Shown here in pieces: positions 1-64,000 of a stretch of 64,000 nt of DNA. How positions within the stretch are numbered: position 1 is the stretch's first letter; each line of letters opens with the position of its first letter. The DNA is from Thiosulfatihalobacter marinus (lineage in GTDB: Bacteria; Pseudomonadota; Alphaproteobacteria; Rhodobacterales; Rhodobacteraceae): positions 1 through 64,000 of the forward strand of contig NZ_JAECRZ010000009.1 of NCBI RefSeq assembly GCF_016019955.1, written 5' to 3'. Under the pieces are notes generated by a model, which saw only the letters and a program-made list of their open reading frames with translations, ran no database searches and had not been told where the DNA came from. The translations under genes and the position numbers were made by a program.

Positions 1-1
1 C

Positions 2-100
2 GAAGACCAGCGCGGCGGGCAGACCTTCTCGATCATCCCGTTCATCGACAGCGGTGAGCAGCCGCTGGACGCAGGCGTGGGGCTGTCGCTGGTCGCGTGA
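2..100 (+). CDS. C-terminal end of an unknown protein (partial)
   Basis: An open frame enters from the left edge and ends at TGA 98-100; 32 residues are visible, ending GVGLSLVA. The start and domains lie outside the window, so no family can be named. A strong hairpin with a T-run follows 34 bp after the stop, which supports this being the true end of a transcription unit. Confidence 0.5.
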   Translation, partial: EDQRGGQTFSIIPFIDSGEQPLDAGVGLSLVA

Positions 101-133
101 CTAGCGCGTGAGAGAAGACAATTTGTACCGAAA

Positions 134-164
134 GGGGAGCCGTGGGACCACGGTTCCCCTTTTT
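134..164 (+). terminator. Rho-independent terminator
   Basis: A near-perfect 12-bp inverted repeat (GGGGAGCCGTGG / CCACGGTTCCCC, one G-T wobble) is followed directly by TTTTT at 160-164. It closes the gene that ends at 100 and insulates the next gene. Confidence 0.85.
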
Positions 165-216
165 CCATGTCTGGCTGCACGACGCACGCATCTGCTTGCG
201 ATCTGCTGAATATGAT

Positions 217-238
217 ATACGATAATATATTATTGAAA
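217..238 (+). promoter_or_regulatory. Element-wide palindromic operator, site 1
   Basis: Left arm ATACGATA (7 of 8 to the consensus TTACGATA), centre ATATAT, right arm TATTGAAA (6 of 8 to TATCGTAA). It ends 16 bp before the ATG of the 178-aa gene, where a repressor or promoter element would sit. The same motif recurs at 7142-7163, 42078-42099 and 63250-63271. Confidence 0.5.
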
Positions 239-254
239 GGGCGAGGGTAGGCAC

Positions 255-791
255 ATGGTGGCGAGACTGGGAAAAGCTCCGTGGTACGAGAGCTTTGATG
301 TAGACGCCGAGGTTGAAGAGCTTCTTGCTCATATCGAGCGTTGCACCGGATTTGCGCTGCCTGAACGACAGCGTGATGTCATCATGACCCATGCAAGGGC
401 AAAGCTCGACAGGACAAGGCAGGCATATCTGGAGGCCAAGGCGGCGGGAAAGCCGGTGTCCACATCGCGCCGCGCCTATCTGACCGACCTGCAGGACACG
501 ATCTTCATGGCGATCCCGGAAGAGAACCTCGCGCGGATGCCCCTGAGCGAGCAGGTTCTGAACGATCCATCATTTTATGCGGACGCCATGCACTATGCCG
601 CCACGATCAGCGAGGAAGTGCTCTTCATGGCGCTGTCCTCTTCGCTGAAGGACATGACCGTTCAAGACGCCCAAGCCTTTGTCTCAAAGCTCTTGCACGG
701 CACGATTGACGACAATACCCGCAAATATGCCGAAGCGTTGAAGCGCCCCGAGCGTGAAATCATGCCGCAGCGGCCTGGCAAAACAGTATGA
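255..791 (+). CDS. Hypothetical helical protein, 178 aa
   Basis: A 178-residue soluble, mostly alpha-helical and acidic protein with no signal peptide, membrane segment or recognisable catalytic motif. Codon use matches the GC-rich backbone. The ATG at 255 follows a purine-rich stretch (GGGCGAGGG) and lies just after palindromic operator site 1, so it is probably co-regulated with the transfer genes. It is convergent with the TIR gene. The family is not recognised and no function is proposed. Confidence 0.6.
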   Translation: MVARLGKAPWYESFDVDAEVEELLAHIERCTGFALPERQRDVIMTHARAKLDRTRQAYLEAKAAGKPVSTSRRAYLTDLQDTIFMAIPEENLARMPLSEQVLNDPSFYADAMHYAATISEEVLFMALSSSLKDMTVQDAQAFVSKLLHGTIDDNTRKYAEALKRPEREIMPQRPGKTV

Positions 792-859
792 TACTGCGAC
801 CAATCGGTTCCTTGTTCTGGCGTTTCGTGACCCGATCTACGTGAGTTGCCGCGCGCATC

Positions 860-955
860 AAAGGCGCGCTTGCTCCTCGGTTTCTGTTGCCGCTCGAAGT
901 CAATGGGCGACAGCATTTCGTTCCGCGTGAACCCGCAGTTGCCATTCTGTATCAC
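860..955 (-). pseudogene. Possible remnant of an IS3-type transposase C-terminus
   Basis: On the minus strand, between two convergent genes, a short frame reads NEMLSPIDFERQQ. This resembles the end of IS3-family OrfB transposases (typically ..LGYLSPIDFERR..). Nothing upstream continues the transposase, because the TIR gene lies immediately to the right, so at most the last 30 or so codons remain. The match is short and the call is tentative; it could be chance. Confidence 0.3.
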
Positions 956-967
956 CTTCAGATTTCA

Positions 968-1675
968 TCAAAGCGCCACCAATTCCGCAAGCTTTGCGGC
1001 CACATTTGTCATGCTATCTTCAGCAGTGCTCAAGCCACTTCGTGAGCCAAGAAGGGGACTAACTTCGCGAAGCTCCTCGTAAGTTGTTTCATGGACGATT
1101 GGGACAAGAAGATCGCGTGCCAACAATGCCGAAAGCTCTTTATCGGCAATTCCTTCGCTCTGAAGGCGGCGCAAAAGTGCTGGGGTGACCAAAACAATGC
1201 CAACGCGTGACTTCACAAGTCCTTTGTCGATTTCACGCAGAAGGTTGGAACCAAGCAGAACATCCTTCTCGCTGAACCAAACTGAAACGCCAGCTTCTTC
1301 CAAGAAATCGTGTAGTTCTTTCGCTGCGCCTCCTCGGTCGTCCCACGCGTGACACAGAAAAACGTCACGAATGTCAGGAATAGATGCCCGCTTTTCCACG
1401 TTTTCTCGGACGGGGGTGAGTGTTCGCACTTCGACGGGAGTATAAACCACCGTCGAGCCTGCTTTAGACCAACGCGGCTTTGTGTTGCCGCCAGATCTGG
1501 AACCGCCACCGCTTCGTGCACTTCCACTACTTCCCAACGAGGAATAGGATGGGCTGCGATACGGTGAATAAGAAAAATACGACCTGTAGCCACGCGAACC
1601 ACCTCGACATGCCGGGCAATTTTCGGCCCCACTTGCCGTGCGATGACCATTCACGGGTGCTGTACACTGTGCCAT
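968..1675 (-). CDS. TIR-domain protein with an N-terminal Cys motif
   Basis: A 235-aa protein. Residues 1-25 carry a compact Cys/His motif (CTAPVNGHR...CPAC) that looks like a small zinc-binding or tag module. A Ser/Gly/Tyr-rich linker follows to about residue 95. From about 103 there is a TIR fold: DVFLCHAWDD (strand A), VSVWFSEKDV, then LLREIDKGL, whose Glu sits where the TIR NADase catalytic Glu is expected, and GIVLVTPALL. Bacterial TIR proteins are commonly NAD+-consuming or cyclic-ADPR-signalling defence effectors; that role here is inferred. It lies downstream of the DUF2188 gene and is divergent from the XRE/ImmA pair. No second domain that would sense phage is visible. Confidence 0.8.
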   Translation of the reverse strand: MAQCTAPVNGHRTASGAENCPACRGGSRGYRSYFSYSPYRSPSYSSLGSSGSARSGGGSRSGGNTKPRWSKAGSTVVYTPVEVRTLTPVRENVEKRASIPDIRDVFLCHAWDDRGGAAKELHDFLEEAGVSVWFSEKDVLLGSNLLREIDKGLVKSRVGIVLVTPALLRRLQSEGIADKELSALLARDLLVPIVHETTYEELREVSPLLGSRSGLSTAEDSMTNVAAKLAELVAL

Positions 1676-1734
1676 TAGATTATCTCCTTTGTTCGTGGGC
1701 GCGTTGGAAAGGGGTCATATATCGCGACGCTAGT

Positions 1735-1956
1735 TCAGCCTTTTGGAGGATAGGGGTCGTTGCCGTAGCTCCAGGCTTCGCGGAACTGACCATTCCGACC
1801 CTGAATTCGGAGCTCTGAGCCCTGATTGCGAGCGATGTCGCGCCCGTGGTCGATAGCTTCGCGCTGAGTGTCAAAGCTGCGGGTAAGACGTTCGTTGCCT
1901 TCGCCACGGACGCCCCATTTGTCGCCATTACGAACGACATACTGGTTCTTAGACAT
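1735..1956 (-). CDS. DUF2188-family small protein
   Basis: A 73-aa protein with the DUF2188 signature: YVVRNGDKWGVRGEGNER, then a helix with FDTQREAIDHGRDIARN, and the typical ending SYGNDPYPPKG. The start at 1956 is chosen because GGAG lies 6 nt upstream; an in-frame ATG four codons earlier (1968) lacks this spacing. It is the first gene of a unit with the TIR protein and is read away from the XRE/ImmA pair. DUF2188 function is unknown. Pairing with TIR suggests an accessory or antitoxin-like role, which is inference. Confidence 0.8.
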   Translation of the reverse strand: MSKNQYVVRNGDKWGVRGEGNERLTRSFDTQREAIDHGRDIARNQGSELRIQGRNGQFREAWSYGNDPYPPKG

Positions 1957-2000
1957 TGCTGTCTCCATTTAGCCGGCCCCGTCATTGGCGACCGATAACG

Positions 2001-2072
2001 TATCATATGATCTTACGGAGCGAGTTGTCAAGTTAGCCGCTACGTGATAATATCATTGCATCTTACGGCGCG
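2001..2072. promoter_or_regulatory. Paired direct repeats between divergent defence genes
   Basis: Two 22-bp copies start at 2001 and 2051, exactly 50 bp apart. Each has TATCA, 4 variable bases, ATCTTACGG, 1 variable base and GCG. They fill the region between the DUF2188 start (1956, minus) and the XRE start (2114, plus). The spacing of about five helical turns and the divergent context suggest operators for the XRE protein, controlling both units. Confidence 0.55.
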
Positions 2073-2113
2073 TTCCCTTATGGACTGCGCCGCTTTGATT
2101 CAGGGAGAGAAAC

Positions 2114-2449
2114 ATGACATTTGCGGTCCGTCTGAACGAGCTCCGGGTAAAAAAGAAAAAATCACTGCAGGAAGTTGCAGACGCCCTCGGAGTTTCCAAA
2201 ACTCATATTTGGGAACTTGAGAAAGGTCGAACGGACAACCCTTCTCTCGAGCTGTTGACCAAAATTGCGGACTATTTCAAGGTGTCGATCCGGCATCTGG
2301 TGGGCGAAGATTTTGAGAACGACCAGAACGATGAAATGGCACGTATGTTCAGACAGGTCGGCGATTTAGAAGAGAATGACCGAGCGATCATAGATGATAT
2401 GATCCAGTCGCTTCGAAACCGCCGAAAGGGGGCAAATGATACAAATTGA
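2114..2449 (+). CDS. XRE-family transcriptional regulator
   Basis: A 111-aa protein. Residues 1-62 form a Cro/CI helix-turn-helix: LNELRVKKKKSLQEVADALG, VSKTHIWELEKGR, then PSLELLTKIADYFKV. The C-terminal 45 residues are acidic and helical. GGGAGAG lies just upstream of ATG 2114. The stop overlaps the ImmA/IrrE frame by 14 nt. In XRE/ImmA pairs the peptidase cleaves the repressor to induce the regulated genes. Here the likely targets are this operon and the divergent TIR unit through the repeats at 2001-2072. Confidence 0.85.
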   Translation: MTFAVRLNELRVKKKKSLQEVADALGVSKTHIWELEKGRTDNPSLELLTKIADYFKVSIRHLVGEDFENDQNDEMARMFRQVGDLEENDRAIIDDMIQSLRNRRKGANDTN

Positions 2450-3290
2450 CCGCATGGAAATTGATGATGCTGGGAGCGATCCGAAGAGGCTCGCAAAGGC
2501 AATTCTGGATCAACTTCCAGACGATACCGTGATGGTGCCGGTCAGAGATATCGCGAAGGCTATAGACATCTACGAGATCCGCGAGGAACAGTTGAGCGGT
2601 CTTGAGGGAGCTCTCATAGTTCCCAAAGAAAAGTCTGAAGGGGCAATTTTGATCAACAAAGATCGCCACGAAAGCCGAAAGCGCTATACGATTGCCCATG
2701 AGCTTGGGCATTATGTACATCCGTTCCATCGGGCCAATAGTCCAGACGGCTTCCGCTGTAAGAAGAGCGATCTGGCGGTCACAAAAGCTAAGCCGAATGA
2801 TCCGCACTCACGGATGGAGCAGCAAGCAAACGAATTCGCAGCTGAGTTGCTTATGCCAGCACTGGCTGTTGCGTCCTTTGTCCGAGACAATGGCGAAGCC
2901 GATCTATCCCATATTCTTGAGCTAGCTCGACGCCATGATGTGAGCAGAGAGGCAGCAGCTCGACGCTACATTCCGCGGATCGGCGACCCCGCAGCCATAA
3001 TTTTTTCGAATGGTGGCGTCGTCAGGTATGCCCGGTTGAACGAGTTTTTTCCCAAGTTATCAGTTTGCCGCGGCGACCAGGTTCCGCCGCAGAGCGTCTC
3101 TGCCCTCTCAACTGCGGATATTGGAGAAGTAACTGGCTGCGTAGAAGTTGCGGCGTACACTTGGCTGCAGAGGCCGGCCGGAGTAACGTTGTTTGAGCAA
3201 ACGTTGGCGCAACAAAACGGTTTCAGAATGACATTGCTCACGGCTGAAATCGAAGAAGTTGAGGACGAATGGGAAGCTCCATCGTTCTGA
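2436..3290 (+). CDS. ImmA/IrrE-family metallopeptidase
   Basis: A 284-aa protein with the zinc-peptidase motif IAHELGHYVH at about residues 88-97 (HEXXH) and a downstream QQANEFAAELLMP motif that supplies the third ligand Glu, as in ImmA/IrrE. The C-terminal 110 residues have no motif I recognise. It overlaps the XRE gene and is translationally coupled to it. Known members cleave a cognate repressor under stress; this one probably de-represses the TIR/DUF2188 unit, which is an inference from gene order. Confidence 0.85.
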   Translation: MIQIDRMEIDDAGSDPKRLAKAILDQLPDDTVMVPVRDIAKAIDIYEIREEQLSGLEGALIVPKEKSEGAILINKDRHESRKRYTIAHELGHYVHPFHRANSPDGFRCKKSDLAVTKAKPNDPHSRMEQQANEFAAELLMPALAVASFVRDNGEADLSHILELARRHDVSREAAARRYIPRIGDPAAIIFSNGGVVRYARLNEFFPKLSVCRGDQVPPQSVSALSTADIGEVTGCVEVAAYTWLQRPAGVTLFEQTLAQQNGFRMTLLTAEIEEVEDEWEAPSF

Positions 3291-3890
3291 CGAAGTGCCG
3301 CTCTGTCTATCTACACATTGCATTTATTGGTGTCGCCTGCAGCGAATGTAAGCCTTCGGACCTCCCCTGCTCGGCTTCGCGTGTCGCAGGAGAGAACGGC
3401 CCTTCGGTCCGTCGCGCATTCGGCCATGCGGCCTCACCGCGGCGTCGTACCCGGCATCCCGGTTTGCCCGCCTCGCGAGCACGTTCCTCCCTGGCCGCTC
3501 CGCCGGATTGCGCTCTGGTCTGTTTTGCGGGGCAAAACGATCCCTCCGCTTCATCCGTCTCCCGCGTCCGGTCGGGCCGTTTGCCTGCTCGGGTCGGGCA
3601 AACCTACCGTCAATACACACACACATGAGCGTGGAAGCATATCCTCCGGATGGCCCCCAAATCAGCCCGCGTCAAGGATCGCAAAACTTTTCGGCGAGGG
3701 CGGGGTCTATGGCGTTGGGCGGTCCCGTGCGTGAGCGCGCGCATGTGTCGGGTGCTGCGCGCGGAAAACTTTTGCGCCCGGCAAGCCGGCGGCTGCGCCG
3801 TCCCTGACCCGGGCAGATTCGGAAACCAGGCATTCGGCCATGCCCCCACACTCACGTGGTGGCTCCACAACCGACTACTGGAGACCAGAC
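3291..3890. other. GC-rich non-coding tract
   Basis: About 600 bp without a credible gene. Several frames are open on both strands, but they are Arg/Pro-rich, mutually overlapping and lack ribosome sites. The tract holds short inverted repeats and a CA dinucleotide run near 3610-3622, and ends in the leader of the DUF2493 gene. It may be a leading-region regulatory segment; no motif proves that. Confidence 0.5.
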
Positions 3891-4820
3891 ATGGCTTACG
3901 ACAATGCAAACACCTACGAGACCATTGAACTTTTCGGACTGACCGAGAAGGACGCACAGCTCCCGATCCCGGAAGATCACTTCCTGACCGACCGCATCAT
4001 CCGCGAGAGCTTCGAGGCTCTGCTTGGCTCGCTGCGCGGGACTGGGCTCGAGGCAGAAATCGAACCGCTCGCCCATGGGCTCGCCACGATCCTGCAGCGG
4101 CGCAAGGTGGCGCTCGGCAAGGAGGTCGACCGCACTGCGGACAAGATCGGCGCGCTGGCAAAGTCCCACGACGGGTCGGAGATCGCCGAGACCGCACTCG
4201 AAGAGGCGCAGGCGCGCTTTCTGCACCTGCGCGAGATTGTCAGCGCCATCGAGGTGATGAGCGAGGCGGCGGCGGAATGCTACGAGATCGAGACGGGTCA
4301 CGCCTTCATCCCGGCGGCAGGCTCGCGGGCGAGTGTCCGGGCGCAAGAGACTGGGGCGGTCTTCGAGGCCCGGCATCTGCTCGAACAGCATGATCGCGAA
4401 ACCGCCGAGAAGTCGAAAGTCGAGGGGGTGCCCCTGATCGTTTCGGGCGCCACCGACTGGACCGATGTCGATGTGATCTTCAACACGCTCGACAAGGTTC
4501 GGGAGCGGATCAAGCAGAACCGTAACCAAGAGATATTCCTCTGCCACAAGGGTGGCAAGCACGGGGCGGAGATGATCGCGGCTCGGTGGGCGCGGGCGCG
4601 CGGGGTAGCGCAAGCGCGCTTCGATCCGCGCTGGTCCGCACACGGGCGGGCGGCACCGTTCAAGTGCAACGACGAGATGCTAGACGACAAGTTCGCGGCG
4701 ACGGGGGTTGTGCTCTTCGGCGGCAACGGGGTCGCGCTGAACCTCGGGCAGAAGGCGGAAGCGAAAGGCCTGACGGTCATGCGGGTTGCGGACCCGGCGA
4801 AGAAGGCGTCGCAGGATTGA
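3891..4820 (+). CDS. DUF2493 (SLOG-like) protein
   Basis: A 309-aa protein. The N-terminal ~190 residues are helical. The C-terminal part is a DUF2493 Rossmann-like domain of the YspA/SLOG superfamily: PLIVSGATDWTDVDVIFNTL, then IFLCHKGGKHGAEMIAARWA, a basic stretch with FDPRW, and ATGVVLFGGNGVALNL. SLOG domains bind nucleotides, but no substrate is known for this plasmid-type subfamily. The start at 3891 (MAYDNANTYETIELFG) is preferred over upstream codons, since the preceding residues are low-complexity. It is followed by a terminator. Confidence 0.8.
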   Translation: MAYDNANTYETIELFGLTEKDAQLPIPEDHFLTDRIIRESFEALLGSLRGTGLEAEIEPLAHGLATILQRRKVALGKEVDRTADKIGALAKSHDGSEIAETALEEAQARFLHLREIVSAIEVMSEAAAECYEIETGHAFIPAAGSRASVRAQETGAVFEARHLLEQHDRETAEKSKVEGVPLIVSGATDWTDVDVIFNTLDKVRERIKQNRNQEIFLCHKGGKHGAEMIAARWARARGVAQARFDPRWSAHGRAAPFKCNDEMLDDKFAATGVVLFGGNGVALNLGQKAEAKGLTVMRVADPAKKASQD

Positions 4821-4827
4821 AGAGAGA

Positions 4828-4850
4828 GGGTCGCCTTCGGGCGGCCCTTT
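4828..4850 (+). terminator. Terminator with TTCG tetraloop
   Basis: GGGTCGCC-TTCG-GGCGGCCC followed by TTT, 7 bp after the DUF2493 stop. The segment CGGCCCTTTCGTC also occurs in the hairpin after the next gene (5996-6008), so both genes may carry related terminators. Confidence 0.75.
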
Positions 4851-4919
4851 CGTCGTTTCTTATGGGTGTGGACGTTCTCCAAATCACTTTGCCTAGCAAT
4901 TTCCTGTTTTGATAGGTAT

Positions 4920-5969
4920 ATGAATGCCAAGCAAAACTTGGAAATGATAGGCATGACCCCACTCAGCAGCATCGCGATGAGCGCCTATACCGACCTGGTG
5001 CGTCTTCTGAAGGACGACGCCTTGTCCGGTGTCGAAGGCAAGCCCACGCTCAAGGAGCGTGGGGATAAGGCTTATTGGTATGCCGCGCGCCGTGTCGGGA
5101 CGGAGATGCGGTTCATCTATATCGGCGAAGACAGCGACGAGACGCGCGCGCGCATCGACCGGATCGAAGAGCTGCGCGCAACGGCCAAGGATCGGCAGGC
5201 GGAACGGTCGCGGCTTGTCCGGCTCTTGCGTGCGGAAGGCATGACGCCCATCGACCGGGCGACCGGTTCCATCCTGTCGGCCATGGCCGCAGCCGGAACC
5301 TTCCGTTTGGGTGGCACCATCGTCGGAACCAATGCATTTCGCCTCTATGAAGGCGAGCTTGGTATCCGTCTGCCAATTGGCGGTATGGCCAATACTGGCG
5401 ACATCGACATCGCGCAGTTCGAGAAGCTCAGCGTTGCGTTGCAGGATCAGGTCGACCCGGGTCTTGCCGAGACGTTCTCGGCGCTCAAATTCGATCCTCT
5501 GCCAGCTCTTGACCAAGGTCGGACATGGCGATGGGCCCAGGGTGGCAGCGGCCAGTTGGTCGAGTTTCTCACACCGGCGTTCGGAGATGAGACCATCCGT
5601 GATCTGCCAGCATTGGGCGTGAACGCCCAAGGATTGAACTATCTCAACTTCCTGATCGCTGAGCCGATCCACGCGGCGGCGATCTATAGATCCGGCGTTC
5701 TGGTGCAGGTGCCCCGCCCGGAACGCTATGCGATCCACAAACTGATCATTGCCGACCGGCGCCGCGATGGGGCAGGGAGCCTGAAATCCGCGAAGGACCG
5801 CGAGCAGGCGGCTTTCCTTATCGAAGCGATGGCCGAGGACCGGCCCGATGATCTGGCTCGGGCCTATGCCACCGCAATGGAGGTTGGGCCGCGCTGGCGG
5901 GAGCACATCGGCAACTCGCTGAAGCGAATGCCTGATACCAGCGGGTTGCTCGACAGCTTGGGCGCGTGA
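4920..5969 (+). CDS. GSU2403-type nucleotidyltransferase-fold protein
   Basis: A 349-aa protein. The N-terminal ~105 residues are helical and charged. From about residue 115 there is a nucleotidyltransferase fold resembling the GSU2403/NTP_transf_8 family: GTFRLGGTIVGTNAFRLYEG followed by NTGDIDIAQ (the acidic D-x-D), then a C-terminal region with GLNYLNFLIAEPIHAAAI and a basic YAIHKLIIADRRR. Polymerase-beta-like folds of this kind transfer nucleotides to protein or RNA, and some act as toxins. No antitoxin partner is adjacent. The start is uncertain; in-frame ATGs also lie at 4944 and 4953. Confidence 0.7.
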   Translation: MNAKQNLEMIGMTPLSSIAMSAYTDLVRLLKDDALSGVEGKPTLKERGDKAYWYAARRVGTEMRFIYIGEDSDETRARIDRIEELRATAKDRQAERSRLVRLLRAEGMTPIDRATGSILSAMAAAGTFRLGGTIVGTNAFRLYEGELGIRLPIGGMANTGDIDIAQFEKLSVALQDQVDPGLAETFSALKFDPLPALDQGRTWRWAQGGSGQLVEFLTPAFGDETIRDLPALGVNAQGLNYLNFLIAEPIHAAAIYRSGVLVQVPRPERYAIHKLIIADRRRDGAGSLKSAKDREQAAFLIEAMAEDRPDDLARAYATAMEVGPRWREHIGNSLKRMPDTSGLLDSLGA

Positions 5970-5979
5970 TGACCGTAAC

Positions 5980-6004
5980 GGGGTCGTGCTTGGCGCGGCC
6001 CTTT
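5980..6004 (+). terminator. Probable terminator
   Basis: GGGTCG pairs with CGGCCC (one wobble) across a 9-nt loop and is followed by TTT, 11 bp after the nucleotidyltransferase stop. It is weaker than the hairpin at 4828 but shares its right arm. Confidence 0.5.
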
Positions 6005-6109
6005 CGTCATGTCTCATGGCGCGTGCGATCGGTCACACTTTTTCAGCAACTCGCGGCGGCCAGCACCGTCATCCCTCTACCCAGCCCGTCAGAGTTCGGC
6101 CCATCCACA

Positions 6110-6304
6110 TCGGTACGGGCTGGGGATGGTGCGCACCTCGCACATCGTCAGCAGCGCAAGACCGAGGGGGCAAGACGTCGCACATGACGCTGAAGACCTG
6201 CACAACCCTCGGGTGGTGTTTCGGAACATCGCATCCACGCGGGCGGGCGTCATCAGCACCCCGGCCAGGATCGGCGGGACGCGGACGCGGATGGTGGCGA
6301 CTGC
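6110..6304 (-). pseudogene. Decayed inverted copy of the 68-aa gene at 6509
   Basis: Read on the minus strand, this stretch keeps the start of the 68-aa gene (GTCGCCACC, encoding VAT) and its central block (DAMFRNT versus GAMFRNT). After a frameshift it keeps FSVMCD versus FSLKLD. Nucleotide blocks TTCAG.GTCA..CGAC.TC..CGGTC..GCTG..GATGT align in the same order in both. Insertions and frame changes make it non-coding. This accounts for most of the otherwise empty 5970-6508 gap; 6305-6508 shows nothing else except the leader of the intact copy. Confidence 0.55.
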
Positions 6305-6508
6305 GTGATGGCACAGGTCAATCGGGTCCCTCCTTTTTGCTATGCATGTGGATCGCACGGGGTCGGCCCGTTCGTGCCCTCAGCTCACGCTTCGGCAAGC
6401 ACAAATACGGCTTCCGCGGCGGAGCCGCGAACCCTCCGCATTTGCACTTGCGACCGGGCCTCTTGCCCCCGTGCTGGCAGATCCCCATCGCAACAAGGAG
6501 TAACCCAA

Positions 6509-6715
6509 ATGACCAACCACTACGTCGCCACCGTCCCCGTCAAGTTCACCGACACCGATGGCCAGGAGCGCACCCGCTTCCAACGCGTGGGCGCGATGTT
6601 CCGCAACACCCGCAACGGGGATGGATCGGAGTTCTTCAGCCTCAAGCTCGACTTCCCGGTCGCGGTCTCGGAGCTGGTGATGTTCCCGCCGAGCGCGAAG
6701 GATCCCCAGGACTGA
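6509..6715 (+). CDS. Small conserved plasmid-type protein, 68 aa
   Basis: A 68-aa protein, MTNHYVATVPVKF... ending PPSAKDPQD, with alternating strands and no catalytic motif. The start is firm: AAGGAG lies 7-9 nt before ATG 6509. The sequence type is familiar from Rhodobacteraceae conjugative plasmids beside mobilisation genes, but I cannot name a family. A diverged inverted copy lies at 6110-6304. A hairpin without a T-run follows at 6732-6751. Confidence 0.7.
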   Translation: MTNHYVATVPVKFTDTDGQERTRFQRVGAMFRNTRNGDGSEFFSLKLDFPVAVSELVMFPPSAKDPQD

Positions 6716-6731
6716 ATCCTCTGACGAGGAT

Positions 6732-6751
6732 GGGCCGCCATCAGGCGGCCC
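6732..6751 (+). terminator. Perfect hairpin without T-run
   Basis: GGGCCGCC-ATCA-GGCGGCCC, an 8-bp stem 16 bp after the stop of the 68-aa gene. There is no T tract, so it is more likely a factor-dependent terminator or mRNA 3' stabiliser than a classical intrinsic terminator. Confidence 0.5.
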
Positions 6752-6850
6752 GGTCCCTGTTCCAGGGATGCCGGGTCCGGCGGGGGTGATCGCCGACCGG
6801 AAGGGTCAGGCCGCGACAGACCGGCCAGTCAGCCTCAAGGGGGCCATCCA

Positions 6851-6992
6851 CAAAAACCTATCGGCCAGGGCCTCCCGGTTTTTGCGGCAGAGATTTGGCA
6901 AGCCAAATCTGGCCCTCCTTGACCCTGCCTGTCCGCCCTGTCGGTGGGGTTTGTGCCCGCCCGCGGTTCCGTCCGAACACATGCGTGTTCGG
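6851..6992. other. Inverted-repeat cluster, candidate oriT
   Basis: Three inverted repeats lie in 142 bp just upstream of mobC and the relaxase. They are CAAAAACC/GGTTTTTG (6851-6858 and 6877-6884), AGATTTGGC-AA-GCCAAATCT (6891-6910) and CCGAACAC-ATGC-GTGTTCGG (6973-6992). Origins of transfer normally sit beside the relaxase operon and carry such repeats next to the nick site. No nick consensus could be matched by eye, so the exact nic position is not given. No gene is supported between 6752 and 7141. Confidence 0.45.
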
Positions 6993-7141
6993 CCAGACCT
7001 TCGGGCGGTTTTGGGGAAGGGGACCCATTGGACAGGTGGGTCGCCCGGTGGTGAGGGCGGCAGAGCCGCGTCCCTGCGGGCCGCGGCGTGAAGCGGACAC
7101 CAAGACTGCCTGAGCCTGAATGCGCCGTAAGTATATAATTG

Positions 7142-7163
7142 ACAGATAGGTATATTATCGTAA
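7142..7163. promoter_or_regulatory. Element-wide operator, site 2 (half-site)
   Basis: Centre GTATAT and a perfect right arm TATCGTAA (7156-7163); the left arm is degenerate (GATA one base out of register). The site is 53 bp before mobC. The 12-bp core TACGATAATATA, read on the other strand, is identical to site 1 at 218-229. Confidence 0.45.
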
Positions 7164-7215
7164 GGTGAGGGCAGACTTGGTGGAAGGTGGCAGGAAATAG
7201 GGGGTCTTTCTTCGC

Positions 7216-7809
7216 ATGTCGCGCTCAAAACGTCTCACCGATGCGGACCGCATGGAGATCGTTCGCGAGGCTGCGGAAGGTGTGACCACATCGGCCCTGG
7301 CGGAGCGGTACGGCGTGTCGGTGCGGGCAATTCAGTACACGCTCAAAGCTGATGCCGAGCGCCAGACGGATGCCGCCATTCCGGTCTCGGCGGTCAGTGT
7401 GAAGGTTACGGCTGCGGAGCTTGCGGCGCTCGACGAGGTGCTGGCCGCCGCCGGGATCGAGAGCCGGGCCGAGGGGCTGCGGCGGCTCATTCAGGCGGCA
7501 GGCGGGGTGTTCGTTCCGGATGCGCAGATGGCAGCAGAGATGGCGCGCTATAGGGCTTCTTTGCATGAGGTTGGCAATGGGGTCGCACAGATCGCCAAGC
7601 AGATGACGCGGGCCAATCGGATGGGGCAGGGGGCTGATGGCGGCACGCGTGCCGAGTTCTCCGAATTGCGGCTTGCGCAGATGCGCGGGCTGGCGCGGTT
7701 CATCCTGGATTCTGCTGACGAGATCGATCTGCTCCTGCGCCGTCGTCGCGACGCGATGCAGCTGGAGGCTACGGCCGCGCTGAGGGAGTTTGCCCATGCG
7801 GCTGAATGA
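7216..7809 (+). CDS. mobC: MobC-like relaxosome accessory protein
   Basis: A 197-aa DNA-binding protein. Residues 1-45 form a helix-turn-helix (RLTDADRMEIVREAAEGVTT, SALAERYGVSVRAIQY). The middle (about 60-95) looks like a ribbon-helix-helix region (VSVKVTAAELAALDEVLAAA). A MobC-type segment follows with EVGNGVAQIAKQMTRANRMG. MobC proteins bind oriT, help melt it and load the relaxase. The stop overlaps the relaxase start by 14 nt. Operator site 2 and the candidate oriT lie upstream, so the operon may be self-regulated. Confidence 0.8.
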   Translation: MSRSKRLTDADRMEIVREAAEGVTTSALAERYGVSVRAIQYTLKADAERQTDAAIPVSAVSVKVTAAELAALDEVLAAAGIESRAEGLRRLIQAAGGVFVPDAQMAAEMARYRASLHEVGNGVAQIAKQMTRANRMGQGADGGTRAEFSELRLAQMRGLARFILDSADEIDLLLRRRRDAMQLEATAALREFAHAAE

Positions 7810-10129
7810 TGCCGTTGATGCCGTCACTGGCGAGGTCTTCCGGGACGGCTGGAGCCGAATCCGAGGCTCGATGCAGGGGCTGCATGTCGCCAAGCAGAGC
7901 CAGCTTGCGCGCGTGGCAGCAGGGCATCGGCCAGCGGTCTTCAAGGCGATCCGGGGTGGGGGCACGCATACCAAATCGCAGCTGATGAACCAGCTCGATT
8001 ACCTCACCACCAAGTCTACTCATATCGTGGACAGTAGCGGGTTCCTCGATGGCAAGGCGAAGCTCGAAGCGAAGGACATCAAGGACCTCACCGAGCGCTT
8101 TGCCAAGCGGTGGGACGCGGGCTTCAAGCCTAAGCTTGGGCAGACCACCCATATGCTCATGTCCTTCCCCATCGGCACCCGCGGCGAGGACGTGCGCGAC
8201 ATCGCGACGGATGTGACCGAGCGGTTCTTCCAGACCGATGAGGGGCATTTCGACTACATCATCGCGGTGCATGAGGACCGCGATCACCCCCATGCGCATC
8301 TGGTGCTGAACCGCCGCTCGCAGGAAGGCGAGTTCTTCTTTCTGGGGCGCAACCACCGCTTCAACTATGACGACTTCCGCCTCGCCATGGTCGAGGAGGC
8401 GGAGAAGTACGGCGTGCGCCTCGAGGCCACGCGCCGCGTCGATCGGGGGCTCATGCATTACCCCGCCCGGACCAGCGAGGTCTATGCGGCGAAAGAAGAG
8501 GGGCGCGCGCCCCGCGAGCGCGAACGCGTGGGCACCGACCTGACGCGGACGCTCGCGGAGATCGCCAATACCAGAACCGTCTACCACTCGCTTGCTGCGG
8601 AGGCATCGCGCGAGGCCCGTGAAGATATTGCCACAGCCCTTTTCCGCGCGGGTGAGGTGCTGGCGCGCGGCGGGCAGCTGGACCGAACAGGAGATGTGTA
8701 TATGGCCGAGGATCAGAGTTTCGAGGATCTGAGAAGCCTCTACGCGGAAAAGCTCGCGCGGGTGCAGGGCATGATCGCCGAGAAGTCTGACGCGGAACGT
8801 CCCGTGCTGGAAAAACGCCTCATCGAGATCCAGACGCAGGTCCAGCACATGCAGCCGCTCGGATTGCGTTCGAGCACGTTGTCAGAGGCGCCCTCGGAAG
8901 GCGGGATCTATTCTGAGGCCAATATCGACGCCAGCCGGCTGGACCGTCTGGCCGAGCCGGACTTGCGGTCGCGCATAGACACCGCGCTGCGCGGAACCGG
9001 GATCAGCACATCGGAAGTGGTGGCCCGGATCGAAACCAGGGCCTCGAATGCCGCGCTGGAGCATCAATGGATCGCAGATGATCTCTCCAAAGTGGCCGAG
9101 GCGCGCGATCTGAACCTCGAACGCCGCGCCGATCTGGAACAGGCGCGCGACATTCTCAATGACGTGCATGTGGAACTTGGCACGCTGTTGGAGCGCGAGA
9201 ACGTGCTGCGCCGGGATGGCGTCATGGAAGCGGAAGCGGTCAGCGAGCGGTTCCACTATCAGGAGGACGCGGTCCGGGCGATGGAAGGGGCAATCCGTCA
9301 GGAGATGCGCGCAGAGGGTCTGACAGCGGAGCAGATCGAGGCTCGGGACTGGGAGGTGGCCTCACGGGCGGAGCGCCGGATCGAGACGGAGCAGCGTGCG
9401 TATCTCGAGGCACATCCGGAGCTGCTCGCCCGTCCGGACGATGTGATCGACCGGTCCGAGCCCTACCGGGAGACCATCACAGATGTGGCCCGCGCCAGCG
9501 AGATCACCCGCGAGGTCGACCGGATCATGGAGCGTCGCGATGCCCGCACCCCTGTTGCCGATGCTGTCACGGATGACTTGCGCGCGCGCTATCCGGACAT
9601 GCCGTCCCACCTCGCCCGTGGGCTCGGCGCGACCTATGCCGCCGTCGTCGAGATCCGGGATACGGAGGTCATCAATCAGGTCCGCCGCGAAACCGAGATG
9701 CGCGACGGGCCCGGGTTGGGCAAGCGTGACGAACGTCTAGCGACCCGCGATGAAACTGCACCGCAGTTTGACCGGTCCGACCGCCTCGCAGAGGAGATTG
9801 CGCGTGTTCTGGACCATGAGCGGGCGGGGGAGTTGTCCGCGCCCTTCGAGACCGACGCGGAGCGCGACGCCTTCCGCGGTGAGATCGCGCGGGTGCTGGA
9901 CGTTCGCCAACTAGACCGGCTCACATCCGGCGATGCCGATGCGCTGGACAAGGTTCTCGAGGACCGCCTCGACCGGCTCTATGTCGCCAAGGTCTACCTG
10001 CAATCCGATGCCGCGACGGCCAACACGGAGGCCCTGCGTCAGGTGGTCGATGAACTGGCCGATGCCGAATTTGAAAAACACCGCGCGACAGACGTGGATG
10101 GCGAAACCGAGCGGGGTCAGGTCCATTGA
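7796..10129 (+). CDS. MobA/VirD2-type relaxase
   Basis: A 777-aa protein. The N-terminal relaxase domain (about 1-230) has a candidate catalytic Tyr in NQLDYLTTKS (about residues 64-73) and the metal-binding three-His motif HEDRDHPHAHLVLN (about 158-171), typical of VirD2/MOBP-like relaxases. The remainder is long, charged and helical, probably for T4SS recognition and DNA contacts. It nicks oriT and is carried with the strand into the recipient. The ATG at 7796 is preferred over TTG 7790 because GAGGGAG lies at the right spacing. The stop overlaps traG by 4 nt. Confidence 0.88.
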   Translation: MRLNDAVDAVTGEVFRDGWSRIRGSMQGLHVAKQSQLARVAAGHRPAVFKAIRGGGTHTKSQLMNQLDYLTTKSTHIVDSSGFLDGKAKLEAKDIKDLTERFAKRWDAGFKPKLGQTTHMLMSFPIGTRGEDVRDIATDVTERFFQTDEGHFDYIIAVHEDRDHPHAHLVLNRRSQEGEFFFLGRNHRFNYDDFRLAMVEEAEKYGVRLEATRRVDRGLMHYPARTSEVYAAKEEGRAPRERERVGTDLTRTLAEIANTRTVYHSLAAEASREAREDIATALFRAGEVLARGGQLDRTGDVYMAEDQSFEDLRSLYAEKLARVQGMIAEKSDAERPVLEKRLIEIQTQVQHMQPLGLRSSTLSEAPSEGGIYSEANIDASRLDRLAEPDLRSRIDTALRGTGISTSEVVARIETRASNAALEHQWIADDLSKVAEARDLNLERRADLEQARDILNDVHVELGTLLERENVLRRDGVMEAEAVSERFHYQEDAVRAMEGAIRQEMRAEGLTAEQIEARDWEVASRAERRIETEQRAYLEAHPELLARPDDVIDRSEPYRETITDVARASEITREVDRIMERRDARTPVADAVTDDLRARYPDMPSHLARGLGATYAAVVEIRDTEVINQVRRETEMRDGPGLGKRDERLATRDETAPQFDRSDRLAEEIARVLDHERAGELSAPFETDAERDAFRGEIARVLDVRQLDRLTSGDADALDKVLEDRLDRLYVAKVYLQSDAATANTEALRQVVDELADAEFEKHRATDVDGETERGQVH

Positions 10130-12117
10130 GCGCCGCCATGGGAAAGGCGCGGATCGCCACGGGCGTCCTGTTGGTGACGCTGGTGACCGGGGCCATGGGC
10201 TATACCATCGCCTCGGCGGTACTGACCTACCAGGATCTAGGCTTCGGGGCCGAGATCGACTTTGCCTATATCGCGCAGAACTATCTGGCGATCCTCGATC
10301 GCCGCCCCGAGGATGCCCAGCTGATCCACCTGATCATCGGCAGCTTCGCCGCCGCCGGCATGATGCTGAGCCTCGCCCTCTCGGGGTCCGCTCTGACACG
10401 CTTTGGCCAGACCCATTGGCAGTCTGCGCGCGAGATGAAGTCCAATGGTTTTTTCGGCGCGCCCGGCACCGGCTTCATCCTCGGCAAGCTGGGTTCTCCA
10501 AAATCCAGCGCGAAATACATTTGCTCGAAAGTCTTCCCGCACGCGCTGATCGTGGCCCCCACGGGCCGCGGCAAGACCACGGGCTTCGTCATTCCAAACT
10601 TGCTAACCTGGCAAGGCTCCGCCGTGACGCTCGATGTGAAGGGGGAATGCTTCGAGGCAACAGCCCGGCACCGCGCAGCCCAGGGCGACAAGGTCTATCG
10701 TTTTGCCCCCACCGATTGGGAGGGCAAGCGCACGCATCGCTACAATCCGCTCCTGCGCATCTATCAATTGAAGGATCCCGCGCGCCAGCAGATGGAATTG
10801 CAGCTCCTGGCGACGCTCTTCCTGCAAAGCGACAATGACCGGGTTCAGGGTCTCCTGAAGGGCGGGATCGATCTCTTCGTCGCCGCAGGGCTTTTGGCCT
10901 TCCAGCGAAAGCGCCCGACCCTAGGCGAAATCTACCGCATCGCGGCCTCGGGCGGGAACAAGCAGAAGGAGTATTTCGCGCGGGGTCACGAGGTCGACAA
11001 CAGGGCGGCCAAACTGATCTTCACGCGGCTGGCCTCGACCAACAACGACACGCTGACGTCTTACGTCTCGCTCCTTATGACCTCGGGGCTCGATCAATGG
11101 CAGAACCCTGCGATCGATGAGGCGACGGCAGTTTCGGACTTCGATTTCCGGACGATCCGCAAGAAACCCTTTTCAGTCTATCTCGTTGTCCAACCCCTCA
11201 TGGTCAAACCTCTCGCGCCGCTGATCCGGCTGTTTTTCTCCGACCTGCTCTCGGCCATGCAGGAAAAGGACCCCGGGCCGGATGAGCCATGGCCGGTGAT
11301 GATCATGCTCGACGAGTTCAATCGTTTGGGCAAGATGCCCATCGTGGTCGAGAGCATCGAGACCCTGCGCACCTATCGTGGTCACCTGGCCGTCGTCACC
11401 CAAACCATCCCCGCCCTCGATGAAATCTATGGCGAGAACACCCGCCGCGCCTTGCAGGGCAACGCCGGCGTGAAGCTGTACCTGACGCCCTCGGATGAGA
11501 AGACAGTCGAGGAGCTGAGCAAGGCGGTCGGCAAGACCACGAAGACCGTGGTCACGCGATCTCAATCAATCGGCAAGAACCCATTCGAAGGCCGCAGCCA
11601 ATCGACACGGACTGAGGAAAGCTCGCTGTTGCCGGAAGATGAGGCGCGCCGCCTGCCGCTCGACGAGATCGTCATGGTCATCGATGCCCAGATGCCTGTC
11701 CGCGCGAAGCGGATCCAGTATTTTAACGATCGGCTGTTCAAGGCGATACACGCGGCGCAGACGGGCGAGTTGCCGTTCCCGGAACCGGGGGGAGGTGGGT
11801 CGCAGGGCACGTTGCCGTTGAGTATGCGCGCGATGCCGATGACACCGCCAGCGAACGAGTCGGGCGGACCCGAGGCCGATGTTGAGGCCGCACTCCAGGC
11901 TCCTGATGGCCAATCGTCAGGGAAAACTGATGTCGCTCCAAAGAAGACCGCGCCTGTCGTTCAAGCCGTCGTCGCCGAGGAACAGCGGCAGATGGAGATG
12001 AATTTTGTGGCGCAGGTATCATCGGATTATCTGCCGCGAGGCGAAGTCAATGAGGATGTACGGACGGCTGTGGATGGTCTAAGCGAGATTGAGACGATTT
12101 TGAAACAAGGCCTTTGA
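10126..12117 (+). CDS. traG: TraG/VirD4 type IV coupling protein
   Basis: A 663-aa inner-membrane ATPase. Two N-terminal membrane segments (about 6-30 and 62-85) precede the motor domain with Walker A APTGRGKTTG (about 143-152) and Walker B VMIMLDEF (about 391-398). The C-terminal ~110 residues are Pro/Gly/Gln-rich and variable. It connects the relaxosome to the VirB channel. The start codon is TTG overlapping the relaxase stop (TTGA). It is the last gene before the Dnd island; the rest of the T4SS resumes only at 30568 on the other strand. Confidence 0.92.
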   Translation: MSAAMGKARIATGVLLVTLVTGAMGYTIASAVLTYQDLGFGAEIDFAYIAQNYLAILDRRPEDAQLIHLIIGSFAAAGMMLSLALSGSALTRFGQTHWQSAREMKSNGFFGAPGTGFILGKLGSPKSSAKYICSKVFPHALIVAPTGRGKTTGFVIPNLLTWQGSAVTLDVKGECFEATARHRAAQGDKVYRFAPTDWEGKRTHRYNPLLRIYQLKDPARQQMELQLLATLFLQSDNDRVQGLLKGGIDLFVAAGLLAFQRKRPTLGEIYRIAASGGNKQKEYFARGHEVDNRAAKLIFTRLASTNNDTLTSYVSLLMTSGLDQWQNPAIDEATAVSDFDFRTIRKKPFSVYLVVQPLMVKPLAPLIRLFFSDLLSAMQEKDPGPDEPWPVMIMLDEFNRLGKMPIVVESIETLRTYRGHLAVVTQTIPALDEIYGENTRRALQGNAGVKLYLTPSDEKTVEELSKAVGKTTKTVVTRSQSIGKNPFEGRSQSTRTEESSLLPEDEARRLPLDEIVMVIDAQMPVRAKRIQYFNDRLFKAIHAAQTGELPFPEPGGGGSQGTLPLSMRAMPMTPPANESGGPEADVEAALQAPDGQSSGKTDVAPKKTAPVVQAVVAEEQRQMEMNFVAQVSSDYLPRGEVNEDVRTAVDGLSEIETILKQGL

Positions 12118-12356
12118 GGCGACCTACCGGTTCGTCGGATTAGAGATTTGATCGAAGAGGAAAGCTGGACAAGACTAAGCCTCATATCGAAGGGTTCGCG
12201 GCCCTCATTTTGAAGTCGACCGCCCACATTTTTGGGCTATTTGCTGCGCATCGAGCCAGATGCCGAATTTACTCGTCCTCAACATAGAATTGCGCTAGTT
12301 GGCCGTGACGTTTTGTTTAGAAAGAAGCAGCCGCTACAGATGCCCTTAGGGGGGTT

Positions 12357-12385
12357 GACTTCCGGAGAGACTTCCATAGACTTCC
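12357..12385 (+). promoter_or_regulatory. Triple GACTTCC repeat upstream of dndB
   Basis: GACTTCC occurs at 12357-12363, 12369-12375 and 12379-12385, about 20-50 bp before the dndB ATG. The first copy overlaps a possible -35 (TTGACT, 12355-12360), with a weak -10-like TAGACT 16 bp later. DndB is known to repress dnd promoters in other bacteria, so this is a candidate operator. The wider gap 12118-12405 shows no gene. Confidence 0.45.
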
Positions 12386-12405
12386 ACCCAGCAGTAGGGG
12401 GTCTA

Positions 12406-13512
12406 ATGAGCGGTAATTTCTATAATTTCGCAGCCATACGCGGCGTCCAAGCTGGAACCGAGTATTATGTGATCATGGTCCCGCTTAAGATGGTTCCAAA
12501 GATTTTCGAATTCGACAGTCAGGAATTGCCAGCGGACTTGCGCGCTCAACGCGTATTGTCAAACGTCCGCGTTCCGCAAATCGCATCCTACCTCTCGGAA
12601 AACTTCGAGGAATATACGCTCTCGTCTCTCTGCGCGTCCGTGGATGGTGATCTTGAGTTTTCCCCAGCCAGCGATGGTCTTCAGTTCCGTAATGTAGGCG
12701 AGCTACGGCTTTCAATGACAGCGCGCATCATTCTAAACGATGGACAGCATCGTCGCGCCGCAATCGAAGAAGCCCTCAAGACGCGACCCAAACTGGAAAA
12801 CGAAACCATCTCGGTTGTGCTTTTCGTGGATGAGGGGCTCGAGCGCTGCCAGCAAATGTTCGCGGACCTCAACAAGAATGCCGTACGTCCATCCGGGTCG
12901 TTGAACGTCCTCTATGACCGCAGAAATCCTTTGGCACGTCTGAGCACGCGCGTGCTAGAAGACATTCCGTTTTTCCAAGAATTCACCGAGCTCGAAAAGA
13001 CATCTCTGTCGAACCGAGCCAAAAACCTCTTTACCTTGTCCAGCCTGAATCAAGCCAACAAGTGGCTCGCAGGACATGACGCAAACCGGTTCGGTGAAAA
13101 CACTGAAAGCACCGTGATCGCATATTGGCGTCAGGTTGCTGAGGTCATCCCCGACTGGCAAAAACTGATGCGCGGCGCGACAACGGCGGGTGATTTGCGC
13201 AAAGAAACCGTTCATGCGCATGGCGTCATGTTACAGGCGTTTGGCGTCCTGGGGGCAAGACTGATTGCAGCAAAGCCGGATGGATGGGTGGAAAACCTGG
13301 CACCACTGGCGGAGATCAATTGGAGCAAGCGCAATGCACAACTCTGGCGTCCACGCGTCATGGGTTCGCGCGGCATGGATGGCAGTGTGAAATCCGTACA
13401 TCTGGCGGCCAACGTCCTAATTGGGGCTGTGGGCTTGCCGCTCAATGAAAAAGAACAAGCGAATGAAGACGACTACTTGGCGTCATTGACTGAAGAGAAG
13501 GTCGTCGCATGA
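12406..13512 (+). CDS. dndB: DNA phosphorothioation protein DndB
   Basis: A 368-aa protein of the DGQHR superfamily, with LNDGQHRRAAIEEAL at about residues 165-179 and the DndB-like N-terminus NFAAIRGVQAGTEYYVIMVP, then FADLNKNAVRPS. DndB is dispensable for sulfur transfer and acts as a repressor or modulator of dnd transcription. The start is set at 12406 (GGGGG 5 nt upstream); the frame is open further upstream to 12232, but that stretch holds promoter-like repeats. ATGA overlap with dndC. Confidence 0.88.
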   Translation: MSGNFYNFAAIRGVQAGTEYYVIMVPLKMVPKIFEFDSQELPADLRAQRVLSNVRVPQIASYLSENFEEYTLSSLCASVDGDLEFSPASDGLQFRNVGELRLSMTARIILNDGQHRRAAIEEALKTRPKLENETISVVLFVDEGLERCQQMFADLNKNAVRPSGSLNVLYDRRNPLARLSTRVLEDIPFFQEFTELEKTSLSNRAKNLFTLSSLNQANKWLAGHDANRFGENTESTVIAYWRQVAEVIPDWQKLMRGATTAGDLRKETVHAHGVMLQAFGVLGARLIAAKPDGWVENLAPLAEINWSKRNAQLWRPRVMGSRGMDGSVKSVHLAANVLIGAVGLPLNEKEQANEDDYLASLTEEKVVA

Positions 13513-14972
13513 CATCTAGTAAGGATACCGATCAAACAAAGAGGGCAGGGCTCGATCTTGTCGCTCTACAGGAACATATCCGCACCGTTTACGCGGCGGA
13601 CGACCGGCCTTGGGTGATCGGGTATAGCGGCGGAAAGGATTCAACCTGTGCCTTGCAGCTGATCTGGAGTGCCATTCGTGCACTTCCGGAAGATGCGCGG
13701 CGCAAACCGATTTTCGTCCTCAGTTCCGACACGCTTGTCGAAACGCCAGTGATCGTAAACTACATCGACGAGACCTTGGCTGCGATCAACGCGGCAGCGG
13801 CAGACCAGAACATGCCCATTACCGCACAAAAGGTGGTTCCGGAGATCTCAGACAGCTTCTGGGTGAACCTGATTGGTCGCGGATATCCTGCACCGTCAAA
13901 GCGCTTTCGCTGGTGCACGGAACGCTTGAAGATCGATCCGGCCAATGCTTTCATCAAGAACCGCGTTGCCGAGTATGGCGAGGTGGTCATGGTTCTGGGC
14001 GTCCGGTCCTCGGAAAGCGCGACGCGCGCGCAAGTGATGTCGCTGCACAAGATCGATGGGACGGCCTTGTCTCGCCATTCGACCTTGCCTGGGGCTTTCG
14101 TTTTCACGCCGATCGAGACCTTCAGTGTGGATGATGTTTGGGCTTTCTTGCTGCAAAACCAGTCACCTTGGGGATCAGACAACCGCGATTTGCTTGCGAT
14201 GTATAGAAACGCGCAAGCTGGCGAGTGCCCACTTGTGGTCGACAAGCAGACCGAAAGCTGTGGGAATTCCCGCTTTGGCTGCTGGGTGTGCACGGTTGTG
14301 ACAAAAGACAAGGCCATGGAGGCGCTTGTTGAGAATGGCGAGGAATGGCTTGAGCCTTTGCTTGATCTCCGTGACGAGCTGGCTGAAACACAAAACCCCG
14401 AGCGGAAGCGGGAGTTTCGGGATTTTCGCAGACGGGACGGCTCAGTCACCTTTGTGGGCGATGCAGAGACATCCATTCCGGGGCCCTATCTTTTCGAGTA
14501 CCGCAAAGAGCTCTTGAGAAAACTTTTGGAGGCGCAAGAGCAGGTAAATGCCAATGCGCCGCCCGGGGAGAAGACCGACCTTATTCAGGTCGAAGAACTG
14601 CGGGAGATCCGTCGGATCTGGCGGAGCGAACAGGGTGACTGGGGCGATGCTGTTTCAGAGACCCTCCAAGCTGTGACGGGCAAGGAACTCCCAGCCGATG
14701 CGACCGACGGATTTGAATTCCAAGCCGATGACGCCAAGGTCTTGGCGGATGTCTGCGCCGCGCATGATTTGCCGCCACGGCTCTTGGCCCAGCTTCTGGA
14801 GGCAGAGCGCTCTGTGCGGGGTCTGAAGCGCCGGACACTTATTCACCGAAAGATCGCTTCGATCCTTGAGCAAGAGTGGCGAGACGAAGCAATAGTCCTG
14901 GACGAACGCAAAGCGCGATTGAAAGAGCGTGAGGCATCTTCGTCTGACCCTCTGTTTGAGACTGAATCATGA
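13509..14972 (+). CDS. dndC: DndC, PAPS-reductase-like sulfurtransferase
   Basis: A 487-aa protein. The ATP-pyrophosphatase P-loop YSGGKDSTCALQL (about 36-48) and a PAPS-reductase core are followed by iron-sulfur cysteines: FRWCTERLK (about 135), ECPLVVDKQ and CGNSRFGCWVC (about 239-260). DndC activates the DNA backbone and passes sulfur from DndA using a 4Fe-4S cluster. The C-terminal ~150 residues are helical and charged. ATGA overlaps couple it to dndB and dndD. Confidence 0.93.
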   Translation: MTSSKDTDQTKRAGLDLVALQEHIRTVYAADDRPWVIGYSGGKDSTCALQLIWSAIRALPEDARRKPIFVLSSDTLVETPVIVNYIDETLAAINAAAADQNMPITAQKVVPEISDSFWVNLIGRGYPAPSKRFRWCTERLKIDPANAFIKNRVAEYGEVVMVLGVRSSESATRAQVMSLHKIDGTALSRHSTLPGAFVFTPIETFSVDDVWAFLLQNQSPWGSDNRDLLAMYRNAQAGECPLVVDKQTESCGNSRFGCWVCTVVTKDKAMEALVENGEEWLEPLLDLRDELAETQNPERKREFRDFRRRDGSVTFVGDAETSIPGPYLFEYRKELLRKLLEAQEQVNANAPPGEKTDLIQVEELREIRRIWRSEQGDWGDAVSETLQAVTGKELPADATDGFEFQADDAKVLADVCAAHDLPPRLLAQLLEAERSVRGLKRRTLIHRKIASILEQEWRDEAIVLDERKARLKEREASSSDPLFETES

Positions 14973-16921
14973 TCTTACAGTCTCTACGCCTCGTGAACTT
15001 TGGTCTTTATGGCGGTGAGCACCGTTTTGATCTTGCACCTGAGCCAGACGGGCAAAAACCTGTGGTCTTGGTTGTTGGCCATAATGGTGCCGGGAAGACA
15101 ACGTTCTTGGAGTCTGTCCGTTTGGCGCTCTACGGCAAACGCGCCCTCGGCGCGCGTGTTGGGCAGGCCGAATATGAGCGGCATCTCCTTAAACGGATCA
15201 ACAACTTCGCCAAGGACCGCAGAGCCTCCGTCGAACTGGCCTTCAAGAGCCAACACCTCGGCAATGAGGACCTCTACACCGTGCGGCGATCTTGGGCGGC
15301 CCGCGGTGCCAGCGTCATTGAAAGCCTTGAGTTTGAACGCAATGGCGCACCGGTGGAGGATATCCCAAGCGAGGATTGGAACCACTATCTCGAAGACATC
15401 ATTCCAGCTGGTGTGTCTCAGCTTTTCTTTTTCGATGGAGAAAAGATCCAAGACATTGCTGATGATCAGGAAAGCACTGGGCTGACAGATGCAATCAAAT
15501 CCTTGCTGGGGATCGATATTCTCGATCAGCTTCGGGGCGATCTCGCCCTTTACAAGTCACGCAGCATGGACCGGGACGGTTACACCGACTTAGAAGGTCT
15601 TCGGCGCGACCTAGAGATCGCAAAGTCTGATCTGGTCTTGGCTGAAGAGGAGATTGGATCGCTATCAGCAAAGCGCACCCAGCTTGCGCGGCGAAGCGAG
15701 GCGTCACAGAAAGTCTTTGAACAAGAGGGGGGAAGCATCGCGCTCAGCCGTGACACCCTATCAGAGGAGCTAAAGCGTGTCGAAGCGGATCTGACCAAGC
15801 AAACCAACGCGCTAAAGTCGCTTGTAAACGGCGTCGCGCCTTTTGCCCTGGCTCCAAAACTTCTCGAACGGTTCTCAGCAGACCTGGAGAAGGCGCGCGG
15901 GCAGCACAGCGCGACAGCAATCGAAGCCTTTGTCTCGAGTTTTCAGGCGGCCGTGGGCAACGACGACAAGACATGGACGAAGACGCATTTTGCGCAGCTC
16001 AAAGACTTCGCTCGGAACAGCCAAAGCACCGGGCCCAAAATGGCTCTGAGCACGGAACCGGACTGGGTCTTGGCCAAATTTTCTCAGGTTGCGGATGAAC
16101 GGGTGAAGGTGGCCACATTGGCTGCGCAACTGGCCGAGCTGCAAAAGCAACGCGCAACCTTGAAGGACCAGTTGAAGAACTTCCGTCCCGGTGCTGCCTC
16201 CGGTGCATTTGAGGAGTTGAAGAAAGCAGAGTTCGAACTCGGCGCCGTCGAAACAGAGCTCAATCGCAAGCAAGGCGAGGCGACCCAGGCACGTGCACTG
16301 ATCGAACGGCTGGAGCGCGAGTTACGTAAGTCCCAGGACGCCGTCTTCGCACTTGCAAGGGCCGAAGAGAAACGAGACCTGGCGACGCGAGCACAGGCCG
16401 CGCTCAACGAGTATGAGGAGCGGATTGTTCAAATGCGCCTCGCCTCGCTTTCCAAGCATTTCATCGAGGCATTCAGCGGCCTGGTTACGCGGAAGTCGCT
16501 CGTGCATGACGTCATCGTCGACCCCAACAGCTTTCAGCTCAAGCTTTTGGGCAAAGAAGGTAGAGAGATTACCCCATCCGAACTCTCCGCCGGCGAGCGG
16601 CAACTCTTTGCGATCTCGATGCTTTGGGCGCTTGGCCGAACAAGTGGGCGCGAATTGCCGATGATCATCGACACGCCGTTGTCACGTCTGGACCGGAAGC
16701 ACCGGACAAACTTGATGGCAAATTACGTGCCGCGCAGCTCGGCGCAGGTCGTCATGCTGTGCACCGACACCGAGTTGACCCCGGATTTGTCGAAAATCAT
16801 CAGCCCTTATGTGAGCCGACGTTTTGAGATTGGTGCTGTGGGTGGTGGACAACGCACGGAGATCACGGTGTTGAGAGCTGAAGCGGATGCACAGGTTCTG
16901 GAGACAACCGATGCACATTAA
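14969..16921 (+). CDS. dndD: DndD, SMC/Rad50-like ATPase
   Basis: A 650-aa protein with a split ABC ATPase. Walker A is GHNGAGKTTFLESV (about 33-46), a long coiled-coil spans about 190-470, and the C-terminal part holds the signature ELSAGERQLFAISMLW and Walker B LPMIIDTPLSRLD. No Cys zinc-hook is seen at the coil apex. In the Dnd complex it provides ATP-driven structural change or nicking to admit sulfur. It overlaps dndC (ATGA) and dndE (11 nt). Confidence 0.93.
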   Translation: MILQSLRLVNFGLYGGEHRFDLAPEPDGQKPVVLVVGHNGAGKTTFLESVRLALYGKRALGARVGQAEYERHLLKRINNFAKDRRASVELAFKSQHLGNEDLYTVRRSWAARGASVIESLEFERNGAPVEDIPSEDWNHYLEDIIPAGVSQLFFFDGEKIQDIADDQESTGLTDAIKSLLGIDILDQLRGDLALYKSRSMDRDGYTDLEGLRRDLEIAKSDLVLAEEEIGSLSAKRTQLARRSEASQKVFEQEGGSIALSRDTLSEELKRVEADLTKQTNALKSLVNGVAPFALAPKLLERFSADLEKARGQHSATAIEAFVSSFQAAVGNDDKTWTKTHFAQLKDFARNSQSTGPKMALSTEPDWVLAKFSQVADERVKVATLAAQLAELQKQRATLKDQLKNFRPGAASGAFEELKKAEFELGAVETELNRKQGEATQARALIERLERELRKSQDAVFALARAEEKRDLATRAQAALNEYEERIVQMRLASLSKHFIEAFSGLVTRKSLVHDVIVDPNSFQLKLLGKEGREITPSELSAGERQLFAISMLWALGRTSGRELPMIIDTPLSRLDRKHRTNLMANYVPRSSAQVVMLCTDTELTPDLSKIISPYVSRRFEIGAVGGGQRTEITVLRAEADAQVLETTDAH

Positions 16922-17285
16922 TAAGTTTCGGATCTCATCGACGGCGACCGGCCAGGTGCGGATCATTTCACAAAGATCAGGTCTGACACCCAACCTCGTT
17001 TGCCGCATGGCCATGTTGTCATCTTTTGAAGCCGGGCCCATATCCGGCGCCGCCGATGACGCTGGCGAGGGTCAAGAATTCAATGCCTATACGCTCTTTG
17101 GGGACTTCCAGCCTCTCTTCATCGACCTTCTGAAATACGTCGAGTTTGGAGCTGAGGAGATCGAAACCGACGACAGTGATTTGCTGGCGCGCTTGCGATT
17201 GCACATCGATCGCGGGGTGCGGCAACTCTCGGTCCGCCTCAAATCCCCGGCGGATGCGGCCGAGCTGATCGCGGGGAGTGCGTGA
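16911..17285 (+). CDS. dndE: DndE
   Basis: A 124-aa basic/acidic helical protein matching DndE: INKFRISSTATGQVRIISQR at the N-terminus, then GLTPNLVCRMAMLSSFE and a C-terminal HIDRGVRQLSVRLKSPADAAE. DndE binds nicked double-stranded DNA and completes the DndCDE complex. The start at ATG 16911 follows GGAGAC; upstream codons in the frame belong to the dndD tail. It lies 4 bp before the dndA start. Confidence 0.9.
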   Translation: MHINKFRISSTATGQVRIISQRSGLTPNLVCRMAMLSSFEAGPISGAADDAGEGQEFNAYTLFGDFQPLFIDLLKYVEFGAEEIETDDSDLLARLRLHIDRGVRQLSVRLKSPADAAELIAGSA

Positions 17286-17289
17286 AGCG

Positions 17290-18453
17290 ATGTCGGCACC
17301 GATTTATCTTGACCACAACGCTTCTACTCCGATTGATCCGGAGGTCTTGGAGACGGTCATACGTGTCAGTCGGGACGTATATGCGAACCCATCAAGTGTT
17401 GAGCATAGCCAAGGTTCAGCGGCAGCTCGGGTTGTCGAGACTGCGCGCGAGCAGATTGCGGGCCATCTCAATTGCAAGGAAACCGAGCTTGTCTTTACAG
17501 CCGGGTCCACGGAAGCCAACAATCTTGCGATCCTTGGAGCGTTCCCTCGGCTCAAAGAGGCAGGACGCACGCATCTGATCACCAGCAAGATCGAGCACCC
17601 ATCCGTTCTGGCCTGTTTCGACCATCTCGAAGCCCAAGGCGCGCGGGTAACGCGATTGGGGGTAGATGAAGGTGGCCAGATTTCCCTCGATGAGCTGGCC
17701 CTGTCTTTGACAGATGAGACCGGATTGGTGTCCATCATGGCTGCCAACAATGAGACGGGCGTTCTGCAACCCATCTTGGAGGCAGGCCAGCTTGCCGAAG
17801 AGGCTGGGGCGCTGTTTCACACGGACTTCTCGCAAGCTTCGGCTTTTGTGCCAGTTGATCTCAAGAACGTACCCATCCATCTGGCGAGTTTTTCCGGGCA
17901 CAAGGCCTATGGACCGAAAGGGGTAGGGGCCCTTTACCGGTCGATCCGAAAACCACGGGTGAACTTAGCGCCAGTGATGTTTGGTGGCGGGCAGGAAAAG
18001 GGTTTGAGGGCGGGGACCCTAAACACGCCTGGCATTGCGGGTATTGGACATGCATTTCAGCTCATCTCAAAAAACATAGACCATGACCGGGATCGGATTG
18101 GTGCCTTGCGAGACCAGCTTGAAAGGGAACTCAAAGAGACCTTAGCGGTGCAGGTCAATGGCAACACAGAGGCGCGGTTGCCAAACACGATGTCGCTCAC
18201 AATCGACGGCGTTGTACCACAAGCGCTGATGCAGAAGCTAAGAAACGACATCTGCTTCTCCGCATCGAGCGCCTGCGCCACAGAACATGTCGAAACCTCT
18301 CATGTTCTACTTACCATGTTCGGCGACACTCCTAGGGCGCGTAATGCTTTCCGACTAGGTTTAGGCCGGCAAACCAGCAAAAAAGACATATCCAAAGTCA
18401 TCAGACTCTTTTTACAGGCGTCATCAGAACTCCTGCTTTTAAAAACAGCTTAG
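17290..18453 (+). CDS. dndA: DndA, cysteine desulfurase
   Basis: A 387-aa class V aminotransferase of the IscS/NifS type. The PLP Schiff-base Lys lies in SFSGHKAYGPKG (Lys about 205), and the persulfide-forming Cys in SASSACATEH (Cys about 329). The N-terminus IYLDHNASTPIDPEV is typical. It supplies sulfur to DndC. In many dnd loci dndA is divergent from dndBCDE; here it is the fifth gene of the same operon. The GC-rich frame ends at 18453, and GC content falls in the genes beyond. Confidence 0.92.
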   Translation: MSAPIYLDHNASTPIDPEVLETVIRVSRDVYANPSSVEHSQGSAAARVVETAREQIAGHLNCKETELVFTAGSTEANNLAILGAFPRLKEAGRTHLITSKIEHPSVLACFDHLEAQGARVTRLGVDEGGQISLDELALSLTDETGLVSIMAANNETGVLQPILEAGQLAEEAGALFHTDFSQASAFVPVDLKNVPIHLASFSGHKAYGPKGVGALYRSIRKPRVNLAPVMFGGGQEKGLRAGTLNTPGIAGIGHAFQLISKNIDHDRDRIGALRDQLERELKETLAVQVNGNTEARLPNTMSLTIDGVVPQALMQKLRNDICFSASSACATEHVETSHVLLTMFGDTPRARNAFRLGLGRQTSKKDISKVIRLFLQASSELLLLKTA

Positions 18454-18519
18454 AAACCGGCCGATCCGCCACAATTTCGAGAGGTATAGGTAGGATAGCA
18501 ATAAAGGCTACGAACTTCC

Positions 18520-20493
18520 ATGGATGCTGAGCGAAAGCAGACTTACAAGACAGTCAAACAACTGCGCTCAGCACTTGCTGAGGGTGACAGTCAACGCTTC
18601 CAACGCACGTTGGCAACGCAACCGACACTTAGCCTCCTTAAGGCAATTCGCGAACAAAAACTGCTTGTTAAAAACTACGCAGCAGAACATGAACCTGTAG
18701 TCGAAATTGTAAGGACGGTGGCTTCCACAGTTCTCAGCCCGGAAGAACTCGCAGAGTACTCCAACTATTTGTCATTCATTGGGCCATGGCAAAAATCTAA
18801 GGAACACTCAGAGGCGCGGCTTAAAAGCTGCTTGAACAACTTTCCGAAGGTCTCGATCGAAGAACTTCTGCAAATATTCGACAAAGCACTAGACCGCTTT
18901 TTCTCTAAGCTCACTATCGGTGCTCCCAAAGAAGACCAAACCGTAGCGGATTACGAGAAGTGCATTCACGACCGGAACGGAATCGCAGATGACGTACTTT
19001 TCGCGGCACTCAGAGCACTCAACTACGCTTCTAGGAAAGTCGTCGACCCTAGCGCCCGGAAGCTCTCACCTAGTACGCGCTTGTCCTCAATACGACGGTT
19101 CTACAAGGCTATTCAACTCGCCTCTGAAGTGAATAGCTTGGATTGGGTTATGGACTCTGTTTCATATGGTGATCTTGTGGTTTCGAAGCTTCAGACAGGC
19201 TCACCAATAGAAGCACGCCTAGAATACGCCGATAAAAAGCGAAGCTTGATGCTGAACCTAGCTATTCGACGCAAGCTCATTGGCGTTATGCATCTACCGC
19301 GCAATGAGCGGTATGTGCGTGAAATGTTGAAGGCCTCCGAAACCTCGGTACTAACAGAAGCCTTAGAATTCTACGCTGGTTTTGTGGGCGAAAATCCTCG
19401 CCAGATCGACATGGAATCCCTGCTACGTCAAAGCTCTGCCAGACTTGCTCAAGTGGAAGCAGAAGATGATCTTCTGGTGGTTGCATCGGCACGCGCCAGA
19501 AAGCAGGATCATGCGACATACTACCTTACTTCAATGTGTCTGACTTGGTTTGGCATGGCGGCTGATGCCGTACAGAAGGCCTTTCCCAGATCTTTCCGTC
19601 GACGAACATCCGTTCCAATCCCCTCAAGTCTGATTGAGTCGGCTGTTTCGAGTGTTGGTGGAAAACAGGTAGCTGAAACTATCAAAGCGCTCTCAAGCAC
19701 TCTTCCTACAAAGAGCCACCACGACCTTGTACGTCGGCCATTCCTGAGCGTCTCAGAAGATGACACACTTTGGCTACTCAATGGAGATCCAGGATTATGG
19801 AATCTCAAGGTTAGAGAGGCATTGCTTTCGGGCGGAAAAGTTGGGGATGCCTATGGCCATGTTTGGGAGGAGTTCTTAGCAAAGTCGTTCGAAGACTCAG
19901 ATTGGCAGTTGATTGGTCGGAACAAGCGACTGCGCGTGGCAGGTCAGACTGCGACAGAGGTCGACCTCCTGCTAAAGAAGAATGACCTACTTCTTGTAGT
20001 TGAAGTAAAGGCACTGATCGGCTCCAATATAACTTGCTACGATCATTGGCGCAGCCGCCAAACAATCGAATGGGGCTGCCGTCAAGCGGCTGCCGCTGCT
20101 GAGTTCATAAAGTCCAACAAAAACTGGTTGGTCTCAGTTGCAGGAAAACAGTTGGCGGAGGAAGTCCATCATATTCAACCGCTAGTTCTCACCAATAACG
20201 ACTTACTTGATGGGTGGCAATTTGAGGGAGTACCAGTGATGGGCGAGGTCGGCCGCAAGGCAATCACGACTGGAGCAAAAGTCGACTACACGGATCAGAG
20301 TGGCCGTGTCGTTTCCACGCGTTGGATCACAAAAAAAGAAGAGCTGACGACCGATCGAATTCTGTGGTCGCTCCAGAATCCTGTTGAGCTATTGATTGCC
20401 CCCGAAAGCTTAGAGACCTCACATCGTGTGTTGAAATTGGGCGACTTCGCAGTGTTGACCCCGCAATTTGATCTTAGAGATGACCTAGATTAG
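18520..20493 (+). CDS. Unknown protein with C-terminal PD-(D/E)XK-like nuclease motif
   Basis: A 657-aa protein I cannot assign to a named family. The first ~430 residues are helical with no motif. From about 435 the sequence reads GDAYGHVWEEFLAKSF, then a beta-meander with EVDLLLKKND and LLVVEVKAL: Asp 482, Glu 495 and Lys 497 form a D-x12-E-x-K centre as in PD-(D/E)XK nucleases, with an upstream helix carrying Glu. It is 66 bp downstream of dndA on the same strand, so a role cutting unmodified or modified DNA in the phosphorothioate system is plausible but inferred. It has lower GC than the dndBCDEA genes. Confidence 0.7.
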   Translation: MDAERKQTYKTVKQLRSALAEGDSQRFQRTLATQPTLSLLKAIREQKLLVKNYAAEHEPVVEIVRTVASTVLSPEELAEYSNYLSFIGPWQKSKEHSEARLKSCLNNFPKVSIEELLQIFDKALDRFFSKLTIGAPKEDQTVADYEKCIHDRNGIADDVLFAALRALNYASRKVVDPSARKLSPSTRLSSIRRFYKAIQLASEVNSLDWVMDSVSYGDLVVSKLQTGSPIEARLEYADKKRSLMLNLAIRRKLIGVMHLPRNERYVREMLKASETSVLTEALEFYAGFVGENPRQIDMESLLRQSSARLAQVEAEDDLLVVASARARKQDHATYYLTSMCLTWFGMAADAVQKAFPRSFRRRTSVPIPSSLIESAVSSVGGKQVAETIKALSSTLPTKSHHDLVRRPFLSVSEDDTLWLLNGDPGLWNLKVREALLSGGKVGDAYGHVWEEFLAKSFEDSDWQLIGRNKRLRVAGQTATEVDLLLKKNDLLLVVEVKALIGSNITCYDHWRSRQTIEWGCRQAAAAAEFIKSNKNWLVSVAGKQLAEEVHHIQPLVLTNNDLLDGWQFEGVPVMGEVGRKAITTGAKVDYTDQSGRVVSTRWITKKEELTTDRILWSLQNPVELLIAPESLETSHRVLKLGDFAVLTPQFDLRDDLD

Positions 20494-20671
20494 AGCGTTC
20501 CGGCGATTGCAGCCAGCAGTTGAGAAGTGCGCGCAATGACTCAACCGGTACAAAAGAGCTCAGCGAACTGCGGAACAAGTGGCATTTGACCACCGCACTT
20601 GATAGATTGAACGAGCATCAAAGGGTATTTTACCTTGTTCTTAGTACGTTACTGGGGGGCAAGCAGGCAAC

Positions 20672-23600
20672 ATGCTGTCAAGACTGGGCAAGAAGCTGAA
20701 AGCTCTCGTGAGCGGCGAAACGGTGAAGACTGTGCCAAAGGCACCTGGCGCCGCAACCCGCGCACAAAGTCCCTTCGCCGTGTCCGATGCCCAGCACGTC
20801 TCAAGAAATTTATTATCCGAAGCCAAAATCGGTGTGATCGGAGCCGAACTAGGAGGCGATCCCGAACCGGCGGCCGTGCTCGTGTTGGAAAGTCCTTCCC
20901 TGACTTTAGACCATGTCACCGAGCTTGCAGTGACGCCCGAAGCGATGGACGCGGGCCACATTGATTCAGCTGAGGCGACTTCTGACGATGACTTGACGGT
21001 CATGAAATTGGGCTTGGCCCTCGATGAGGCGCATCAGGGCATCCCTTCGAAACAACAAGCCGCAGACACCTCCAACAGTCGACTAAATCAGTCTGCTCGG
21101 TCCGCTTCTCAAAATAATCCTGAAGAAGAACGTCTTCTGGACCTGGCGATACAGAGTTTCGCGTCAACGCGTCTTATTAATGTGTTGCGCAATGCCGAAG
21201 GTGAGTTGCCCGCAAAAACGGTCGCGGCCTACATGCGAGCGCCTGACGCTGCGCGAGAAGCTTTCCGGCAGCTCGAAAACTCTGGCGAAAAGACCGCAAC
21301 GGAACTTGATGACCTTGTGAGGAAGTTCGCGCGCAAACTCGATCAGGGCCGGCAGACCGCAGCAGACAGCATCGTCGATGTCGTACGTGAAGCCGATTGC
21401 TCCGTTCGCCTCTTGAATGCGATCTCTGCACACTCGCATCGTCTGCCAGTTGCTACCGTAAGAGAGTACATGAAAGCGCCGGAACATGCCCGGCAAGCTT
21501 TCTTGAAACTGCCGAACCTCGGGCGCAAGTCGGCAGATGAACTCGACCTAATCATGCGCAGTTTTGTACCGAGCAAAACTGATCTTCAAGGTGACCAGAA
21601 AGCGGTCCCAAGCGGAGAAGGTGACTTCCAACGAGCACTTAGGGCCGCTGAAGTGTTCTTCTCTGGAATGATCTATCCTGATGAACTTTTTGAATGGTCG
21701 CCGCCTACAAGACTCACAAACCTTCTCAAAATTGACCAGGTAGAGCACCGGCAGAGCTTTGTGGATTTCCTAAAGACATACAATGAGACCGCGTTGCGCA
21801 TTCGATCGCTGCCAGGCTGCGGACGAAAAAGCATCGAACAGCTGGACGAGATCGTAACCAAGATGATTGAGGCGCGTCTCTGTTTTTGCGGTGTGCGTAG
21901 CGAGATCGCGCCCGATCTTAGACGTTTGCTGCAAGGCGAATTTGTTTCCCATACATCGCTCACAAGCATATTCGAACTTGGCAATATTAAGCCTGAAGAC
22001 ATTAAGGCCTCCGAACGTGCTTCGGTCGAAGAATTGACGGTGACCGAAATCATTGAGGGATGTATTTTGACCCTCAACGATCGGCAGCAAGACGTTCTTC
22101 AGCGGCGGTACGGCATAAACAGAGGGCAGACTGAAACGCTTGAACAAGTCGCTTCCGACTATGGTGTGACGCGCGAGCGTATTCGTCAGATTGAGAAAAA
22201 AGCAAAGCAAAAGCTCGAGACGAAACGCACAAAGAAAATTTTGATCGGCGCGCTGGAGCAAGAAGGGTCGTTGGAAAAGCTCTTCAAGAACCGGAAAATT
22301 GTCTCTGACGAACAGATAAGTGCTGTAAGCAATCTGCTTACGGCGCAGGAGCGTCTTGCGGTCGATCTAGCCTTTGGCGACATGAGATCGTTCCTCGACG
22401 CTGAAAGCGTTCGAACCGAAGCAGGTTGGATTCAGGAACAAGACCTGCTCTTGATGAGCCATGAGCCGGAAGACTTATCTGGCTCATTGCGGCAGCGGAT
22501 CGTCTCCGCGATACGCGAGCAAAAACTGCCGATCCGATTGTCAGAAATTGCCGCAGCGCTGCCCGACTACCCACTTTCGGAGATCATGGGTGAGTTGTCA
22601 GCACGCTTCGAGGCTTCAATCGAGGGTGACTTCGTTAGAGCTGCTTCCCGTTTGCCTAGCACGGTACGGTGTATTCTCATACTTCGCGAAGCGGGCCACG
22701 CGATGCATTGCGACGAAATCCGAGCCCGAATGCACGAAGTCTTCGCAAAAGATGAGAGCATTCATCATATCGGAAGTACGCTCTCTGGAATGGAAGAAGC
22801 CCTGATCGTTGAACGAGGAACATACGACCTCTACGAGAACTTGAGCCTGACAGATGGTGATCTTCAAGAAATCCGAGACCGCACGCTTTCCCACCTAGAA
22901 AGTGTGGGTGGTTTTATAAGCGCCAAAGTCTTGTTCTCCGACCTGTTTCAAGGCGAGACAGAGCGCTTTGGGATAGCATTCGGACCTTACATGCTGCTTG
23001 GCATCGTGCAGGATGACGATCGCTTTGTGACCAAACGAGGTCTGATGATCGGTGTGGCATCTGATGAAAACAAGTCCGAGTTCCGCGGCCTGGGCGAAGA
23101 AGTCATGTCCGTACTAACAGAAGCGCAGCGATCAATGACTTTGGTAGAGATCGCCCAGGAACTCGAAGGCCGAAGAGATGTTCTTACAACATCGATATCA
23201 ATTGGTTTGGAGAATTCACCTGAGGCGGTTTCGGTCGGCCGTGGTCGCTTTGACTTAGTAGGCAGAGCCATCGGTCCAGACGAACGCCAAACAGACCTAA
23301 TTTTGGCTTGCGCTATCGCTTTAGCGAATGGCCCCAGAACCGCATTTGCTTTATCAGAACTCTTGAGCCCCGTTTGGGGTGAGATTCAGACCAGACCACT
23401 ACTGAGCTTCTTGAAAAATCGCACAATCTTTGATGTGGATGAAAAGATCGTTTCAGTGACTGAGCTGCCCGAAGCGGTGGCAAAATACGTAGCCATTCGT
23501 GATCGTGTCAAAGAGGTTGCAGAAATGGGGGTGCTGGACGTTGAAGCGGTGCGAGATGCTCTCGTCTCGCGTGATGCGCCTGATTTGACCCGGCTCGACC

Positions 23601-23683
23601 ACTTGTTTGCAAGTAAGGAGGAAGAGCCGGGCGAAGGTGAAGAAATGCTTGGGATGATACTTGGGGACTTTGGTATAAATTGA
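20672..23683 (+). CDS. Large protein with alpha-CTD-like HhH repeats and a sigma-region-4 HTH
   Basis: A 1003-aa protein. Three repeats at about 164-214, 243-295 and 347-395 end in helix-hairpin-helix motifs (LPNLGRKSADELD, LPGCGRKSIEQLD; the first, LENSGEKTATELD, is degenerate) like the RNA polymerase alpha C-terminal domain. At about 467-515 comes a sigma-70 region 4 block: DRQQDVLQRRYGINRG, then GVTRERIRQIEKKAKQKL. Beyond that are several winged-helix-like segments. No region 2 is present, so it is not a complete sigma factor. It overlaps the PLD-helicase start (TGATG). A DNA-sensing or transcription-linked role in the Dnd module is possible; no published system is asserted. Confidence 0.75.
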   Translation: MLSRLGKKLKALVSGETVKTVPKAPGAATRAQSPFAVSDAQHVSRNLLSEAKIGVIGAELGGDPEPAAVLVLESPSLTLDHVTELAVTPEAMDAGHIDSAEATSDDDLTVMKLGLALDEAHQGIPSKQQAADTSNSRLNQSARSASQNNPEEERLLDLAIQSFASTRLINVLRNAEGELPAKTVAAYMRAPDAAREAFRQLENSGEKTATELDDLVRKFARKLDQGRQTAADSIVDVVREADCSVRLLNAISAHSHRLPVATVREYMKAPEHARQAFLKLPNLGRKSADELDLIMRSFVPSKTDLQGDQKAVPSGEGDFQRALRAAEVFFSGMIYPDELFEWSPPTRLTNLLKIDQVEHRQSFVDFLKTYNETALRIRSLPGCGRKSIEQLDEIVTKMIEARLCFCGVRSEIAPDLRRLLQGEFVSHTSLTSIFELGNIKPEDIKASERASVEELTVTEIIEGCILTLNDRQQDVLQRRYGINRGQTETLEQVASDYGVTRERIRQIEKKAKQKLETKRTKKILIGALEQEGSLEKLFKNRKIVSDEQISAVSNLLTAQERLAVDLAFGDMRSFLDAESVRTEAGWIQEQDLLLMSHEPEDLSGSLRQRIVSAIREQKLPIRLSEIAAALPDYPLSEIMGELSARFEASIEGDFVRAASRLPSTVRCILILREAGHAMHCDEIRARMHEVFAKDESIHHIGSTLSGMEEALIVERGTYDLYENLSLTDGDLQEIRDRTLSHLESVGGFISAKVLFSDLFQGETERFGIAFGPYMLLGIVQDDDRFVTKRGLMIGVASDENKSEFRGLGEEVMSVLTEAQRSMTLVEIAQELEGRRDVLTTSISIGLENSPEAVSVGRGRFDLVGRAIGPDERQTDLILACAIALANGPRTAFALSELLSPVWGEIQTRPLLSFLKNRTIFDVDEKIVSVTELPEAVAKYVAIRDRVKEVAEMGVLDVEAVRDALVSRDAPDLTRLDHLFASKEEEPGEGEEMLGMILGDFGIN

Positions 23684-25767
23684 TGTCCTTTGAGACCCTG
23701 AAACTCCCTTTTTATGTCACCACAAGCGAGCATGAACCGGTGGCAGATTTTTTCGATCCGGTTCTCGAGCATGCGCAGAAATATGACATTGCTGTCGGAT
23801 ACTTTAGCAGTGCGTGGATGCGTGATGCAGCCCATGGCATGGCAACTTTTGCACTCAACGGTGGCAAAGCGAGGTGGGTGATTTCACCCGAAATGTCTTT
23901 GGAAGACTTCAAGAGCCTACAGGTTGAAGGTCAGTTTTCAGATGAGCGTATCCGAGAACTCATTTCTCGGTCATATGAAGACCTCTACGGGCACCTTTCG
24001 CAGCATACGCGTGAGGCACTCGGATGGCTACTTCATGATGGGGTGTTGACCTTCAAAGTAGGCATTCCGAAGAATAGGCTGTCCGGAATTCTGCATGCGA
24101 AACAGGGCATCTTCACGGATGAGTTTGGAAACCGGGTCGGCTTCCAGGGATCTTATAATTTGACCGGTGGAGCCGGCACCAATTGGGAAGCTTTCAGCGT
24201 CTTTTGTGATTGGAAGTCAAGCGAGAGCCAGGAGCGGAACAACCACATCGCTGCGTCCTTCGACAGAATGTGGAGAGGACTGGATCCAAACCTAGCACTG
24301 TTTGACCCTTCTTCAGCAGATCTTGAGCGGTTTGTCAGCGCGGCCAGGGATAGCTCCCGACACTACGATTTGTTCCCGCCAGAAAAATCAAGCTGTCCTC
24401 GTGTGCCAGCACACTTCCTCACCGACGGGCGTCTACGGGACTACCAAGAAGAGGGAATCCGCAAATGGTTCAAGAACAATGGCCGCGGAATCCTCCACAT
24501 GGCAACGGGAACCGGCAAGACCGTGACTGCGTTAACTGCTGTGACGCGGCTGAACGATTTTGTCGCTCAAAAGAACGGCCAGCTTTGCATCGTAGTTACG
24601 GTTCCGTATCAACATCTCGCAGAACAGTGGGCCCGGGAAGCCGAAGAGTTCGGCTTCGAACCCATTTTGTGCTACGGAGGCGTCAATCGCTGGATGGAGG
24701 AGTGCCAGAGGCGCCTGAATGAACTGCGATCAAAGGCAACGCAGCACGTGATGCTCATCGCGGTCAATGCGTCTATGGCAGATAAACCGTTCCAGTCGGT
24801 CTTGAACTCCTTTGATGGGAACATCCTATTTGTTGGCGATGAGGCGCATAACTTGGGCGCGCCGTCCAACCTACAGGCCCTCCCGGAGCGCGCAGCGTTT
24901 AGACTTGGACTGACGGCGACACCTGATCGCTACGGGGATGAGGAAGGCACCGAGGGTCTCAAAAGGTATTTCGGAGAGATCGTTTTGGACTACGGTTTAG
25001 ACAAGGCGATCAGCGGCGGTCACCTTTGCCGATATCTTTATTATCCGATCCTCGTGCACTTAGACGAAGACGAACAAGACGAGTATGCAGAGCTCTCCGT
25101 ACGGATCGGTAGGCTTTTTGGCCAAGCAGCCAAGCCGGATAGCGACAAAGGCGAACAGCTAAACCGTTTGTTGATCAAACGGGCACGCCTGATCGGAAAA
25201 GCGCGAAACAAGCTGCCGGAGCTGATCAAGCTACTCAAGCAGCAGGGAGAGGTCTCTCATACTCTGATATATTGCGGCGACAGCAAGGAAGATGGGCAGC
25301 GATACATCGACACAGCACTTGCTAGGGTAGGCGGCGAGCTCGGACTAAGAGCGAGCCCGTTCACTTCGGAAGAGAACAACGACGAAAGGTCGATATTATT
25401 GAAGCAGTTCGCGGCCGGTGACATACAGGCGCTGCTGGCCATCCGATGCCTAGATGAAGGTGTTGATGTACCGATGACACGGACTGCGTACATCTTGGCT
25501 TCATCTGCAAACCCAAAGGAATTTGTCCAACGACGGGGTCGGGTACTACGGCGGTCTGAAGGGAAGACCCGTGCTTACATCTACGACTTTATCGTTGTGC
25601 CAGATTTGGAAAAATTGTCAGATCAGGCTCCATCCAACGTGGAGCGATCTCTGATGAAACGTGAACTGGTGAGGTTCAATGAATTTGCTACCCTTGCAGA
25701 AAACCATGGTGAAGCGCTATCTACGATCACAGAAATTAAGAAGTACCTTAACCTCCTTGACCATTAG
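23683..25767 (+). CDS. PLD-domain SF2 helicase, probable Dnd-associated restriction enzyme
   Basis: A 694-aa protein. An N-terminal phospholipase-D-like domain has HAKQGIFTDEFG and GFQGSYNLTGG (about 138-165), one HKD half-site. A superfamily-2 helicase follows: motif I MATGTGKTVTA (about 272), DEAH (about 386), TATP, and motif VI QRRGRVLRR (about 610). Families of this type are annotated as DNA phosphorothioation system restriction enzymes. A PLD nuclease driven by a helicase fits cleavage of unmodified DNA. It is placed between the HhH/sigma-like protein and the SMC ATPase. Confidence 0.8.
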   Translation: MSFETLKLPFYVTTSEHEPVADFFDPVLEHAQKYDIAVGYFSSAWMRDAAHGMATFALNGGKARWVISPEMSLEDFKSLQVEGQFSDERIRELISRSYEDLYGHLSQHTREALGWLLHDGVLTFKVGIPKNRLSGILHAKQGIFTDEFGNRVGFQGSYNLTGGAGTNWEAFSVFCDWKSSESQERNNHIAASFDRMWRGLDPNLALFDPSSADLERFVSAARDSSRHYDLFPPEKSSCPRVPAHFLTDGRLRDYQEEGIRKWFKNNGRGILHMATGTGKTVTALTAVTRLNDFVAQKNGQLCIVVTVPYQHLAEQWAREAEEFGFEPILCYGGVNRWMEECQRRLNELRSKATQHVMLIAVNASMADKPFQSVLNSFDGNILFVGDEAHNLGAPSNLQALPERAAFRLGLTATPDRYGDEEGTEGLKRYFGEIVLDYGLDKAISGGHLCRYLYYPILVHLDEDEQDEYAELSVRIGRLFGQAAKPDSDKGEQLNRLLIKRARLIGKARNKLPELIKLLKQQGEVSHTLIYCGDSKEDGQRYIDTALARVGGELGLRASPFTSEENNDERSILLKQFAAGDIQALLAIRCLDEGVDVPMTRTAYILASSANPKEFVQRRGRVLRRSEGKTRAYIYDFIVVPDLEKLSDQAPSNVERSLMKRELVRFNEFATLAENHGEALSTITEIKKYLNLLDH

Positions 25768-25805
25768 CGCGTGTGATCCAGAAGCTTCTAGAAAAGGCAT
25801 TACGA

Positions 25806-25997
25806 ATGAGCGAGCACAACAAGTCTCCAAAACAAGTTCTTGAAGCTGCATCTCCGAAAGCTCGAAAAGTCGTCAATGAGATCCTATCCATTGAACATGA
25901 ATATCAGAGTTATCGAAACCTTGGTGCCGTCGGCAGTGTTGAGAAAGAGATTGCCGCGCGGATCAAGCAACTCATCGAGCGTGAGGTAAAACGGTGA
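25806..25997 (+). CDS. Small helical protein in the Dnd-associated module, 63 aa
   Basis: A 63-residue charged helical protein (MSEHNKSPKQVLEAASPKAR... ending IEREVKR). It sits in the 226-bp gap between the helicase and the SMC-like ATPase and overlaps the latter by 4 nt (GTGA). The frame extends to a GTG at 25773 without a ribosome site; AAAGG lies before ATG 25806. Its size and coupling suggest a partner subunit of the ATPase. No family is recognised. Confidence 0.6.
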   Translation: MSEHNKSPKQVLEAASPKARKVVNEILSIEHEYQSYRNLGAVGSVEKEIAARIKQLIEREVKR

Positions 25998-28045
25998 GAA
26001 TACTACGTCTAAAAATAAGGAACTTCCGCCAGTTTTATGGTGAGTGTGAATTAGAATTCCTCTCTGACGATACATCGAGAATTACAGTCATTCATGGCGA
26101 AAACGGGTCTGGTAAAACCTCGCTTTTGAACGCCTTCAAATGGGTTCTATACGGCAAGACAGATTTTGATACTGGCGAGCAAACAATCCTCAACGAACTT
26201 GCTTTGTCTGAAATCTCTCCTGGAGCGGTGACTGAGCTCAGCCTAGAACTTGAGTTTGAGCATGAAGGCTCCACCTACACTGTGCACCGAAAGCAGGAAT
26301 TCAAGCGTACAGGAGAAGCGCTGGAAGCCGAACCAATTGGAAAGTCTGTTCCAACCCTGTCCTGGATCGATGATCGGGGCAAATACGAAACGGCAAAGAA
26401 TCCTGCCAACCGGATCAATCAATTGATACCTGAGCAGATGCACTCGTACTTCTTCTTCAACGGCGAGCGCATCGAAAAACTGGCTAACGTGTCTGCTTCT
26501 GGCGAAATCCGAGATGCTATCAAGACCTTGATGGGCTTAGAAATCATAGACCGGGCAAGCGATCATCTTGGTCGTTTGGTGATCAAGGATCTTCGGAAGG
26601 AAGCAAGTGAAACGGCTTCAGCTGACTACCGCGATCTCCTCGAAAAAGAGTCTCGGATCAACTCAGAGATAGATCAACGGAAACAAGAACGGGACACGGC
26701 GTCGAAATCCAGCAAGGGTTTCCAAACAGAATTAGACGCCATCAATGCATCTTACGAGAAGATTGCCGATGTAAAGGCAAAGGCTGAGCAAAGACGAAGT
26801 CTGGAGGCCGAGAGAGGTACAATCGAAGGCGAACTCGAGAAGCTCAGCCAAGAGAGAATGGAGCTGGTCTCGCAGACGGGTGCACTGGCTTTTCTAAGCG
26901 ATACAGTGGCGTCTGTCTCCAATGTTCTTGAAGACTGTCGCAAAAGGGGTGAGTTACCTTACAAGATCAGGCGGACGTTCATAGACGACTTGCTACACGA
27001 TGCGAAGTGCATTTGTGGAACTCAACTAGCAGAGGGCACGCAAGCAAGAGCAGCGATCGAAGGCTATCGTGACCAAGCTACTGGAGAGGATCTTGAGGCC
27101 GCTTTCACAGATGTCGTTAGCAACCTAAGAGCAATGCCTCGTGAGAGGACTAGGCTGTATGCACAGTTATCAACTTGGTCATCAAAAGAGAGCGACTACA
27201 ACAAGCGTTTAAAAGCGATCACTGAAGAGCTAGACGAAATCAGCAGCAGCTTGGGGTCTTCTGACATAGAAGATGTCAAACGACTGGAAGAGCGCCGGAA
27301 CGAGCTGACAAAACTTCAAGCCGACGAACGTCTTAAAATCGCCAAAGCAAAAGATTCGATCGAACTGCTGAACGACGACCTGGCCAAAGTTAAAAAAGAG
27401 ATCGAGAAGGTCCAATCCAAATCTCAAAAGGAGGACTTGGCAAGACAGAAGCTTGAGTTTGCCGAAGCTTGTAAGAGTCTGGTAGACAACCTGCATGAGG
27501 CCCTGGCTGAAGAGACACGCCATCACTTGTCTTCCAAGGTAAATGACACCTTCCAGAGCATCCTTCGCAAAGACTTCTATGCAGAGATTGATCGAGACTA
27601 CACCCTAAGAATCTTCAAAGACGTCCCGGGGGTAGGAAAGCAACCCGTATCTGAGAAGTCGACGGGCGAAAACCAAGTCATCAGCCTGAGTTTCATCGCA
27701 AGTTTGGTTAATCTCGCGAAGGAACGCAACAAAGCAAAAACAACCTTTTTCAAGGGCGGTGTTTATCCTTTGATCATGGACTCACCGTTTGGCGCTTTGG
27801 ATCGCGAATACCGTGAGAAAATTGCGCAGCACATTCCTGATCTCGCAGACCAAGTGATTGTTTTTGCTTCTAACTCTCAATGGAGCAAGGAAGTCGATGA
27901 CAAGTGTCGTCCGTTTATCGGAAAAGAGTATAGCTTGGTCTACCACGCTCCAAAGTCTAAAGGGCGCGAAGAAGACACCGACTACGTAAAACGTACAGAT
28001 GGTCCTGAGTTCACAAAAATTGAGGAGGGCTATCTTGGCCACTAG
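25994..28045 (+). CDS. Second DndD-like SMC/RecN-type ATPase
   Basis: A 683-aa protein. Walker A is HGENGSGKTSLLNAF (about 34-48). FFFNGERIEKLANV resembles the FFFDGEKIQ block of the DndD at 14969. A coiled-coil spans about 185-480, with a small Cys pair KCICGTQL near the middle that could be half a zinc hook. The C-terminus carries STGENQVISLSFIASL and Walker B PLIMDSPFGALDREY. It differs strongly from the local DndD. The start is GTG inside the 63-aa gene; the stop overlaps the next gene. It probably powers the restriction part rather than sulfur insertion. Confidence 0.8.
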   Translation: MRILRLKIRNFRQFYGECELEFLSDDTSRITVIHGENGSGKTSLLNAFKWVLYGKTDFDTGEQTILNELALSEISPGAVTELSLELEFEHEGSTYTVHRKQEFKRTGEALEAEPIGKSVPTLSWIDDRGKYETAKNPANRINQLIPEQMHSYFFFNGERIEKLANVSASGEIRDAIKTLMGLEIIDRASDHLGRLVIKDLRKEASETASADYRDLLEKESRINSEIDQRKQERDTASKSSKGFQTELDAINASYEKIADVKAKAEQRRSLEAERGTIEGELEKLSQERMELVSQTGALAFLSDTVASVSNVLEDCRKRGELPYKIRRTFIDDLLHDAKCICGTQLAEGTQARAAIEGYRDQATGEDLEAAFTDVVSNLRAMPRERTRLYAQLSTWSSKESDYNKRLKAITEELDEISSSLGSSDIEDVKRLEERRNELTKLQADERLKIAKAKDSIELLNDDLAKVKKEIEKVQSKSQKEDLARQKLEFAEACKSLVDNLHEALAEETRHHLSSKVNDTFQSILRKDFYAEIDRDYTLRIFKDVPGVGKQPVSEKSTGENQVISLSFIASLVNLAKERNKAKTTFFKGGVYPLIMDSPFGALDREYREKIAQHIPDLADQVIVFASNSQWSKEVDDKCRPFIGKEYSLVYHAPKSKGREEDTDYVKRTDGPEFTKIEEGYLGH

Positions 28046-28466
28046 AGTAAGACGCCCCGCCGAGTTCGAAGAAATGCTCAGTGAGCTACGAGACGAAGGC
28101 ATTTTCCCAACCTTCAAGGATGTCCTTGTCTTCGCGGCTGCTTTGGGGTTCCGGCGCGGAAATCGGAAGCCATTCCAGAAGAGCTCAGAGCCCATCGATC
28201 TCGAAGTGTTTAGAGGTGACTTTGATCGAACCATCATGAGCATGATTGCAATCGAGGAAAACAGCGATCCAAAGATGCTGGCTCCTTCGAACGAAGCCGA
28301 GCGTGTCTTGTGTTTTGAAGAGTATGCTAATGGCGGCCTTGAGATCATGAAAAGGGAGATCTCGGACGGCAAACAAGACTGGCGGGAAGGTCTGCTTTCC
28401 CTGATTCACAGAGAAGAGGGCGATCAGACGATACTTGACGACATTACAGAGTTGGCGAATTTTTGA
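28035..28466 (+). CDS. DNA phosphorothioation-associated protein 4-like
   Basis: A 143-aa protein with RRPAEFEEMLSELRDEGIF, FAAALGFRRG and FEEYANGGLEIMKREI, which I recognise as the Dnd-associated protein 4 type. The start is TTG at 28035, overlapping the ATPase stop by 11 nt, with GGAGG 7 nt upstream. It is the fifth gene after dndA in the same direction. Function unknown; the family is linked to dnd loci. A 125-bp gap follows before the next coupled pair. Confidence 0.7.
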   Translation: MATRVRRPAEFEEMLSELRDEGIFPTFKDVLVFAAALGFRRGNRKPFQKSSEPIDLEVFRGDFDRTIMSMIAIEENSDPKMLAPSNEAERVLCFEEYANGGLEIMKREISDGKQDWREGLLSLIHREEGDQTILDDITELANF

Positions 28467-28591
28467 ACAAGGCTGCACGGCACTCAGGTCGAGCATGCGT
28501 CGATATTGGTGTCGATGCCACAGTTCGATGAAGCATTCGTATCGTTTAGCAGTTTCATCCCGAGCCGCATCAATCAGCGAGGGGAAGCCCT

Positions 28592-29134
28592 TTGAGTAGC
28601 AAAGACACGAACCCTAAACAACTGGGTGATTGGCAGTACCTAGGTCGCGAGATCTGGCGCCGCACTTGGCAACCGTTCAAGAACGTACCCTTTGTGTTTT
28701 ACGTCATTCTGGCGATCATATGTTTAGGTGGCCTCGGCATCTGGGTAGAAATTATCAAGGGCCAGCTTGGACAATCGGCGGATGACTCAGGATTGCTCAC
28801 AGCGTTATCCACGTTCTTCCCGGCTTTGATCGGTTCAGCATCGCTCCAACTCATTTTGAGCTCAACCGGTAATTCAGACAAGGTTCTGGTCTCATTTTCT
28901 TTACTTGCCTGCTTTGTTTCGTTTTTTGGCGTGGTTCTGATAACGATATTTTACCCGGTTCATCCTGCCTGGTCCCTCGGAGCTGCGGTCTGGTTTGGAA
29001 TCTTTGCAGTGTGGTTTTGGTGGTTCACAAACGGTGACGAACTAACCTATCAAAACGCCCCCATCGACGCCGCTTCAGGTGGCAGCACAACCAGAGCGGT
29101 GAAGGGAAACCTGAGCGAATTCAAGGTAGACTAA
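28592..29134 (+). CDS. Small multi-spanning membrane protein
   Basis: A 180-aa protein with about four hydrophobic segments: FVFYVILAIICLGGLGIWV (about 35-53), ALSTFFPALIGSASLQLIL, SFSLLACFVSFFGVVLITIF and SLGAAVWFGIFAVWFWWF. Both ends are soluble. The start is TTG with GAGGGG upstream; ATG is absent. Its stop overlaps the start of the DGQHR protein (TAATG), so the two are translated together. A membrane-perturbing or anchoring effector is one reading; nothing in the sequence proves it. Confidence 0.65.
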   Translation: MSSKDTNPKQLGDWQYLGREIWRRTWQPFKNVPFVFYVILAIICLGGLGIWVEIIKGQLGQSADDSGLLTALSTFFPALIGSASLQLILSSTGNSDKVLVSFSLLACFVSFFGVVLITIFYPVHPAWSLGAAVWFGIFAVWFWWFTNGDELTYQNAPIDAASGGSTTRAVKGNLSEFKVD

Positions 29135-30363
29135 TGGATATTCAATTCCCTTTTACAGTTCCTGCATTGCGGGTCGACCAGCGTCTGGGTAGCTTTTATG
29201 TTGCGGTACTCCCAGCTGAAATGTTGCTTCGTGTCTGCGCAAGCGACAGAATGAGCGCATCTCTTAATCCAGACGGAGTGGGTTATTCGCTTGAAGGCAC
29301 ACAACGGGTGATACAAGATAAACGCCTGTCCGAAATCGCTTCTTATATTAACCGTGTAGATTCAGCCTTTCCAAACTCAATCATAGTTGCTGCTAACTAT
29401 GATCGTGAGACCGGATTCGATCAAACCGAGAATGAAGACATCGCGGAGGAGGAAGGCGAAGAGTCCAAAGATGTCTCTAGCGCATGGACCGTTCAGGTAT
29501 CTGATGACGGTTGTCACAAGCTAACTATCCCATCGGACGCAAAGCTTGCAGCGGTGATTGATGGTCAACACAGGTTGTTTTCTTTTGCAAAAGCTAATCC
29601 GGAAGCTCTGCGGAGCATGAACCTGATTTGTTCCATCTTCATTGACCTGCCCAAAGCTCTGCAAGCCCAAATCTTTGCAACCATTAACTCCACGCAAAAA
29701 CGGGTAGACCGCAGTCTGACGTTTGAACTGTTCGGGTATAACGTTTCTGACGAACCAGAGGAGTATTGGACGCCAGACAAGTTGGCCGTCTTTTTTGCTC
29801 GAAAGTTGGCAACAGACACAGACTCACCCTTGCGAGGCCGCATCATGGTCGCGCCGAAGCGGGACTCGAGATTGGAGAAGATCGCCGCTGAAGCCACATG
29901 GCGAATTTCGACTGCCGTTGCAGTTGACGGAATTATGAGGCTCTATTCGAGCAATCCGAAGCGAGACGCCAATCTGATGCGAGAAGGCGACGCCCATACC
30001 AGAAATGTTCTATTGCAAGGCCCAAAGGACAAATCTCCCCTGAGAAGCGCTTACATCGAAGGTAACGACGCAGTGATCTTCAAGATGGTTCTAAACTATC
30101 TAAAAGCGGCAGACAGAGTTTTTTGGGAAGACGCGAATGAGGGCTCGTACATTTTTCGAACCGTAGGTGTGCAAGCCATTTTCGACATTCTACGAAAGCT
30201 AGCATCGGATGCGTTTGAGAATAGGGACATAAGCTCTGGTTACTTTGAAGAAATTCTGAGCCCGGCCAAAAAGATCGATTTCTCCTCAACTGAATTCCAA
30301 AATGCCTCAGGTTCTGGCAGGACCTTCATACGTAAAGAAATTGAGAAGGTTATAGGAATTTGA
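29134..30363 (+). CDS. DGQHR-domain protein (DndB-like paralogue)
   Basis: A 409-aa protein. The DGQHR core is AAVIDGQHRLFSFAKA (about 142-157), followed by IFATINSTQKRVDRSL (about 188-203), the counterpart of FADLNKNAVRPS in the local DndB. It is therefore a second, diverged DGQHR protein in the locus. The N-terminal half has an acidic insert (EEEGEESKD). It is coupled to the membrane protein. DGQHR proteins outside dnd often accompany defence genes; whether this one senses DNA or regulates its partner is unknown. Confidence 0.8.
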   Translation: MDIQFPFTVPALRVDQRLGSFYVAVLPAEMLLRVCASDRMSASLNPDGVGYSLEGTQRVIQDKRLSEIASYINRVDSAFPNSIIVAANYDRETGFDQTENEDIAEEEGEESKDVSSAWTVQVSDDGCHKLTIPSDAKLAAVIDGQHRLFSFAKANPEALRSMNLICSIFIDLPKALQAQIFATINSTQKRVDRSLTFELFGYNVSDEPEEYWTPDKLAVFFARKLATDTDSPLRGRIMVAPKRDSRLEKIAAEATWRISTAVAVDGIMRLYSSNPKRDANLMREGDAHTRNVLLQGPKDKSPLRSAYIEGNDAVIFKMVLNYLKAADRVFWEDANEGSYIFRTVGVQAIFDILRKLASDAFENRDISSGYFEEILSPAKKIDFSSTEFQNASGSGRTFIRKEIEKVIGI

Positions 30364-30567
30364 AACAGCCTAAGAATCTGCCCTGACCTCCAAAATGAAG
30401 CATTCTCTACAGTCTGCGAGCGCAAGTTGCATTTGCACAAGGCCGCCAATCTCCCGCACTGCCGTTGCTGAACGGCGCAACCTATCGCTGTTGTAGCGAT
30501 TAGTGCGTTTGGAGGAGCTAAGTTGCAGAGCTTAACTGTCGCGCAAAAAAGTCCGCATCTAGTCTGT

Positions 30568-31647
30568 TCACCGTCTGCCGAGACGACCCAACCTTGAAAG
30601 CTGCGCCAGCATCCGAGCGCCGGTTCCGGTCGCGTCGCCGGGAGGGGCTTTGGTTGGCCCGCCCGCAGTATTGGGTCGGCTTGGCAACGCTTGCACACCA
30701 AAGAATTGACGCGCGCGCAGAGCTGCGTATTCGGCCCCGGTGGCGCCTCCGATGGCGTAGCGGTTGTAGACCTGTTGGCTGCCTGCAAGCCCTCGGGCAA
30801 AGGCATAGCTTCCTCCGAAGCCAGCTGAGAGTGCTGGCATCATGATGTTTCCCGAAATCGCCCGAACCAGGAAGGGCGTTGCTATGATGAACCCCTTTGC
30901 CATCAGCACCATCATGAAGAACGGAATGAGCGCGCCGATATTGGAGGCGCCTTCCGGGTCTCCGAGCTCGGCAAGTAAGGCACGCGACACACCCGTGATC
31001 GTTGCGAACACGCCGGCAACAACAATCGGGTACATCGCAAAGGAAATCAGCGCCGAAAGCCAGCGCGCGAAATAATCCTTGGTCACTTCAAAGAGGGTTA
31101 GGAAGATCATGATCGGTGCAATCCCAATTAGCAGAGCGATCATGAGCCTGGACGCAACGACGATGAACGCAGCCAAGCCACCGAGGATCGAGAGCAGCAA
31201 AACCCCAAGGGTGTCCAACAGGGCACCGGCCATCCAGTTCAGTTCAGATCCCGCAGCATTCAGGTAGTCCCCGAGCGCCGCGATCAGGTCATCGAACTCC
31301 TCTGCAAAGGTGCCAGATGGGCCAGGTGACCCGCCGCCGACGGAGGCCACGAGCGACCCGGCAATGCTATCGATCCCGTTCAGGATCGACGCGGCAAGGA
31401 TGTTGAACTGCACCCAGTTCGTTGCAAAGACACCTATCAGCCCGACTTTCACGGCGAGCCAGAAGGCCGTGCGCCCGTCCATAGCGCGATACTGGTAGAT
31501 CGTGTTGATGAAAACCAGAATGACAACGAGTGTGGTGCCGAGTACGAGCATCGTTCCGACTGTTGCGGCGACCGCGCCAAATTGCGTCTCGGCAGCGGTA
31601 TTGAGATAGCCTTCAGCCGTTTCTACGAAGTAGGTGACGACACTCAT
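30568..31647 (-). CDS. virB6: VirB6-type inner-membrane channel protein
   Basis: A 359-aa protein with five or more membrane segments, e.g. TMLVLGTTLVVILVFINTIY (about 33-52), LLLSILGGLAAFIVVASRLM, ALLIGIAPIMIFLTLFEV and MYPIVVAGVFATI, and a Pro/Gly-rich cytosolic tail from about 315. This is the VirB6/TrbL pattern forming the inner-membrane pore. It is the last gene of the leftward T4SS operon, 6 bp after the preceding gene. The 204-bp gap to the convergent DGQHR gene shows no strong terminator. Confidence 0.85.
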   Translation of the reverse strand: MSVVTYFVETAEGYLNTAAETQFGAVAATVGTMLVLGTTLVVILVFINTIYQYRAMDGRTAFWLAVKVGLIGVFATNWVQFNILAASILNGIDSIAGSLVASVGGGSPGPSGTFAEEFDDLIAALGDYLNAAGSELNWMAGALLDTLGVLLLSILGGLAAFIVVASRLMIALLIGIAPIMIFLTLFEVTKDYFARWLSALISFAMYPIVVAGVFATITGVSRALLAELGDPEGASNIGALIPFFMMVLMAKGFIIATPFLVRAISGNIMMPALSAGFGGSYAFARGLAGSQQVYNRYAIGGATGAEYAALRARQFFGVQALPSRPNTAGGPTKAPPGDATGTGARMLAQLSRLGRLGRR

Positions 31648-31653
31648 AGAACC

Positions 31654-32058
31654 CTACCAATTTCCAGCAGCTTCGCAGATTTGCATGGCTTCGCGTCGAA
31701 TCTCATTTGCCTGCCGTCGGTATTCTGACGTCGCTTCCACGATGTCCCAGTATTCAGATGCGGCGAAATGCTCGAAGTAGACGCCTTCAGCTGCCTCCCA
31801 AGTCGGATACCGCGTTGGACATTCACAGCTTTGGGCTTCAACGATGCGTTGCATGCTCTGCGCCCGATAGATCTGTTGGATCAGGAGCCGCTTGTGGGAC
31901 TCGCGTACAGCGATGTCTTGCATCCACTGCGGCTCTGGAGGCTGGTCGGGACAGACATCTGGCTGGTTATCGAGCGTTGGAATCAGGTTCCGTTCAGCAA
32001 CGCCAGCGGTTGCGCAGAGAACGACGAGCAGGCCTGCTGACGCAACGATCCGCATCAT
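31654..32058 (-). CDS. Small secreted T4SS-locus protein
   Basis: A 134-aa protein with a signal peptide (IVASAGLLVVLCATAGVAE) and a mature part with four Cys (VCPDQPPEPQW, QSCECPTRYP, ICEAA), probably disulfide-bonded in the periplasm. Its start overlaps the DUF4177 stop (ATGA). The position between virB11 and virB6 suggests a VirB5/entry-exclusion-like accessory role, but no family is recognised. Confidence 0.65.
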   Translation of the reverse strand: MMRIVASAGLLVVLCATAGVAERNLIPTLDNQPDVCPDQPPEPQWMQDIAVRESHKRLLIQQIYRAQSMQRIVEAQSCECPTRYPTWEAAEGVYFEHFAASEYWDIVEATSEYRRQANEIRREAMQICEAAGNW

Positions 32059-32243
32059 TCTGAAGCCACCTTCGCCGCCAAAGATTCACGCTTCAAGAAC
32101 GTGGTATAGCCGTAGTCACCGGCTTCAGCTGTAATGACTTCCCATCCCTTTGCGCCGCGCTCATTCAAGGCGCTTCGCATCGCGTCGTAGTCCTTTTGTT
32201 TCTTCACCTGGAAAAACAGAATGTCGTACTCAAAGGTCTTCAT
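32055..32243 (-). CDS. DUF4177-like small protein
   Basis: A 62-aa protein: MKTFEYDILFFQVKKQKDYD, LNERGAKGWEVITAEAGDYG, then FLKRE. This matches the DUF4177 pattern of short alpha/beta proteins ending in FLKR. It overlaps both virB11 (4 nt) and the next gene (4 nt), so it is a genuine operon member despite its size. Function unknown. Confidence 0.75.
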   Translation of the reverse strand: MKTFEYDILFFQVKKQKDYDAMRSALNERGAKGWEVITAEAGDYGYTTFLKRESLAAKVASE

Positions 32244-33226
32244 TGGGAAGCTCCGATCTGGGTTGCGCCGGGAAGATAGAATTCGGTGATGCCGCGTTTG
32301 CCGTCGTGGCGACCGGCCTGGATGATCACGTCGATGGAGTTCTCGATGTACTTGATCATGTCGGTGTAGGTCATCGGAATCTCGGTTTTGAGCGCGGCGA
32401 TTGCGAGGCGCTGCACGGCAAGTTGCGGGGTTTCGGCGTGTAGCGTGGTCATTGACCCGCCATGGCCTGTGTTGATCGCCTCGAGGAAGGTCATGGCCTC
32501 GTTGCCGCGCACCTCGCCGAGGATGATCCGGTCGGGGCGCATGCGCAGTGTTGCGGTGAGCAGCACATCGGCGGTCTGGAACTCCGCGTCGCGATTGGCG
32601 ATGAGCGTCACGGCATTTGGCTGGGTCGGTAGAAGCTCGGCGGCTTCTTCGATAGTGACGATGCGTTCCTCGGCAGGCACGTGCGAGAGGATCTTGCGCG
32701 CGGCGACGGTCTTGCCGGTTGAGGTGCCCCCCGAGACAATCATGTTGAGCTTGTTGTCGACGCAAAAGGCCAGCGCATCGTCGATCACACCCGCCGCCAC
32801 GACCTCGCGGAGTTCGCGGGTTTTCTCGAGGCGGAGTTCTTCAAGCTTGCGTTCCTTGCCATAGAGAAAGTCGAGTGCGATCCCGTCGAGCGGCAAGCTG
32901 GAAAAGAACCGTAGGCTGATCGACATGGCCGCAAGCACGGCGGGCGGGGTGATGACCTGTGCGCGGATCGGTCGCCCCTTGTAGGTGATCGAGACCGAGA
33001 CGATCGGGCGGTCTTTGCTCATCGTTGTGTTGGCGGAGGAAGCGATCTGGTTGCCGAGGTCTCTAACTTCTGTTGCGGTCAGCGTCTGGTCCAGCTTTCG
33101 CATGAAGTGATCGCCCTGGAATTCTCCCCAGCAACTGCCATCGGGGTTGATGCAGATCTCGATGACATTGTCGCGGGCGGCGGCGTCGATCCGATCAAGC
33201 GAGGTCTGGAGATAACTCAGCGACAT
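32240..33226 (-). CDS. virB11: VirB11 hexameric ATPase
   Basis: A 328-aa secretion ATPase. Walker A is VSGGTSTGKTVAARK (about 168-182), the Asp box is IVTIEEAAEL, Walker B is RIILGEVRGNEAMTF and the His box is TGHGGSMTTLHAE. It powers T4SS assembly and substrate transfer at the inner membrane. The ATG lies 4 bp after the virB10 stop. Confidence 0.95.
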   Translation of the reverse strand: MSLSYLQTSLDRIDAAARDNVIEICINPDGSCWGEFQGDHFMRKLDQTLTATEVRDLGNQIASSANTTMSKDRPIVSVSITYKGRPIRAQVITPPAVLAAMSISLRFFSSLPLDGIALDFLYGKERKLEELRLEKTRELREVVAAGVIDDALAFCVDNKLNMIVSGGTSTGKTVAARKILSHVPAEERIVTIEEAAELLPTQPNAVTLIANRDAEFQTADVLLTATLRMRPDRIILGEVRGNEAMTFLEAINTGHGGSMTTLHAETPQLAVQRLAIAALKTEIPMTYTDMIKYIENSIDVIIQAGRHDGKRGITEFYLPGATQIGASQ

Positions 33227-33230
33227 GGGC

Positions 33231-34610
33231 TCAGAATATCTCCAGATCGCGGTCGACCATCACGGTGACGCGGGCGCCCTGGTCGACATAGATAACGGGG
33301 CCGATCGAAAGGTAATCGCCAACCACGCTGTCCGTGGCATCGGCAAGATCATCGCCCACGTCTTCCAGCACGTCCGCGGCGGTCTCGTCCTGCACATTTG
33401 CGGCAGCGGCGCTTGGCGCTGCGGAGATCAGCGAAATCAGTGCGGCCGAGCCAAAGCGCTCATCAAAGCGCGTGTCAACAAAGCCGGTCACGCCGGAGCG
33501 GCCCAGTTCATCGCCCCCGAAGGAACTGATCTGGATGGTTTGATTGTTAGGCAGGATGATCCGATCCCAGGCGATCGTGACCCGGCGCTGCGCGATGTCG
33601 ATGCCCGAACGATAGCGCCCGATCAGGCGGGACCCGCGCGGGATCAGGAGACGGGAGCCATCGAAACTGAATACGTCCTCGGAGACAACGGCCCGGGTCT
33701 GGCCGGGCAGGGAGCTGTCGAGGGCGGTTTCCATGACGGCCTGGATCATCGTGCCCTGGATGATGGTGTTGGACGGGTTGGCGATGACTTCTGCCTGCGT
33801 CACCGAAGTGGGCAGCGCACCGTTCAGCACAAAATCCGTCACTTCGCCAAAGGTGCGTTCGGTCAGTGCCGTCTCATTTGCGCCCGAGGTACCGCCAAAG
33901 GCGATGGTGGGCGAGGCGATGCGGCGATCCTGAAACGCGCGTTCTTCGGCCGCGCGGCGCTCAAGCTCCGCGAGCAGTCTGGCCTCCTCTTCCCGGCGCA
34001 GGCGTTCCTCTTCTCGTGCGCGCAGCTCGTCCTCAGATGGGCCCAACGGCGCGGGGGCAGGGCGATTGGCTTCGAGTTGCGCGAGTTCGAGGTCCATGCG
34101 GAGTTGCTCCAGCTCGCGATCGCGTGCCGTGAGTTCATCGCGAAACTGCTGTTGTGCAGCTTCCGACGCGGCCTGCAAGGCCGCGATCTGGGCGGTCAGT
34201 GCATCGATGGCTTCGGCGGCAGCGGTATCTTCTTCGACGACGGGTTCAGGCGCGTTGCGCAATTCCTCGATCTGAGCCTGCAGGGCGGCGAGTTGCGCCA
34301 AAAGCTCGGCGTTCGGTTCCACCGGGTCTGGTGCGACCAGAACGACTTCGGGCTCCGGTGGGGGGAGGGTTTCGATGGCGCCAAACCCGTCGCCTTCGTT
34401 CTGGAACACGTCCGGCGTGGCCGTGGGAAGGGCTTCCTCTTCCTCGGGTTGGGACAGGAGATAGAGCAATGCCCCACCCGCACCGATCAGGAGGACGACG
34501 ACCAGTGCGAGCAGCGGCGAGCGCCGTGCGGCAGGGGGTGAGCTCGCGCCTTTGCCTTGCTCGAGGGCGGCGAGTCGTTTTTCGAAGTCCGCGTTTCCAG
34601 TATCGCTCAT
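33231..34610 (-). CDS. virB10: VirB10 channel scaffold
   Basis: A 459-aa protein. A short cytosolic N-terminus, one membrane segment (PLLALVVVLLIGAGGALLYLL, about 32-52 in part), a Pro/Glu-rich and coiled-coil periplasmic spacer (about 70-240), and a C-terminal TrbI/VirB10 barrel with SLPGQTRAVVSEDVFSFDGS, LLIPRGSRLIGRY and SFGGDELGRSG. It spans both membranes and links ATPase energy to the outer-membrane pore. The start at 34610 overlaps the virB9 stop (ATGA). Confidence 0.93.
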   Translation of the reverse strand: MSDTGNADFEKRLAALEQGKGASSPPAARRSPLLALVVVLLIGAGGALLYLLSQPEEEEALPTATPDVFQNEGDGFGAIETLPPPEPEVVLVAPDPVEPNAELLAQLAALQAQIEELRNAPEPVVEEDTAAAEAIDALTAQIAALQAASEAAQQQFRDELTARDRELEQLRMDLELAQLEANRPAPAPLGPSEDELRAREEERLRREEEARLLAELERRAAEERAFQDRRIASPTIAFGGTSGANETALTERTFGEVTDFVLNGALPTSVTQAEVIANPSNTIIQGTMIQAVMETALDSSLPGQTRAVVSEDVFSFDGSRLLIPRGSRLIGRYRSGIDIAQRRVTIAWDRIILPNNQTIQISSFGGDELGRSGVTGFVDTRFDERFGSAALISLISAAPSAAAANVQDETAADVLEDVGDDLADATDSVVGDYLSIGPVIYVDQGARVTVMVDRDLEIF

Positions 34611-35302
34611 GAGCCTACCCCCGCAGGTGGTGTGGCCTCGATGCAGACCACCTCCTCCCCGATCCGCAGCACCCATTGTCGGTTCACGCCTGAAACCCGG
34701 ATCACGCCGTCCTCGGTCGCTTGCGTGTTGACCGTCCGCTCACGGCCACCCGCGTAACGGAAGATCGCGGGCACCGGCGCGTTCCGCGGGAACTCGAAAT
34801 ACGTGAAGGTCCCGTCATCCCAGACGCGGGTCGGGGTGAATTCGGTGCGCGCGCTGGCACCGTAATTGTAATTCGGTGCTTGGGCCGCGATGGCACGCGT
34901 GGGCCGTACATTGTCTTCGGGATAGCGGAACTGCACCACGTAAAAGGTCGGGCTTCGCGTCTCCTGGACGTTGAAATAGTAGCTGCGGCGGCTGGTATAG
35001 ACGGTCACATTGGTATGGACGCCGCGCGCGACGGGCTTGATCGCGAAGGCCTGCCCGCCCGGAACGCCGTCGATCTCGAAGCCTTCCGTGTCGCCTGCGA
35101 TGATCGAGCGGATGCTCTCGCCTTCCCCGAACTCGATGGTGGTCACATGGGTGAGCGAGACATTCAGACGATAGACCTGGCCTTCCTGGTAGGTGGCCAA
35201 GCGTACCCGGTTGTCGTTGGGACCGCCGCGGGGGATAGCTTCGGCAAAGGCGAGAACCGGCAAAAGGGCAAAAAGGCCAGCAACAAATAACTTACTGATC
35301 AA
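34607..35302 (-). CDS. virB9: VirB9 outer-membrane complex protein
   Basis: A 231-aa protein with a signal peptide (SKLFVAGLFALLPVLAFAEA), then the VirB9/CagX region with DNRVRLATYQEGQVYRLNVS, ARGVHTNVTVYTSRRSYYF, and a C-terminal domain with VWDDGTFTYFEFP and VNRQWVLRIGEEVVC. The start is assigned to TTG 35302, with GGAG 7 nt upstream and 1 nt after the virB8 stop; the longer frame upstream is only a shadow of virB8. Confidence 0.9.
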   Translation of the reverse strand: MISKLFVAGLFALLPVLAFAEAIPRGGPNDNRVRLATYQEGQVYRLNVSLTHVTTIEFGEGESIRSIIAGDTEGFEIDGVPGGQAFAIKPVARGVHTNVTVYTSRRSYYFNVQETRSPTFYVVQFRYPEDNVRPTRAIAAQAPNYNYGASARTEFTPTRVWDDGTFTYFEFPRNAPVPAIFRYAGGRERTVNTQATEDGVIRVSGVNRQWVLRIGEEVVCIEATPPAGVGS

Positions 35303-35303
35303 A

Positions 35304-35957
35304 CTAATTCTCCAATCTGTCGGAGCGGATGGAAAATTCGAGCACCGTGAAGCCGAAGGGGTTGGTCCAGACCTCGTCGATGGAACGGCGGGTCTCGGGA
35401 CGGAACTCGAAGAGAAGGGTGGCGGTGAAGAGACCGGTCTGGACCCCATTGATGGATGTCAGGCGCTTGCGCAGGCGGACCGTGGCGCGGTTGGTGCCGA
35501 TCCGATTGATGCTGAGGATTTCCACGTCGAGCCGGGCGTTCGGCCCGTAGACTGTCGGCGGGTAATTCTCGTTGGCGCTGTTCCAGATTTGACGCAGCCC
35601 GCTCTCGGCAGCCCCGTCCGAGCGGCGCAAGACGCTGCGGATGCGCAGATCATTGTCGAGTTGGTTGTAGACCTCTCGGTCGGTCACGTAGCGGAAGACC
35701 TCCGCTTCGATGATGGCCTGGTTGGCTGTGACCGACGTCGCGCCCACCGAGGCTTCGGGCAGGGCAAAGCCGGTGGCGGGATCATAGGGCACGACCACAG
35801 GCGGCGGATCGACATCGAGGATCGCGACCGCCGCCGCGCTCAGGCATCCGAGAATGCCGAAGATGAGCCCTATGAGCCCAAGGCGCTGCCAGAGCCGCTC
35901 GCGGCGCAGGGCACCATAGACCAGCTCTTCTTCGATGATTTCCTGTTCACTCGCCAA
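35304..35957 (-). CDS. virB8: VirB8 assembly factor
   Basis: A 217-aa protein. A cytosolic N-terminus, one membrane segment (LGLIGLIFGILGCLSAAAVA, about 26-45), and an NTF2-like periplasmic domain with IIEAEVFRYVTDREVYNQ and RLRKRLTSINGVQTG. It nucleates the T4SS at the inner membrane. It lies 16 bp after virB5 and just before virB9. Confidence 0.92.
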   Translation of the reverse strand: MASEQEIIEEELVYGALRRERLWQRLGLIGLIFGILGCLSAAAVAILDVDPPPVVVPYDPATGFALPEASVGATSVTANQAIIEAEVFRYVTDREVYNQLDNDLRIRSVLRRSDGAAESGLRQIWNSANENYPPTVYGPNARLDVEILSINRIGTNRATVRLRKRLTSINGVQTGLFTATLLFEFRPETRRSIDEVWTNPFGFTVLEFSIRSDRLEN

Positions 35958-35973
35958 CCGTCACAACCCCTGA

Positions 35974-36783
35974 TCAGTCTGCGCGCAGGTCCGGCAGCGT
36001 AAAGTCCATGAAGCGCTGTTCCTCTGCGATGGTGGCGGCATCGATCACGCCGCCCGTGCCGTCGCCCACGGTCTGAACGGCTTCGAGCTGCCACATGGCG
36101 ACAAGTGCGATGGCAAGTTCCGCCGTCACCCGCGTGTTGAGATCGATGCTTTCCTTCAGTTCGTCCATGTCGTCGATCAGCCCGACCAGTCGATCGACCC
36201 GTTCCAGCGATTGGCCGGCATCCTCATAGCTGTTCTGTGCCGCGGCCGAGACGAGCGCACCGGTCGTGGCTTGCGTCGCCACCCGGTTGGCCCCGGGATT
36301 GCCGCTGGTGGCCATTTCCGAGAGCGTATCATCGTCAAATCCGAGATCGGCCAGCACCCGATCCATCTGGGTTTCGATCTCGCCTGCGCCGGAGCCCGAG
36401 AGGCCCGAGAAATCCCCCGTCTTGATCGCCTCAATCGTGGCGAGGATGTCGCCGAACTCCTGGTCGAGCAGACCGTTCAACTCGTCTTCCATTTCCGTCC
36501 GGATGATTTCGGGAAGCTCGGCAAGACGGGTCAGGGCTTCATAGGTTCTTTGCAGCTCCGCGAGTTGGTCTGTGAGTGTGGCAAGCTGTTCACGGAGCTG
36601 CGTCAGCTGCTCGTTTTGCAGGATCTCATCTTCGATCATCTGCCGGAGCTGCTGGATGTTTTGTGCGATGTTCTGGGTATCGACGACGGGAACGCCTTGC
36701 GCGAGGGCGGGGGAAAGGGTGCCAAGATGCAGGCCAATCCCGAGCGTCGTGGCCAAGGCCGTCTTCAGGAGTAAATCTCTCAT
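35974..36783 (-). CDS. virB5: VirB5-type pilus-tip/accessory protein
   Basis: A 269-aa secreted protein with a signal peptide (LATTLGIGLHLGTLSPALAQ), coiled-coil helices (EILQNEQLTQLREQLATLTD, then LAELQRTYEALTRLAELPE) and an Ala-rich C-terminal helix bundle, as in VirB5/TrbJ proteins. The last ~60 residues (DLNTRVTAELAIALVAM ... FMDFTLPDL) resemble the tail of the upstream transglycosylase (ALNTYARAELVRLVAAR ... FMDFTIREI). Start and stop abut that gene (1-nt overlap). Confidence 0.8.
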   Translation of the reverse strand: MRDLLLKTALATTLGIGLHLGTLSPALAQGVPVVDTQNIAQNIQQLRQMIEDEILQNEQLTQLREQLATLTDQLAELQRTYEALTRLAELPEIIRTEMEDELNGLLDQEFGDILATIEAIKTGDFSGLSGSGAGEIETQMDRVLADLGFDDDTLSEMATSGNPGANRVATQATTGALVSAAAQNSYEDAGQSLERVDRLVGLIDDMDELKESIDLNTRVTAELAIALVAMWQLEAVQTVGDGTGGVIDAATIAEEQRFMDFTLPDLRAD

Positions 36784-37937
36784 CAGTCTATCTCCCTGAT
36801 TGTGAAGTCCATGAACGCGCCCTCGGCCATGCGGGCGCTGGCCTGGGCCAGCTCCTCGGCAGAAAGGACGCGGGTGCGTGCCGCCTGAAGCCGGATGCGG
36901 GCTGCCACGAGGCGCACGAGTTCGGCGCGGGCATAGGTGTTGAGTGCGATGCTTTCCTGCACGTCCTCGGTTTCGGAAATCCGTTCGACGATGTCCGCGA
37001 TGCGTAGGGCGGCCTGTCCGATCGCGGCGGGTGAGTTGCTGCCATAAAAGGCCGCCCCATGACCTGTGAGCGAGAGGTTGGCATTGGCCAGCAGAGCAGG
37101 GTCGATCGTGCCGAGCGCTTCGATCCCGCCGATGCGGCTCAGGTAGAGATTGTAGCGTTCGGGGATGACCTGGACGTAGTGCTGGGTCTCGGCAAAGGGC
37201 GGCACCCCACCATATTCGAACACACGGCCGGGGCCGGCATTATAGGCCGCGAGCGCGTTGATGATATTGCCGTCGAAGGTGTTGAGCTGCGTCGCGAGAT
37301 AGCGCGCGCCGCCATGCACCTGCAGATAGGGGCTGTCATAATATTCTGGGTTGATGCCGAGATCGCTGGCGGTGCCGGGCATGATCTGGGTGAGGCCGAA
37401 GGCCCCGACCGGCGAGCGGGCACCGATGGTGAAACGGCTTTCCTGCCAGATGAGCGCCTGCAGCAGAGCCCGCCATTGGACTGGAGAAAGGCCCGCGCGG
37501 CCCACGCCCGCATACCCGCTGGTCTCCTGGGCGACGCGGATGATGAGCTGCTCGATATTTTCGGCGGCATCCCCGAACATCTGTGCGCCGCCGGGGTTGG
37601 GGTCGATCTCGGCATTGCCGTAGACCGTTTCGACGGAACGGGCTGGATCGCCGCTGCCGCTTTCCAGCCCGGAGACCATTGCCGGCAGGCCCTGACCGCC
37701 GAAGCTGGTCTGGGCATCGAGGATGCGCTGCAGGGTTGCGAGTTGCTCGCGTTCGATCTCGGCAATGAGCTCGCGCACGGACAGCTTGTCCGCCTGGATC
37801 GCAAGGTCGGTCTCGCGATCTCCGGTCTCGACGATATCGCGCGCGGTCAGCCCGCTGTCATCGGTCGGCACGCCTTGGGAAAGGGCGATGCCGGGCAGCA
37901 GGCAAAGCACGAGGATATGGGGCAGTTTAGACTTCAA
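36783..37937 (-). CDS. Lytic transglycosylase with VirB5-like tail
   Basis: A 384-aa secreted protein: a signal peptide (LPHILVLCLLPGIALSQ), a helical region, then a SLT/goose-lysozyme-like domain with ALIWQESRFTIGARSPVGAF (catalytic Glu), GLTQIMPGTA and [13 protein letters not shown] (about 180-290). A C-terminal tail resembles VirB5. It opens the cell wall for the T4SS. A second transglycosylase (VirB1-like) is encoded at 41005, so the operon has two. The start is TTG 37937 with GGAGGG 5 nt upstream; the longer frame overlaps the lipoprotein gene. Confidence 0.8.
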   Translation of the reverse strand: MKSKLPHILVLCLLPGIALSQGVPTDDSGLTARDIVETGDRETDLAIQADKLSVRELIAEIEREQLATLQRILDAQTSFGGQGLPAMVSGLESGSGDPARSVETVYGNAEIDPNPGGAQMFGDAAENIEQLIIRVAQETSGYAGVGRAGLSPVQWRALLQALIWQESRFTIGARSPVGAFGLTQIMPGTASDLGINPEYYDSPYLQVHGGARYLATQLNTFDGNIINALAAYNAGPGRVFEYGGVPPFAETQHYVQVIPERYNLYLSRIGGIEALGTIDPALLANANLSLTGHGAAFYGSNSPAAIGQAALRIADIVERISETEDVQESIALNTYARAELVRLVAARIRLQAARTRVLSAEELAQASARMAEGAFMDFTIREID

Positions 37938-38094
37938 TGCCGCCCTCCGGCGCGCCAAGGGGCGTGAAGGTGCAATCAGGTGCTGTGGGTGCCGTCGAGG
38001 CGAGGAAGGTAAAGCAGTTGGCCTGTGGCTCCTGGTACTGGGCGCAGGAGGCCAACACACCAAGCGCAGAAAAGAACAAGAAGATACGGGTCAT
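37927..38094 (-). CDS. virB7: VirB7-like lipoprotein, 55 aa
   Basis: A 55-codon gene between virB4 and the transglycosylase, easily missed because of its length. It starts MTRIFLFFSALGVLASCAQ, an n-region, hydrophobic core and lipobox LASC, giving a mature lipoprotein of about 39 residues with two more Cys. It overlaps virB4 (ATGA) and the next gene (11 nt). VirB7 lipoproteins stabilise VirB9 at the outer membrane. The assignment rests on size, lipobox and context; an entry-exclusion lipoprotein is the alternative. Confidence 0.75.
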   Translation of the reverse strand: MTRIFLFFSALGVLASCAQYQEPQANCFTFLASTAPTAPDCTFTPLGAPEGGIEV

Positions 38095-40454
38095 GATAGC
38101 CTCCAGAAATCAGGGCGGTCGCGGTAATCGGCGCCGACGAGCGCTTCACCTTTTTCCATGCCGCCGAGGATGGTGAGATTTGGCCCGAGGGCGCTCAGAT
38201 CGGCATCGACGACGATGGATCCCTGGTCGTCGCGGATGAGCGCAAGGCGGCTGTCGCTGCCGGTGTTGAGAAGCACATCGAGTTCCTTCTCATAGAGGTT
38301 CAGCATCGCGTAGTCGGCGGCATGGGCGCGGATGTTCGGGAGCAGGATCTGCGTCGGCACCGCCTCGACGATGGTCTTGCCGGTCCGGGTGCGTTCGAGC
38401 TGGCTCGCGTATTGCGTCATCATCACCGCGACGGTGTTCTGCTTGCGCGCGGTCACCAGCCAGTTCGACAGCCGCTCGGCGAAATACGCGTTGTCGAGCG
38501 CCTTCCAGGCCTCGTCGATCACGATTATGGTGGGGCGGCGGTCTTCGATCTCGCGCTCGACCCGGCGGAAGAGATAGGAGAGGACGGCCATGCGTTCCTT
38601 TTCGGCCTCGCTGTCGAGAATGCCAGTGAGATCGAAGCCAACGACATCGCCTTCGAGCGAGAAGGTGTCTTCCAGCGTTTGTCCGAAGATCCAGCCGTAG
38701 CGGCCCTCTTCGGTCCATTCGAGGAGGCGCTGGTGCAGATCGCCGCCATCGTCGGTGGAGACAAAAAGCGATGCAAAATCCCGCCAGTTGCGGAGGGCAG
38801 GATTGGAGGCCTGGGCGTTCTGGCGCACGACTTCCTGGATGCGGTTGGTCTGCGCAGGCGTCAGCGGCTTGTCGGCACGGTAGAGCAGGGTGGCGAGCCA
38901 ATCCGAGAGCCAGGCCGTGCCGCGACTATCTGTTTCGGTCCAAAGCGGGTTGAGCCCAGTAGGTTGCCCAGCTTTCAAAGACGCATAGCGTCCGCCATTG
39001 GCGCGGACCGCCATCTCCATACCGAGACGGTAATCGAAGACGAAGATCCGCGCCCCCGCTCGACGGGCTTGCGTCATGAGGAAGGCCGAGAGGACCGATT
39101 TGCCTGACCCGGGTCGTCCCATGATCAGCGTATGCCCGCTGGTGGGTTCTTTGTCGGGCGAGCCTTGCTCGTGATAGGAAAACCGATAGGCGCTCTGCTC
39201 GGGCGTGGGCAGATAGGTGATGACGCGGCCCCAAGGGGTTTTCGTGGCGGGTTTGCCGAGTTGGGTCCGGTGGAAGGCCGCGAAATCCGCGAAGTTGCGA
39301 TTAGTGATGGCACTGGCGCGGACACGCTTGGGCTGGTTGCCAGGATGCTGGCTGAGGTAATGTGCCTTGGCCGCGACCCGCTCGCCGATCATCTTCACGC
39401 CCTCGGCGGCGGCGGCGTTGACGATCTCGGCGCTGAGGGTCTGCAACTCATCCAGCCTATCGCAGAAGATTGTCACCACCATGTGGTGCTCGCCGAAGCT
39501 CTGCCGCTTGGCCTCCAGATCATCGGCGGCGATGTCGAGCGCTTCCATGAGCGACAGGGCTGCGTCCTGCGAGGCCTGCATCTGGCGCTTTTGCCGCTTG
39601 ATGCGACCCGCCATGAGGTTCGAATTGATCGGCGTGAAGGAATGCGTGACGATCATGTCGACGGGCAGGTTCAGCATGTCGAACATGGTGCAGGAGGTGG
39701 CCTCGGAGTATTCCCCGATGGTGAAACTCTTGCCGTAGCGATGGCCCACGACGCCTTCGGAAAGCTCAAAGTGGTCGCCTTGAAACGTCACTCGCGTGTT
39801 GGCCACGTTGAAGGACAGGAAGCCGTAGGTATTGGCCGGATAGAGTGGCAGTTCCTGGCCAGTGTTGAGGGCGCCCAGAAACCCGACCAATTCGCCATTC
39901 TTGGATGACAGGACGCGCGGGTTCAGCTCCGTCAGGCCCGACAGGAACACACTTACGGCCTCGCCTAGACGACGTAGACGCTTCTCGGTTGCGTCCTTGA
40001 GACGATCCGGGGCGCTGCGGTTCAGGAAGGGCAGAAAGCTTTTTGGCGGCGGGCGGTGGATCACCGTGAGGGTCAGGGTCTTGTCGCGCAGGCCGCTGGT
40101 CTCGAGTTTCGCGCGCCACAGGCGGTCGACGTCTTCGGCAAAACTGTCATCGCGCACAGGCTCAAGGTCCGGCGTGATCGCCTTGGAGACCTTGTGGACG
40201 TAGTAGCTGAACTCCGGCCCCAACTGCGCGATGATCCGGGCAAAGAGCGCGGTCACCTTGTCGAGATATGCATCATCCGTCGTGTAGCTGTTGACCCCAT
40301 CGAGCCGGATGCACTGAAATAGCTCGTTGACCCGCGTCCGCACGGTGCGGTCATCAACTAAGCTCACATAGGGCAGCATATGCGCGAGGCGGGTCTCGCG
40401 CGCATACCACTCCGGCATCATCGTGCGGGGATCGAGCGCAGCATCACGGGGCAT
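38091..40454 (-). CDS. virB4: VirB4 ATPase
   Basis: A 787-aa protein. An N-terminal CagE/TrbE/VirB4 domain (about 1-400) precedes a RecA-like motor with Walker A LIMGRPGSGKSVLSAF (about 443-458), Walker B TIIVIDEAWKALD (about 640-652) and MMTQYASQLERT. It is the largest T4SS ATPase and energises pilus biogenesis and substrate translocation. It overlaps virB3 (11 nt) and the lipoprotein gene. Confidence 0.95.
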   Translation of the reverse strand: MPRDAALDPRTMMPEWYARETRLAHMLPYVSLVDDRTVRTRVNELFQCIRLDGVNSYTTDDAYLDKVTALFARIIAQLGPEFSYYVHKVSKAITPDLEPVRDDSFAEDVDRLWRAKLETSGLRDKTLTLTVIHRPPPKSFLPFLNRSAPDRLKDATEKRLRRLGEAVSVFLSGLTELNPRVLSSKNGELVGFLGALNTGQELPLYPANTYGFLSFNVANTRVTFQGDHFELSEGVVGHRYGKSFTIGEYSEATSCTMFDMLNLPVDMIVTHSFTPINSNLMAGRIKRQKRQMQASQDAALSLMEALDIAADDLEAKRQSFGEHHMVVTIFCDRLDELQTLSAEIVNAAAAEGVKMIGERVAAKAHYLSQHPGNQPKRVRASAITNRNFADFAAFHRTQLGKPATKTPWGRVITYLPTPEQSAYRFSYHEQGSPDKEPTSGHTLIMGRPGSGKSVLSAFLMTQARRAGARIFVFDYRLGMEMAVRANGGRYASLKAGQPTGLNPLWTETDSRGTAWLSDWLATLLYRADKPLTPAQTNRIQEVVRQNAQASNPALRNWRDFASLFVSTDDGGDLHQRLLEWTEEGRYGWIFGQTLEDTFSLEGDVVGFDLTGILDSEAEKERMAVLSYLFRRVEREIEDRRPTIIVIDEAWKALDNAYFAERLSNWLVTARKQNTVAVMMTQYASQLERTRTGKTIVEAVPTQILLPNIRAHAADYAMLNLYEKELDVLLNTGSDSRLALIRDDQGSIVVDADLSALGPNLTILGGMEKGEALVGADYRDRPDFWRLS

Positions 40455-40722
40455 AGCTGTCCCCGCCGTGGATGGAGCGGTTCCGCGTGGGCGGCGTCTC
40501 TTGCAGCGCCGTCATCATCACGTCGATGAAGCGCGGATCCCAGTCTGCGGCCTTCCAAAGCACCGGGTAGAGCAGGGCCGCGACAGCCAGCACCGCGATA
40601 TGCTGGACCCAGACGAAGAGAAGCACGGAGCCGAAGAGCCAGACCATGGCATACATGATGGGCAGGCCCAGGAGCTTGGGCGGGCGCACGAGGCCGAGAA
40701 AGAGGGGCGAGCGCTCAGCCAC
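40444..40722 (-). CDS. virB3: VirB3 inner-membrane protein
   Basis: A 92-aa protein, [20 protein letters not shown] followed by a long hydrophobic stretch (AMVWLFGSVLLFVWVQHIAV and on to LLYP), the VirB3/TrbD pattern. The start is GTG 40722, which overlaps the virB2 stop (GTGGCTGA); the longer upstream frame is a shadow of virB2. Confidence 0.85.
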   Translation of the reverse strand: MAERSPLFLGLVRPPKLLGLPIMYAMVWLFGSVLLFVWVQHIAVLAVAALLYPVLWKAADWDPRFIDVMMTALQETPPTRNRSIHGGDSYAP

Positions 40723-41008
40723 CGGCAAAGACCGCGGCAACGATCGTGGGGGCGGCGGCGACACCAGCGATGCCGACAAGCACCCAGAGTGCTTGTCGCA
40801 GGTCGATGATGTTGAAGAACCAGCTGAGGAAGACGCCCAGCACGGCCAGCGTCGCGATGACAACGCCAAGCGGACCGGTCAGCGCATCGACAATGCCCTG
40901 CAACAAGCTCTGGATCGGGGAGAGATCGATGCTTTGAGCAAGCGCAGGCTCTGCGACGAGCAGGAAGAGCGCGAGCGACGCAATAAACAGGTTAGATATG
41001 TGCTTCAT
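40715..41008 (-). CDS. virB2: VirB2 pilin
   Basis: A 97-aa protein: signal peptide ([19 protein letters not shown]), then two hydrophobic helices ([20 protein letters not shown] and [20 protein letters not shown]) separated by a short polar loop with LRQ. This is the VirB2/TrbC pilin plan. The start overlaps the virB1-like stop (ATGA). Confidence 0.9.
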
Positions 41009-41694
41009 GAATTTGATCCTTCCAATCGGGCCACGACAGCCATGACTCGGGCCACGTGGTTCTGGGTTTCTCTGTAGGGGGGGATGCCGCTATACTGGCG
41101 GACCGCATCCGGTCCGGCGTTGTAGGCCGCGAGTGCCAGGCGCGGATCGCCGAACGTCTCCAACATCATCGCGAGGTAGCGCGCGGAGCCGTCGAGGTTC
41201 TGAAGCGGATCACGTGGGTCGACACCGAGATCGCGCGCGGTTGCTGGCATCAACTGCCCGAGGCCAATGGCGCCCGCGCTCGAAATCGCATCCTGCCGGT
41301 AGGCGCTCTCGACCTCGATATTGGCACGGTAGAGAGTCAGCCAATCACGAACCGAGAGATCCGTGCGCCGAAGCCCGGGATGCTCGGCGTGGCGAAGCGC
41401 GGTGGCCTCGATGGCCGCCAGAACATCGGCGCGGGGCAGGGGAGCAGGCCGCGCTAGGGATGCCATCTGCACTTCGTCTGGCCCAAGGTCAGTCTCGCCG
41501 AGGATCGCCAGCTCATCTGAAGCGGACCCCTGTCCGATGCCGTCATTGTAGTTGCGGGCAAAGCTGTCCTGGGAGCGAGACGGGGTCAGAGAGCCATCGC
41601 TCTCCATGACCAGTACCATCTGCGCAGTGACGGGACCCGTCAGGAACCAGAAGAGAAAAAGACTACTTGCTGCCGCCCTTGTCGGTCGCAGCAA
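41005..41694 (-). CDS. virB1: VirB1-like lytic transglycosylase
   Basis: A 229-aa secreted muramidase. A signal peptide ([20 protein letters not shown]) and linker are followed by an SLT domain with [20 protein letters not shown] (catalytic Glu), [14 protein letters not shown] and [12 protein letters not shown]. The start is placed at TTG 41694 because it gives a compact signal peptide; ATG 41739 in frame is an alternative with a longer N-region. It overlaps the preceding gene by 32 nt. Confidence 0.8.
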
Positions 41695-42058
41695 GCTTGT
41701 GCGTCGTCCGCTGGCCTTCTTCGAGCGGCACATCGGCATGGGAGAAGCCGATGCCGATAAGGAAAGACACCACGCCAGTGATAGTCTTGAACTCGCGGAT
41801 CTTGATGTCGTTGTAAGTGGTCCGGGTGCGGGCAGTGACCAACAGCTTTTCCACGCCCTCGTCAGAGACGACGCGCATGATCCAGACCCCGTAATAACTC
41901 GGGCCCTTCTTGTGTGCCGATTCCTGGCAAAGGATTTCAGCGCTATAGCCGCTTTCCACGAGTTCGCGGAAACGTGCTTCCGTAACCACATTTGGTGCTT
42001 CGATGTCCCAGTTCATGGCCCGGCTCACGCTTTCTTCAAACGCGCAACGCCCGGGCAT
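41663..42058 (-). CDS. First gene of the T4SS operon, unknown 131-aa protein
   Basis: A 131-aa protein with [20 protein letters not shown] near the N-terminus and one hydrophobic stretch close to the C-terminus ([15 protein letters not shown]). The start at 42058 leaves operator site 3 20 bp upstream; the frame runs on to 42103 but would then cover the operator. Its place at the head of the virB operon suggests a T4SS accessory or regulatory function. No family is recognised. Confidence 0.6.
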
Positions 42059-42077
42059 TCCCACTTGAAGCCCAGAG

Positions 42078-42099
42078 TTACGATAGTATATTATTAACT
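42078..42099. promoter_or_regulatory. Element-wide palindromic operator, site 3
   Basis: A perfect left arm TTACGATA (42078-42085), centre GTATAT, right arm degenerate (TATTAACT). It lies 20 bp before the first gene of the leftward T4SS operon and 61 bp before a rightward gene. A separate inverted repeat AGATAC-GGCT-GTATCT lies at 42117-42132 in the same divergent region. Confidence 0.5.
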
Positions 42100-42159
42100 G
42101 CAAGATATATTGCAGCAGATACGGCTGTATCTCGGTTACTCAAACTCTAGGCACGGCAA

Positions 42160-42480
42160 TTGGCGTCTATCAAGGAAAATAGGGGTTTCAGAAACCTGCG
42201 GTTGAGCCGATTGGTGACAATGCAGGCTGCGGCCTTACTGATGCACGTTCCGATCGCAAGTCAGGCGGAATCCTGTCTTGCTCCGGTCCGGCCTTTTGTC
42301 CCAGGCGATTCGCAGGCCGCCCGGGACTATGCGGATATCATCCGGCGGGACTTTGAGGTCTACATCACGGACATTCAGGACTACTTTCGCTGCCTCGAGC
42401 AGGAGCGTGCGCGTGCTTTTGACGAAGCCCGTGAGGTCAGTCAGGACTACGGTCGGTTTCTGGAACTGGTGGGGGATTGA
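42160..42480 (+). CDS. Small secreted protein, T4SS-adjacent
   Basis: A 106-aa protein. A signal peptide follows an extended N-region (LVTMQAAALLMHVPIASQAE); the mature part has Cys in ESCLAPVRPFVP and YFRCLEQER and is mostly acidic helix. The start is uncertain (TTG 42160; in-frame GTG and ATG starts lie later, just before the signal peptide). It is divergent from the virB operon across operator site 3. The role is unknown; the location suggests a periplasmic transfer accessory. Confidence 0.6.
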   Translation: MASIKENRGFRNLRLSRLVTMQAAALLMHVPIASQAESCLAPVRPFVPGDSQAARDYADIIRRDFEVYITDIQDYFRCLEQERARAFDEAREVSQDYGRFLELVGD

Positions 42481-42595
42481 TGGGCGATTGGGTGTGCATC
42501 AGGCTTGCACCCGACGGAAACCAGACGCCGATAACACCCTCAAATATCTACTTTTTAGATAACAGATTTCATCCGCTAGCGACGTCACAAAAGGT

Positions 42596-42862
42596 ATGTG
42601 GCGCGTGGCAAAAACAATCAGAAGCAAAGGTCAGGAGGCTCTGTGCCAGGCGTTGGTCGACGCCCGGAATAAAGCAGGACTCAGCCAGCAACAGTTGGCG
42701 GCGAGGCTCAAACGCCCCCAGTCATTTGTGGCACGTCTCGAAAGCGGCGAGCGTCGTATCGACGTCGTGGAGTTTACAGTTCTGGCGAGGGTTATTGGTT
42801 TTGACAAAGATGAAGTCTTGTCGATTGTCGAAGCCGCCACGGAGCCCGACCACAAGATTTGA
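42596..42862 (+). CDS. XRE-family regulator near the T4SS
   Basis: An 88-aa single-domain Cro/CI protein: LVDARNKAGLSQQQLAARLK, PQSFVARLESGERRIDVVEF, with a short C-terminal helix. A GTG at 42605 is an alternative start with better ribosome-site spacing. As the only dedicated DNA-binding regulator beside the virB operon, it is the leading candidate to bind the palindromic operators; this is inferred. Confidence 0.8.
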   Translation: MWRVAKTIRSKGQEALCQALVDARNKAGLSQQQLAARLKRPQSFVARLESGERRIDVVEFTVLARVIGFDKDEVLSIVEAATEPDHKI

Positions 42863-43029
42863 GAACTATGTAGATTTGGGACGCTCCGCTTCATGCGTCC
42901 CCATGTGAAGTGAGCTCCTCCAGGAAGAGCAGTTAGCCAACATTCCCCAAGCGCGGCATGCGGTGCAGGCGAGCACCGCAGCTCGTCACGCTGCAAACTC
43001 AGAGCCTCAGTGCAGGAAGTCAGTAAACA

Positions 43030-43257
43030 GTGAACGATGATAAAGGTGAGGGCGTCGCGATCGCTAATCTGATCGGGACCGACGGGTGCAGCGTGGTTGG
43101 TTGGGTGTATCGCTGGAGTACAGGCGGGCATGCGGTGATGTGGGACGTCCACGGGCCCCAGCCGGTGTCGGAAATCCGGCCGGATCTCACTGCGGAACAG
43201 AAGCGGGAAATCGACTTCGATGGTTTGAAGCGGATCGGAAGCGGCGAAGGCGGATAG
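43030..43257 (+). CDS. Hypothetical protein, 75 aa
   Basis: A 75-aa protein with GEGVAIANLIGTDGCSVVGW and VYRWSTGGHAVMWDVHGP, a small beta-rich fold by appearance. The GTG start has AGGAAG 9 nt upstream. Family not recognised. The flanking gaps (42863-43029 and 43258-43563) contain no gene I can support. Confidence 0.45.
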   Translation: MNDDKGEGVAIANLIGTDGCSVVGWVYRWSTGGHAVMWDVHGPQPVSEIRPDLTAEQKREIDFDGLKRIGSGEGG

Positions 43258-43563
43258 GCTCCTCAGCTAGCCGCCAGTTCATATTTGATGGTTGGGGTCG
43301 GCCGGCATACCGGACATTGGGGCCGCACGCGGCAAATGCGGACTCTGAGCCCTCAGGAGACCTCTCAAATTCTCGCTGCGCGCGCATGCAGCACGAAAGT
43401 TGCTGCGAGAGCGTGACGATTGGTGCCGCTTCACGGCGTGCAAGACTGCCGTTCATGCGGCGCGCAGTAACGCCGCTGCGCATCGTGTAGTGCAGCCATT
43501 CTTGCCAAGTGCCGCGAAGTATTGATCGGCATTAACCGGGTCGCGGGCCAAAGGCGACCTTCA

Positions 43564-43962
43564 TCATTTGATAGCCGGTCCAAGAACTGGTGGCGAACGC
43601 GACTTTAACTCGGACTCATAGTCCTTAGTATTTCGTAGCGCGCGTATCAATTTGCCGGACCAGTTGCGAGTGACCAACAACAGTTTCGCGCCAATGGCTG
43701 CATCTGCGGCACCATCTCGGGCGATCAGTTCTATGCGATCGGCGACACCCTTGATCGCCGTCCGCGCCCCGATCCCGAAATTGTCGAGGCATCCGGCATC
43801 TGTATCCTCCGTTTTTCTAAAGTTAGCTGAGGACCACTTCACTGCAGGAGGAGCAGGATCATGAATCAACTTTGTATCGAGTATATTGCATAGTACCACC
43901 GCCACCAGTTTGTCTTGGGGCCAAGAGTCCGTAAGAAGGTGTGTGGTGTCTTGTATCCTCAC
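43564..43962 (-). CDS. Doubtful ORF, 132 aa
   Basis: A 132-codon frame (ending SRSPPVLGPAIK) with no motif; it overlaps the MFS 3' end by 4 nt, and a competing frame on the plus strand is also open. It could be a small real gene or the decayed edge of the catabolic island insertion. No function is proposed. Confidence 0.25.
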   Translation of the reverse strand: MRIQDTTHLLTDSWPQDKLVAVVLCNILDTKLIHDPAPPAVKWSSANFRKTEDTDAGCLDNFGIGARTAIKGVADRIELIARDGAADAAIGAKLLLVTRNWSGKLIRALRNTKDYESELKSRSPPVLGPAIK

Positions 43963-45233
43963 TCCTCTCGCAGGAATGTTCGCCCTGGTGGAGCAGCGCC
44001 AATCACGTTTTCGCGCGGTTCCGGTTTGGCCAGATGCGGGTTCAGACGGTAGATCGCGTAGCTTATGCAGGCCACCACAGCCATGGTGGGGATCAGCACC
44101 GCGAACGCGACCAGCGTATCCGCAAAAAATGCGCCGATTGTGCCAACCAACACCCCTGCACCCATTTGCAGGAATCCCATCAGCGCTGCTGCCGCCCCGG
44201 CGATCCGGGGGAAGGGCGCCAGTGCGGCGGTGGACATTGCCGGCATCACGAAGGCGATACCGAAGGCGTAGATGCCCACCGGGACCATCACCCGGAAGGT
44301 TTTCGGGTCATCCGCCCAGAGAAGCAAGAAGATGAACAACGCCCCCAGGGCGATGGCACCCAGCCCGGGCCAGACCAGCCGGTATGCGCTGGTTCGTTTC
44401 ATGACAGATCGTGCCACCAGTGCGCCCGAGAAGAACAGCCCCGATTGTAACAGCATCGCCAGGCCGAAGCTGCTGGGGCTCAGGCCGATCTGCCCCATCA
44501 AGATGAAGGGCAACAGTGTCGCCTGCGCATAGATTGCCCCGACCGAGCCCGCAACCGTCAGGCTCGCCGTCATGAAATTCCGGTTGCCAAGGAGCCGAAG
44601 GTAAGACCTGCCCAGGGCCGCCAGCCGCAGCGGTTGCGGCGCAGGCAGGGTTTCGCGCATCGCGACCTGCGCGACCAGCGCAACAGCAAGGCCGAAGAGG
44701 ATCATCACCGCGAACACCGATTTCCACCCAACATGCAGCACGAGCAACCCGCCAATCGTCGGCGAAACCGCCGGGCCGACCGCAAGAATGATTCCGATCA
44801 TGTTCATGATGCTGGACGATTCGTCGCCCTGGAAACAATCGCGTACGATAGCGCGCGAGATCGCCACCCCGGCAGACGCGCCAACCCCTTGGGCGAAGCG
44901 GGCAAAGGTCAGCGTCTCGATTGTCGGCGCCAGCAGCGCGCCCAGCGACGCTGCGCAGAAAATCGCCGCGAAGATCACCGTCACCGGACGGCGCCCGATC
45001 GCATCCGATAACGGCCCCGCGACCAGCTGGGAAATAGCGAAACCTGCGAAATAGAGCGTCAGGGTCAGTTTCACGATGCTATTGGTGGACTCGTACGCTG
45101 CAACCACGCCCGGCATCGCCGGCGTATAGAGCGCCATGGCAATCGGACCAATCGCGACCATCAACCCGCCGATCAGGCTGACCCGCTGCGCGGTCATTAG
45201 CGGCACCGATACGAATTCGGTGGGTCTGTTCAT
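43959..45233 (-). CDS. MFS transporter of the Bcr/CflA drug-resistance type
   Basis: A 424-aa, 12-segment transporter. Motif A reads GPLSDAIGRRPVTVIF in loop 2-3, and RFAQGVGASAGVAISRAIVR marks segment 4-5, as in Bcr/CflA exporters. The start is at 45233 (MNRPTEF). It is last in the catabolic block, 180 bp after etfA and separated from it by a perfect hairpin, so it may be expressed separately. It could export a CoA-pathway intermediate or a toxic analogue; the substrate is unknown. Confidence 0.85.
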   Translation of the reverse strand: MNRPTEFVSVPLMTAQRVSLIGGLMVAIGPIAMALYTPAMPGVVAAYESTNSIVKLTLTLYFAGFAISQLVAGPLSDAIGRRPVTVIFAAIFCAASLGALLAPTIETLTFARFAQGVGASAGVAISRAIVRDCFQGDESSSIMNMIGIILAVGPAVSPTIGGLLVLHVGWKSVFAVMILFGLAVALVAQVAMRETLPAPQPLRLAALGRSYLRLLGNRNFMTASLTVAGSVGAIYAQATLLPFILMGQIGLSPSSFGLAMLLQSGLFFSGALVARSVMKRTSAYRLVWPGLGAIALGALFIFLLLWADDPKTFRVMVPVGIYAFGIAFVMPAMSTAALAPFPRIAGAAAALMGFLQMGAGVLVGTIGAFFADTLVAFAVLIPTMAVVACISYAIYRLNPHLAKPEPRENVIGAAPPGRTFLREE

Positions 45234-45287
45234 ATCGTCTCCAGTTCTGCGATGCCGCCCGTGCCGGCAGCTACATGCACCGGATCG

Positions 45288-45315
45288 GGCCAGCGGGCCA
45301 CTTGGCCCGCTGGCC
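45288..45315 (-). terminator. Perfect 13-bp hairpin between etfA and the MFS gene
   Basis: GGCCAGCGGGCCA-CT-TGGCCCGCTGGCC, with no T-run on either side. It may attenuate read-through from etfA into the MFS gene or stabilise the etfA mRNA end. Confidence 0.55.
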
Positions 45316-45413
45316 TCTCTCCCATTAGCAATGCCCAACCGCGTGACCGGACTTGAAAAACGTCCGGGATCCCGACCAGAGAGAACGGGGATTCCCTCAC
45401 CGCCGCGCGATTG

Positions 45414-46340
45414 TCACAGTTTTTCGTTCAGTTCCGGCACGGCGTCGAAGAGGTCGGCGACCAGTCCGTAGTCGGCAACCTGGAAGATCGGCGCCTCTTC
45501 GTCCTTGTTGATCGCAACGATGATCTTCGAATCCTTCATGCCAGCAAGGTGCTGGATCGCGCCGGAGATACCAACCGCAACATAAAGGTCCGGGGCAACA
45601 ACCTTGCCGGTCTGACCCACCTGCCAGTCGTTCGGTGCATAGCCGGAGTCGACCGCCGCACGCGACGCGCCAACGGCTGCACCAAGCTTGTCAGCCAGCG
45701 CTTCGATGATCTTGAAGTCCTCTTCCGAACCGACCCCACGACCACCGGAGACAACCACACCGGCGGAGGTGAGTTCCGGACGATCGCTTTCGGCAACCTT
45801 GTCCTCAACCCAGCTCGACAGGCCCGGATCAGCCGCGGCGGAAACGGTTTCAACCGGGGCTGCGCCAACTTCACCAGCGGCGTCGAAGGTCGAAGTCCGG
45901 AAGGTCACAACCTTTTTCGCGTCCGAGGATTTCACCGTCTGGATCGCGTTGCCAGCGTAGATCGGGCGTTCAAACGTGTCGGCATCAACCACGCCGGAGG
46001 CGTCGGAGATCACCATCACGTCGAGAAGCGCCGCAACCCGGGGCATCACGTTCTTGGCGTCGGTGGTGGCCGGGGCAACGATGTGGTCATAGTCACCCGC
46101 CAGCGAAACGATCAGCGCCGCGGTCGATTCCGCCAGGCGGTGGCCCAGCGAGGCGTCTTCGGCGACCAGCACCTTCGACACGCCGTCGATCTTGGCGGCA
46201 GCTTCGCCTGCGGCCGAAGCCGAGGCGCCTGCGCAAAGCGCGGTCACATCACCGAGTTTCGCAGCAGCCGTCACGGCCTTTGCGGTTGCGTCGAGCGCCA
46301 ATTCACCACCGGTGACTTCTGCGAGAAGAAGAACAGCCAT
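45414..46340 (-). CDS. etfA: Electron transfer flavoprotein, alpha subunit
   Basis: A 308-aa FAD-binding ETF subunit. The N-terminal domain begins [20 protein letters not shown]. The C-terminal FAD domain carries [58 protein letters not shown], and [13 protein letters not shown]. It accepts electrons from the acyl-CoA dehydrogenases encoded upstream and passes them to the quinone pool. Its ATG overlaps the etfB stop by 1 nt. Confidence 0.95.
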
Positions 46341-47098
46341 TACACAGCCCCCGCTTCTTTGAGTTTCGCGACCAGCTCATCCACGGAGCCGACGATTTCG
46401 CCGGCCTTGCGGGCCTCGGGTTCAGTGGTCGATACGATCGACAGGCGCGGCGAGACATCGACGCCGTAATCGGCGGCGGTTTTCTCGTCCAGCGGCTTTT
46501 TCTTTGCCTTCATGATGTTCGGCAAGCTCGCGTAGCGCGGCTCGTTCAGGCGCAGGTCCACGGTCACGATGGTCGGCATCTTGACCGAGATCGTCTGCAA
46601 CCCGCCATCAACCTCGCGGGTGACCTTGGCGTTGTCGCCCTCGATGTCGACCTCGGAGGCAAAGGTTGCCTGCGACCAGCCGAGCAGCGCCGACAGCATC
46701 TGGCCGGTGGCGTTCATGTCGTTGTCGATCGCCTGCTTGCCGCAGAGAACGAGGTCCGGCTGCTCTTCCTCGACAACCTTGGCGAGGATCTTGGCCACCG
46801 CCAGCGGTTCGATGTCGGTGTGCACGTCATCGGCAGCCACCACAAGGATCGCCCGATCCGCACCCATTGCAAGCGCGGTCCGCAGGGTTTCCTGGGCCTG
46901 CTTGACACCGATGGAGACCGCAACGACCTCTTCAGCCTTTCCAGCTTCCTTCAGGCGGATCGCCTCTTCGACGGCGATTTCGTCGAAGGGGTTCATCGAC
47001 ATTTTGACATTGGCGAGATCGACACTGCTGCCATCCGCTTTGACACGGACTTTCACGTTATAGTCGATCACGCGTTTGACAGGTACGAGCACCTTCAT
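46340..47098 (-). CDS. etfB: Electron transfer flavoprotein, beta subunit
   Basis: A 252-aa protein, [20 protein letters not shown], with [20 protein letters not shown] and the recognition-loop region [17 protein letters not shown]. The second ATG (47098) is preferred for ribosome-site spacing after GGAG; ATG 47104 is possible. It forms the ETF heterodimer with the next gene. A dedicated ETF inside a catabolic cluster suggests high flux through its three acyl-CoA dehydrogenases. Confidence 0.95.
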
Positions 47099-47127
47099 TG
47101 GCATGGTCTCCGAGTTGTTGTTTGGAA

Positions 47128-48333
47128 TTAATAAAACGCCTGAAGGCCGGTGATTGCGCGCCCGAGGATCAGCGCGTGGACATCGTGGGTGCCTTCATAG
47201 GTGTTCACGGTTTCAAGGTTCAGCATGTGCCGAATGACGTGAAATTCTTCGGATATACCGTTGCCGCCATGCATGTCGCGGGCGTGGCGCGCTATATCGA
47301 GCGCCTTGCCGCAGTTGTTGCGCTTGATCAGTGAGATCATTTCGGGCGCGGCGCGGCCCTCATCCATCAATCGACCGACACGCAGCGCGGCCTGCAATCC
47401 AAACGAAATATCCGTTTGCATATCGGCAAGCTTCTTCTGGAAAAGCTGTGTCTGGGCCAGCGGTTTGTTGAACTGCTTGCGGTCAAGACCGTATTGTCGC
47501 GCGGCATGAAAACAGTATTCTGCCGCCCCCAACACGCCCCAGGCGATGCCGTATCGCGCGCGATTAAGGCAACCAAACGGGCCTTTCAGACCTTCGACAC
47601 CGGGCAAAAGGGCATCCTCGCCGACGGCCACGTCCTTCATCACAATTTCGCCCGTTGTCGATGCCCGTAGGGAAAGCTTGCCACCAATTTTCGGCGCGGA
47701 CAGGCCCTCCATCCCCTTCTCAAGGACGAACCCGCGGATCTTGCCGCCATGAGCGTCGGATTTGGCCCAGACAACGAATACATCCGCGAAGGGGGAGTTG
47801 GAGATCCACATTTTGGAGCCATTGAGGACATAACCTTCGGCCGTTTTTCTGGCGGTGGTTTTCATCCCGGCCGGGTCCGAACCCGCATCAGGTTCAGTCA
47901 GGCCGAAACAGCCGATATATTCGCCCGATACCAGCTTTGGCAGGTACTTCTTGCGCTGTTCTTCCGACCCGTAGGCGTAGATCGGGTACATGACCAGCGA
48001 CGATTGCACTGACATCATCGAGCGATAGCCACTGTCCACCCGTTCAATTTCGCGCGCGATCAGCCCGTAGGTGACGTAAGACGCACCCAACCCGCCGTAT
48101 TCTTCGGGAATGGTGACGCCAAGCAGGCCCGCCTCGCCCATTTCGCGGAATACGCCGGGGTCGTCACTTTCCTCGCTATAGGCCTTCATTACGCGGGGTT
48201 GCAGCCGGTCCTGGGCAAAGTCGTGGGCTGCGTCGCGCAGCATGCGCTCATCCTGATCCAGCTGGTCCTCGATTCGGAACGCGTCAGCCCAATCGAAGGG
48301 GCCGAGGCCGGGGCCGTTCATGTCTTTTGCCAT
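47128..48333 (-). CDS. gcdH: Glutaryl-CoA dehydrogenase
   Basis: A 401-aa acyl-CoA dehydrogenase of the GcdH type: [36 protein letters not shown], and the diagnostic end [20 protein letters not shown], where the YEGT Glu is the catalytic base. It oxidatively decarboxylates glutaryl-CoA to crotonyl-CoA and CO2, giving electrons to ETF. The start at 48333 is chosen because AAGGA in the ligase 3' end lies at the right spacing; ATG 48342 is also in frame. Its presence points to odd-chain dicarboxylates, or other compounds funnelled through glutaryl-CoA. Confidence 0.92.
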
Positions 48334-48338
48334 CTCAG

Positions 48339-49874
48339 TCATTCCTTTGTTGCGGGTTGGGCCAGCTGTTCCGCGAAAACGGAAGCCAGCTTTTGTTTCA
48401 GTATCTTGCCAGTCGGGGCGGCCGGAAGTTCGGTTGTCAGGATGATGCGGGAAGGGCGCTTGTAGCCCGTGAGCCGCTTGGCGACAAAAGCGGCAAGCGC
48501 GTCCTGGTCCAGCGTCGCCGGATCTGCGCATTGAACGAATGCAAGGATTTCCTCGTCGCCGTCCGTGACATTGCCTATCACCGCTGACTGAATCACATCG
48601 GGATGGTCGTTCAGCGCGGCCTCGACCTCGGGCGGGTAGACGTTGAACCCACCGCGAATGATGAGTTCCTTGCAACGCCCGACAACGTGCAGATTGCCGA
48701 CCTCGTCGATCTTTCCTAGATCACCGGTTCGAAGCCATCCGTCTGCATCAATCGTGCGGGCGGTTTCCGCCGGATTTCGGAAATACCCCTTCATGACCTG
48801 CGGCCCGCGCACGAGAATTTCACCAGCATCGGGATCGCCTGCGGCACTTACCGAAGCGTCAAGCCGGATTTCGGTCTCAGGCAACGGAAAGCCCGCGCTG
48901 ATATCGGGTGAACCGATGGAATTGCGAGTACCGCAGACACCTGCAGTGCTTTCCGTCATGCCATAGCCGTTTTGCAGGGGCAGACCATAAAAGGCCTCGG
49001 CCTTGCGTTTCCATGCCGGGTCCAGCGGGGCGGCTCCGGAGGAAACATAGCGCAGATTGCTGTTTTCCAGGCGCGAAAGCCCCTGATCCCTGGCGTATTG
49101 CATAAGCAGCGCGTGCATTTGCGGCACTGCCGGAAGGATGGTCGCCTTGTCCATCAGTGCCGCATAAAGCGCATCAGGACGGAACCGGGGTTCAAGCTGG
49201 ATGGTTGCGCCGATACCGCTGGCGGCCATCAGCATGGATGCAAGCCCGAAAACATGGGTCAACGGCAGCACGCCGTAAATCCTGTCGTCCTGTCTCATGC
49301 CGCGCAACTCGGTCGAGGCCCAGCCCGCATAGCGCAGGTTGGTATGGGTCAGCATCACGCCCTTGGGATCGCCCGTCGTGCCGGTCGTGTAGAGAAGAAC
49401 GGCGGTTTCGTCCGGGCCGTCTGCGACCTGTTCCGGTGCGCTGGTCCCCGTGACGGCGATGGCGAAACTTCCAAAAGATGTTTCCTGCGTGCCCGCGTTT
49501 GCGGTCGCAGCATGTGCCGCCGCTTCCTTGGACGCTTCGGTCGTGAAAACGGTAACGCACGGCGTTGCATGGGTCATCACGCGGGCAATTTCGGCTGCGG
49601 TCATCCGTGCATTGATTGGCAGCGCATAGGCCCCGACGGTGCTGGCGGCAAAGATGAAAGCGGCAGTGGTGATGCAGTTTTCTGCCACAATCGCGACGCG
49701 GTCGCCTGGCTGCACGCCCCGGTTTTGCAACAGGGCTGCAGCTTCGGTGATCGCGGCCTGGTATTCGGTATATGTGACCTGATGGCCGCTGCCATCTATC
49801 AGCGCAATCGCATCGGGATAGGCACGCGCGCTGTCCTCGACAAGATGATGTATCCGGAAGCTGTATTCGGTCAT
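48339..49874 (-). CDS. Acyl-CoA synthetase (AMP-forming)
   Basis: A 511-aa ANL-superfamily ligase. The P-loop is [20 protein letters not shown] (about 164-183), then [48 protein letters not shown] and a C-terminal lysine segment ([13 protein letters not shown]). It activates the imported acid to its CoA ester for the adjacent beta-oxidation enzymes. It occupies the place of the pimelate ligase in pim-type operons; substrate specificity cannot be read from the sequence. It overlaps its upstream neighbour (ATGA). Confidence 0.88.
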
Positions 49875-50893
49875 GACACCAGCACCTCTGGGCGTTGCGT
49901 TGCAAGGGGTTGGGGACGCAGGCGCGCCAGGGCGACACCTGCCTCTTGTTCCAGCTGGGCGACAATGTCTGCCAGCGGGGCGATGCCGTTGGTTAGGCCC
50001 AGAGCCTGCCCTGCGGACAACATCCCGCGCGACACATCGCCGGTCTCATAAGCCTTGCGGCCAATTGCGCCAGACACATAAGGCATCAATTCGGCAATGC
50101 CGACATCGGGGTTATCAACCTCAAGCTGCCGTACGATCTCCGTCGTTTCGTTGGTGAGGGTGCGGATGGTGTTGCGCACGCTGCTCATCGTCAATGTCGT
50201 GTCACGTTCATTGGCCGTCACCAGGGCCTGCTTGTACTGCGGGTGCGCCGAGATTTCTTCGGACACCAGAAAACGCGTGCCGATCACGACACCCGAAGCG
50301 CCGGAGGCCAAGGCCGAGACGATCTGACTGCCGGCACCGATGCCACCGCCAATCAGGAAAGGGATGTCGAGCCGACGCTCGGCGAGCGCTTGGTTGACCA
50401 TGCTGCCGATCAGATCGAGCCCGGGATGGCCGCCGCATTCCGCACCGACGATGGAGACCATGTCGACCCCAACCTCCTGCGCCTTCACGGCGTAGCGCAC
50501 GCTTGGAACCTTGTGCAGCACTTTGATGCCCGCGTCGTTGAGGATCGGCAGGAAGGCCTCGGGATTGCGGCCCGAGGTTTCGACAAAACGCACGCCCTCA
50601 TCTGCGATCAGGCGGAAAGTGTCCGCGATCCTCTCACCTTCGACCAGTTTGGGCAGCATGGACACGTTGACACCAAACGTGCGATCACCGCAAAGTTCCC
50701 GACATTTCGCGATCTCCTCGCGCAGGTCGTTTGGGTCGGGAAAGCTGGCCGCCGTGATGAAGGACATGATGCCCGCATTGGCGCCGGCAGCGACATAGGG
50801 CGCATTTGAAAGCCACATCAGACCACCCGCGACGATGGGCAGGCGGCACCCAAATGTACGTGTAACAGCGGTTTTGAAGGTCGGATCTGTCAT
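49871..50893 (-). CDS. Nitronate monooxygenase/2-nitropropane dioxygenase-like flavoprotein
   Basis: A 340-aa FMN TIM-barrel: LPIVAGGLMWLSNAPYVAAG at the N-terminus, SIVGAECGGHPGLDLIGSMV, and the FMN phosphate region IPFLIGGGIGAGSQIVSALA with GASGVVIGTRFLVSEEI. Members oxidise nitronates, or act as enoyl reductases or quinone reductases. It is embedded, with 4-nt overlaps on both sides, in a beta-oxidation operon, so an acyl-CoA-related reductase or detoxifying role is possible. Confidence 0.85.
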   Translation of the reverse strand: MTDPTFKTAVTRTFGCRLPIVAGGLMWLSNAPYVAAGANAGIMSFITAASFPDPNDLREEIAKCRELCGDRTFGVNVSMLPKLVEGERIADTFRLIADEGVRFVETSGRNPEAFLPILNDAGIKVLHKVPSVRYAVKAQEVGVDMVSIVGAECGGHPGLDLIGSMVNQALAERRLDIPFLIGGGIGAGSQIVSALASGASGVVIGTRFLVSEEISAHPQYKQALVTANERDTTLTMSSVRNTIRTLTNETTEIVRQLEVDNPDVGIAELMPYVSGAIGRKAYETGDVSRGMLSAGQALGLTNGIAPLADIVAQLEQEAGVALARLRPQPLATQRPEVLVS

Positions 50894-51687
50894 TTGGAGG
50901 CTCGTGCTTTGGCAAAGTCCGGACGGCGCTTTTCGAGGAATGCGGCGATGCCTTCGGCGGCTTCGGCGGCAGCAATGGCATCAGCCATCGAATCGCGTTC
51001 AGCATTCATCTGATCCAACCGGGATGACGTATGTGCGCTGTTGACTAGCGCTTTGATGCGGCCTTGCGCGTGCGTTGGTCCAGCGCCCAACCGGCCGGCC
51101 AGCGCAAGTGCCGCCGGCAGCACGTTGCTCGCCGGTTCGATCTGCGAGATTGCGCCGAGACCGAAAAGGCGTTCCGCCGTCATCGGCTCCCCGAGCAGCG
51201 CCATGCGCATCAACAGCTCGCGCGGCAGATGGGCGGCCAATGTGCTGGTCAGGCCACCGTCGGGGACAAGTCCCGCCTTGACATAGGCGACGGTGAAAGT
51301 CGCATCCCGGTCGGCCACGATCATGTCACAGGCAAAGGCAAGCGAGACCCCGGCACCAGCCGCGCCTCCTTCGACGGCGGCGATCACCGGTTTCGGGCAG
51401 TTCATCACCGCGCGGATCACGTCATGCAGTTCTTCAATGCGGGCGACACGCTGATCTCGGGGCATGTCCCGGCGGGTCGCCAGCTGACCAAGATCGCCAC
51501 CGGCGCAGAAATAGCCGCCTTCGCTGCGCAGGATGACCGAGGTGATGCGAGGCTCTCTCGTCGCAAGGTCCATTGAATCGACCAATACGCGATATAGTTC
51601 CGGCGACAAGGCGTTGCGCTTTCTAGTGTTCGAATTGACGACGATCAGGCGGTCGCCATGATCTTCGCAACGGGCAAGCTGTTGCAT
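50890..51687 (-). CDS. Enoyl-CoA hydratase/isomerase family protein
   Basis: A 265-aa crotonase-fold protein: NSNTRKRNALSPELYRVLV, SEGGYFCAGGDLGQLATR (oxyanion hole Gly), EGGAAGAGVSLAFACDMIVA, and AYVKAGLVPDGGLTSTLAAH. The usual second catalytic Glu position is replaced or shifted in GLVPDGG, so hydratase versus isomerase activity is open. It is a counterpart of pimE-type hydratases. Start at 51687 overlapping the thioesterase stop (ATGA). Confidence 0.87.
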   Translation of the reverse strand: MQQLARCEDHGDRLIVVNSNTRKRNALSPELYRVLVDSMDLATREPRITSVILRSEGGYFCAGGDLGQLATRRDMPRDQRVARIEELHDVIRAVMNCPKPVIAAVEGGAAGAGVSLAFACDMIVADRDATFTVAYVKAGLVPDGGLTSTLAAHLPRELLMRMALLGEPMTAERLFGLGAISQIEPASNVLPAALALAGRLGAGPTHAQGRIKALVNSAHTSSRLDQMNAERDSMADAIAAAEAAEGIAAFLEKRRPDFAKARASK

Positions 51688-52127
51688 CACTGACCACCCC
51701 TCTTCGGTACGGTCAACTGGTCCGGCGGCACGCGTTTGAACACACCCGTTGCCGTGGCGATGAGCCAATCCGATCCGTCGCGCAATTCCCCTTTGGCGAA
51801 CACCAGTGCGCGGCCACCGCCGACAATCTGACCGGTTGCGATCAATTCCGATTGGCCGGTTGCCGGGGCGATGAACTGGGTCGAAAGCGAGATGGTGAGG
51901 AATGGTGCGCGGCCGCATGGGTCGACCGACAGGCTGGCGGTCGCTCCCATCGCGCTGTCCAGCATTGTCGCGGCGATGCCGCCGTGCAGGACACCGTGTC
52001 GGTTGAGATGCAGATCCGTCATCGACAAGGTACAACGTGCGCGCATGTCCGGTTGCCCCACGTCAAGGACATAACCCATCAGGCGCTGCGCGCCGGTTTC
52101 GTTTTCGATCAGATCGCCGGGCACCAT
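51687..52127 (-). CDS. PaaI-type hotdog thioesterase
   Basis: A 146-aa protein: NRHGVLHGGIAATMLDSAMG (the HGG motif with catalytic Asp in the following helix) and LTISLSTQFIAPATGQSELI. PaaI-like enzymes hydrolyse stalled acyl-CoAs and free CoA. It starts 3 bp after the stop of the upstream dehydrogenase gene. Confidence 0.88.
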   Translation of the reverse strand: MVPGDLIENETGAQRLMGYVLDVGQPDMRARCTLSMTDLHLNRHGVLHGGIAATMLDSAMGATASLSVDPCGRAPFLTISLSTQFIAPATGQSELIATGQIVGGGRALVFAKGELRDGSDWLIATATGVFKRVPPDQLTVPKRGGQ

Positions 52128-52130
52128 AGT

Positions 52131-53264
52131 TCAAGCCACTGCCAGCGCGATAAAGCGTTCAAGATGATGGATCGCGTCACCAAAGCGGTGATCGACCATG
52201 ATCAGCCGTTTTGCGAGATGCCCCAACTCGTACTCGTCGGTCATGCCGATGCCGCCGTGCATCTGAATGCTCTCTTCGGCAACGAGTTTCGCGACATTGC
52301 CGATCAGGTTCTTGGTTGCGCTGACATGCTTATCGCGAATGTCCGTTGGTTCGTCGACGTGCCCTGCCAGGTTGATGACAGCGGACCGCGCCTGTTCGAT
52401 TTCGATCAGAACGTCGGCCATCCGGTGCTGCAGCGCCTGGAACTTGCCGATGGGTTTGCCGAATTGCTTGCGGGTCTTCAGGTAATCTGTCGTCAGCTCC
52501 CGGATGCTCTCCATCAGGCCAAGTGCCTCGGCGCTGATGGCAAGCGTGGCGCGGGCGTGAATGCGGGTGATTTCGTCATACGCCGCACCTTCGGGGCCGA
52601 TCAGGGCGTCGGCGCCAAGCTTGACGTCTTCCAGCAGGACCTCGGCTGCGCGCCCGCCGGAGACAAGCGGGTAGCTGCGCAACGACATGGCAGGGGCGTC
52701 GGCCGGAACAAGGAACAGGCTGATGCCGGATTTGGCCGCTGCATCGCCGCTGGACCGGGCGCTGACCAGGATGTGGTCCGCCGCCGGGGCATTGACCACG
52801 ACGGACTTACGCCCGTTCAGCACATGGCTGTCACCGTCACGGGTCGCATTGGTTTCGACACGCGACATGTCATAGCGGCTGGACGGCTCGCTGTGGGCAA
52901 AGGCTAGCTGGGTCGTGCCTGCGATGGTGTCTGCGATCATCTGCTTCTGATCGTCGTTACCAAGCGCGGCGATCAGCCCACCGCCAAGGATGGCAGTGTC
53001 CAGCAGGGGATCGACCGCGCCGACGCGGCCCAGTTCCTCGAACACCAGCGCGATATCGAACCCGGCCCCGGCGAAACCGCCGTCGTCTTCGGAAAACAGC
53101 GCGCCGATGACACCCATTTCCGCAAGCCCGTTCCAGACATCGGCAGAAAATCCGCTTTCGGCCTCTGTAAGTTCGGCCCTCAAGGCAGGGGTGTAGGTGT
53201 CCCGCAGGAAACGGCGCAGGCCGTCCTGCAACATCTGGCGTTCTTCTGTCAGTTCAAAATTCAT
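52131..53264 (-). CDS. Acyl-CoA dehydrogenase, likely small/non-identical subunit
   Basis: A 377-aa acyl-CoA dehydrogenase: MNFELTEERQMLQDGLRRFL, AFAHSEPSSRYDMSRVETNA, and a C-terminus with QMHGGIGMTDEYELGHLAKR. It is preceded by a second dehydrogenase only 10 bp away. Paired, dissimilar subunits are known for pimCD-type and steroid-type heteromeric dehydrogenases, so these two probably form one enzyme acting on a CoA-activated dicarboxylate. Start at 53264. Confidence 0.88.
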   Translation of the reverse strand: MNFELTEERQMLQDGLRRFLRDTYTPALRAELTEAESGFSADVWNGLAEMGVIGALFSEDDGGFAGAGFDIALVFEELGRVGAVDPLLDTAILGGGLIAALGNDDQKQMIADTIAGTTQLAFAHSEPSSRYDMSRVETNATRDGDSHVLNGRKSVVVNAPAADHILVSARSSGDAAAKSGISLFLVPADAPAMSLRSYPLVSGGRAAEVLLEDVKLGADALIGPEGAAYDEITRIHARATLAISAEALGLMESIRELTTDYLKTRKQFGKPIGKFQALQHRMADVLIEIEQARSAVINLAGHVDEPTDIRDKHVSATKNLIGNVAKLVAEESIQMHGGIGMTDEYELGHLAKRLIMVDHRFGDAIHHLERFIALAVA

Positions 53265-53274
53265 GTTCTGTCCC

Positions 53275-54471
53275 TTACAGTTCCAGAATGGCCTTGCTGA
53301 TGATTGTGCGCTGGACCTCATTCGATCCGCCATAAATCGACAGCTTGCGGTTGTTCAGATATTGCGCGGTGGCTGAAGCGGCGTAATCGGGGCCGACGGG
53401 TTGCTGGTTGCTGCCGTCCTCCAGCGCTTCGGAGGCGAAGGGCATCGCGTAGGGGCCAACGGCGGAACGGGTCAGCGCGTTGATTTCCTGACGGATGATC
53501 GTGCCCTTGATTTTCAGCATCGAACTTTCGGCGCCAGGCGCCTGCCCTGCCGCGGCCTTCGAGACAACGCGCAGGTTGGTAGTGGACATCGCCATCAGGT
53601 CGATTTCGAGCCGCGCGATACGCGCCGCGAAATGGGGGTTCTCGATCAGCGGGCGACCGCTGGCCTGTTCGGCTCGGGCAATGCGCTTCAGGTTCTCAAG
53701 TCCAGCGTTGGCAAAGCCGACACCCGCAATATTGGTGCGCTCGTGGGTCAGCAGGTACTTGGCATAGGTCCACCCCTTGTTTTCCTCACCCACCAGGTTT
53801 TCGACGGGAACCTTCACATCGTCGAAAAAGACCTCGTTCACTTCAGGTTCGCCGTCGATCAGGATGATCGGGCGAACCTTGATGCCGGGGCTGTCCATGT
53901 CGATCAGAAGGAAGGAAATGCCTTCCTGCGGCTTGCCCTCTTTCGAGGTGCGCACAAGGCAGAAAATCATGTTGGCGTGCTGGCCCAGCGTCGTCCAGGT
54001 CTTCTGACCGTTGACGATATAGTGGTCGTCATTGCGTTCCGCCGTTGTGCGGACAGACGCCAGATCTGAACCCGCGCCGGGTTCGGAATATCCCTGGCAC
54101 CACCAGTCGTCGCCATTGAGGATGCGCGGCAGGTAGTGTTCCTGCTGCTCCTTCGAGCCGAATTGCTGCAACACCGGGCCGAGCATCGCGAGACCGAAGG
54201 GCAAGATGCGCGGCGCGGAGGCCTTGGTCATCTCGTCCTCGAAGATATGCCGCTCGACCGCGTTCCAGCCTGCGCCGCCGAATTTCTTAGGCCAGTTCCC
54301 TGCAAGCCAACCCTTTTCATTGAGGATCGCGTGCCATTTCTCGTGATCCGCCTTGGTAAGGGTCTGACCGCGCTTCACCTTGTCGGACAGTCGGGAGGGA
54401 AGTTTTTCGGCCAGAAAGCTGCGCACCTCGTCGCGAAACGCCTTCTGTTCATCCGTGTAGTTCAGATCCAT
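53275..54471 (-). CDS. Acyl-CoA dehydrogenase, likely large subunit
   Basis: A 398-aa acyl-CoA dehydrogenase: MDLNYTDEQKAFRDEVRSFL, WWCQGYSEPGAGSDLASVRT, NGQKTWTTLGQHANMIF, and the end SIYGGSNEVQRTIISKAILE. It is a partner of the downstream 377-aa dehydrogenase. It catalyses the first oxidation of beta-oxidation using FAD, with EtfAB as acceptor. It lies 13 bp after the thiolase stop. Confidence 0.9.
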   Translation of the reverse strand: MDLNYTDEQKAFRDEVRSFLAEKLPSRLSDKVKRGQTLTKADHEKWHAILNEKGWLAGNWPKKFGGAGWNAVERHIFEDEMTKASAPRILPFGLAMLGPVLQQFGSKEQQEHYLPRILNGDDWWCQGYSEPGAGSDLASVRTTAERNDDHYIVNGQKTWTTLGQHANMIFCLVRTSKEGKPQEGISFLLIDMDSPGIKVRPIILIDGEPEVNEVFFDDVKVPVENLVGEENKGWTYAKYLLTHERTNIAGVGFANAGLENLKRIARAEQASGRPLIENPHFAARIARLEIDLMAMSTTNLRVVSKAAAGQAPGAESSMLKIKGTIIRQEINALTRSAVGPYAMPFASEALEDGSNQQPVGPDYAASATAQYLNNRKLSIYGGSNEVQRTIISKAILEL

Positions 54472-54484
54472 TGCGCGTTCCTAT

Positions 54485-55660
54485 TCAGTAGATTTCAAAC
54501 AGACCGGCGGCACCCTGGCCGCCACCGATGCACATCGTCGCGACGCCCAGTTTCGCGCCACGGCGACCGCCCTCGGCCATCAGATGCCCGGTCATCCGCG
54601 CGCCGGTCATGCCGAACGGGTGCCCAACCGCGATGGAGCCGCCATCGACGTTGCAGATGTCATTGTCGATGCCGAGCGTATCCCGACAGTAGATCGCCTG
54701 GCTCGCAAAGGCTTCGTTCAGTTCCCAGAGGTCGATATCATCGACTTTCAGCCCCTGCCGTTCCAGCAAACGGGGGACGGCGAAGACCGGGCCGATGCCC
54801 ATCTCGTCCGGCTCGCATCCGGCAACGGCGAGGCCGCGGAAGGCACCAAGCGGGGTTATGCCAAGTCGCTCCGCCTCTTTCTCGTCCATCATCACCAGCG
54901 CCGCCGCGCCATCGCTGAGCTGCGATGCGTTCCCGGCGGTGATGAATTGATCAGGGCCGCGCACCGGGTCAAGTTTTTGCAACCCCTCCAACGTGGTCGA
55001 AGGGCGGTTGCATTCGTCCTGTGAGATGGTGATTTCGACCTCCGAAACCTCGCCGGTTTCCTTGTCTTTCTTCGCCATGGTGACAGTGATCGGGGTAAGC
55101 TCCTGATCAAACCGTCCGGCGTCCTGCGCCGCCGCCGTGCGTTGTTGGCTTTGCAAGCCGAGTTCGTCCTGCGCCTCGCGACTGACATTGTAGCGTTTGG
55201 CGACGATATCGGCGGTTTCGATCATCGGCAGGTAGAGGTCGGGCTTGTGGCTTTCGATCCACGTTTCGCGTGAATGACGCACCGGGGGTTGCACCATCGA
55301 AATGCTTTCAACGCCACCGACCAGCACCGCCTTTGCGCCTTCGCTGTCGATCATGTGGGCGCCCATAGCGACCGCCTGCAGCCCGCTGGCGCAGAACCGG
55401 TTGACGGTGGTGCCCGCGATGCTGACCGGCAGGCCCGCGCGGATCACGATCTGGCGTGCGATATTGCCGCCGGTGACGTATTCCGGATAGCCGCAGCCCC
55501 AGATGCTGTCTTCGATCAGGGCCGGGTCGATCCCGGCGCGCTTGACGGCCTCTGCCGCGGCGTGTCCACCCATTGTCGCGCCATGGGTGATATTGAACGC
55601 GCCACGCCCGGCCTTTCCGATCGGTGTGCGGGCGATGGATACGATAACGGCTTTGGACAT
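54485..55660 (-). CDS. Thiolase (acetyl-CoA C-acyltransferase)
   Basis: A 391-aa thiolase with nucleophile Cys in [20 protein letters not shown] (about 88), [17 protein letters not shown] (His about 347) and [16 protein letters not shown] (Cys about 377). It cleaves 3-oxoacyl-CoA to release acetyl-CoA, the last step of each beta-oxidation turn. It lies 4 bp downstream of the fusion enzyme. Confidence 0.93.
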
Positions 55661-55664
55661 AGGT

Positions 55665-57767
55665 TTATTCCTTTCCGGCCTTGTTCAGGTTGTCAAAGTT
55701 GCGGCCTTCGGCCACCAGCTTTTCCAGCAGCGGCGCGGGGGTCCAGAAATGATCGTCGGTTTCGGCGAATGTGCGGATGTCGGCGAGAATGCTGTCGAGG
55801 CCACGCATATCGGCATATTTCATCGGCCCGCCGCGCCAGCGCGGAAAGCCGTAGCCATAGAGAAACACGACATCCACATCGAGCGGGCGCTGCGCGATGC
55901 CGGCTTCCACCACGCGCGCGCCTTCGTTGACCATCGCGGCCATGTAGCGGCGCACGATCTCGTCATCGGTGAAGGTGCGGGTGCTGGTGCCGGCCTCCTT
56001 GCGGGCCTGCGCGATGATTTGCTCGACCTCGGGGTCGGGTTGCCCTTTGCGATCGCCCTTTTCGTAGATGTAATAGCCGTGACCGGTTTTCTGCCCCAGC
56101 CAGCCTTTGTGGTAAAGCGCATCGGCGAAGGCCGGGTAGCGGTCACGCGGGTGGGCGTCCGCCGCCTTGCGCTGGCGGGTGGCGTAGCCAATATCGAGCC
56201 CGGCAAGATCCGAGACCTGATAGGGACCCATGGCAAAGCCGAAATCGGTCAGCGCCTTGTCGATCTGATAGGGGCTTGCCCCGTCCAGCACCAAATGATC
56301 GGCCGCCGTGCGGTAGTGCGACAAGATGCGGTTGCCGATGAAACCATCGCAGACACCGGCACGCACGCCGGTCTTGCGGAGTTTCTTCGCCAGCGCAAAG
56401 GCGGTGGACACCACGTCCGGCGCGGTCTTGCCGGCGACAACCACCTCCAGCAGCTTCATGATATGCGCGGGAGAGAAGAAGTGCAGGCCGATCACATCCT
56501 CGGGCCGCGAAGTCGAGGCGGCGATTTCGTCTACGTCGAGGTATGAGGTATTGGTCGCCAGGATCGCACCGCGCGGTAGGATTTCGTCGAGCTTGGCGAA
56601 CACTTCCTTTTTCACATCCATGCTTTCAAACACGGCTTCGATGGCCAGATCGACGTCGGACAAGGCGTCGTAGTCGGTGACGGTCGTGAGGGCGTCATTG
56701 AGGATCGCGTCACGCCGTTCGGCATTCAGCTTGCCGCGTTTCACGGCGGCGTCGAGGTTGCTTGCAATGGTCGTGCGGGCTTTGTCGGCGGCCTCAGAGT
56801 CCCGCTCCACCAACGTCACCGCCAGGCCGTTCAGCACCGCCGAAGTGGCAATACCGGCCCCCATCGTGCCGCCGCCGATGACGCCGATACGCGTGAAGTC
56901 ACGGGGCGCGATACCGGCGATTTCCGGCAGTTTCGCCACGGCGCGTTCGGCAAAGAAGGCGTGGATGAGCCCGGCGCGCTGGGGAGTGTCCATCAGATGC
57001 AGGAACAAGCGGCGTTCCTCCTTCAACCCTTCGGCAAAGGACTTCTGGACCGATGCTTCCACCGCATCGACTGCAACCAGCGGGGCCACTTCGCCACGCG
57101 ACGATTTCTGCAGCTTCGCGCGCCATTGCTGAATGACGCCCTCACTGTCCGTGGCGCGGGGCAAACCGCTGATTGGTCGTGCCGGGGCATTGTCGGACAG
57201 CAGCGATTGCGCATAGTCGATTGCGGCTTCGCGAATATCAACGCCTTCGCAGATTTGATCGATCAACCCGGACTGGAGTGCTTCAGCTTCGGTCACAGGG
57301 GTGCCGCTGGTGATCATTTTCAGCGCTGTGTCAGCACCAACGAGGCGCGGCATACGCTGTGTCCCGCCCGCGCCGGGCATGATGCCCAGCTTGACCTCGG
57401 GCAGACCCAGCCGCGTGCCGGGAGCCGCGATGCGGTAATGCGCCCCAAGGGCAACTTCAAGCCCGCCGCCCAATGCCATGCCGTGAATGGCAGCGACGAC
57501 AGGTTTTGCAGATTGTTCTATCTGGAGGATCACGTCGGGCAGGCTGGGGCTTTGTGGTGGCTTGCCGAATTCGGAAATGTCAGCGCCGCCAATGAGCATC
57601 CGACCAGCCCCAATGATGACGGCAATATCGGCCGACTCGTCGGTCTGAAAGCGGCCGAAAGCGTCTGACAGACCGCTGCGGATGGCCTGCGACAACGCGT
57701 TGACTGGAGCATTGTCGACGGTCACGACCGCCACCCTGTCAACATTTTCGTAGGATACTGACCCCAT
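55665..57767 (-). CDS. Bifunctional enoyl-CoA hydratase/3-hydroxyacyl-CoA dehydrogenase
   Basis: A 700-aa FadB/PimF-type protein. The N-terminal crotonase domain (about 1-190) has HGMALGGGLEVALGAHYRI and LGIMPGAGGTQRMPRLVG. The NAD-binding dehydrogenase domain from about 285 has IGVIGGGTMGAGIATSAVLN and GLHFFSPAHIMKLLEVV, and the C-terminal domain repeats RPLDVDVVFLYGYGFPRWRGG. It performs the two middle steps of beta-oxidation. ATG 57767 follows AAAGGCAG. It is the first gene downstream of the IclR operator at 57836-57860. Confidence 0.92.
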   Translation of the reverse strand: MGSVSYENVDRVAVVTVDNAPVNALSQAIRSGLSDAFGRFQTDESADIAVIIGAGRMLIGGADISEFGKPPQSPSLPDVILQIEQSAKPVVAAIHGMALGGGLEVALGAHYRIAAPGTRLGLPEVKLGIMPGAGGTQRMPRLVGADTALKMITSGTPVTEAEALQSGLIDQICEGVDIREAAIDYAQSLLSDNAPARPISGLPRATDSEGVIQQWRAKLQKSSRGEVAPLVAVDAVEASVQKSFAEGLKEERRLFLHLMDTPQRAGLIHAFFAERAVAKLPEIAGIAPRDFTRIGVIGGGTMGAGIATSAVLNGLAVTLVERDSEAADKARTTIASNLDAAVKRGKLNAERRDAILNDALTTVTDYDALSDVDLAIEAVFESMDVKKEVFAKLDEILPRGAILATNTSYLDVDEIAASTSRPEDVIGLHFFSPAHIMKLLEVVVAGKTAPDVVSTAFALAKKLRKTGVRAGVCDGFIGNRILSHYRTAADHLVLDGASPYQIDKALTDFGFAMGPYQVSDLAGLDIGYATRQRKAADAHPRDRYPAFADALYHKGWLGQKTGHGYYIYEKGDRKGQPDPEVEQIIAQARKEAGTSTRTFTDDEIVRRYMAAMVNEGARVVEAGIAQRPLDVDVVFLYGYGFPRWRGGPMKYADMRGLDSILADIRTFAETDDHFWTPAPLLEKLVAEGRNFDNLNKAGKE

Positions 57768-57835
57768 CAATCTGCCTTTCATTGATTCATTTTCTTGATA
57801 ACAGGTTCACTCACGAATTTCAACATGCGATATTG

Positions 57836-57860
57836 AATTCTACTATGCAGAATTTTGCAT
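57836..57860. promoter_or_regulatory. Probable IclR operator before the beta-oxidation genes
   Basis: AATTCTACTATGC (57836-57848) overlaps a palindrome ATGCA-GAATTT-TGCAT (57845-57860). The same 13-mer recurs exactly at 61698-61710 upstream of dctP. It sits between the iclR stop (57863) and the fusion-enzyme start (57767), where the operon promoter must lie. Confidence 0.6.
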
Positions 57861-57862
57861 CA

Positions 57863-58672
57863 TTATAGTTCTTGATATGCCTGGGAGAAGCCCTGACCCA
57901 TCATGCGTTCCAGTTCCTGCACCGTTTCACGCAGCCTTGGCCCAACCTCCGTACGCATGCGGGGCACTGAGAGGACCTCGGGCAACGCGCCACAGGTGAA
58001 AATCACCGGCTCACTCAAGTCGCGAGAGTAGAACGGGGTGGCAACCGCGTGAATATTGGCTGCAAAATATTCACCAGGGTCGGTGACGACGAAACCTGTT
58101 GTCACCAGCTGATTGTGCGCAACGCGCCGAATCTCTTCCGCACGATCTTGGGTCAGCCCGTGATCACCGTCTGCCGCAGTCACAATTTCATCAAACCCTT
58201 CTTCGGAGGCTGAGGCGAGCAGCGCATGGCCGGACGAGGTGCCGTTGAACGGCAAGCGATGCCCGACCTCCAGCCAGAGGGAGGCAACCCCGCGGGGGCG
58301 CCATGTCTTGACGATCAGCAGCTTGCCTCCGTCGCGCACCAGCAACAGGGCAAGAGTTCCCGTTTCATCCGCCAGCCGCTGCATCAGCGGTGACGAAAGA
58401 TCGACAAATGAGATCGACGCGCTGGCCATATTTCCAAGCGCCAGCAGCGCAGGGCCGGGGCGATACCGGTCATGGCGCCGCGCATGGGTGAGATAGCCGA
58501 GCTTCTGCAAGGTGAAAGTCAGGCGCGAAACGGTGGATTTTGGAATGCCCGTACGCTCCGAGATTTCCGCATTGCCCAAGCCGTCATCGGATGGCCTGAA
58601 CGCCCGCAGCACGCTCAAGCCCCGCGCAAGAGTGGTTGCGAACCTTCTGTCTGTCTCAATCTCGTTGGGCAT
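57863..58672 (-). CDS. IclR-family regulator of the catabolic island
   Basis: A 269-aa protein. A winged helix at about 12-75 (RGLSVLRAFRPSDDGLGNAE, ISERTGIPKSTVSRLTFTLQ) precedes an IclR effector domain ending VTDPGEYFAANIHAVATPFY. The start at 58672 follows GAGGA; ATGs at 58687 and 58705 are in frame. It is placed between the TRAP genes and the beta-oxidation genes, with likely target sites on both sides, so it probably senses the imported acid or a CoA intermediate. Confidence 0.88.
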   Translation of the reverse strand: MPNEIETDRRFATTLARGLSVLRAFRPSDDGLGNAEISERTGIPKSTVSRLTFTLQKLGYLTHARRHDRYRPGPALLALGNMASASISFVDLSSPLMQRLADETGTLALLLVRDGGKLLIVKTWRPRGVASLWLEVGHRLPFNGTSSGHALLASASEEGFDEIVTAADGDHGLTQDRAEEIRRVAHNQLVTTGFVVTDPGEYFAANIHAVATPFYSRDLSEPVIFTCGALPEVLSVPRMRTEVGPRLRETVQELERMMGQGFSQAYQEL

Positions 58673-58701
58673 GACGTTCCTCAACATTTTGGGGCCCCTA
58701 A

Positions 58702-60039
58702 TCACATCGAATTCGGGATCAGCAGCGAAATGATTGGAAACGCCATGATCAGGATCAGAACAATCACGTCAACCGTCAAAAACCGCAGGATGCCCGAGAA
58801 GATCTTGTCGATCGACACTTCTTTGCCCACAACGTTGGCAATGACAAATACATTCAGCCCAACCGGTGGTGTGATCAGCCCGATCTCAAGCAGCTTGATG
58901 ACAACCACGCCGAACCAGATCAAATCGAACCCGTAGGTTTCCACCAGCGGGATCATCAGCGGCAGGGTCAGCACCATGATGCCGATCGGATCAAGGAACA
59001 TTCCAAGCACCAGATAGATCACCGCGATGGCCCCCAGCAGCAGGACGGCAGAAAGCTGTGCCTCTGTCACGGCACTGACGATGGCGGGCGCAACACCGGT
59101 CAGGGCAACAAAGGCCACAAAGATCTTGGCAGCGGCGGCGATCAGGAAAATGCTGGCCGTCTGGATGCAGGTCTCACGCAAAGAGTCGATCAACCCGCTC
59201 AGATCAAGCTTGCCTTGTGCAAAGCCAATGGCGACAGCGGCCGATACACAGATCGCAGCTGCTTCGGTTGCTGTGAAGAAACCACCGTAGATGCCGCCGA
59301 CAATAATCACGAACAGGCTGATGGCCGGCCAGGATTCGAACGCGGCCCGGCCGCGATCCCGCATCGTGATCTGGCCTTCGAACCTTGGCGCGGCTTCGGG
59401 TGTCCGGCGAACCCAGACAAAGATGACCAGAACGAAACCAAGCAGTGAGATGATCCCGGGCAGGATGCCCGCCAGGAACAGCGCGCTGATCGAGGTTTCG
59501 GTGAAGATACCGTAGATGATGAATAGGACGGAGGGCGGAATGAGGGACCCAAGTGTCCCGCCCGCCGCGACGCTGGCGGTCGCAAGCCGCTTGTCGTAGC
59601 CCATGCGCAGCATCTCCGGCGAGCAGATGCGGCCCATGGTCGATGCACAAGCGATGGAGGACCCGGTGATGGCAGAGAACCCGCCGCAACCCACAACCGA
59701 GGCCATCGCGACACCGCCCGGCACGCTCGCCAGCCAGACCCGGGCGGCATGATAGATTTTCGTCGTAATCTCAGCCCGATAGGCGATGTGACCAAGTGCG
59801 ATGAACAACGGGATCATCGACAGATCGTAAGAATGAATCAGGTCGAAAGAGTTGGAGAACACCAGCGAGGTCGTAGGCTTTAGCGCCCGTTCCGGTGCAA
59901 AGGCACCAGTGCGAAACGCAAAGACCACAAAGGTTCCCACCGTGGCGACACCGGCAAGCGCAAATGCAATGGGCACCCGTACCGCAAGCAAACTGATGAC
60001 TGATGCGAAGGCGACGATGCCGATTAAGGTGCCGTCCAT
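58702..60039 (-). CDS. dctM: TRAP transporter large permease (DctM)
   Basis: A 445-aa membrane protein with about 12 segments, e.g. GIVAFASVISLLAVRVPIAF, and loops typical of DctM: VVGCGGFSAITGSSIACAST and ATASVAAGGTLGSLIPPSVL. It moves the substrate into the cytoplasm using an ion gradient. Overlaps dctQ by 1 nt. Confidence 0.93.
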   Translation of the reverse strand: MDGTLIGIVAFASVISLLAVRVPIAFALAGVATVGTFVVFAFRTGAFAPERALKPTTSLVFSNSFDLIHSYDLSMIPLFIALGHIAYRAEITTKIYHAARVWLASVPGGVAMASVVGCGGFSAITGSSIACASTMGRICSPEMLRMGYDKRLATASVAAGGTLGSLIPPSVLFIIYGIFTETSISALFLAGILPGIISLLGFVLVIFVWVRRTPEAAPRFEGQITMRDRGRAAFESWPAISLFVIIVGGIYGGFFTATEAAAICVSAAVAIGFAQGKLDLSGLIDSLRETCIQTASIFLIAAAAKIFVAFVALTGVAPAIVSAVTEAQLSAVLLLGAIAVIYLVLGMFLDPIGIMVLTLPLMIPLVETYGFDLIWFGVVVIKLLEIGLITPPVGLNVFVIANVVGKEVSIDKIFSGILRFLTVDVIVLILIMAFPIISLLIPNSM

Positions 60040-60554
60040 CAGACGCTCTCCTCATGTTCATGTGTCGGTTTGATCACGCTGCCGCCGCTGCGGATCGTGC
60101 GGATGTCGCCGATCACCATCAGCAGCAGCCGAAGCCAACAGAATGAAATTCCGATCAGAAAGATCACCCGGCCTGGCCATTTTGGCAGGTTGAGCTGACC
60201 GAAGAAAAAAGCACCGCTCTCAATGGTGTGGACGGTCTCGCGCCAGCCAGCAAAGATCAGGGGTGACAGGGCGAAAAGCCCGAATATGCTACCCCCAACG
60301 ATCAGCCAGTCTTGCACACGGGTTGGCATTTTGTTGCTGAGAAACTCGACCACGATATGCGCCCGGTCCAGGGTCGCCACGGCCAGGGGAAGGACGATGG
60401 CGACGACCATCAACTCGCGCACGATCACGATAGTGTCGGGGATACCGGAATTGAATGCGGCCCGCAGAAGCACGCTTGCCGTGATCAACACACCCAGGCC
60501 GATTACGGCAAATACGGCCAGGTCGAGCAGCAGCCTTTCGATGCGACGCAACAT
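60039..60554 (-). CDS. dctQ: TRAP transporter small permease (DctQ)
   Basis: A 171-aa protein with four membrane segments (e.g. LDLAVFAVIGLGVLITASVL, and LIVGGSIFGLFALSPLIFAG). It is the scaffold partner of DctM. 78 bp separate it from dctP, and a strong hairpin lies in that gap. Confidence 0.9.
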   Translation of the reverse strand: MLRRIERLLLDLAVFAVIGLGVLITASVLLRAAFNSGIPDTIVIVRELMVVAIVLPLAVATLDRAHIVVEFLSNKMPTRVQDWLIVGGSIFGLFALSPLIFAGWRETVHTIESGAFFFGQLNLPKWPGRVIFLIGISFCWLRLLLMVIGDIRTIRSGGSVIKPTHEHEESV

Positions 60555-60589
60555 CGGTCAACTCCGTTGAGATTGGGGACATTGAAGTA

Positions 60590-60614
60590 CCGCGGCGCCG
60601 GTCTTGCGCCGCGG
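60590..60614 (-). terminator. Intercistronic hairpin between dctP and dctQ
   Basis: CCGCGGCGC pairs perfectly with GCGCCGCGG across a 7-nt loop, 19-43 bp past the dctP stop and without a T-run. Such structures often raise binding-protein mRNA relative to permease mRNA; that function is inferred here. Confidence 0.6.
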
Positions 60615-60632
60615 GCAGACATGCGACCGATA

Positions 60633-61682
60633 TCAGTTGCGCGCCCAGGGATAGCCCTGGCTGTCACGCTCACCGGCATATTTTTCTAGCAAGGCACGGT
60701 ATTGCTCCAACAGCGAAACCCCGTCGAGACCTGCTGCATTGGCGCGCTCGACCCATTCATCGACATATTGCTGGCCTTTCTGCACAAGCTTGTCGCGCTC
60801 TTCCGCGGGCAGGTCGATGACCTCGATACCGGCCTCCTGCATGGTCTGGACCGCGGCATCATTGGCCGCGGTGATCAGTTCACCCAGCTTGTCGGCCATC
60901 GCAATGCCGGCCTCGGACAGCGCGGATTGCGTCTCAGCGTCGAGCGCATCATGGGCGTCCTTGTTCATGAAAATGCCCAAGGCGCCAACCTGCCCCCAGT
61001 TGAGCAGGGTATAGCTGGTCATGACCTCCTGCTGTTTCAGCGCGGTTACCGCGTAGGAGTAGCCCTGCGAGCAGTCCAGCAACCCGGTATCGAGACCCTG
61101 ATAGGCATCGTAGATCGGCATTGCGACCATGTTTGCACCAAAGTCCCGGAAAGTGTCGCCATAGGCACCGACACCACGGATCTTCAGGCCCGAGATATCC
61201 TCGACCGTGCGAATTGCCACGTCCTTGCACGCGATATTCACAGCCGAGGTTGTGAAGGTGCCGATGTATACCAGGTTCTGGTCTGCCAGGCTGGCCGCGA
61301 TCGCGTCAGATGTCCTCATCAACTCGTCCGTCGCGCGCATTCCGACCCAGGCATCCTCATTGCGCATAGGCAGGTCGGCGAAGCTGTAGCTCAGCATTTC
61401 CTGCGGGAAATACACTGCGATCACTGTGCCGAGGTCAGCCACCCCGTCAGCAATGGATTGTGCAGCCGCATTGGCCTTAAACAGCGCGCCCCCCCATTGA
61501 ATGTCAATATTGACTTCGCCGTTGGTACGGGCCGTTACGTCGTCGGCAAAGGACTGCAATGCTGCGGCCCGGGCGCCCCGATTCGGACCGGCCTCTCCCA
61601 GAATCAGCGTGGTTTCGGCACTCGCGATTGTCGCGGCTGCCAAGCAGAGTGCAGTAGCGGTGGAAGCTAGCAGGGGTTTCAT
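60633..61682 (-). CDS. dctP: TRAP transporter substrate-binding protein (DctP)
   Basis: A 349-aa periplasmic protein with a signal peptide (LLASTATALCLAAATIASAE) and the DctP fold. ISGLKIRGVGAYGDTFRDFG contains the conserved Arg that binds the substrate carboxylate, followed by MPIYDAYQGLDTGLLDCSQG. GGAGGAG precedes ATG 61682. It captures an organic acid for DctQM. With the downstream CoA ligase and glutaryl-CoA dehydrogenase, a dicarboxylate is the likely ligand. Confidence 0.92.
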   Translation of the reverse strand: MKPLLASTATALCLAAATIASAETTLILGEAGPNRGARAAALQSFADDVTARTNGEVNIDIQWGGALFKANAAAQSIADGVADLGTVIAVYFPQEMLSYSFADLPMRNEDAWVGMRATDELMRTSDAIAASLADQNLVYIGTFTTSAVNIACKDVAIRTVEDISGLKIRGVGAYGDTFRDFGANMVAMPIYDAYQGLDTGLLDCSQGYSYAVTALKQQEVMTSYTLLNWGQVGALGIFMNKDAHDALDAETQSALSEAGIAMADKLGELITAANDAAVQTMQEAGIEVIDLPAEERDKLVQKGQQYVDEWVERANAAGLDGVSLLEQYRALLEKYAGERDSQGYPWARN

Positions 61683-61697
61683 TAGGTCTCCTCCCTA

Positions 61698-61740
61698 AAT
61701 TCTACTATGCGGTTTTGATTTCCAATTATGCGAACAATAG
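61698..61740. promoter_or_regulatory. Probable IclR operators upstream of dctP
   Basis: The 13-mer AATTCTACTATGC at 61698-61710 is identical to the one at 57836. A second motif AATTATGCGAAC (within 61723-61740) follows. Both contain the TATGC half-site. They lie 16-58 bp before the dctP start, overlapping the expected promoter. Confidence 0.6.
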
Positions 61741-61852
61741 TGTAAATTGCTCCAACGAGTCAAGCTTAGTGTTTTTCTGCCGTGAACCGTGGCCAGGACA
61801 CCCGTCTCGAGGGTGACAATGAACAGCGGCTGCATGTTCAAAATCGCCCCAA

Positions 61853-61869
61853 ATTATGCGAACGTTAGT
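61853..61869. promoter_or_regulatory. Distal copy of the AATTATGCGAAC motif
   Basis: AATTATGCGAAC followed by GTTAG repeats the 61723 motif (followed by AATAG) about 130 bp upstream. It may be an auxiliary operator permitting looping, or control an unseen rightward transcript. Confidence 0.45.
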
Positions 61870-62469
61870 TTGCCAAACTCAGCTATGGGCCCGCAGAAAT
61901 CCCCGTGGCGCTCAGCAGTCGCACATTCGGTTAAGCACACCCGCTGCGATATCAACGTTCACGTTGCCTTCTAAGTTCCAAGATCTCGCGCAGATCGGGC
62001 GGATTTGCCGATGCCCAGCATATTGGGTTCCCGGCGCTTCCCGATGGGGTCGTGAAAAAATCTATTCTGCTGGTGGGTTTAGTCAAACGTGAACACCGCA
62101 ATGCATCAATGTGGCAGCGGCGGAAGACGTGTTGCATGTGCAATCGGTTTCTGCATGAGCGAGAGCTGTACGGGCCAACGGCAGCAAGGTACGCGCCTCG
62201 GTGCTTGTGATCAGACGCAGAGAAACAGCGGTTTGAAATCCAGTGAGATCAGTACGGGTGAATGCCCGGTTCGGTGAAATCTTCTGCATCGCCGAATTTT
62301 TCGCGCTGCAAGGGCGAAGACTTTCTGCGCAAGCATTGGCGACACGGGCAAAAGGCGGCTGTGTCCCGCTCAGCTGACCTTGACATCGACAGCAGCGAAC
62401 GACCGGTGATTGAGTAGCTCCGAGCACTTGGGCCGACACGAATGAATGCCAACGCTGTCTTTGTCGGCG
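61870..62469. other. Intergenic junction between the catabolic island and backbone
   Basis: About 600 bp without a supported gene. Short frames on both strands are Cys/Thr-rich or low-complexity and lack ribosome sites. No intact insertion sequence, tRNA or att-like repeat could be recognised. It probably includes the right end of the catabolic insertion. Confidence 0.4.
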
Positions 62470-63216
62470 CTAGTAGTTCACCTGCTCAAAGCCGTAGTTC
62501 CCTTCATAGTCACGCCAGTCGACGAAGACAGAACGGTGATAGATGCTGGGGCAATTCTGGCCCCAGCGTTCGAGGCCGATATGGGCGGAGGGTAGGGCGG
62601 TTATGGAAGACCTCTGCCAGGCGAAGTCACCTTGCGTCCCATATGTGCCGAGGACCACGGTGGCGCTACGATTGCAGTCACCATCACGACCGGATTCGTG
62701 TTGCCGCGCATACCGGACATCAAAGACGCGGATGGAACGTACGAAATTGAACTCAGGTCCGCTGATATCGATGTCCGCGCGATCTTGAATGAGCCGGAGG
62801 GCCTGGTCGGCAGGAACGAAGTCACTAGGTGCTTCTGGAATGCGTCCAGCAGCCATAGTTGGATCAGCGGTATTGCGCGCTGGAAATGATTGTCGCGGTC
62901 CAGTGCTGTTGTTCTGGAAGAACGCATCAAAGATGCGGTCTGCACTGTTTGCTGCCGGAACGGTCTCAAAGGACGCACCCATGGGACAGCGCCAGATTTG
63001 AAGCGGCGGTTCCACCGGCCAAGGGGTAATGCGTCGGATGAATTCGGCTCGAGCCCTGGCGCATGGTACGGAAGCAGGCCAGCCGCCAGACAAGCACAAG
63101 AGGATCGCGCAATCGATCGGGTATGTCTGCGCGCGGACGGGCATCGGCAGCGAAAGGCCTGTCACGGTTAAGGCAACTGCGACCGAGGGGAGGAGCTTCT
63201 TGAATAGATGGTGCAT
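62470..63216 (-). CDS. Secreted protein of conjugative-element type
   Basis: A 248-aa protein with a signal peptide (AVALTVTGLSLPMPVRAQ). The mature start TYPIDCAILLCLSGGWPASV, with CARARAEFIRRITPWPVEPP, is of the kind found beside T4SS genes in alphaproteobacterial conjugative elements. The C-terminal half is beta-rich with Trp/Tyr and no catalytic motif. It is preceded by palindromic operator site 4, linking it to the mob and virB promoters and marking backbone to the right of the catabolic island. Confidence 0.65.
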   Translation of the reverse strand: MHHLFKKLLPSVAVALTVTGLSLPMPVRAQTYPIDCAILLCLSGGWPASVPCARARAEFIRRITPWPVEPPLQIWRCPMGASFETVPAANSADRIFDAFFQNNSTGPRQSFPARNTADPTMAAGRIPEAPSDFVPADQALRLIQDRADIDISGPEFNFVRSIRVFDVRYARQHESGRDGDCNRSATVVLGTYGTQGDFAWQRSSITALPSAHIGLERWGQNCPSIYHRSVFVDWRDYEGNYGFEQVNY

Positions 63217-63249
63217 ACTGAGGGCCCTCTGTGACAGGCTTCAGCATAC

Positions 63250-63271
63250 ATACGAAAATATACTATCGCAA
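63250..63271. promoter_or_regulatory. Element-wide palindromic operator, site 4
   Basis: Left arm ATACGAAA (6 of 8), centre ATATAC, right arm TATCGCAA (7 of 8 to TATCGTAA), 34 bp before the start of the secreted protein. With site 1 this is one of the two most complete copies. Confidence 0.5.
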
Positions 63272-63299
63272 CACTAAGTATAACGGCGCATAATGAAGT

Positions 63300-64000
63300 T
63301 TATGTTAATTTCCAGGCCTCGCCATCTTGTACCACCCGCGACTCAGACAACAGCTTCTCCAGATGCGCCGCAACGTTTCGTTCTGCGGCCATTGCGATAT
63401 GTGGGTCGGTTTTCTGGTAGACGGAAGCGGCGATATTCTGGACCGAATCCGGGGTGTTTGAGAGGTGGGCGAGGATCTCCGCCTCGCGACGCATGCGGTT
63501 GGAAAGCAACCGTTTGACGTAAGGTTGCGGATCCCGGAGTATAGGTCCGTGCCCCGGAAAGTAGATCCTATCGTCGCGCTCAATCAGCCGCTGTAGCTGC
63601 GCGCAGTAGTCGTGCATGTTTCCGTCAGGGGGGCTGACGATCGAACTGTTCCAACTCATAACGTGGTCGCCCGTGAAGAGCACTCCGTCAGGTCTCGCGA
63701 AACAAAGGTGGTCGCTCGCGTGACCAGGTGTGTGCAGGACGGTAAGACCGGCAATGACCTGTCCGTCCTCCAGAAACCGGTCAGGTCGAAATGCATCGTC
63801 AGGGAATGCCCGTGAGGCATAAACAGGTGCGTCTGTCCGTGCTCGCAGGGCTGGGACGACTCCAAAATGATCAGAATGGTGGTGTGTGAGCAGAATCCCG
63901 GATGGTTTGGCCCCCAAATTTTTGATGATTGCCTCGAAATGTGTACTGTCTTCTGCTGGGCCGGGGTCGATTATGAACCGACCATCAGGCGTATCAATGA
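63300..64000 (-). CDS. Metallo-beta-lactamase-fold hydrolase (partial)
   Basis: At least 233 residues of an MBL-fold protein whose N-terminus lies beyond the right edge. Seen are GRFIIDPGPAE, the metal motif LLTHHHSDHFG (HxHxDH), LHTPGHASDHLCF, VLFTGDHVM and FPGHGPIL, and a C-terminal helical region (MRREAEILAHL) as in LACTB2-type hydrolases with a winged-helix tail. Such enzymes hydrolyse esters, thioesters or RNA. It is convergent with nothing visible and 83 bp from the secreted-protein gene; the relation to the island is unknown. Confidence 0.85.
   Translation of the reverse strand, partial: IDTPDGRFIIDPGPAEDSTHFEAIIKNLGAKPSGILLTHHHSDHFGVVPALRARTDAPVYASRAFPDDAFRPDRFLEDGQVIAGLTVLHTPGHASDHLCFARPDGVLFTGDHVMSWNSSIVSPPDGNMHDYCAQLQRLIERDDRIYFPGHGPILRDPQPYVKRLLSNRMRREAEILAHLSNTPDSVQNIAASVYQKTDPHIAMAAERNVAAHLEKLLSESRVVQDGEAWKLT

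Follow-up and report, generated by a model that had tools for sequence, protein, structure and literature searches.

In many bacteria the dnd modification genes are partnered by DndFGH/DptFGH. A different partner is PbeABCD, a module described by Xiong et al. 2019 (PMC6459918) and also known as the CxC ABC-ATPase system (Rakesh et al. 2024, PMC10853773). In the available portions of these two papers its block of virus replication is disputed, one group finding no cleavage and another arguing for it. A published survey, likewise available in part, found 42.1% of 553 PbeAC near dndCD.

The window analysed here is a stretch of 64,000 nucleotides from Thiosulfatihalobacter marinus (contig NZ_JAECRZ010000009.1, positions 1 to 64,000). 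It carries a complete set of dnd modification genes followed by a PbeABCD core and several accessory genes. The new part is a 1003-aa gene overlapping pbeA, which the original prediction for this DNA had seen and not singled out.

The dnd modification genes and their setting

The island lies between mobilisation genes and type IV secretion genes, an arrangement suggesting that it would be the cargo of a conjugative element:

7790..10129, plus strand: relaxase, left neighbour in the conjugation module (Pfam Relaxase, 4.7e-13)
10126..12117, plus strand: conjugative coupling protein, left cargo border (Pfam T4SS-DNA_transf, 9e-86)
12355..12386, plus strand: three copies of GACTTCC as conserved direct repeats, immediately 5' of dndB, possibly an operator (three-plasmid alignment)
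12406..13512, plus strand: dndB (TIGR03233, 408.6 bits, cut-off 328; PADLOC DndB, 2.5e-135)
13509..14972, plus strand: dndC, sulfurtransferase (PADLOC DndC, 1.1e-202)
14969..16921, plus strand: dndD, ABC ATPase (TIGR03185, 444.9 bits, cut-off 245.85)
16887..17285, plus strand: dndE (PADLOC DndE, 2.1e-63)
17278..18453, plus strand: dndA, cysteine desulfurase (PADLOC DndA, 1.4e-130)
30568..31647, minus strand: TrbL/VirB6, right cargo border (Pfam TrbL, 7.1e-36)

VirB-type genes continue past TrbL/VirB6 to 36783 (Pfam T2SSE, TrbI, CagX, VirB8 and T4SS). The G+C content of the island is about 48-57%, and that of the flanks mostly 60-65%, falling to 50-57% in places close to either end of the window. 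The dndB frame is open from 12232; its start was set at the ATG at 12406, which two relatives conserve. All five modification genes are intact open frames with dN/dS of 0.02-0.12. An 18-base core of the repeats preceding dndB occurs once in the window against 0.03 expected; the Salmonella DndB palindrome is absent 5' of dndB with up to one mismatch allowed, and its matches within the window are at chance level. A scan for promoters and terminators gave no excess of sites over shuffled sequence.

It had been predicted that dndB-C-D-E-A is followed on the same strand by seven further genes. Every gene named is an open reading frame on the plus strand where it had been placed, and the arrangement was borne out; the number was not, since the membrane protein/DGQHR pair counts as two genes and the tail after dndA therefore has eight:

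18520..20493, plus strand: ORF657, 657 aa, with a C-terminal PD-(D/E)XK-like motif, E480-V-D482 ... E495-V-K497 (motif, weak profiles)
20672..23683, plus strand: ORF1003, 1003 aa, the fifth gene of the pbe operon (Pfam, repeats, model, neighbourhood survey, tree)
23683..25767, plus strand: pbeA, HKD (PLD-type) nuclease and SF2 helicase fusion (TIGR04095, 646.9 bits, cut-off 600; PADLOC PbeA, 1.6e-233)
25806..25997, plus strand, frame open from 25773: pbeB, 63 aa (position, size, 92-94% identity to two relatives)
25994..28045, plus strand: pbeC, DndD-like ABC ATPase with CxC motif C339-I-C341 (PADLOC PbeC, 6.5e-274)
27999..28466, plus strand: pbeD, Dnd-associated protein 4 (TIGR04062, 166.3 bits, cut-off 74.25)
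28592..29134, plus strand: membrane protein of 180 aa, paired with the DGQHR protein (hydropathy scan, family alignment)
29134..30363, plus strand: DGQHR_dnd_1, DndB-like, 409 aa (TIGR04172, 541.2 bits, cut-off 450)

These identities are backed by profile searches, except for the 63-aa and membrane proteins, which match no profile, and the 657-aa protein, which has no match over cut-off. In Ruegeria sp. THAF33 12 of the 13 island genes recur with their order kept, and in Pontibrevibacter 10 of 13 occur in the same order, with the membrane/DGQHR pair also there but inverted. In every pairwise comparison with estimable dS, dN/dS was well below 1 (0.015-0.44), indicating purifying selection. Given this selection and the recurring order, the gene set is not a chance assembly.

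A PbeABCD core in place of DptFGH

Profiles of DptF, DptG and DptH gave no matches in the window's own assembly (99.8% complete, 66 contigs), while all three matched plasmid NZ_LR721753, used as a positive control. The prediction that none of the tail genes is one of these three was correct by profile search, and the circumstance that would have counted against an alternative restriction module, dptFGH elsewhere on the same replicon, was not seen anywhere in this assembly.

The downstream core carries PbeA, PbeB, PbeC and PbeD, the last a DndE cognate, and thus all four parts by which PbeABCD is recognised. The pbeA product shows H139xK141, GTGKT (Walker A) and DEAH motifs; the pbeB product has no profile match of its own and was assigned by its place between pbeA and pbeC. 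By its sequence the core is the published phosphorothioate-linked antiviral module rather than a new one. The proposal of an alternative partner set hence holds as regards dnd joined to a non-DptFGH set; its novelty does not, as the core corresponds to PbeABCD and the DGQHR protein to TIGR04172.

Domain structure of the fifth gene product

ORF1003 ends within the pbeA start codon. Its product comprises alpha-CTD-like HhH repeats (about 165-220, 244-300 and 346-400), a sigma-70 region 4 (465-515) and winged helices (about 600-930). Region 4 is clear (Pfam 1.3e-14, 53.9 bits against a cut-off of 24.1), and solved SigA proteins have exactly its recognition helix, VTRERIRQIE; across an alignment of 14 rows, R501, E502, R503, R505, Q506 and E508 hardly vary. 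PADLOC also matches MzaA to this part of the protein (9.3e-12 over 449-530).

The alpha-CTD match of ORF1003 scores 14.1 bits against the Pfam RNA_pol_A_CTD cut-off of 23.8, and a single repeat compared with solved structures found alpha-CTD at E 0.4, behind two unrelated proteins. The assignment is made because of the relatives and the three internal repeats: alpha-CTD exceeds the Pfam cut-off in 9 of the 18 family proteins with scores and always lies N-terminal of region 4. R246, nearly invariant in the same alignment, corresponds to the arginine of the (S/T)VR motif in solved alpha-CTDs. Scans at permissive E-values (0.5 and 0.3) found region 4 in 21 of 22 proteins and alpha-CTD in 15 of 22; in one member (L027) region 4 is below its cut-off, and another (L028) had no alpha-CTD match. 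The AlphaFold model of ORF1003 has a mean pLDDT of 55.5, is weak except in parts of the winged-helix half, and has no match in the PDB reaching E 0.001.

A full sigma factor was considered for the ORF1003 product and rejected, regions 2 and 3 not having been found. Region 2 had no match in ORF1003 (E 0.5) or in 17 relatives (E 0.3 for 10, 0.05 for 7), and neither region 2 nor region 3 was present in the 18 family proteins with full match lists. Several family proteins carry the NCBI label 'sigma factor-like helix-turn-helix DNA-binding protein'.

Distribution and evolution of the fifth gene

Search profiles for region 4 and for the whole protein, seeded on six members, retrieved 23 proteins from the loci compared, of which 22 are encoded on the same strand within 442 bp of a pbe operon, 20 of these within 55 bp or overlapping; with the six seed loci removed, 16 of 17 adjoin a pbe operon. 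Apart from the window, 21 loci, drawn from four phyla, have a protein with the same region 4 encoded next to a pbe operon. The one non-adjacent match (L136), 6.6 kb from pbeA, is MzaA-like with sigma regions 2 and 4 and was kept in the counts.

The loci compared include the best 80 of 193 relatives from the genome scan, twelve of which (L085-L096) are other helicases without pbeC, together with nine of the 20 plasmid records matching ORF1003 and nine of the 25 matching the DGQHR protein, the remainder of the latter being mostly weaker matches. From 160 plasmid records with a PbeA match, seven picked by eye were added to those already in the set, which contains some near-copies (L082 and L143, for example, have identical PbeA). 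Among 62 well-flanked Pbe loci not fetched via the fifth gene, including those from the best 80 relatives, it was present in 12 and missing from 50. Four short-flank loci (L028, L059, L068 and L129), all with the fifth gene, were left out of this set and of the 68 loci scored for dndC. As most loci lack the gene and the haloarchaeal Pbe system works without it (PMC6459918, available portion), Pbe as such does not require it. None of the five archaeal Pbe loci, a small number of which three are adequately flanked, has it, as expected if it reads bacterial promoters.

On a PbeA tree (81 rows, quick method) the fifth-gene label (22 with, 48 without) needed 8 changes, whereas 60 label shuffles needed 18.9 on average and never fewer than 14; the gene thus stays within PbeA clades and recurs in several. 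In some clades it lies 3' of pbeD instead of 5' of pbeA. Outside its own clade ORF1003 shares about 16-28% identity with its relatives, a single ancestor of the whole architecture is uncertain, and repeated fusion is possible. The dN/dS of the ORF1003 gene is 0.14-0.18; pbeA, pbeC and pbeD have 0.015-0.044 and pbeB has 0.03-0.07, with dS values that overlap in the range 0.5-1.3. The fifth gene thus evolves several times faster than pbeA-D.

Of the 68 adequately flanked Pbe loci, at least 34 have dndC, a lower bound since flanks reach only about 10-18 kb; 32 were counted directly and two (L127 and L130) have their dnd genes in adjoining pieces (L128 and L131). dndC was found in 12 of the 18 loci that have the fifth gene and in 22 of the 50 that lack it, both lower bounds, which indicates that this gene has no strict tie to phosphorothioate.

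Separately moving parts of the tail

Tail genes lying mostly away from dnd would have counted against the prediction, and on this point the outcome is divided: Pbe is often away from dnd, and the DGQHR1 gene has dndC nearby in 13 of 13 loci, several of them fetched via DGQHR1 itself. The tail therefore consists of separately moving parts and not of one unit. The 180-aa membrane protein has no Pfam match and two hydrophobic segments in a simple hydropathy scan, with up to four in relatives. Searching viral contigs with the DGQHR protein yielded no confirmed match. Whichever restriction module is present, the membrane/DGQHR pair accompanies dnd, and it would be a second, dnd-linked accessory.

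ORF657 would be an exchangeable nuclease-like passenger. Within 443-533 it matches NERD (0.0034, 18.3 against 22.1 bits) and a YraN-type profile (2.1e-4), both below cut-off and the YraN-type match far below it, and its AlphaFold model (mean pLDDT 34.7, one sequence) is unusable as evidence. Searches of 385 genomes from the class and 394 from the family, sets that share members, returned only ORF657 itself; none was found in plasmids, nor by pattern in viral contigs.

The same strand and close spacing of the eight genes could also be read as one restriction unit, with ORF657 as nuclease and the membrane protein as suicide part. This is highly improbable: in the two closest relatives the place of ORF657 holds an opposite-strand gene unmatched by the ORF657 profile; the membrane/DGQHR pair of Pontibrevibacter is not only inverted but diverged (28% and 48% identity), whereas the Pbe genes there are 92-98% identical; and elsewhere the pair occurs with DptF/G(/H) or FtsK-type partners. 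A single new seven-gene restriction module was likewise rejected, its parts being found to swap, invert and occur with other partners. The comparison shows the modules next to dnd moving independently, so a dnd locus cannot be treated as a single fixed machine.

Possible role of the fifth gene

The reading favoured here, to which we give about an even chance, is that of an antiviral cargo locus of Dnd and PbeABCD in which the fifth protein brings PbeABCD to promoter DNA. DndA-E would place phosphorothioates in host DNA, and PbeC and PbeD, a DndD/DndE-like pair, would act with PbeA, the HKD nuclease-helicase, and PbeB against unmarked DNA. The ORF1003 product would be a DNA-reading subunit that would contact PbeABCD and bind promoters at the UP element and -35; DNA entering the cell would then be checked where the host polymerase must engage it. 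Antiviral activity of the island is presumed by analogy with work in a haloarchaeon.

Promoter binding could serve plain gene regulation, and dnd loci are known to regulate themselves via DndB (PMC4507180, available part). An ordinary transcription regulator acting on the pbe operon or host genes, outside defence, would accord with both recognised parts being promoter-binding modules and with the 178-bp gap 5' of ORF1003, which could hold a promoter. However, long proteins with several DNA-binding domains are unusual as single-operon repressors, and the family spans 437-1160 aa with a row of such domains; its gene follows pbeD in some clades and changes several times faster than the genes supposedly regulated. 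We consider such a regulator unlikely. Sigma region 4 and alpha-CTD are also known phage targets (T4 AsiA, T4 ADP-ribosyltransferases), and a bolder alternative to promoter targeting is that the protein senses phage takeover of RNA polymerase, as a decoy or guard that copies the polymerase parts attacked and then triggers PbeABCD. The structure matches of ORF1003, none of which reaches E 0.001, include a solved complex between phage G1 ORF67 and SigA domain 4, and faster evolution than its neighbours in an operon of antiviral kind would suit such a sensor. Yet the most conserved parts include the DNA-contacting helix, which a decoy need not keep, and the winged helices favour DNA reading, making this alternative rather improbable.

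More generally, we propose only tentatively that in many bacterial PbeABCD systems a fifth subunit imitates the promoter-reading face of the holoenzyme (alpha-CTD plus sigma region 4) and either aims the system at promoters of unmarked DNA or senses phage proteins that seize these polymerase parts. If true, foreign-DNA recognition in phosphorothioate defence would be tied to transcription, and this would go some way to explaining how Pbe can halt viral replication with no cutting to be seen. A fifth protein made from promoter-binding parts of RNA polymerase offers a testable handle on the site of action and the trigger of Pbe.

Comparison with known systems

MzaA and other defence-adjacent sigma-70 proteins have region 4 in common with ORF1003. 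Those scanned (L136, L152 and L153) all have sigma region 2 and two have region 3, whereas in the Pbe-linked proteins neither was seen and 15 of 22 have alpha-CTD instead at the permissive E-values given above. A literature search found no paper that joins phosphorothioation to a sigma factor-like protein, though supplements may show the fifth gene.

The DGQHR protein passes the cut-off of TIGR04172, a dnd satellite family of the ProPhylo paper of 2011 (PMC3226654), and its occurrence next to dnd, whether or not DptFGH is present, fits the available part of that paper; the membrane-protein partner, seen in 11 of 13 DGQHR1 loci, is not mentioned there. With DndCDEA-PbeABCD the locus shares the pbeA-B-C-D order beside the dnd modification genes, the PLD/HKD and helicase PbeA, the CxC ATPase, the small PbeB and PbeD. 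The available portions of the published accounts (PMC6459918, PMC10853773) do not mention the fifth gene, and the haloarchaeal dnd clusters, as far as described there, are without dndB, which the window island has. To DndCDEA-PbeABCD the window adds the alpha-CTD/sigma-4/winged-helix gene, the nuclease-like ORF657 and the membrane/DGQHR pair.

Layout and genomic setting of the island

The island consists of dndB-C-D-E-A and eight further genes, arranged as follows:

12406-30363, forward strand: dndB-C-D-E-A, then the eight genes, as open reading frames in the window
18520-20493, forward strand: ORF657, a 657-aa protein
20672-23683, forward strand: ORF1003, a 1003-aa protein, here called the fifth pbe gene
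23683-25767, forward strand: pbeA (TIGR04095, 646.9 bits, cut-off 600; PADLOC PbeA, 1.6e-233)
between pbeA and pbeC, forward strand: pbeB, a 63-aa gene named by place and size
25994-28045, forward strand: pbeC (PADLOC PbeC, 6.5e-274)
27999-28466, forward strand: pbeD (TIGR04062, 166.3 bits, cut-off 74.25)
28592-29134, forward strand: 180-aa membrane protein
29134-30363, forward strand: DGQHR1 (TIGR04172, 541.2 bits, cut-off 450)

Within the window, G+C content is about 48-57% across the island as against mostly 60-65% in its flanks. Genes for a relaxase and a conjugative coupling protein lie to the left, and a VirB-type secretion cluster on the reverse strand lies to the right. The same island occupies the same site, between coupling protein and secretion genes, on plasmid unnamed4 of Pontibrevibacter nitratireducens, and this shared setting suggests that a conjugative element most likely carries it as cargo.

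Three GACTTCC direct repeats (12355-12386) directly precede dndB and are kept in Pontibrevibacter and in Ruegeria, where the DNA farther upstream differs from that of the window. They may be a DndB operator, unlike the Salmonella palindrome.

Identity of the partner genes

The downstream core was named by NCBIfam and PADLOC profile matches, which identify it as PbeABCD. Motif inspection found the HxK nuclease motif, Walker A and DEAH all kept in PbeA, and the CxC pair in PbeC. PbeABCD with DndCDEA has been shown to guard a haloarchaeon from virus SNJ1 (Xiong et al., PMC6459918), PbeABCD has been reinterpreted as a CxC ABC-ATPase system (Rakesh et al., PMC10853773), and TIGR04172, TIGR04062 and TIGR04095 were described in 2011 as dnd-dependent families (PMC3226654). 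The original prediction had proposed a new partner set; since both the core and the last gene of the island belong to these already named families, that proposal falls. It was right that the partners are something other than DptFGH: the DptF, DptG and DptH profiles (TIGR03238, TIGR03237, TIGR03236) had no match in the genome containing the window (4.16 Mb, 66 contigs, 99.8% complete), and all three found their genes in the Aliivibrio plasmid NZ_LR721753, used as a positive control.

In three comparison loci from other genomes or plasmids (L010, 3208-14306; L136, 2455-12811; L009, 9385-20350), PbeABCD lies beside genes of the SspABCD type, the single-strand phosphorothioate writer, in place of Dnd. 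The Ssp genes are confirmed by PADLOC in L010 (A-D) and L136 (B-D), and by annotation only in L009.

Domain architecture of the fifth pbe gene

Of the 14 aligned members, 13 have a Pfam match to sigma-70 region 4 (E up to 0.5), as do all eight further ones (E up to 0.3); the single miss, L129, is ended by a contig edge before region 4. At the same thresholds an RNA polymerase alpha-CTD was found in 9/14 and 6/8, and it precedes region 4 wherever both are present. The alpha-CTD exceeds the Pfam cut-off in half of the family members with scores (9/18); in ORF1003 its score is below that cut-off, and the three repeat copies of this protein align mutually with scores well beyond those of shuffled sequence (z 26, 8.4 and 8.1). 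Sigma regions 2 and 3 had no Pfam match in these 18 family members, and HARE-HTH matched 6/14 at E up to 0.5, below cut-off in those with scores.

An AlphaFold model of ORF1003 built from nine alignment rows has a mean pLDDT of 55.5; its winged-helix half reaches 80-88 at best (about residues 611-670 and 871-940), with 43-71 between those stretches. The model had no PDB match at E 0.001, and its weaker matches include SigA domain 4 (0.8 A over 41 columns, E 1.8), SelB winged helices and Rok. Solved SigA proteins have exactly the same recognition helix, VTRERIRQIE. Near-invariant columns of the 14-row alignment include R501, E502, R503, R505, Q506, E508 and R246, the last aligning with the arginine of the (S/T)VR motif in solved alpha-CTDs. 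Region-4 and alpha-CTD residues of this kind contact the -35 and UP elements. Because identity to ORF1003 is only 16-28% outside its own clade, the whole architecture need not go back to one ancestor.

In the plasmid loci L152 (6921-11593) and L153 (7164-14194), DEAD-type helicases are directly preceded by sigma-70 factors that have regions 2, 3 and 4; the L152 factor carries an additional DpnI-type HTH, and an annotated Vsr and cytosine methyltransferase accompany the L153 locus.

Occurrence and selection

The stop codon of ORF1003 overlaps the pbeA ATG at 23683. Profiles seeded on six members (the window and L002-L006) matched 23 proteins across the comparison loci, of which 22 lie on the same strand as a pbe operon and no more than 442 bp from it, 20 of those within 55 bp or overlapping; once the six seed loci are removed, 16 of the remaining 17 matches are adjacent. 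The sole non-adjacent match, in L136, is an MzaA-like protein that carries sigma regions 2 and 4. The profiles matched nothing in twelve non-Pbe helicase loci (L085-L096).

The gene is carried by 18 of the 68 sampled Pbe loci with adequate flank (2.5 kb or more upstream, 1.5 kb or more downstream) and by 12 of the 62 not fetched via it; the genome scan behind this sample supplied the best 80 of 193 relatives. The hosts belong to Pseudomonadota, Actinomycetota, Bacillota and Campylobacterota; none of five archaeal Pbe loci, three of them adequately flanked, has it. The gene stands before pbeA in most clades and after pbeD in others. In the locus DNA examined, dndC accompanies 12/18 loci with the gene versus 22/50 without it, counting adjoining pieces L128 (of L127) and L131 (of L130). 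The fifth gene can also accompany Pbe without phosphorothioate genes: L006 (7796-14798) holds PbeABCD, the alpha-CTD/sigma-4 gene and a DNA methyltransferase, with no dnd in the stretch examined.

On a PbeA tree (81 rows, quick method, LG+G4; 70 rows labelled), presence of the gene required 8 changes, whereas 60 label shuffles needed 18.9 on average and never fewer than 14. This indicates that the gene keeps to clades of PbeA and turns up again in others; the count is blind to gain versus loss.

Comparisons between the window, Ruegeria THAF33 and Pontibrevibacter gave dN/dS of 0.14-0.18 for the fifth gene (dS 0.96-1.28), 0.015-0.044 for pbeA, pbeC and pbeD (dS 0.50-1.23), 0.03-0.07 for pbeB and 0.02-0.12 for the dnd genes. 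These ratios point to purifying selection throughout. Of the dnd and pbe genes the fifth is the least constrained, with its first 150 residues the least conserved. The membrane-protein gene was looser still in one comparison (0.44).

Accessory genes of the island

DGQHR1 was found in 13 loci (the window, L002, L003, L004, L007, L008, L014, L028, L029, L075, L146, L147 and L148). All 13 have dndC in the locus stretch (truncated by the edge in L028), a count biased by the fetching of six of them via the membrane/DGQHR pair. A gene for a small membrane protein precedes DGQHR1 in 11, ten by profile and L148 by hydropathy alone; L028 and L029 are the exceptions. The neighbours are PbeABCD, or at least pbeA and pbeC, in the window, L002-L004, L028, L029 and L075; FtsK-type restriction genes in L007, L008 and L014; and annotated DptFGH in L146 and DptF/DptG in L147. 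In Pontibrevibacter the pair is inverted, with 28% (membrane protein) and 48% (DGQHR) identity against 92-98% for the Pbe genes, which indicates that it has been exchanged as a cassette. The membrane protein and its DndB-like partner could be a putative backup killing device.

Near the pair, L007, L008 and L014 contain Dnd variants made up of dndC, a small protein, a DndD-like ATPase and an FtsK-type translocase, with TusA additionally in L007 and L014. In L148, an E. coli record, DGQHR1 (11983-13140) is split over two reading frames and preceded by a membrane protein with four hydrophobic segments, with dndB-C-D adjoining.

ORF657 has a PD-(D/E)XK-like motif and matches no profile above any cut-off. 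Searches of 385 genomes from its class and 394 from its family recovered only ORF657 itself, and 72,556 plasmid records gave no relative. At its site the two nearest relatives of the island carry an opposite-strand gene unmatched by the ORF657 profile, and two Rhizobium plasmids have a RelA/SpoT-type gene before the sigma-4 gene. Given these other genes, we read the position as a probable exchangeable accessory slot.

Proposed working and relation to known systems

Dnd would put its mark on host DNA and PbeABCD, by analogy with the haloarchaeal work, would act against DNA without it. Promoter DNA would most likely be read for PbeABCD by the alpha-CTD/sigma-4 protein. That protein may instead be a decoy against phage takeover of RNA polymerase, or a plain regulator.

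The literature search found no paper pairing phosphorothioation with a sigma-factor-like protein, and the published Pbe accounts, in the parts consulted, do not mention the fifth gene. The island is a variant of the known Dnd and PbeABCD kind.
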